NCBI GenBank assembly: GCA_020283715.1
Contig: JAIQCW010000218.1
Location: forward strand, 1 to 21,044
Direction of reading: 5' to 3'
DNA: 21,044 nucleotides
DNA from: Cytauxzoon felis
Lineage: Eukaryota > Apicomplexa > Aconoidasida > Piroplasmida > Theileriidae
The position numbers were made by a program, and so were the translations under genes. This document shows, in pieces, positions 1 through 21,044 of this stretch. The notes below the pieces were generated by a model that made no database searches, was not told where the DNA came from, and saw only the letters and a program-made list of their open reading frames with translations. Position 1 is the stretch's first letter. Every line of letters starts with the position of its first letter.

Positions 1-70
1 GATCTCAGGGAGTTTGAGGGGGAAGTAAATAGAAGAGCTGACGGCAGGAATGTAACCTCAGGTGGAGTGG
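1..70. repeat. Hairpin-module cluster cut by the window edge (intronic)
   Basis: The window opens inside the GATCTCAGGGA...GGGGGAAGTAAATAGAAGAG module. This is followed by the CTGACGGCAG hairpin (CTG/CAG stem) and the ACCTCAGGTGGA boundary motif. It lies in the intron after the 109-409 exon. Confidence 0.85.
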
Positions 71-108
71 ATTATACTTCATATTTCGTTAGTTTTCTAT
101 CAACAAAC

Positions 109-409
109 CTGCGCAGGAGAGAATATCGGATTCATTGATTAGTGTAATGGCTTTATTTTTGATGGAATTGATGAAATATTCATCGCAGTATGAGCATTTG
201 GATAATAGTACGATCATTCTGGAGAAATTTTTCGCGTTGAAGCTATTAAGTATAGTATTTGTTCTATTAATTAGCATCATCCATATTTTTTGTGTATTTG
301 GTCCTCTTTTGAGGATTTGATGGGTGATGGAAACTAATTTGGATGTACTTGCCCATGGTATACATGCTAATGTATCACTAGACACATATTTTAATACATT
401 AAAAGACAT
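109..409 (-). CDS. 5' exon of an unidentified, possibly RAP-type, gene; runs off the left edge
   Basis: The exon starts at the ATG at 407-409 and reads 100 codons plus one base to a GTTTGT donor just below position 109, a donor form also used in PRP31. Without that splice the frame closes 12 codons later. The intron then enters a hairpin-repeat cluster at 1-70 and leaves the window. The peptide is hydrophilic and helical. Its stretch from 'QKIWMMLINRTNTIL' to 'DEYFINSIKNKAITLI' resembles the N-terminal helical repeats of apicomplexan FAST-kinase-like/RAP proteins, but no diagnostic motif is visible, so the family is only a guess. The start lies 30 bp downstream of the stop of the 1241-residue gene on the same strand, so it could alternatively be a continuation of that gene by unrecognised splicing. 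Confidence 0.5.
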
Positions 410-439
410 TATATAGTGTTTATAGAGATAAAATTATAA

Positions 440-3400
440 TTATTCTCCTGGACAATCATGATGTTTTAATTTCTTGGCTTCTTTATTGAGTGAATAATCT
501 TTACCTAATATGGGTATATCACTATTACCTTTAATGTGTACAAATTCTTTATCTAGTAAATGTTGTAGATAATCATTAAAACTACAACTAGTCATATTTT
601 TATTAGAAATGTATACTTTTCCTTTATTAATTCTTGTATATGGCATATGTAATTTACTTAATACGAATCCATTAGTATTACGTTTCTTAGTTAATTTTGT
701 ATTTATTTTATTCTTTTTAAATAAAAATAATCTCATAACTCTTCTAATATTTGTAAATGTATTAGAATCCCAATTTTGCGATTGTATATACAAAAAAAAC
801 CTCGTTAATACTCTACATAAATTGAAACCAAAGTTGAATAATATATTGTAATATAAACCAGTTATTATATAATTCGTCGATGATACATCATTAAATAATA
901 ATAAAAATAACTCTAACATATAACCACCTATACTCACATGCTTACTCATCTCACAAAAACAACGTGTCAATGATAATGTTATATACGGAGTAAAATCATT
1001 CAATATTAACTCACGCATACCACGCATCCTGTAACGCATCACATTCGATAATATACACATACCACCACTTATAATACGACCTGAAGTCCAATCCTTCCTA
1101 CTATCTTCACCTCCACCTTCTACTACAGCCTTGTCTTTCCACTCGCCGTGGTGGCCTCCTCTATTTACTTCCCCCTCCGCTTCCCGTAGATCAGCTCCGG
1201 GTTTTCCACTTCCACTTGTGGTTACATCCAACACATCCTTAGCACCATCTTCCATCATTCCCATGATGGATGATCCATCTCTACCTTCACCCTTCGCTTC
1301 CCTGAGATCAGCTACGGGTTCCACCTGAGGTCCAATCCTTATCTCCACCTTAGCACCATCTTCCATCATTCCCATGATGGATGATCCATCACTAACTTCA
1401 CCACGATCTCTGGGAGTGGCTTTACTCTTTAGAGATAGGTAATTGGAAGAGCTGTCTGCAAGACCAACGGTGGTTGTAACCTCAGGTGGAGAGGCTCCAC
1501 GCCGAGTGGAAGAAGAGTTGGTAACTTCAGGTGGAGTTCCACAATGTATTAAATATTGTACATTATTGACGAGTATTTTTTTGATGATTTTATTGATATA
1601 TTTTTGAATGGTATTGCATACTAGTAGATTATAGTGTGTGGATATATTGGTGATAAGATCGATCGCATAGGGTATAAAAGAGTAATGATTTGATGCATTA
1701 GTGATTTGTATTGTATGTAATATAGATTTGAGTATAATGATAATATTATTATAATCATGTTGATAAATAAGATAATATATAATATTAATAGTAAATTTAA
1801 TTAATATTTTAATAAATCGATCGAAATAAATACATGGATATTTAATAGTATTAATAATAATCCATAATTTAATAATATTATTAATAATATTATCATTATT
1901 AAGATTAATAAAATTAATATAATAATTAATATAATGATTAATATTAATAGATAATATAGATAGGAATAAAAAGATATAAAATGATATAATATCAAATGTA
2001 TTATTATATAAATGTAATATAATTATAGTTGATAATATATCTTTAATTATAAAATAATTATTATTTAATGAAATTTTTATAGAATTAAATTTTATAAAAT
2101 TGACATCAGTAATAAAAAATTATTTATATAATATAATATAAAATTATAATTACATAAATTATTAAATAATAATTTATATAATTTATATTTATATTTATAT
2201 TTATATTTATTTTTATATATTAAATTACCATATTTTAATATATTTAAATCTATAAATTTATAAAAATTTTTTCTATTTATAATACGATTTATAAATTTAT
2301 ATATAAATTTATAATTTAATTTATATATAGATAATTCTATTATTTTTAATAATAATTTTCTTATTTCTATATTAGAATATAATAATTTATATATTAATTC
2401 ATTTATATTTATATTATTTAATATATTATATTCATTTATATTTAATAATTTTATAATTACTATTAATTTATATTTATATGGTATATTTATTAATTTATTT
2501 GTAATTAACCATATTTGACATGTAATACATATCAATTCATCATATATATATATATTTAATTTATCATTATTTATTATATTATTTATATATATTGTTATAT
2601 TATTTATATCTTTATTACATAATTTTAATTTATATATACCAATTTGTATTAATCTTAATCTCCAATATATATATTCATTATTATTATCATCTATATCATT
2701 TATAATATATCTTAAATATAATTCTATCTCCTCATTCAATCTATCCATACAATATAATAATTTTATCATTAATTCATATGATAAATTTAATATATTTAAA
2801 TTATATCCAGTCTCAACCAACCATATACATATATTAAATAATAATTTCATTATTATCATATCTATACCATCAAATATAGCCTCATCATTTATTATCATAT
2901 TTATATACTCTAATGATATATCATCATCAACATCTGTTAAATCTAATGAAGATTTACACTCAATATTACATCTGTCTTCGTCTTGCAGACAGCCTCCACC
3001 TGAGGACTTCCACTCGCCGTGGTGGCCTCTTCTATTTACCTCCCCCTCCGCTTCCCTGAGATCAGCTACGGGTTCCACTTGAGGTCCAGTACTACACTTC
3101 ATTCCATAACTACCTTCTACTCCACTTGAATTCCTTCTTGCTCTTTTCGTCTTGCAGACAGCTCCTCCACTTGAGGTATTCCACTCGCCGTGGTGGCCTT
3201 CTCTATTTATATACCCCTCAAACTCCCAGAGATCAGCTACGGGTTCCACCTGAGGTCCAGTACTACTCTTCATTCCACTCGCCGTGGTGGCCTTCTTATT
3301 TACCTCACCTCGACTCCCATAGATCGTCTCGGATAATTCGCCACGATCTCCGGGAGTGGCATTACCGTTTACGGGGAGGTAATTAGAAGAGCTCTCTGCA

Positions 3401-4278
3401 AGAGGAACAGACGTGGATTGGACCTCAAGTGGAGGAGAGCTGTCTGCAGGACAACGAGAGTTGGATTGGACCTCTAGTGGAGAGCCTCCACTGCGAGTGG
3501 AACATAAAGTTGTAACATCAGGTGTAACTTCGGATGGAATAGGTATGGAATGATTATCAATTGGAAGTTGTATATTATGATTTATGTTATAAGTTTGTTC
3601 TTCCGGGTAGAATTCACTTGTTCTTCCGGGTAGAATTTTTATGTTCTTCCGAGTAGGTTTAGAAGAAGATGTAGCATATACCTTTATACCAGGTATTCCA
3701 CTCGAGGTTACATCCAACACGATCTTAGCACCATCTTCCATCATTCCCATGATGGATGATCCATCACTAACTTCATCACCACCACGATCTCTGGGAGTGG
3801 TTTTACTCTTTAGAGATAGGTAATTGGAAGAGCTGACGGCAGGATGAAGAGAGTTGGATTGGATTTCAGTTGGTGGAGAGAGGTGGACTTCAGGTGGATT
3901 ATAATGAATTTCGGTATGATTATCAGAGTGTCTATCTTCTACATTCTCTTCATTATCATTAGTATCATTGTGTATAGTACGATTATTAATAGCTCTGGAT
4001 AATATGAGAGCAATTTTAAGTACTTTCTCTTGATGTATATCAAGTTTATGGAGTGCTAAAATATCCTTTAAACCATTAGGATCAATAAGATCATATTTAG
4101 TTATTAAACAATTTAAACTTTTATTCTTTATTAAAGTTTCAACCTTATACCTAGTAATATTGTAGAATCTATTAAGCTCTATTAAAACCTCATTATTATA
4201 TCCAGTATCCAATACAATACCATTACTCAAATCTGTATCACTACATGTAGTAGATGATAAAGAATCTATACCATACAT
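440..4278 (-). CDS. Unrecognised 1241-residue helical protein with two large in-frame repeat-derived inserts
   Basis: Exon 1 is 4278-2154 (ATG at 4276-4278). A 113-nt intron at 2153-2041 uses a GTAATT donor and AAAG acceptor. Exon 2 is 2040-440. I checked that the exon-2 frame has no stop from about 2119 down to the TAA at 440, and the splice phase (1+2) matches, so I join the two frames. The intron is the weakest part of the model. Residues about 1-124 are charged and helical with no family I recognise. Residues about 126-432 and 876-1029 are translated hairpin repeats. The rest is very rich in Ile/Asn/Leu/Tyr/Lys and looks like an alpha-helical solenoid. The basic C-terminus (KKNKINTKLTKKRNTNG) may bind nucleic acid. 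A HEAT-type scaffold or ribosome-biogenesis factor is possible, but I assign no function. Confidence 0.6.
1079..1540 (-). repeat. Exonic hairpin-repeat cluster in the 1241-residue gene (exon 2)
   Basis: About 460 bp are read through in frame as roughly residues 876-1029. On the gene strand the order is: boundary motif; CCACTCGGCGTGG hairpin; boundary; GTCTTGCAGAC hairpin; the CTCTAAAGAG plus GCCAC...GTGG double-hairpin module; the CATCATGGGAATGATGG module (twice); the GATCTCAGGGA module (twice, diverged); and CCACCACGGCGAGTGG. It contributes peptides such as SIMGMMEDGAK (twice), ADLREAEGEVN and GHHGEWK. There are no stop codons in the used frame. Confidence 0.85.
2975..3900 (-). repeat. Largest exonic hairpin-repeat cluster (exon 1 of the 1241-residue gene)
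   Basis: About 925 bp are open throughout in the gene's frame (residues about 126-432). It holds two near-identical copies of the module ending in the CCACTCGCCGTGGTGG hairpin (near 3010 and 3180), a third partial one near 3275, two copies of the GTCTTGCAGAC hairpin near the 5' end of the plus strand, and the CCATCATTCCCATGATGG module near 3740. It also holds both variants of the loop-TT hairpin (CTCTTTAGAG near 3805 and CCGTTTACGG at 3365-3374). A short AT-rich stretch near 3540-3595 may be original host coding sequence left between two insertions. Confidence 0.85.
3597..3658. repeat. Three tandem copies of a 23-nt unit (GTTCTTCCGGGTAGAATT core)
   Basis: The core starts at 3597, 3620 and 3643; the first two are identical over GTTCTTCCGGGTAGAATT and the third diverges (CCGAGTAGG). 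It is translated on the minus strand as part of 'ILPGRTSEFYPEEQ'. A similar single unit (GTTCCTCCGGGTAGAATTC) occurs at about 4596-4614 in the neighbouring intergenic cluster. Confidence 0.8.
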
Positions 4279-4478
4279 TACAACCTTTTATACCACACTC
4301 TATTAATAATGTGTGGAATACCCACACCATGACCCACGAATTATACAAATTGTATCATGTCTATCAACATATATATATTAAATCCAACACATCTACACAT
4401 TTTATACATATATTTATTCATACATTATATTAATTATTATATAAACAATTTAATTTTCATATCTACATAATCATTAAT

Positions 4479-4652
4479 TGAAGTCCAATCCACCTCTCAT
4501 TCTACTACAACACTCTCTTCGTCTTGCAGACAGCTCCTCTATTTATCTCCCCTTCCAGCTCCCGTAGATCGCTTTCGGGTACTCTAGTTGAGTTCTGTTC
4601 CTCCGGGTAGAATTCCTGTTCTTAGGGGTTGAACTATCTTCGTTCTCCCGAG
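4479..4652. repeat. Intergenic hairpin-repeat cluster, left part
   Basis: In plus-strand order it has a diverged boundary motif (TGAAGTCC), the GTCTTGCAGACAGC hairpin, the reverse form of the GGGGAA/GTAAATAG module (CTATTTATCTCCCCTTCCAG then CCCGTAGATCGCTTTCGGG), and the GTTCCTCCGGGTAGAATTC unit. It then fades into AT-rich sequence after a CTCCCGAG remnant. Confidence 0.8.
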
Positions 4653-4776
4653 TTTATATTTAATTGGAGAAAAATTCATCGATCCTCTTAGTGTAAATTA
4701 TATAAATTAAATGCTACACATCGTGCACTTGATATCTGTTCGTAAAACCAATATAGCAATCAATGGGAGCTCATCA

Positions 4777-5056
4777 TCCACCTGAGGTTACAATCACTGT
4801 CTTCTCCATCTTCTTTTCCACTCGCAATTCCACTTCTCTTCGTCTTGCAGACAGCTCTCCACCCGAGGTCGTCCTGCCGTCAGCTCTTCCAATTATCTAT
4901 CTCTAAAGAGTAGAGCCACTCCCAGAGATCGTGGCTGAAGTTAGTTATTGGACCTCAGGTGGAGACCTCAAGTGGGACCCGTAGCTGATCTCAGGGAAGC
5001 GGAGGGGGAAGTAAATAGAGAAGGCCACCACGGCGAGTGGAATGACCTCAGGTGGA
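4777..5056. repeat. Intergenic hairpin-repeat cluster, right part
   Basis: It is bounded by TCCACCTGAGGT (4777) and ACCTCAGGTGGA (5045-5056), which are perfect inverted copies. Inside are GTCTTGCAGAC, CTGCCGTCAG, the CTCTAAAGAG + GCCACTCCC...GTGGC module, two further boundary motifs, the GATCTCAGGGA...GTAAATAG module and the CCACCACGGCGAGTGG hairpin. It is the most complete intergenic example. Confidence 0.9.
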
Positions 5057-5161
5057 AGACATCTCAGTCATACTTCCTTCGACAGTCGTTTCACTCCTTC
5101 TACTCGTTCGTACTCACTACGTTCGTCTTAACTTCATTCATATATATATAAAATAATTAGA

Positions 5162-6772
5162 TTATTTGGAGATAAAGTTTCCAAAGGTCCATACTTCCAT
5201 GAATTTGATGGAGAATTGAGGTTGTAATGATAATTGATCATTACCGAATGTATCGCTAACACCGGATGTACCGGATATGAATCCTTGTCCGATTGAGATG
5301 GCGGGTTGTTCTCCACCACCGATGATGATATTATTATCATTAGAGAAGATGAAGCATCTATTTTTTGATTTGGATCTATATATTTTGATATTATTATCAT
5401 TGATAAATTTGAATACGAGTGTTTCACCGGATCCATAGAATTTAAAATTAGAATAGATGGGTCCAGTGAAGGCACCAAATTTAGATCCATCAGAATCTTG
5501 TATAATAATTAGGCAATTATTTTGTTTATCTAATTTTTTATATAAAGTTTGAAATGAGATACCATCATGATCGATTTCAAATGATAGATTCCATTCTCTG
5601 ATAGCAATACTTGGTGGTAGATTTTTGACTAATTCGATAATCATTGGTGATGTTAATATATTACTTTTTTTTGATATTAATTCATGATCTAATATACTTA
5701 TAATATCTTCATGTATAATAGAGTTATGCATTTCCCATTTTGTTTCATTATTATCATTATTATATGACCAGCTATCAATTAAACTATTACTAGAGAATGG
5801 TATCCTTGTTATTCCAATGCGATTTGGTATTATAACTTTAGTTTTATATAAATCTAATATATCCATTAATAAACTTGTACATTTATGTGCTAAATCTTTA
5901 TTAAAAAAACCAAATAATACTGATACAAATTGTTGTGATGTACCTTTTGTATTACGTATATCTTGTATATGTTTTTGTTGATATGGGATAGTATTTGTAA
6001 TACGTGTATTATCTAAAGGATTATTTATATTATTATTTGCATCATCTGATGATGTATTATCAATAGGTGTAGATGTATTGTTATCATTTTTATTATTTAT
6101 ACTACTAAAAATTTTTCCCTCACTTCGTTCGTTAACATCAGAACGTTCTTTTCTATTATTTTTTATCTTACCTTTAATAGATGAGTTATTAGATTTCATA
6201 ACATTATTATTATTATTCTTTATTGATCCAGCATATGATTTACTCTTTATATATCCAGGTGATATAGATGTAGATGATAATGCAATATTTACAGCTGAAG
6301 TAAGTTTATATAAACCTGTAGTTATTAATGATGATGTAGAATATGATTTAATCCTATCATTATCATATTCTTTAGATGATTTAACAATAATTTGTAAAAA
6401 ACCATTACAACGTATATAATCTAATGATGTTAATTCATCTGATGGACCACCTATACAACCACATTCTATTATATTCTGTAAATCTATATGTACTTGATAT
6501 AAACCACTTGCTTTTTCATCTACTTTTATATCACGTAAATCTGGTTCAAATGTTAATGATTCACGTGTTAATGTTAATGAACCCAATATCGAATTCGATA
6601 ATATACAATATTGACACGTCTCTCTAAATATTATAGATTTACTTAATGAATCACTCGATGATATATCCGGCTCTGATCTTGTACTCGAATTTGAATCATA
6701 ACTATATGCAGATAATACAGCCTCCTTTATAGCACCCGGTTTTATTATCAAATTCTCATCAGGATATTTCAT
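5162..6772 (-). CDS. GRAM + TLDc domain protein (OXR1/NCOA7-like)
   Basis: This is a single-exon gene of 536 residues. Residues about 50-135 look like the GRAM-like domain that precedes TLDc in OXR1/NCOA7: 'GSLTLTRESLTFEPDLRD' followed by the 'VHIDLQNIIECG' strand. A low-complexity Asn/Ser/Asp linker follows at about 190-290. The TLDc domain fills roughly residues 375-536. Its hallmarks are 'GAFTGPIYSNFKFYGSGETL', then 'IIGGGEQPAISIG', 'GSDTFGN'-type GVSDTFGNDQLS and the final 'FSIKFMEVWTFG'. Proteins of this family act in oxidative-stress resistance and regulate the vacuolar H+-ATPase in other eukaryotes; that role here is inferred from family. Unlike most of its neighbours it has no intron and no hairpin repeat. 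Its stop is 883 bp from the next gene on the same strand. Confidence 0.9.
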   Translation of the reverse strand: MKYPDENLIIKPGAIKEAVLSAYSYDSNSSTRSEPDISSSDSLSKSIIFRETCQYCILSNSILGSLTLTRESLTFEPDLRDIKVDEKASGLYQVHIDLQNIIECGCIGGPSDELTSLDYIRCNGFLQIIVKSSKEYDNDRIKSYSTSSLITTGLYKLTSAVNIALSSTSISPGYIKSKSYAGSIKNNNNNVMKSNNSSIKGKIKNNRKERSDVNERSEGKIFSSINNKNDNNTSTPIDNTSSDDANNNINNPLDNTRITNTIPYQQKHIQDIRNTKGTSQQFVSVLFGFFNKDLAHKCTSLLMDILDLYKTKVIIPNRIGITRIPFSSNSLIDSWSYNNDNNETKWEMHNSIIHEDIISILDHELISKKSNILTSPMIIELVKNLPPSIAIREWNLSFEIDHDGISFQTLYKKLDKQNNCLIIIQDSDGSKFGAFTGPIYSNFKFYGSGETLVFKFINDNNIKIYRSKSKNRCFIFSNDNNIIIGGGEQPAISIGQGFISGTSGVSDTFGNDQLSLQPQFSIKFMEVWTFGNFISK

Positions 6773-7120
6773 AATTATAATCTACATCTTAAAATATCTA
6801 TTATATATCATTTAAAATCTATACAATAACCACTTTCTTATATACAATACAAAAACAACAACATTCAATTCTATTTTAATCCACACCACAATATCCACTA
6901 CACTTCATTACACATCATTATATACTCTACATCATCTTCTATTATCAATATCCATTATATTATTATTCATTTATCTATATCACCATAACATCATCATACC
7001 CCAAATCTTACGTCTACATCTCTCACACATACCCTATACTCAATTATACAATTATCATTCATATAATACTATACAATCATAAACTCATATATACATATAT
7101 ATAAATATATATTTAATATA
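6773..7120. other. Intergenic AT-rich region without repeats
   Basis: It lies between the stop of the RAP gene (7121) and the start of the TLDc gene (6772), both minus strand, and is about 20% GC. It should contain the 3' end of the RAP transcript and the promoter of the TLDc gene. I see no ORF, RNA gene or hairpin module in it. Confidence 0.6.
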
Positions 7121-10100
7121 TTATACACGCTTAAATCCATTAGACAATAAATTTAATAACAATTCACGACGATTCTCATGACCCAACTTCTCCCACTCAT
7201 CTATATATATATATTTAGTATTCCAACCAGATTTCTTAAAATGATCAATCAATCTCATCGAATCACCAATTATTATCTTATAAGAATCTATACTATTCAC
7301 ACCCTCATCACCAGTCAATGGCGTCCACCATTTCAATAAATCTTCATTAGGTATACATATAATCACAGTATTATGAACATTCTCATCCTCTTCTATCACA
7401 AAATGACCCATATATACCTCAGTCACACGAGGATCAGCAGATAATATACCCAACTCATCCAAAACACTCTAAAATGAAATTAATTTTTATATAACACAAA
7501 CAAAGGGAAAGAGCAATGTTAACAACACTTGAGGTCCAATCCTACATTCCTTCGTCTTGCAGACAACTTCTCCACCCGAGGTTACAACCACTGTTCCACT
7601 CGGCGTGGTGCCTTCTCTATTTAGTTCTCCCTCCGCTTCCCTGATATCAGCTACGGGTTTTCCACTTGAGGTCCAGTACTACACATCCTTAGCACCATCT
7701 TCCATCATTCCCATGATGGATGATCCATCACTATTTTCACCACGATCTCTGGGAGTGGCTCTGCTCTTTAGAGATAGGTAATTAGAAGAGGCTCCATGCA
7801 ATGGGAACGAGAGGAGGATTGGACCTCAGGTGGAGTGGATTGGACCCCGAGTGGAGTTCAAACATTAATGTTAAATATATGTTATGAACTAACTTTGAGT
7901 GTGATGAATGTGGTGGTATCTTTGAATTCTGTGCATAATTGATCTTGTTTTTTGAACCAGTAATAGCATGGTAGATTTTGAAGTGAGTTTTTAATATCTT
8001 CATGACCATTATAGAATCCATTAATTAACATATTGATATAAATTTGATATACATTTCTATATGTATCAGCATTTAATGTGGATTTAATATCTTTATATTT
8101 ATCTAATTCTTCAATTATATTTGTAAATTTAATCTCAAAATTATTATTCATTATACCATAATTCGATATTACAGATAATAAATTCACCTTATGCTTTATA
8201 TCTAAATCATTAAAATTAAATTTCATACTCAATTCATCATCAATTATTAATGACATTAAATTACTCAAATCACTATTCTTTATTGATAAATCAATCATAC
8301 ATGATACCACATCCACTATATTATCCACATACATAGAATTATCACCAATCTCCAATTTACTCATAAACCTAAAAGAATTATATATCTAATTTCAACTCAA
8401 ATCCACCGTAGGTCTTGCAGACAGCTCTCCACCTGAGGTTACAACCTTGCGTTCTCCTGCAGAGAGCTTCCTTATTTACTTCCCCCTTCGCTTCCCATAG
8501 ATCGCTTCCAGGTTCCACTTGAGGTTAAGTTCTAATCTCGACGAGATACGTCTAAAGTGACGGAATCCATACTTGTTCAGATATCTCAATGAGGATAACA
8601 TGAAAACGAATGACATCTCTTCATTCCAATACAATCATCAAATACCTCTTCAATGAGATATTGACATTTAAATTTCATTAAATAATCATTCTTCAATCTT
8701 CATGAGTTTCCCCAGAAATTGAGGATTTCCTTCAAATTTTGGTAGTAAAAATGAAGTAATGAAATTAGTGATTGGACCTCAAGTGGAGAACCCGCAGCTG
8801 ATCTCAGGGAAGCGAAGGGGGAGGTAAATAGAAGAGCTCCATGCAATGGGAAAGATGGACCTCAGGTTGTGTGTATGTAAATAATAAACGAACCAATTGA
8901 TGAGTCTTTTGAATAGTAGTTCATGTTTGATTCTTAATTTGGTAAGGATATTGATGATACCGATGATGACCTGGATTGATTGATGATGATGAGATGGATA
9001 TAACTAACATTAATATGTATATTTTGGAAATCAGTTTCTAATATTTGTAAAAGGATATCTTTAATTAATTCATTTGGGAATAATTTACTATGATTAATAT
9101 TACATAATAAAATATATAAATCCCTATAAAAATAAATAATAATAATTTAATCAATCAAAATATAAAAAGAGATTTATGCTCACATACAGTAGTATCCACT
9201 CCACCTCTCTTTTCCACTCGCCGTGGTGGCTCTTCTATTTATCTCCCCTTCCAGCTCCCATAGATCGCTTCCAGGTATTCTACTCCCACTTGAGGTCTGT
9301 TCTTAGGATGATGAACTCCTATCAATTAGTTTAATGGTTTTAATGGTTAATATCATGTGTATATTTACAAGTTTTTAATTTGGATAATTATGACCAAGGG
9401 GACCGAGGAAAATTTTTTGATAATTTTCAACCCGGAAGAACGAAAATACTTCAACTACTAAGAACAATGATAACACTGGCCACGATCTCCGGGAGTGGCT
9501 TTACTCTTTAGAGATAGATAAATAGAAGAGGCTCCAAGCCGAGTGGAATGCGAGGTTGTAACTTCAGGTGGAGTAGATAATAATGATGTAAAAAATATAA
9601 AGAACGAACTTGGGTTGTAATTGTTTTAGATATGTTTTTGAATGATTGATAATAATTTCATCTAATAATGATGATGGTTTATAGTTATTATTTTTAGGTA
9701 ATTTAAGATTATATTTTGATATTTGTAATAATTTAATATAATTTTTAGAGAAAATAAATTTTGGTATAAGTATATTTAATATTGTATCAATTAATATTAA
9801 TTCATTATTATTATATGAATAAATTAATAATGATATCAATTCATTATCATTTAATGTACAATAATGTAATAATAATTTCATATTTAATACATCTATTATT
9901 ATATTCTTATTATATCTAGATGATCTCAATAAATAAATCAACTTCCTTATCGGTAATATTTTCAATAACCTCTCAATATCCATATTATCATTCAATATCT
10001 CATATAATCTAACACAATCATCCTTAGATAATACCTATATTATTATTATTATTTACACACTTTATACTGAATTCACTCGAGGTCCAACCCACATTTCTTC

Positions 10101-13100
10101 TCCAACCTCTCTTCGTCTTGCAGACAGCTTCCTCTATTTACTTCCCCTTCCAGCTCCCGTAGATCGCTACGGGTACCACATGATGTTAATTTCTAATCTC
10201 GGTGAGTTAAGGATAAAGTGACGGAATCAATGTTTGTCAGGATATCTCAATGAATATAAATTGGATTGAAGTGAGGATGAGTAAATCCAATACAATCATC
10301 AAATTCCTTTTCAATGAGATATTAACATATTAAATTCATCTAATAATCACCCCACAATCTTCATGAGTTTCCCCAGAAATTCAGGATTTCCTTCAAATTT
10401 TAGGGGTAAAAATGAAGAAGTAGAAGTCAGTGATGTAACCTCAGGTGGAGACCTCAAGTGGTCCCGTAGCTGATCTCTGGGAAGCGGAGGGGGAAGTAAA
10501 TAGAGAAGCCTCCACGGCGAGTGGAAGATAAGGTTGTAACCTCAGGTGGAAGTGGAACCTGGAAGCGATCTACGGGAGCTGGAAGGGGAAGTAAATGGAA
10601 GAAGCTGACGGCAGGACGAAGATATGTGGATTAGACATAAGGTGTAGGTATCATTACAATGTTTTATGTAATGATATGATTGGTATGGTTCAACTTACAA
10701 AGAGTAGTTGTAGATTATAAAAGTTGTAAAGATTGTAGTCATTATTATTGAATTTGGTGAGATGATTGATTAATTTCCCTTCTAATATTAGATTGATTGA
10801 TTTATTATTCATATTGAATAGATTTAAATATTTTAATAAATTTATACATTGAATTATATTTAATGAATATATAACATCTATTATATCATTTGATTTCAAT
10901 GATTTTAATGAATTTAATATATTCATTAACCATTCATTTATTATTACATTATTATTATCATTACACTCTACAAAATCTATTAAATCTATACATTTTCTTC
11001 CACTTGAGGTTACAACCACCGTTCCACTAGGCGTGGAGCCTCCTCTATTTAGTTGTCCCTCCGCTTCACGTAGATCAGCTACGGGTGATGAATGATGAGT
11101 ACTTCCATCAATTCTAAATGTGTAATCAATTATATTAATTAATTGACCAAGAGTATAATCAGTTAATTTCATATTGATTATATTGATCATATTATTAATA
11201 CAATTGGGTATTAATTCATTTATATTTGAAATGTTTGTTAAACAATTATAAATATTTATAAAATCATCAGTATCATAATTATTTAAATTATTCCCAATAT
11301 TATATTGCCATATATATTCAATTATACTATTACTACAATTTAATATATCATCATTAACCTCTACCCTATTCTGTAACATTAATATACCATCAATTATATT
11401 CATTATTATTATACTATTCAATATACTCTCATCATTATTATTATTCATCCTCTTTATATTATTCATCGTATATCTAAAACTACTCAATATAAAATACATC
11501 ATCTCCTTATCATCACTATTACTCATCACTATCATCAACATTCTCGACCACTTCTCCATATCACTACAATTCATCACCATCATCCTAAAAATTATAATAT
11601 CAAAATTATATCAATGTAACAACTCCAACGAATATAGTAAATGATACAATTGAGGTTCATCTTTTCCACTAGGCGTGGTGCCTCCTCCATTTATTTCCCC
11701 TTCCAGCTCCCGTAGATCGCTTCCAGGTTCCACTTGAGGTTATAAACTAATCTCGACGAGATATGACTAAAGTGACTGAATCCATGTTTGTTCGGATATC
11801 ACAATGAATATAAATTGGAATGAAGTGAGGTTTCTTAAACTAAATACAATTATCAAAAACCTATTCAATGATGTATTGATATCAGAATTACATCTAATGT
11901 TCATTCCATAATCTTCATGAGTTTCCCCAGAAATTCAGGATTTCCTTCAAATTTTGGTAGTAAAAATGAAGTAGTGAAAATAGTGATTGGACCTCGAGTG
12001 GAACCCGTAGCTGATCTCTGGGAAGCGGAGGGATAACTAAATAGAAGAGGCCACCACGGCGAGTGGAAAGACTTCAAGTGGAAGTGGAACATCGGATGTG
12101 TGTCTAAAATACCTGAGATGGTCATCTAGGATAAGTTTGCATTTGGAAGGTAATTTGAGTTTGTATAGATAATCGATTGTATTTAAGTCACAATGTTTAA
12201 TAATTGTGGGTGTTTTATTCAATATTGAAATAATCTATTGATGATGATAATAAAATTATTCTTAAAAACTAACCTGATCATGTAAATCATGTGAATCTAT
12301 CGAATGTAATTTCAATATATCCAATAAATTTATCGATAATACCAACTTCTTCAAATCATTCATTCTATTATCATTCACCAGCATCTATCATATAAATATT
12401 ATCAAACTTAAGCTAACGTAGTGAGCACTCCACCCGAGGTCCAATCACTATCTTCACCTCTTCCACTAGGCGTGGAGCCTCTCCTAATTACCTATCTCTA
12501 AAGAGTATAACCACTCCCAGAGATCGTGGCGGAAGTTTAGTTATTGGACCTCAAGTGGAATACCCGAAGCTGATCTCAGGGAAGCGGAGGGGGAGGTAAT
12601 TAGAAGAGGCCTCCACGCCTAGTGGAAAGAAGAGTAGGATTGTAACCTCGGGTGAGTGATACTGCATGATTTAAACGTACATTTTTATATTCAATGAGGT
12701 GTTTGATTGCGATATTAATGAGTGGTCCATAGGAGGTATGTAGTGAGTGTTTTCCGATGTAAATGGTTGTATTCCTCAATTCATTGAAGAAGAGCTTATA
12801 ATCTTGAATGTTAAATTTAGTGGTATTTTCTGGCGATAGACATTTTTCTAAAGTTAAACCTAGGTCATTTAGGGTATTTCCTTCGTCATCTTTGGTGTTG
12901 TAGATGGCTTTAGGTATTTTAAGTAATGATAAAATAACACGTTGTCTATTATTATTGTTAATGGGAGTATCATTTGGCAACTTTAAGTCTTTGAACAAAG
13001 TGTCCATAGAATTTAAAATATGTCGTTGTGTTTTGTCATTGTTTATTTTATTTATAGCTGAACAGAAGTCATTTAAATTAGTACTGGAATTTCTCAATAA

Positions 13101-13157
13101 TTTTTTAATATTTTTATAAGTATCTATACTCTTTTGTACTACATTGCCTTTAACCAT
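7121..13157 (-). CDS. RAP-domain protein, nine exons, about 1017 residues
   Basis: Exons (high to low): 13157-12663, 12384-12274, 12234-12113, 11584-10699, 10034-9610, 9123-9009, 8970-8894, 8368-7894, 7468-7121. All junctions are GT-AG and in phase; two use an unusual GTTCGT donor, fixed by phase. The final exon ends in a RAP domain: residues about 960-1017 with 'HFKKSGWNTKYIYIDEW' and a trailing 'RRELLLNLL', matching the family pattern of a basic residue-rich helix, a beta strand and an invariant Trp. The upstream part is alpha-helical and Asn/Ile-rich, like the helical repeats of FASTK/OPR-type RNA binders. RAP proteins bind RNA, in apicomplexans mostly mitochondrial transcripts and rRNA fragments; the organelle here is inferred and I see no clear transit peptide. 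Exon 4 carries an in-frame repeat insert (residues about 409-438). Six of eight introns are 278-664 nt and filled with hairpin repeats; the other two are 38-39 nt. Confidence 0.85.
7526..7856. repeat. Hairpin-repeat cluster in RAP intron 8
   Basis: It starts with CACTTGAGGTCCAATCC and ends with GGATTGGACCTCAGGTGG plus a last boundary motif, so the edges are inverted repeats. Between them are GTCTTGCAGAC, CCACTCGGCGTGGTG, the reverse GTAAATAG-type module, the CCATCATTCCCATGATGG double hairpin, the CCACGATCTCTGGGAGTGG + CTCTTTAGAG module, and the CCATGCAATGG hairpin. It lies within the intron at 7469-7893. Confidence 0.9.
8402..8867. repeat. Composite unit in RAP intron 7: inverted hairpin arrays around a 250-bp core
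   Basis: The left arm (8402-8525) reads in the reverse orientation and ends with CCACTTGAGGT. The right arm (8776-8867) begins with its perfect complement ACCTCAAGTGG and reads forward. The left arm has a unique CTCCTGCAGAGAG hairpin where other copies have GTCTTGCAGAC or CTGCCGTCAG. The right arm ends with CCATGCAATGG. The unit lies within the intron at 8369-8893. Confidence 0.88.
8526..8775 (+). repeat. Core repeat copy 1 (RAP intron 7)
   Basis: This is one of three related sequences of about 250 bp (others 10188-10437 and 11741-11990) in introns of the same gene, all in the same orientation. Shared blocks include TAATCTCGACGAGATA near the start, AAAGTGACGGAATC, CAATGAGATATTGA, and a highly conserved stretch of about 45 nt from AATCTTCATGAGTTTCCCC to GGATTTCCTTCAAATTTT. 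It is AT-rich, unlike the hairpin arrays that flank it. Confidence 0.88.
9194..9573. repeat. Composite unit in RAP intron 5 with a different core
   Basis: The left arm (9194-9296) contains CCACTCGCCGTGG and the reverse GTAAATAG-type module and ends in CCACTTGAGGT. The right arm (9479-9573) contains the GCCACGATCTCCGGGAGTGGC + CTCTTTAGAG module, a weakened CCAAGCCGAGTGG hairpin and ACTTCAGGTGGAG. The core between is unrelated to the other three cores and is bounded by TGTTCTTAG (about 9298) and CTAAGAACA (about 9457), an inverted repeat. Confidence 0.82.
10074..10646. repeat. Composite unit in RAP intron 4: inverted arrays around core copy 2
   Basis: The left arm (10074-10187) includes GTCTTGCAGAC and the perfect hairpin CCCGTAG-ATCG-CTACGGG near 10157. 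The right arm (10438-10646) is a double array: the GATCTCTGGGA module and a CCACGGCGAGTGG hairpin, then the GATCTACGGGAGCTGG module with CTGACGGCAG. It lies within the intron at 10035-10698, the longest in the window (664 nt). Confidence 0.88.
10188..10437 (+). repeat. Core repeat copy 2 (RAP intron 4)
   Basis: It has the same order of conserved blocks as the copies at 8526 and 11741, including TAAAGTGACGGAATC, TATAAATTGGATTGAAGTGA (shared with copy 3) and the conserved block ending GGATTTCCTTCAAATTTT. Copies 2 and 3 are closer to each other than to copy 1 in the middle section. Confidence 0.88.
11000..11088 (-). repeat. Short exonic hairpin-repeat cluster in RAP exon 4
   Basis: About 89 bp read in frame as residues about 409-438 of the RAP protein, giving 'PVADLREAEGQLNRGG' and 'VVVTSSG'. 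On the gene strand it contains CGTAGCTGATCTACG, the GTAAATAG-type spacer in diverged form, the CCACGCCTAGTGG hairpin and an ACCTCAAGTGG boundary. It is the smallest exonic insert and shows a near-minimal unit. Confidence 0.85.
11648..12090. repeat. Composite unit in RAP intron 3: inverted arrays around core copy 3
   Basis: The left arm (11648-11740) holds CCACTAGGCGTGGTG and the reverse CTTCCAGCTCCCGTAGATCG module and ends in CCACTTGAGGT. The right arm (11991-12090) begins ACCTCGAGTGG and holds the GATCTCTGGGA module and CCACCACGGCGAGTGG. It lies within the intron at 11585-12112. Confidence 0.88.
11741..11990 (+). repeat. Core repeat copy 3 (RAP intron 3)
   Basis: This is the third copy of the AT-rich core. 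It starts with TAATCTCGACGAGATA like copy 1 and shares TATAAATTGGAATGAAGTGA with copy 2. Read on the gene strand, all three copies can encode the short peptide 'KFEGNPEFLGKLMKI' or a one-residue variant, but no splice sites flank it, and the conservation does not spare third positions. Confidence 0.88.
12429..12655. repeat. Hairpin-repeat cluster in RAP intron 1
   Basis: It is bounded by TCCACCCGAGGT and ACCTCGGGTGA, an inverted pair sharing the rare CC/GG centre, which suggests the two ends are maintained together. It contains CCACTAGGCGTGGAG, the CTCTAAAGAG module with its diverged double hairpin, internal boundary motifs, the GATCTCAGGGA module and CCACGCCTAGTGG. Relative to the RAP gene this array is antisense. 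It lies within the intron at 12385-12662. Confidence 0.9.
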
Positions 13158-13297
13158 TATAATTTCAACTGAAATCTATACATTTTTCTGAACAATATAT
13201 CTCATATCATTAGTTTCTATACTATACACTTCCCCATGGGTGTTGGTGTAATACTTTGCCAAAGATAAAAGTAATAGTACCAAATTTTACATCAAAT
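13158..13297. promoter_or_regulatory. Shared divergent promoter region of the RAP gene and PRP31
   Basis: Only 140 bp separate the two divergent start codons, so the promoters and 5' leaders of both genes must overlap or lie here. It is AT-rich with no hairpin module. I see no recognisable core-promoter element that I can name. Confidence 0.5.
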
Positions 13298-13300
13298 ATG
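13298..13300 (+). other. 3-nt coding portion of PRP31 exon 1 (ATG only)
   Basis: The ATG is followed directly by GTATGT and a 38-nt intron (13301-13338) ending TTCTTCAG. The next exon then begins AGT ACA TTG GCT GAT, giving MSTLAD, which fits the start of PRP31 proteins. The second exon has no in-frame ATG of its own near its start. The 5' UTR part of exon 1 cannot be bounded from sequence. Confidence 0.8.
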
Positions 13301-15939
13301 GTATGTTTGTGTAAATTATAATTTCATTTATTCTTCAGAGTACATTGGCTGATAGTTTCCTCGAGGATTTAGAAAATCTCGAAAATGAAGGTGATGAAGA
13401 TGGATACATTGAGGGAGACTTGGTAAAGTTGGAGTATAATGACGATGATGACGACAATTTACCCATAATTGATGCTGTAGAAGAGTATTTTAACGAAAAT
13501 TGTGCCTCCTGTAACGATTATTCACAACTCGTCAAAGATACCAAACTCAATTCATTCATAGAGGTATGAATCACTACTTAAACAAAGTATATACACATTC
13601 ATCTGAAGTCCAATACTATTCCTTCTCCAACTCTCTTCGTCCTGATGTCGTCTTGCAGACAGCTCTTCTATTTACTTCCCCTCGGATTCCCTGAGATCAT
13701 CCTCGGTATGTCTACCCATAACAACAGGTATTTAACCCAGAATAACGTACCTATGGTCTAGTATATGTAACCTCAAGTGGAGAACCTGGAAGCGATCTAC
13801 GGGAGCTGGAAGGGGAAGTAAATAGAAGAGGCTCCACGCCTAGTGGGAAGACCCCAGGTGGTGTGGATTGGACCTCGAGTGGACAACCATCATTTATTGT
13901 GTATAATTATAATATTTTGTTTAGAAAATAAAGGCATTGACATTTGATAAGAATGTGAAGGCTAGTGAGGATGTTTTGATAAATGAGTGTAATACGATGG
14001 TGAAGGATATTGATAATGAGATTATAAGTATATATAATTATGTACGCGATATATATTCTAAAAGGTTCCCAAAATTAGAATCTATAGTATATTCTCCATT
14101 AGATTATATAGCTGTAGTTAAAAGAGCACAAAATGAAACGGTATTTTGATATATAATAATATATATAATAAATATATAATTAGGATTTTACTAAGATTGA
14201 TCTAAGTGATCTTTTACCCAATACAATGATCATGGCTATTACTGTAGCCAGTACAATGTCATCTGGATCTTATCTATCAGCACAAATCTTAAATAAGGTA
14301 CGCCTCAAATAACATCATACCAATCATATAGGCACTCACCGCATGTAATGAAGGAATGCTACTAGAAGAATTCCGCAATAGCGTAAGTACACTTATGAAA
14401 ATTTTATCATCATAATACACCATTCCACTCGAGGTCCATCCTGCCGTCAGCTCTTCTATTTACCTATCTCTAAAGAGTAAAGCCACTCCCGGAGATCGTG
14501 GCAGTGAAGATACTGATTGGACCTCAAGTGGAAGCGGAATACCTGGAAGCGATCTACGGGAGCTGGAAGGGGAAGTAAATAGAAGAGGCCACCACGGCGA
14601 GTGGAACATTGGTTGTAACCTCGAGTGGAATGGTATTATAGTGATAATAAACTTCACATTGATAAAATAATCCTTACAATATAGATATTGTTATATTTGG
14701 AGAGTAGGATGAGTATGATAGCACCGAATGTTAGTGTGATATTGGGTAGTCCATTGACGGCTAGGTTGATAACTCATGTTGGTGGTTTGAGTAATTTGGC
14801 TAAGATGCCTGCACAGAATATAATGTTAATTGGTGGTAATCGTAGGGGTACGATAATACCAGGTATAATATATTCTTGTGAGATTATACAGAATGCTATA
14901 CCTAGTGTTAAGCATAGAGCAGTAAAACTTGTATCTGGTAAAGTATCATTAGCAGCCAAAATTGATTTATTTAAAGAATATACTAATGGAGAAATGGGTA
15001 CAATCTATCGCAATTTTATTTTACAATCACTTTTGAAAGTTTGTTTACATCATAATAACATATAATAACCCCATAGGCACAAGAACCACCACCTGCACCA
15101 CAAAAAAAATCATTACCAGTACCCGATGAAAAAAAAGGTAATAAAAGAGGTGGGAAAAGATATCGCAAAATGAAAGAAAGATATTCCATCGGAGAATATA
15201 GAAAACAAGCAAACAGAATCAAATTCAATGAACAAGAAGACGAATATGGGCTCGAAATCGGTACGTACATACAAACATTAAGAAAAACAACCTGTCTTAT
15301 TCACTCCATCCTCTTTTCGTCTTGCAGACAGCTCTCCACCTGAGGTTACATTCCTGCCGTCAGCTCTTCTATTTACTTCCCCCTTCGCTTCCCTGAGATC
15401 AGCTGCGGGTTCTCCACCTGAGGTCCAAACACTACACTTCCGCCACGATCTCAGGGAGTGGCTTTACTCTTTAGAGATAGGTAAATAGAGGATGCCACCA
15501 CGGCGAGTGGAAAAGATGGACCTCAGGTGGAACGGCGAGTGGAACAGAAGTATAGTGATTGGACCTTGAGTGGACCGTATAAATATTTAGCTGCAAGATC
15601 CTATAGAATATATACATATTTATTTCAGGTAGTGGTTTGGGAATGTTGGGTAAATCTACGGGTTATGGTGCATTGGTTATTCAGCCTAAACAGACTAAGA
15701 TTAAATTACGTATGTTTAATATGGGGTTATTTAATATTTCTTTAGCTAAGAAACGTCAAATGGCTATGCAAAGTAGTGGTACTACTAATGGATTATCATC
15801 ATCATTGGTATTTACTCCATTACAGGGTATTGAATTATGTAATCCTGATGCTAGTAGACATTCTAGTAAAAAAACAAATACTATATTAGATAATACTGAA
15901 GGATTTTTAAAAGTTAATAAACGTAGTGAAATATCGTAA
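13298..15939 (+). CDS. PRPF31: U4/U6 snRNP protein PRP31 (eight exons, 485 residues)
   Basis: Exons: 13298-13300, 13339-13563, 13925-14140, 14184-14297, 14332-14382, 14685-15038, 15077-15260, 15629-15939. All introns are GT-AG and in phase, and the product (485 residues) is close to human PRPF31 (499). The N-terminus (M-STLADSFLEDLENLE) matches the family. Residues about 76-190 are the NOSIC/coiled-coil region. The Nop domain starts near residue 204 with 'YLESRMSMIAPNVS' and 'LAKMPAQNIMLIGG'. The C-terminal domain shows 'RGGKRYRKMKERYSIGEYRK' and 'FTPLQGIELCNP'. The protein clamps U4 snRNA and the 15.5K protein and tethers U4/U6 to U5 in the nucleus. The first coding exon is just ATG. Introns 2, 5 and 7 (302-368 nt) carry hairpin repeats; the other four are 34-43 nt. 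Confidence 0.95.
13602..13883. repeat. Hairpin-repeat cluster in PRP31 intron 2, head-to-head arrays
   Basis: The left array runs in reverse (GTCTTGCAGAC, then CTCTTCTATTTACTTCCCCT at 13663-13682). The right array runs forward and includes the perfect complement AGGGGAAGTAAATAGAAGAG at 13811-13830, then CCACGCCTAGTGG and ACCTCGAGTGGA. The pre-mRNA could fold into a long stem here. It lies within the intron at 13564-13924. Confidence 0.9.
14419..14634 (+). repeat. Cleanest hairpin-repeat unit, with 17-nt perfect terminal inverted repeats (PRP31 intron 5)
   Basis: The left end ACCATTCCACTCGAGGT (14419-14435) and right end ACCTCGAGTGGAATGGT (14618-14634) are perfect inverted repeats. Inside, in order: CTGCCGTCAG; CTCTAAAGAG + GCCACTCCCGGAGATCGTGGC; an inner ACCTCAAGTGGA; the GATCTACGGGAGCTGG...GTAAATAG module; and CCACCACGGCGAGTGG. 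The sense frame used by exonic copies is open across this intronic copy too. It lies within the intron at 14383-14684. Confidence 0.92.
15303..15574. repeat. Hairpin-repeat cluster in PRP31 intron 7
   Basis: It contains GTCTTGCAGAC, CCACCTGAGGT, CTGCCGTCAG, the reverse GTAAATAG-type module, another CCACCTGAGGT, the reverse GCCACGATCTCAGGGAGTGGC + CTCTTTAGAG module, CCACCACGGCGAGTGG and boundary motifs. Relative to PRP31 its GATCTC and CTCTTTAGAG modules are antisense, the opposite of the unit in intron 5. It lies within the intron at 15261-15628. Confidence 0.9.
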
Positions 15940-16010
15940 AATGAATGGGGTACATGGGGTTAATTTCCCCAACATATATGGGATTGCGATTATAATATTT
16001 CATCACCCCA
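15940..16010. other. 71-bp convergent intergenic gap with a small hairpin
   Basis: It separates the stops of PRP31 (plus) and CWC27 (minus), so both 3' ends must form within or across it and the transcripts probably overlap. It contains GGGG-TTAATTT-CCCC at 15956-15970, which could fold on either strand. Any role in 3'-end formation is only a guess. Confidence 0.5.
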
Positions 16011-18060
16011 TCACCACCTTTGTGATTCTAAATTAGTTTTATTATTACCATGTAATTTATTGCGCTAAAATTTTATATTTAATATAATCTTCAAACTTAC
16101 ATTTTTCTTTAAATTTGCAACGAATTCAATGCGATTATCTTTACCTTTTATGGGGTCAAATACCTCCAACTAAATTTTTATAAACTAAAATTTATGGGGT
16201 AGAAACATACAGCATCCTTTGCAGCATCAACCTCATAAGCCTATAATGTGGGGTACAATAAATCTAAAGTTAAATACCCTATTGGAATCTACAGCAAATC
16301 TCAATTTCTTCCCAGCAAACCATGAACCATCAGCTAAATCTAAAAAGTTGTGCATATAAATAATGATATTCAATATACCTTCATCTGTATCATCCGGTAC
16401 TTTATTTATCAACTTCTCATCACGTGATATCGATGATAATCTCTTAGTAAAATCGGCTAAACGATCCATAATCTAATAATAAATATGGGGATAATTATCA
16501 AAAATTCCCCACATACATTTTTCTTGGGTAATTTTTTCATTTGTTTCCTAGTCTTGTAATCTTTCATTTTATAATCATCAAATGTATGCGAATATCCCTT
16601 ATCTGATTGATTATCAACAGTATCAGATGACTCCCTTAAACGTTTCTCAAGCATTTCAATTTCATTTCTCCTATCCTCATCAGATGGAAGGTCGTCAGTA
16701 TCCTCTTCCTTCCCACTTGAGGTCTTTCTACTAGGCGTTCCACCTGAGGTCCTTTCTTTCCACTCGCCGTGGAGGCTTCCTTTATTTACCTCCCCCTTCA
16801 GCTCCCGTAGATCACTTTCGGGTACTCCTCCACTCGAGGTTACATCCTCATTACCTTCTCTTCCGCCACGATCTCCGGGAGTGGATTTACCGTTTACGGG
16901 GAGTGAATTAGAGGAGCTGTCTGCAAGACCGACCTCAGATGTAGAGTTGTTTGCATCCCCATTATTTAGAGTTATTGTGTTTTTGGAAAAATGTGGGTCA
17001 TGTATTAGATCATGTGCATTTTTAATTTTGGTCTTTTCATCAGTTTCGTCGTCACAATCATCACCAAATGATAATAAACATTTCTTTCTGTAATTAAAAT
17101 GTTTAATGGGGTAAAAATTTTAGACAAACTTTGTACTCAGTGCAACATTAACTTCAACCTCTTCAACTTCGTCATCACTATATGTTGTATTGTCAATCAA
17201 TCTTGGTATAATATCAGGGAAAGGATTATTCAAAACCTATATGGGGGTAGTGTTGAAAATTCATTTTATATTAAATGTTAATTAATTACCTCTACACTAA
17301 TAATCTTTGGTGGATTTATAGGCCTATCATTACTCTTATCAATCTCACATTCACTAAGCTTCATCAAATTATATACAGTATGACCCTCCACTTTACCAAA
17401 TAACGTATATTTACCATTCAAACAATCAGCCCTTTCTATAAAAATAAATAATAAGAATTCATCATACACATACCAAGAGTTATAAAAAATTGACTGTTGT
17501 TACTACATTTACCACCCGTATTAGCCATACCAACCATACCTATAGTTATGAATATCCACCGAAGATTAGAAAACATTATCTTTCCTCTACCTTCGCCACG
17601 ATCTCCGGGAGTGCTATACTCTTTAGAGATGACTAATTGGAAGAGCTGTCTGCAAGACGAAGGAAAGGTGGATTGAAACCTCAGGTGGAGAGCCTCCACG
17701 GTGAGTGGAACGGGTGAATCAACTTTCTTAACGTACCTCTGTATCTGAATTTGAGCCTAGAGTGTGTTTCATTTTCGAAAGGTTCACCATATATGGATTC
17801 TCCGCCTATTGAAGTTATATGTGTGAAATATTTGGATTACCATTTCCGGTACCGGTAGGATCACCAGTTTGTATTAAGAACTGCGGTATAATGCGATGAA
17901 AAATGCAATTATTGTAGAATCCTTCTATACATAATTGTACAAAATTACGTGCAGCTTTTGGACACTGTGTGCTCCATAATCTGATATCAAGTTCACCATG
18001 TGACGTATTGATTATAACCCTTCCACGACATGGTGGCTCTAAACAATAGACTTCTGACAT
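16011..18060 (-). CDS. CWC27: Spliceosomal cyclophilin CWC27 (eleven exons, 495 residues)
   Basis: Exons (high to low): 18060-17841, 17805-17737, 17539-17474, 17435-17290, 17236-17130, 17087-16517, 16472-16379, 16339-16278, 16240-16211, 16169-16101, 16064-16011. All are GT-AG and in phase; the product (495) is close to human CWC27 (472). The N-terminal cyclophilin domain includes 'YCLEPPCRGRVIINTSHGEL', 'FHRIIPQFLIQTGDPTGTG', 'MANTGGKCSNNSQFFITLG' and 'TLFGKVEGHTVYN'. The tail has 'LLSFGDD', 'DLIHDP' and a C-terminal 'SWFAGKKLRFA' to 'FDPIKGK' like the family. CWC27 joins the activated (Bact) spliceosome with CWC22. The Arg of the peptidyl-prolyl isomerase active site (FHR) is present; whether the isomerase is active cannot be told. 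Nine introns are 35-53 nt. Intron 2 (197 nt) and exon 6 carry hairpin repeats, the latter giving residues about 251-328. Confidence 0.94.
16713..16944 (-). repeat. Exonic hairpin-repeat cluster in CWC27 exon 6
   Basis: About 232 bp are translated in frame as 'GLADSSSNSLPVNGKSTPGD', 'SDLRELKGEVNKGSLHGEW' and 'TSGGTPSRKTSSG'. On the gene strand it runs boundary motif, GTCTTGCAGAC, CCGTAAACGG (the alternative loop-TT/AA hairpin), GCCACTCCC-type stem, boundary, GATCTACGGGAGCTG module, CCACGGCGAGTGG, boundary twice. Host family sequence is recognisable on both sides in one frame. Confidence 0.9.
17592..17710. repeat. Hairpin-repeat cluster in CWC27 intron 2
   Basis: It holds the GCCACGATCTCCGGGAGTG...CTCTTTAGAGAT module, the GAAGAG junction, CTGTCTGCAAGAC, ACCTCAGGTGGA, and CCACGGTGAGTGG (hairpin with a changed loop). 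It lies within the intron at 17540-17736, the only CWC27 intron longer than 53 nt. Confidence 0.9.
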
Positions 18061-18223
18061 TAATAATAATAGTATTTATATTTAAAACTACTTCACCATT
18101 AATAAAGGGTCAATCCCACATGTACATTACAAATGAGTAGACGAATGTATACTCTACACATAAACACAACTGATGCGCCACATATAACAAATAAATTTAA
18201 TACAATATTCACCATTTATAAAT
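18061..18223. other. Intergenic gap TBCE to CWC27, AT-rich
   Basis: These 163 bp separate the TBCE stop and the CWC27 start (both minus strand). It must hold the TBCE 3' end and the CWC27 promoter. It is repeat-free and I see no RNA gene. Confidence 0.5.
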
Positions 18224-20851
18224 TTAATCATTGTATTTCGTTCTTGTATAATTAAGACTCCTACTTTGAGCTCTTATCTGATATCCATCCTGGATTCCGT
18301 AATACTCCAATTCCACATCATCGTTCTCCATTTCAATACATAAAGGCATATTCTATATATACATATATTATCATTTATAATCGGAAACGTCATCATATAC
18401 TTCACCTAAGTCCAATCTAACCACTCTTTCTCTTCCACTCGAGGTCGTCTTGCAGACAGCTCTTCCAATTACCTATCTCTAAAGAGTAAAGCCACTCCCG
18501 GAGATCGTGGCGATGATGGAGGTAGTAGGATGTAACATCAGGCGGAACCCGTAGCTGATCTCAGGGAAGCGGAGGGGGAAGTAAATAGAAGAGGCTCCAC
18601 GCCTAGTGGAATGACCTCAAGTGGAGAAGCTGTCTGCAAGACGACCTCGAGTGGAAGTGGAAGAAGAGTAGGATTTGACCTCTAGTAAAGTGGGAAATTT
18701 TCTATTGTATAAACATACCCCATCGTTGTATAAGAGTATTAGATCGTCTAGTTTGATTTTAAAGTGTTTGCTGCATATGATTTTGACATCTCGTATAGTT
18801 GCTGTTGGTGGTAATTTTTTAAAGATGGGGTCTTTTGTTAGGCTATCTGAATCACCATCTGGTATTAATTGTAATTTAATCAATTTGGTTATTTTAGATA
18901 TAGTGGTAGTGGATTTCTCTTCATTTATGTAATGGATTGATCTTAAACGATCAATATGTCTCATATTATTACCATAACTCATACTTGTTTGATTATATAA
19001 TTTGGAATCTTTATCTGCTAGCATTATATAATAACGTTCTGCATTTATTCTTTCAGTCTTTGTAATTTCTGATCCATTGAGTACTTGTAGGTTAGGGAAT
19101 AATGAAATTAAAACCTGTCTGTCTATATTTGATGATGATTGATGTTCTATAGTATTCAATTTCAATCTTAATGATTTTAAATTTATAAATATATATGATA
19201 TCATATTTATATATATCCAATCTGATATATAATTATCATCTAAATTCAATTCATGTAATGAATTATGTGGCATATGGTGTTTTTTATCCTCACAAATATC
19301 TGAATCATATGGGGTGGATTTAGAAGAATTTTCCTCTATATTACAACTATATTTACTATATAGATTTATAATATCATTATATATATCTACAGTATTGTTA
19401 TAAATACCCCCATATTCACCCCCTTTACCCCATTCATAACCATGGGGTATATATGTACATTTCAATTTATTATTTGATAAATTAAGTTTCTTTAGATTAA
19501 AACATTGGAATATTAAATTAAAAATACTATACCAATTCCATATATAATTACCACTAAGATCTAAAGATGTTAAATTAGTGGGGTAAATTTCCGATTTTAA
19601 ATCATAATAATAATTATTACATAATGATAATGATATTATATTATCACTATTATAATCAACTAATCTAAATATATAATCCAATGATATCATTGTATAATTT
19701 AAACTTAAATATTTTAACCCCATATTAAATTTAAATAATTTACCCCATGAATCGAATTTGAATAAATTACCCGACAAATCAAGTATTTCAAGATTAGATA
19801 ATATTGATATTATGGGGATAATATCAGATAATTTATATAATAAATTATTATTTAAATATAATTCACCAACACGTGGAAATTTATAATTAATATTATTATT
19901 AATAATAGATATCATATAAGATGATAAATCTATAATATATAAATTAGATAATTCATTATAAAAATCTATAGCATCAGATTTACCAACAAATTCTATTTTC
20001 TTATCCCCATTTATATAATTATCCCCATCCCCATTTAATTCATTATCTGATTCATTATATATATAACGTTTAATAATAGCATCATTAAAACTAATACCAA
20101 TATTAATATCATTAATATATACCAATGAACATGAATTATTAAATTTATTCAATAAATTCATAATATCAATATCAATATTACCATAAACATTATACAATTC
20201 ATCCTTAATCAACTCCAATAATAATAATCTACCACTCTCAAAATAACCCATACCATTATGATCACCTATAAACATACCATCCCACTCTATACCCAATACA
20301 TCATATAAACATAAAGATTTATCCATCATAGATTCCATCCCTTCACCTAAGGTTACAACCTTATCTTCCTCTTGTAGACAGCTCTCCATTTGAGGTCCAG
20401 TCCTGCCGTCAGCTTCTTTATTTACTTCCCCTTCCAGCTCCCGTAGATCGCTTCCAGGTATTCCACTTCCACTTGAGGTTACATCCTCACTACCTACTTC
20501 ACCTCCACTACCATCACCTTCGCCACGATCTCCGGGAGTGGCTTTACTCTTTAGAGATTGGTAATTAGAAGAGGCCTCCACGGCTAGTGGAACAGAGGTA
20601 GCTATAACCTCAGCTGGAGAGCCATCACGGCCAGTGGACGACAAAGCGGATTGGACCTCAGGTGGATATGTTATGGATGTGGTATCGGTAATGGTATCAT
20701 TATTGAGATTATTGAATGAGATGGTACCGGATCTTGATCTTTTATCTTTGAATCCGATGATATTAGTGTTATTTAATTTACCTATCCATAAAATGGTTCC
20801 AATATTGTTATCATTGTTATGGACGCGTTGACCGATTACAAAATTTGACAT
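18224..20851 (-). CDS. TBCE: Tubulin-folding cofactor E (two exons, 753 residues)
   Basis: Exon 1 is 20851-18719, the intron 18718-18353 (GTATGT-ATAG, 366 nt, repeat-filled), exon 2 18352-18224; phase 0. TBCE binds alpha-tubulin and helps assemble or dismantle the tubulin heterodimer in the cytosol. A diverged CAP-Gly domain begins at the N-terminus ('VIGQRVHNNDNNIGTILWIG') and appears to resume as 'LYDVLGIEWDG' near residue 185 ('GDHNGMGYFES' next). Between them lies an insert of which residues about 62-169 are translated hairpin repeats. Leucine-rich repeats run from about residue 320 to 590 ('LEILDLSGN', 'LTSLDLSGN', 'LKKLNLSNNKL') and end with the TBCE signature 'LFPNLQVLNGSEITKTERIN'. 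A ubiquitin-like domain fills residues about 650-753 and needs exon 2 ('MENDDVELEYYGIQDGYQIR') to be complete. Confidence 0.93.
18403..18688. repeat. Hairpin-repeat cluster in the TBCE intron
   Basis: It contains CCACTCGAGGT, GTCTTGCAGAC, the CTCTAAAGAG + GCCACTCCCGGAGATCGTGGC module, the GATCTCAGGGA...GTAAATAGAAGAG module, CCACGCCTAGTGG, boundary motifs, a second CTGTCTGCAAGAC in inverse orientation, and a last boundary. Its CTCTAAAGAG and GATCTC modules are antisense to TBCE. It lies within the intron at 18353-18718. Confidence 0.9.
20344..20666 (-). repeat. Exonic hairpin-repeat cluster in TBCE exon 1
   Basis: About 323 bp are read in frame as residues about 62-169, giving 'PPEVQS', 'SSNYQSLKSKATPGDRGEG', 'DVTSSGSGIPGSDLRELEG' and 'EVNKEADGRTGPQ'. 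Modules on the gene strand: boundary; two diverged CCAC...GTGG hairpins; CTCTAAAGAG + GCCACTCCCGGAGATCGTGGC; boundary; GATCTACGGGAGCTGG...GTAAATA; CTGACGGCAG; boundary; and a diverged GTCT-type hairpin. Confidence 0.9.
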
Positions 20852-21044
20852 TTTTTTATAGAAAATAGAAATTTATATGAAAATTATTAAATTTAAATAA
20901 TTATTACTACATTTAATCAATAGAAATTGATATTTTATTTATTTAAGCTGCATTTTCAGACTGATGAGCAACTGGCACATGTTGACACGTACTGGAATTT
21001 AAGACATTTAAAAAAAAAACAAAAATTAAAAAAAGTAAATTATT
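20852..21044. promoter_or_regulatory. 5' flank of TBCE, repeat-free
   Basis: This AT-rich sequence upstream of the TBCE start codon should hold its promoter and leader. There is a run of T just before the ATG on the plus strand (20851-20857) and an A-rich tract at the window end. No core element can be named. Confidence 0.35.

Follow-up and report, generated by a model that had tools for sequence, protein, structure and literature searches.

A probable MITE-like family of foldback elements with in-frame exonic copies in the Cytauxzoon felis nuclear genome

The Cytauxzoon felis genome carries a dense family of short foldback elements, many copies of which lie in open reading frames (ORFs) in one orientation and one frame, a feature that an earlier note on this DNA had overlooked. 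We consider it probable, at roughly 60%, that these elements form a MITE-like foldback DNA family of the C. felis nucleus that spreads as DNA, its exonic copies surviving by readable orientation and frame. The window in which the family was recognized is a stretch of 21,044 nucleotides (GCA_020283715.1, contig JAIQCW010000218.1, positions 1 to 21,044).

Results

Abundance and genomic context

The hairpin and boundary motifs listed in the earlier note are real, with an abundance far above chance. The 11-bp motif CCACNNGAGGT, which bounds the terminal hairpin cassettes, was counted 46 times in the window, compared with 0.02 copies expected from dinucleotide shuffles. A BLAST library grown from the window clusters delineates 22 element intervals covering 28.2% of the window, close to the 19 clusters and one quarter of the sequence first estimated, with a GC content of 0.48 within the intervals and 0.26 outside (Table 1). 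A protein search with one Prp31 exon gave no match.

Table 1. Elements and genes located in the window
Position	Strand	Feature	Basis
1..82		Right part of element (w, tail t3, R), truncated by contig start	BLAST interval
1108..1537	-	Class I element, two P8 hairpins, in frame within ORF 443-2119 (-)	
2953..3542	-	Compound element, in frame within ORF 2095-4287 (-)	
3689..3880	-	Class I element with P8, in frame within ORF 2095-4287 (-)	
4479..4634		Half element (t1, w, A9 arm)	BLAST interval
4774..5064	+	Class I element, left arm A4; not in long ORF	
7519..7855	-	Class I element with P8; probable intron of minus-strand gene	Intron by eye
8390..8900		Class II element, A9/A6-type arms around 233-nt core centre 8538-8770	
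9190..9298	-	Left arm of long-centre element; partner 9471-9580	BLAST interval
9471..9580	-	Right arm (A4, h4) of long-centre element; partner 9190-9298	BLAST interval
10075..10648		Class II element plus additional A9 arm	
10984..11092	-	Half element, in frame within ORF 10693-11610 (-)	
11643..12115		Class II element	BLAST interval
12415..12659	+	Class I element, not in long ORF	
13345..15939	+	Prp31 gene, exons with Nop and Prp31_C domains; elements in three introns	Introns by eye
13604..13883		Element in Prp31 intron	BLAST intervals 13604-13715, 13759-13883; intron boundaries by eye
14418..14633	+	Class I element in Prp31 intron, sense orientation	Intron boundaries by eye
15300..15574	-	Class I element in Prp31 intron, orientation opposite to gene	Intron boundaries by eye
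16713..16955	-	h4x-type element, open through ORF 16460-17119 (-) and shorter frame 16611-17090 (+)	
17581..17716		Half element close to cyclophilin exon	BLAST interval
18410..18692	+	Class I element, probable 3' intron of TBCE gene, antisense	Intron by eye
18722..20851	-	Tubulin-specific chaperone E (TBCE) frame, element host	PDB 9m1k_E, E 2.3e-15
20339..20666	-	Class I element in frame in TBCE gene, CAP-Gly region	

Beyond the window, an initial look at the genome returned 3042 candidates, with 47 matches from the 40 candidates scored. In a sample of 182,273 bases, 69 elements make up 10.7% of the sequence (8.3% when the library is restricted to the window's own clusters), occupying 16 of 20 loci at about one copy per 2.6 kb. 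The family is thus genome-wide, which supports the earlier proposal of a single high-copy repeat. The proposed nuclear location is supported by introns and telomerase in the host genome, and the apicomplexan host by 145 matches to the Theileria-type FAINT domain. In the parts of the open-licence literature searched, we found no earlier description or named repeat matching the family, in keeping with the note's view that it has no described counterpart in apicomplexan nuclear genomes. Searches with one element word each gave 0 matches in viral contigs and 0 in bacterial and archaeal genomes, a word count that is not a test of homology.

That the family is an artefact of assembly or contamination is exceedingly improbable. 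The contig does begin within an element, which suggests that assembly may break at these repeats, but dozens of contigs with differing flanks were matched, the architecture is consistent, and frame behaviour follows the host genes.

Element architecture

A full element consists of two inverted arms around a centre. After removal of duplicates from overlapping sampled loci, 81 arm pairs and 195 arms were counted. Among neighbouring arms at most 450 nt apart, 65 of 72 pairs face outward, giving the elements the terminal inverted repeats of a MITE; a further 65 arms are unpaired. Centre type tracks arm type among the outward pairs: 45 of the 65 combine A4 with A6/A9 arms, with a centre of 37-135 nt in 40 of these 45, while 19 combine two A6/A9 arms around centres of 264-315 nt and a single pair combines two A4 arms. 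Folding of the elements upon themselves is strong (z -10.7 for one class II copy and -4.5 for one class I copy).

Five hairpin tails occur at element ends and assort independently of each other, with the two ends carrying identical tails in 12 of 64 cases against 16.2 expected. The earlier statement that order, number and orientation vary between clusters therefore holds for the tails, for the stacking of extra R-tail cassettes and for whole-element orientation (the A4 arm lies to the right in 26 elements and to the left in 19), but not for arms and centre, whose order is regular. Where R stands at both ends, as in 28 elements, the termini have the form YTCCAC...GTGGR; CCAC is preceded by T in 27 of them, and GTGG is followed by A in 24.

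Two further candidate properties of the ends were rejected. The two terminal R motifs agree in their variable letters in 19 of 52 pairs, where 17.0 were expected, giving no indication of pairing or covariation. Cassette length in multiples of three is not a family trait, as R-to-R distances divide 46, 46 and 31 by remainder, in a count that, like the codon-position and P8-centre counts below, may include some elements from overlapping loci twice.

Copies inside reading frames

At least 60 open codons flank 21 of 80 elements on each side, and 16 of these 21 read through; the five that are not in frame may lie in introns or in gaps between genes. Counted over arm pairs, with overlap duplicates removed, all 21 in ORFs of at least 250 aa are in frame, compared with 29 of 60 elsewhere. 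The lengths of these 21 pairs take 13 values, each a multiple of three, and no stop intervenes. As in Rickettsia palindromic elements (RPEs), palindromic copies lie in frame in unrelated protein genes.

If read-through is assumed to require one orientation and one frame, its chance is about 1 in 18, compared with the 16 of 21 seen among elements with long open flanks. Applied to the published coding share of 68.8%, this filter predicts 11% exonic copies, compared with 16 of 80 observed (P = 0.012), so that the exonic count matches the prediction in order of size, with a mild excess. None of 63 arms of the common h4 type is open in reverse in the frame keeping GTAAATAG open, compared with 7 of 11 of the rarer h4x type. 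With these h4x arms open in reverse, and both strands of the element at 16713-16955 open, stops alone do not set the orientation of such copies.

These frames bear on whether exonic copies reach protein at all. Instead, the mRNA could lose them as introner-like introns, or translation could bypass them. Introner elements are insertions that make a spliced intron within an exon; consistent with such removal, some copies lie in probable Prp31 introns, and the right-end R motif, CTCAG/GTGG, resembles a 3' splice site. However, an insert that is removed requires no frame, and both the stop-free, length-regular arm pairs and the read-through of most elements with long flanking frames count against removal, which we consider quite unlikely.

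The predicted peptides of exonic copies are uniformly Ser/Gly/Glu-rich (mean hydropathy -0.77), SSNYLSLK being one shared example, and the flanks of the insertions are more hydrophilic than the remainder of the host proteins (18 sites, p 0.006). Some ORFs hold several elements, with four in one (L014). The uniform composition and repeated occurrence would suit selected protein linkers, kept for a useful peptide, as would the retention of DGSSIMGMMEDGAK in 20 of 20 P8 centres within two substitutions (14 exact, by eye), although only 8 of these centres lie in ORFs of at least 250 aa and the search pattern favours this word. Against such linkers, non-coding copies carry the same sequence with similar conservation, and codon-position variation is alike in exonic and other copies, without a clear third-position excess, in small samples of 5-12 copies per arm; these give no clear sign of selection on the peptide, which was not adopted as an explanation. 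We find the linker explanation very hard to favour.

Class II centres and mobility

The 28 non-coding class II centres, 20 of which are window copies or top-scoring matches, differ by 821 substitutions and 7 indels, a ratio that plain neutral decay does not explain. Their conservation is uneven. A coding role was rejected (no open frame in any of the 28 copies, no period of three), as was a structured RNA (two-sided change in 1 of 10 predicted pairs, covariation term -0.04); at gathering scores, Rfam found nothing in the window. Copies on the same contig are more alike (84.1% identity in 12 pairs) than other pairs (80.3% in 366), a difference reached in 0 of 5000 permutations. The two closest pairs of centres are 2-3 kb apart and have differing tails, and a PHI-like recombination test within the centre was not significant.

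Flanks of the 28 elements that end in R on both sides revealed no target-site duplication (score 28 against a permuted 22.7, sd 7.3, with 128 of 500 permutations reaching 28), nor did inverted flanks exceed permutation. Genome searches with the transposase/integrase profiles rve, DDE_3 and DDE_Tnp_4 returned no match, with positive controls working. SINEs depend on the reverse transcriptase of a LINE for retroposition and leave target-site duplications; here the only RVT_1 matches fall in one frame matching telomerase, and no such duplication was detected, so the elements do not fit a SINE. Helitrons have a Rep/helicase partner and asymmetric ends with 3' CTRR; the elements have symmetric ends, and PF14214 gave no match, its control being likewise silent.

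These results would also suit immobile, old domesticated units, such as chromatin boundaries, terminators or regulatory sequences, copied segmentally and homogenised by gene conversion. Target-site duplications and matches in the three transposase/integrase families are absent, and the class II centres are indel-poor, unevenly conserved and more alike within a contig. Yet copies lie within open frames of unrelated genes, and both orientations occur, with no consistent position relative to the window genes by eye. We consider domesticated units unlikely, and infer that the family is probably mobile, which is the sense of 'invaded' in the earlier note.

Discussion

In a MITE-like foldback family of this kind, elements would spread as DNA, often to sites nearby, as the relatedness of copies suggests, and end cassettes may be swapped through recombination or conversion. 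Insertions would enter introns, intergenic DNA and exons. The pattern of exonic copies suggests that survivors mainly share a single orientation and a single frame and have a net length that is a multiple of three, because other insertions would break the gene. Such survivors would add 37-197 hydrophilic residues at tolerant, hydrophilic protein sites and, judging from the reading frames, are most likely translated. The elements would thus be DNA passengers tolerated through their readable frame rather than peptides under selection for function.

A survey of apicomplexan transposons reports none in C. felis, describes Apicomplexa as seemingly without class II transposons and discarded its own MITE candidates (PMC9141347). 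If mobile, a family that makes up roughly one tenth of the bases sampled would contradict this reported absence in one lineage. It would also show, in a nucleus, palindromic DNA that enters genes on a large scale and persists by keeping the frame, a matter until now linked with Rickettsia. The prediction of genes and the choice of antigens in C. felis would be affected, because the same repeat peptide would recur in many predicted proteins.

Comparison with known systems

MITEs and foldback transposons of eukaryotes are short, inverted-repeat, high-copy and strongly self-folding, and the C. felis elements resemble them in each respect; the class II centres also share the lack of coding capacity. 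Unlike MITEs, they show no target-site duplication and no partner transposase among rve, DDE_3 and DDE_Tnp_4, their end cassettes, of five kinds, are interchangeable, and copies surviving in frame within exons are frequent.

Palindromes are also placed inside mitochondrial protein genes of Nematomorpha and Magnusiomyces yeast; the nematomorph repeats are perfect and seemingly actively maintained, and those of Magnusiomyces are skipped in translation (PMC6649704). In contrast to these organellar palindromes, the C. felis elements are nuclear, imperfect and in frame.

RPEs are about 150 bp long and form ten families, nearly half of the copies lying in ORFs, as described in PMC10969869. The C. 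felis elements are likewise short, palindromic and numerous, with a large share in frame in protein genes. They differ in residing in a eukaryotic nucleus with introns rather than in a bacterium, in being built from exchangeable arms, centres and tails, and in their density, the two systems being likened by description. A full eukaryotic counterpart, with hundreds of translated copies, ends traded as cassettes and perhaps hairpin-driven recombination without a classical transposase, is a tentative possibility that we hold at less than even odds. In the best reading of this comparison, the C. felis elements may work like Rickettsia palindromic elements.

Architecture of the element family

We parsed the window plus four of the sample stretches and counted arms individually across all fetched loci (overlap duplicates removed, denominators matched); the result is a foldback element with a consistent plan. 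From the middle outwards it comprises a centre, an R motif, an arm body, the word GTAAATAGAAGAG, a hairpin tail, a linker and a second R. Neighbouring arms no more than 450 nt apart faced outwards in 65 of 72 pairs. Class I elements, accounting for 45 of these 65, join an A4 arm, marked by CTCTTTAGAG (variant h4) or CCGTTTACGG (h4x), to an A6 or A9 arm; their centres span 37-135 nt in 40 of 45 cases, with some of the longer ones carrying the P8 hairpin CCATCATTCCCATGATGG. Class II elements combine two A6/A9 arms around a centre of 264-315 nt (19/65), and one pair joins A4 to A4. The fetched loci contain 65 more arms that are unpaired. The one copy per class that was folded forms a self-complementary foldback, with z-scores of -10.7 (class II) and -4.5 (class I).

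Each of the five tail types was found with each of the three arm types, and 12 of 64 elements carry the same tail at both ends, compared with 16.2 expected. Extra copies of the R-tail cassettes are often stacked at element ends.

Abundance in the window and the genome

With a BLAST library grown from the clusters, 22 element intervals cover 28.2% of the window, with a GC content of 0.48 inside and 0.26 outside, in line with the earlier note's estimate that GC-rich clusters fill about a quarter of an AT-rich region. The motif CCACNNGAGGT occurs 46 times in the window against 0.02 expected. The contig, C128 of the assembly searched (8.62 Mb, 181 contigs), starts at the first base of the window, and bases 1-82 lie within an element; the assembly may therefore break at such repeats.

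The clusters were also sought elsewhere in the genome, as that note had proposed, and they were found. Across 20 stretches totalling 182,273 bases, the window's own clusters covered 8.3%, rising to 10.7% when class II copies and first-round hits were added to the library. The 69 elements lie in 16 of the 20 stretches, which were taken at arbitrary positions but are not strictly random, since the genome-search hit list had included 14 of the 20 contigs; L013, L021, L024 and L030 carry none. Scaling up this sample suggests about 3,000 elements genome-wide. A first look at the genome search returned 3042 candidates, 40 of which were scored.

The host sequence is that of a eukaryotic nucleus, because the window gene with a Nop domain is Prp31 and its introns can be recognised by eye. 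Profile matches to FAINT, a domain characteristic of Theileria and related parasites, number 145 in the assembly. The sample has a G+C content of 31.5%; the published C. felis assembly is given as 361 contigs, 9.1 Mb and 31.8% G+C (PMC3748084). Within the window, 2001-2500 has a GC content of only 5.4% and overlaps in part an ORF (2095-4287) in which GC-rich elements are also present. Another small repeat, GTTCTTCCGGGTAGAATT, has five matches with at most 3 mismatches (0.02 expected), at 3597-3660, 4597-4614 and 9424-9441, and similar words lie in or adjoin elements of loci L006 and L014.

Class II centres and possible mobility

A search with the 233-nt class II core gave 394 first-look candidates, of which 40 were scored. 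From 37 hits in fetched loci, 30 were distinct and at least 150 nt long, and 28 were aligned (A2); L036, which a contig end truncates, and L020:252, which is more distant, were excluded. Mean identity is 80%. Against the consensus, these non-coding copies differ by 821 substitutions and 7 indels. So small a proportion of indels is striking and partly reflects how the copies were chosen, since 20 of the 28 came either from the window or from the highest-scoring hits. Every frame is closed in all 28 copies, and neither a period of three nor covariation was found.

Four-gamete failures are common (1294/1830); recurrent mutation and recombination are indistinguishable here, because a PHI-like test was not significant (0.699 vs 0.707). 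Centres on the same contig are closer to each other (84.1%, 12 pairs) than the remaining pairs are (80.3%, 366 pairs; 0/5000 permutations), and the two closest pairs, on contigs C31 and C14, are separated by 2-3 kb and have different tails. Taken together, this likeness and the differing tails are the best sign in the sequences that elements may spread locally and exchange tails.

No target-site duplication was found at element ends, and profile searches of the assembly with rve, DDE_3 and DDE_Tnp_4 gave no match. All reverse transcriptase hits fall in one frame, which matches telomerase. A Helitron family search gave no match, with its positive control equally silent. The mover may be a trans-acting transposase of a family outside those searched, or hairpin-driven recombination.

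Elements within reading frames

Seventeen of 81 elements lie within an enclosing frame of at least 40 open codons on each side. Under a stricter test of 60 codons, open frames flank 21 of 80 elements on either side, and 16 of these are read through, five of them in the window, which contributes 21 of the 80 elements; random non-element segments behave similarly (340/421). Direction and frame are the same among the read-through copies, and a protein text recurs in them, SSNYLSLKSKATPGDRG ... PVADLREAEGEVNR. In ORFs of at least 250 aa, all 21 arm pairs are in frame, in 13 different lengths, every one divisible by three. Of the 60 pairs outside such ORFs, 29 are in frame and 41 have a stop. A genome-wide protein search placed 83 of the 150 matches listed in stop-free ORFs of at least 300 aa, in a list biased to readable copies and with some ORFs entered more than once. 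Centres of at least 90 nt are enriched in exonic pairs, which come from 14 sources (13/21 vs 17/60 elsewhere; Fisher p 0.009); this is the size of those carrying P8. At contig C159, an element match and a FAINT match (6838-7041 and 7315-7470) are both listed in one 497-aa frame, so the gene hosting this element may be a member of the FAINT family.

One host checked in more detail is a tubulin-specific chaperone E. The CAP-Gly profile matched positions 1-23 of 65 on the intact frame (E 0.0057), again 1-23 with the element left out (E 0.00012), and 1-43 when flanking loop residues were also removed (E 8.2e-6; 26.1 bits, just below the curated cut-off of 26.5). This extension places the element in a loop that exceeds the profile length even without it.

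Window features in and around element-bearing reading frames
Feature	Position	Evidence
Tubulin-specific chaperone E reading frame	18722-20851	Match to PDB 9m1k_E, E 2.3e-15
Element within chaperone E frame, CAP-Gly region	20339-20666	
Element open on both strands	16713-16955	

Read outwards in the frame keeping GTAAATAG open, 0 of 63 copies of the common h4 arm are open, compared with 7 of 11 of the rarer h4x; exonic orientation is thus set by stops for h4 elements and not fully for h4x. The joint pattern of orientation, frame and length is the one expected if gene-breaking insertions were filtered out. Taking the published coding share of 68.8% (PMC3748084) and assuming that 1 in 18 insertions passes, the filter model expects 11% exonic elements against 16/80 observed (P 0.012), which fits in order of magnitude and leaves a mild excess of exonic copies. 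Codon-position diversity is alike in exonic and other copies (exonic copies per arm type: 12, 12 and 5), and therefore lends no support to selection on the peptide. Peptides read from exonic copies have a hydrophilic character, with a mean hydropathy of -0.77. Hydrophilicity is also higher in the 25 residues on each side of the insertion than in the remainder of the host proteins (18 sites, p 0.006).

Comparison with known systems

In the available text of the C. felis genome paper, the word 'repeat' occurs a single time, where a tandem repeat within one gene is described (PMC3748084). A survey of apicomplexan transposons, as far as its accessible text goes, lists none in C. felis, reports no evidence for class II elements anywhere in Apicomplexa, and rejected the MITE candidates that it had collected (PMC9141347). 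The available portions of the open-licence literature searched yielded no description of this family. The earlier note had named Rickettsia palindromic elements (RPEs), along with organellar double-hairpin elements, as the nearest analogues in style and, judged from the accessible part of the RPE source, RPEs are also nearest to the C. felis elements in behaviour (PMC10969869).
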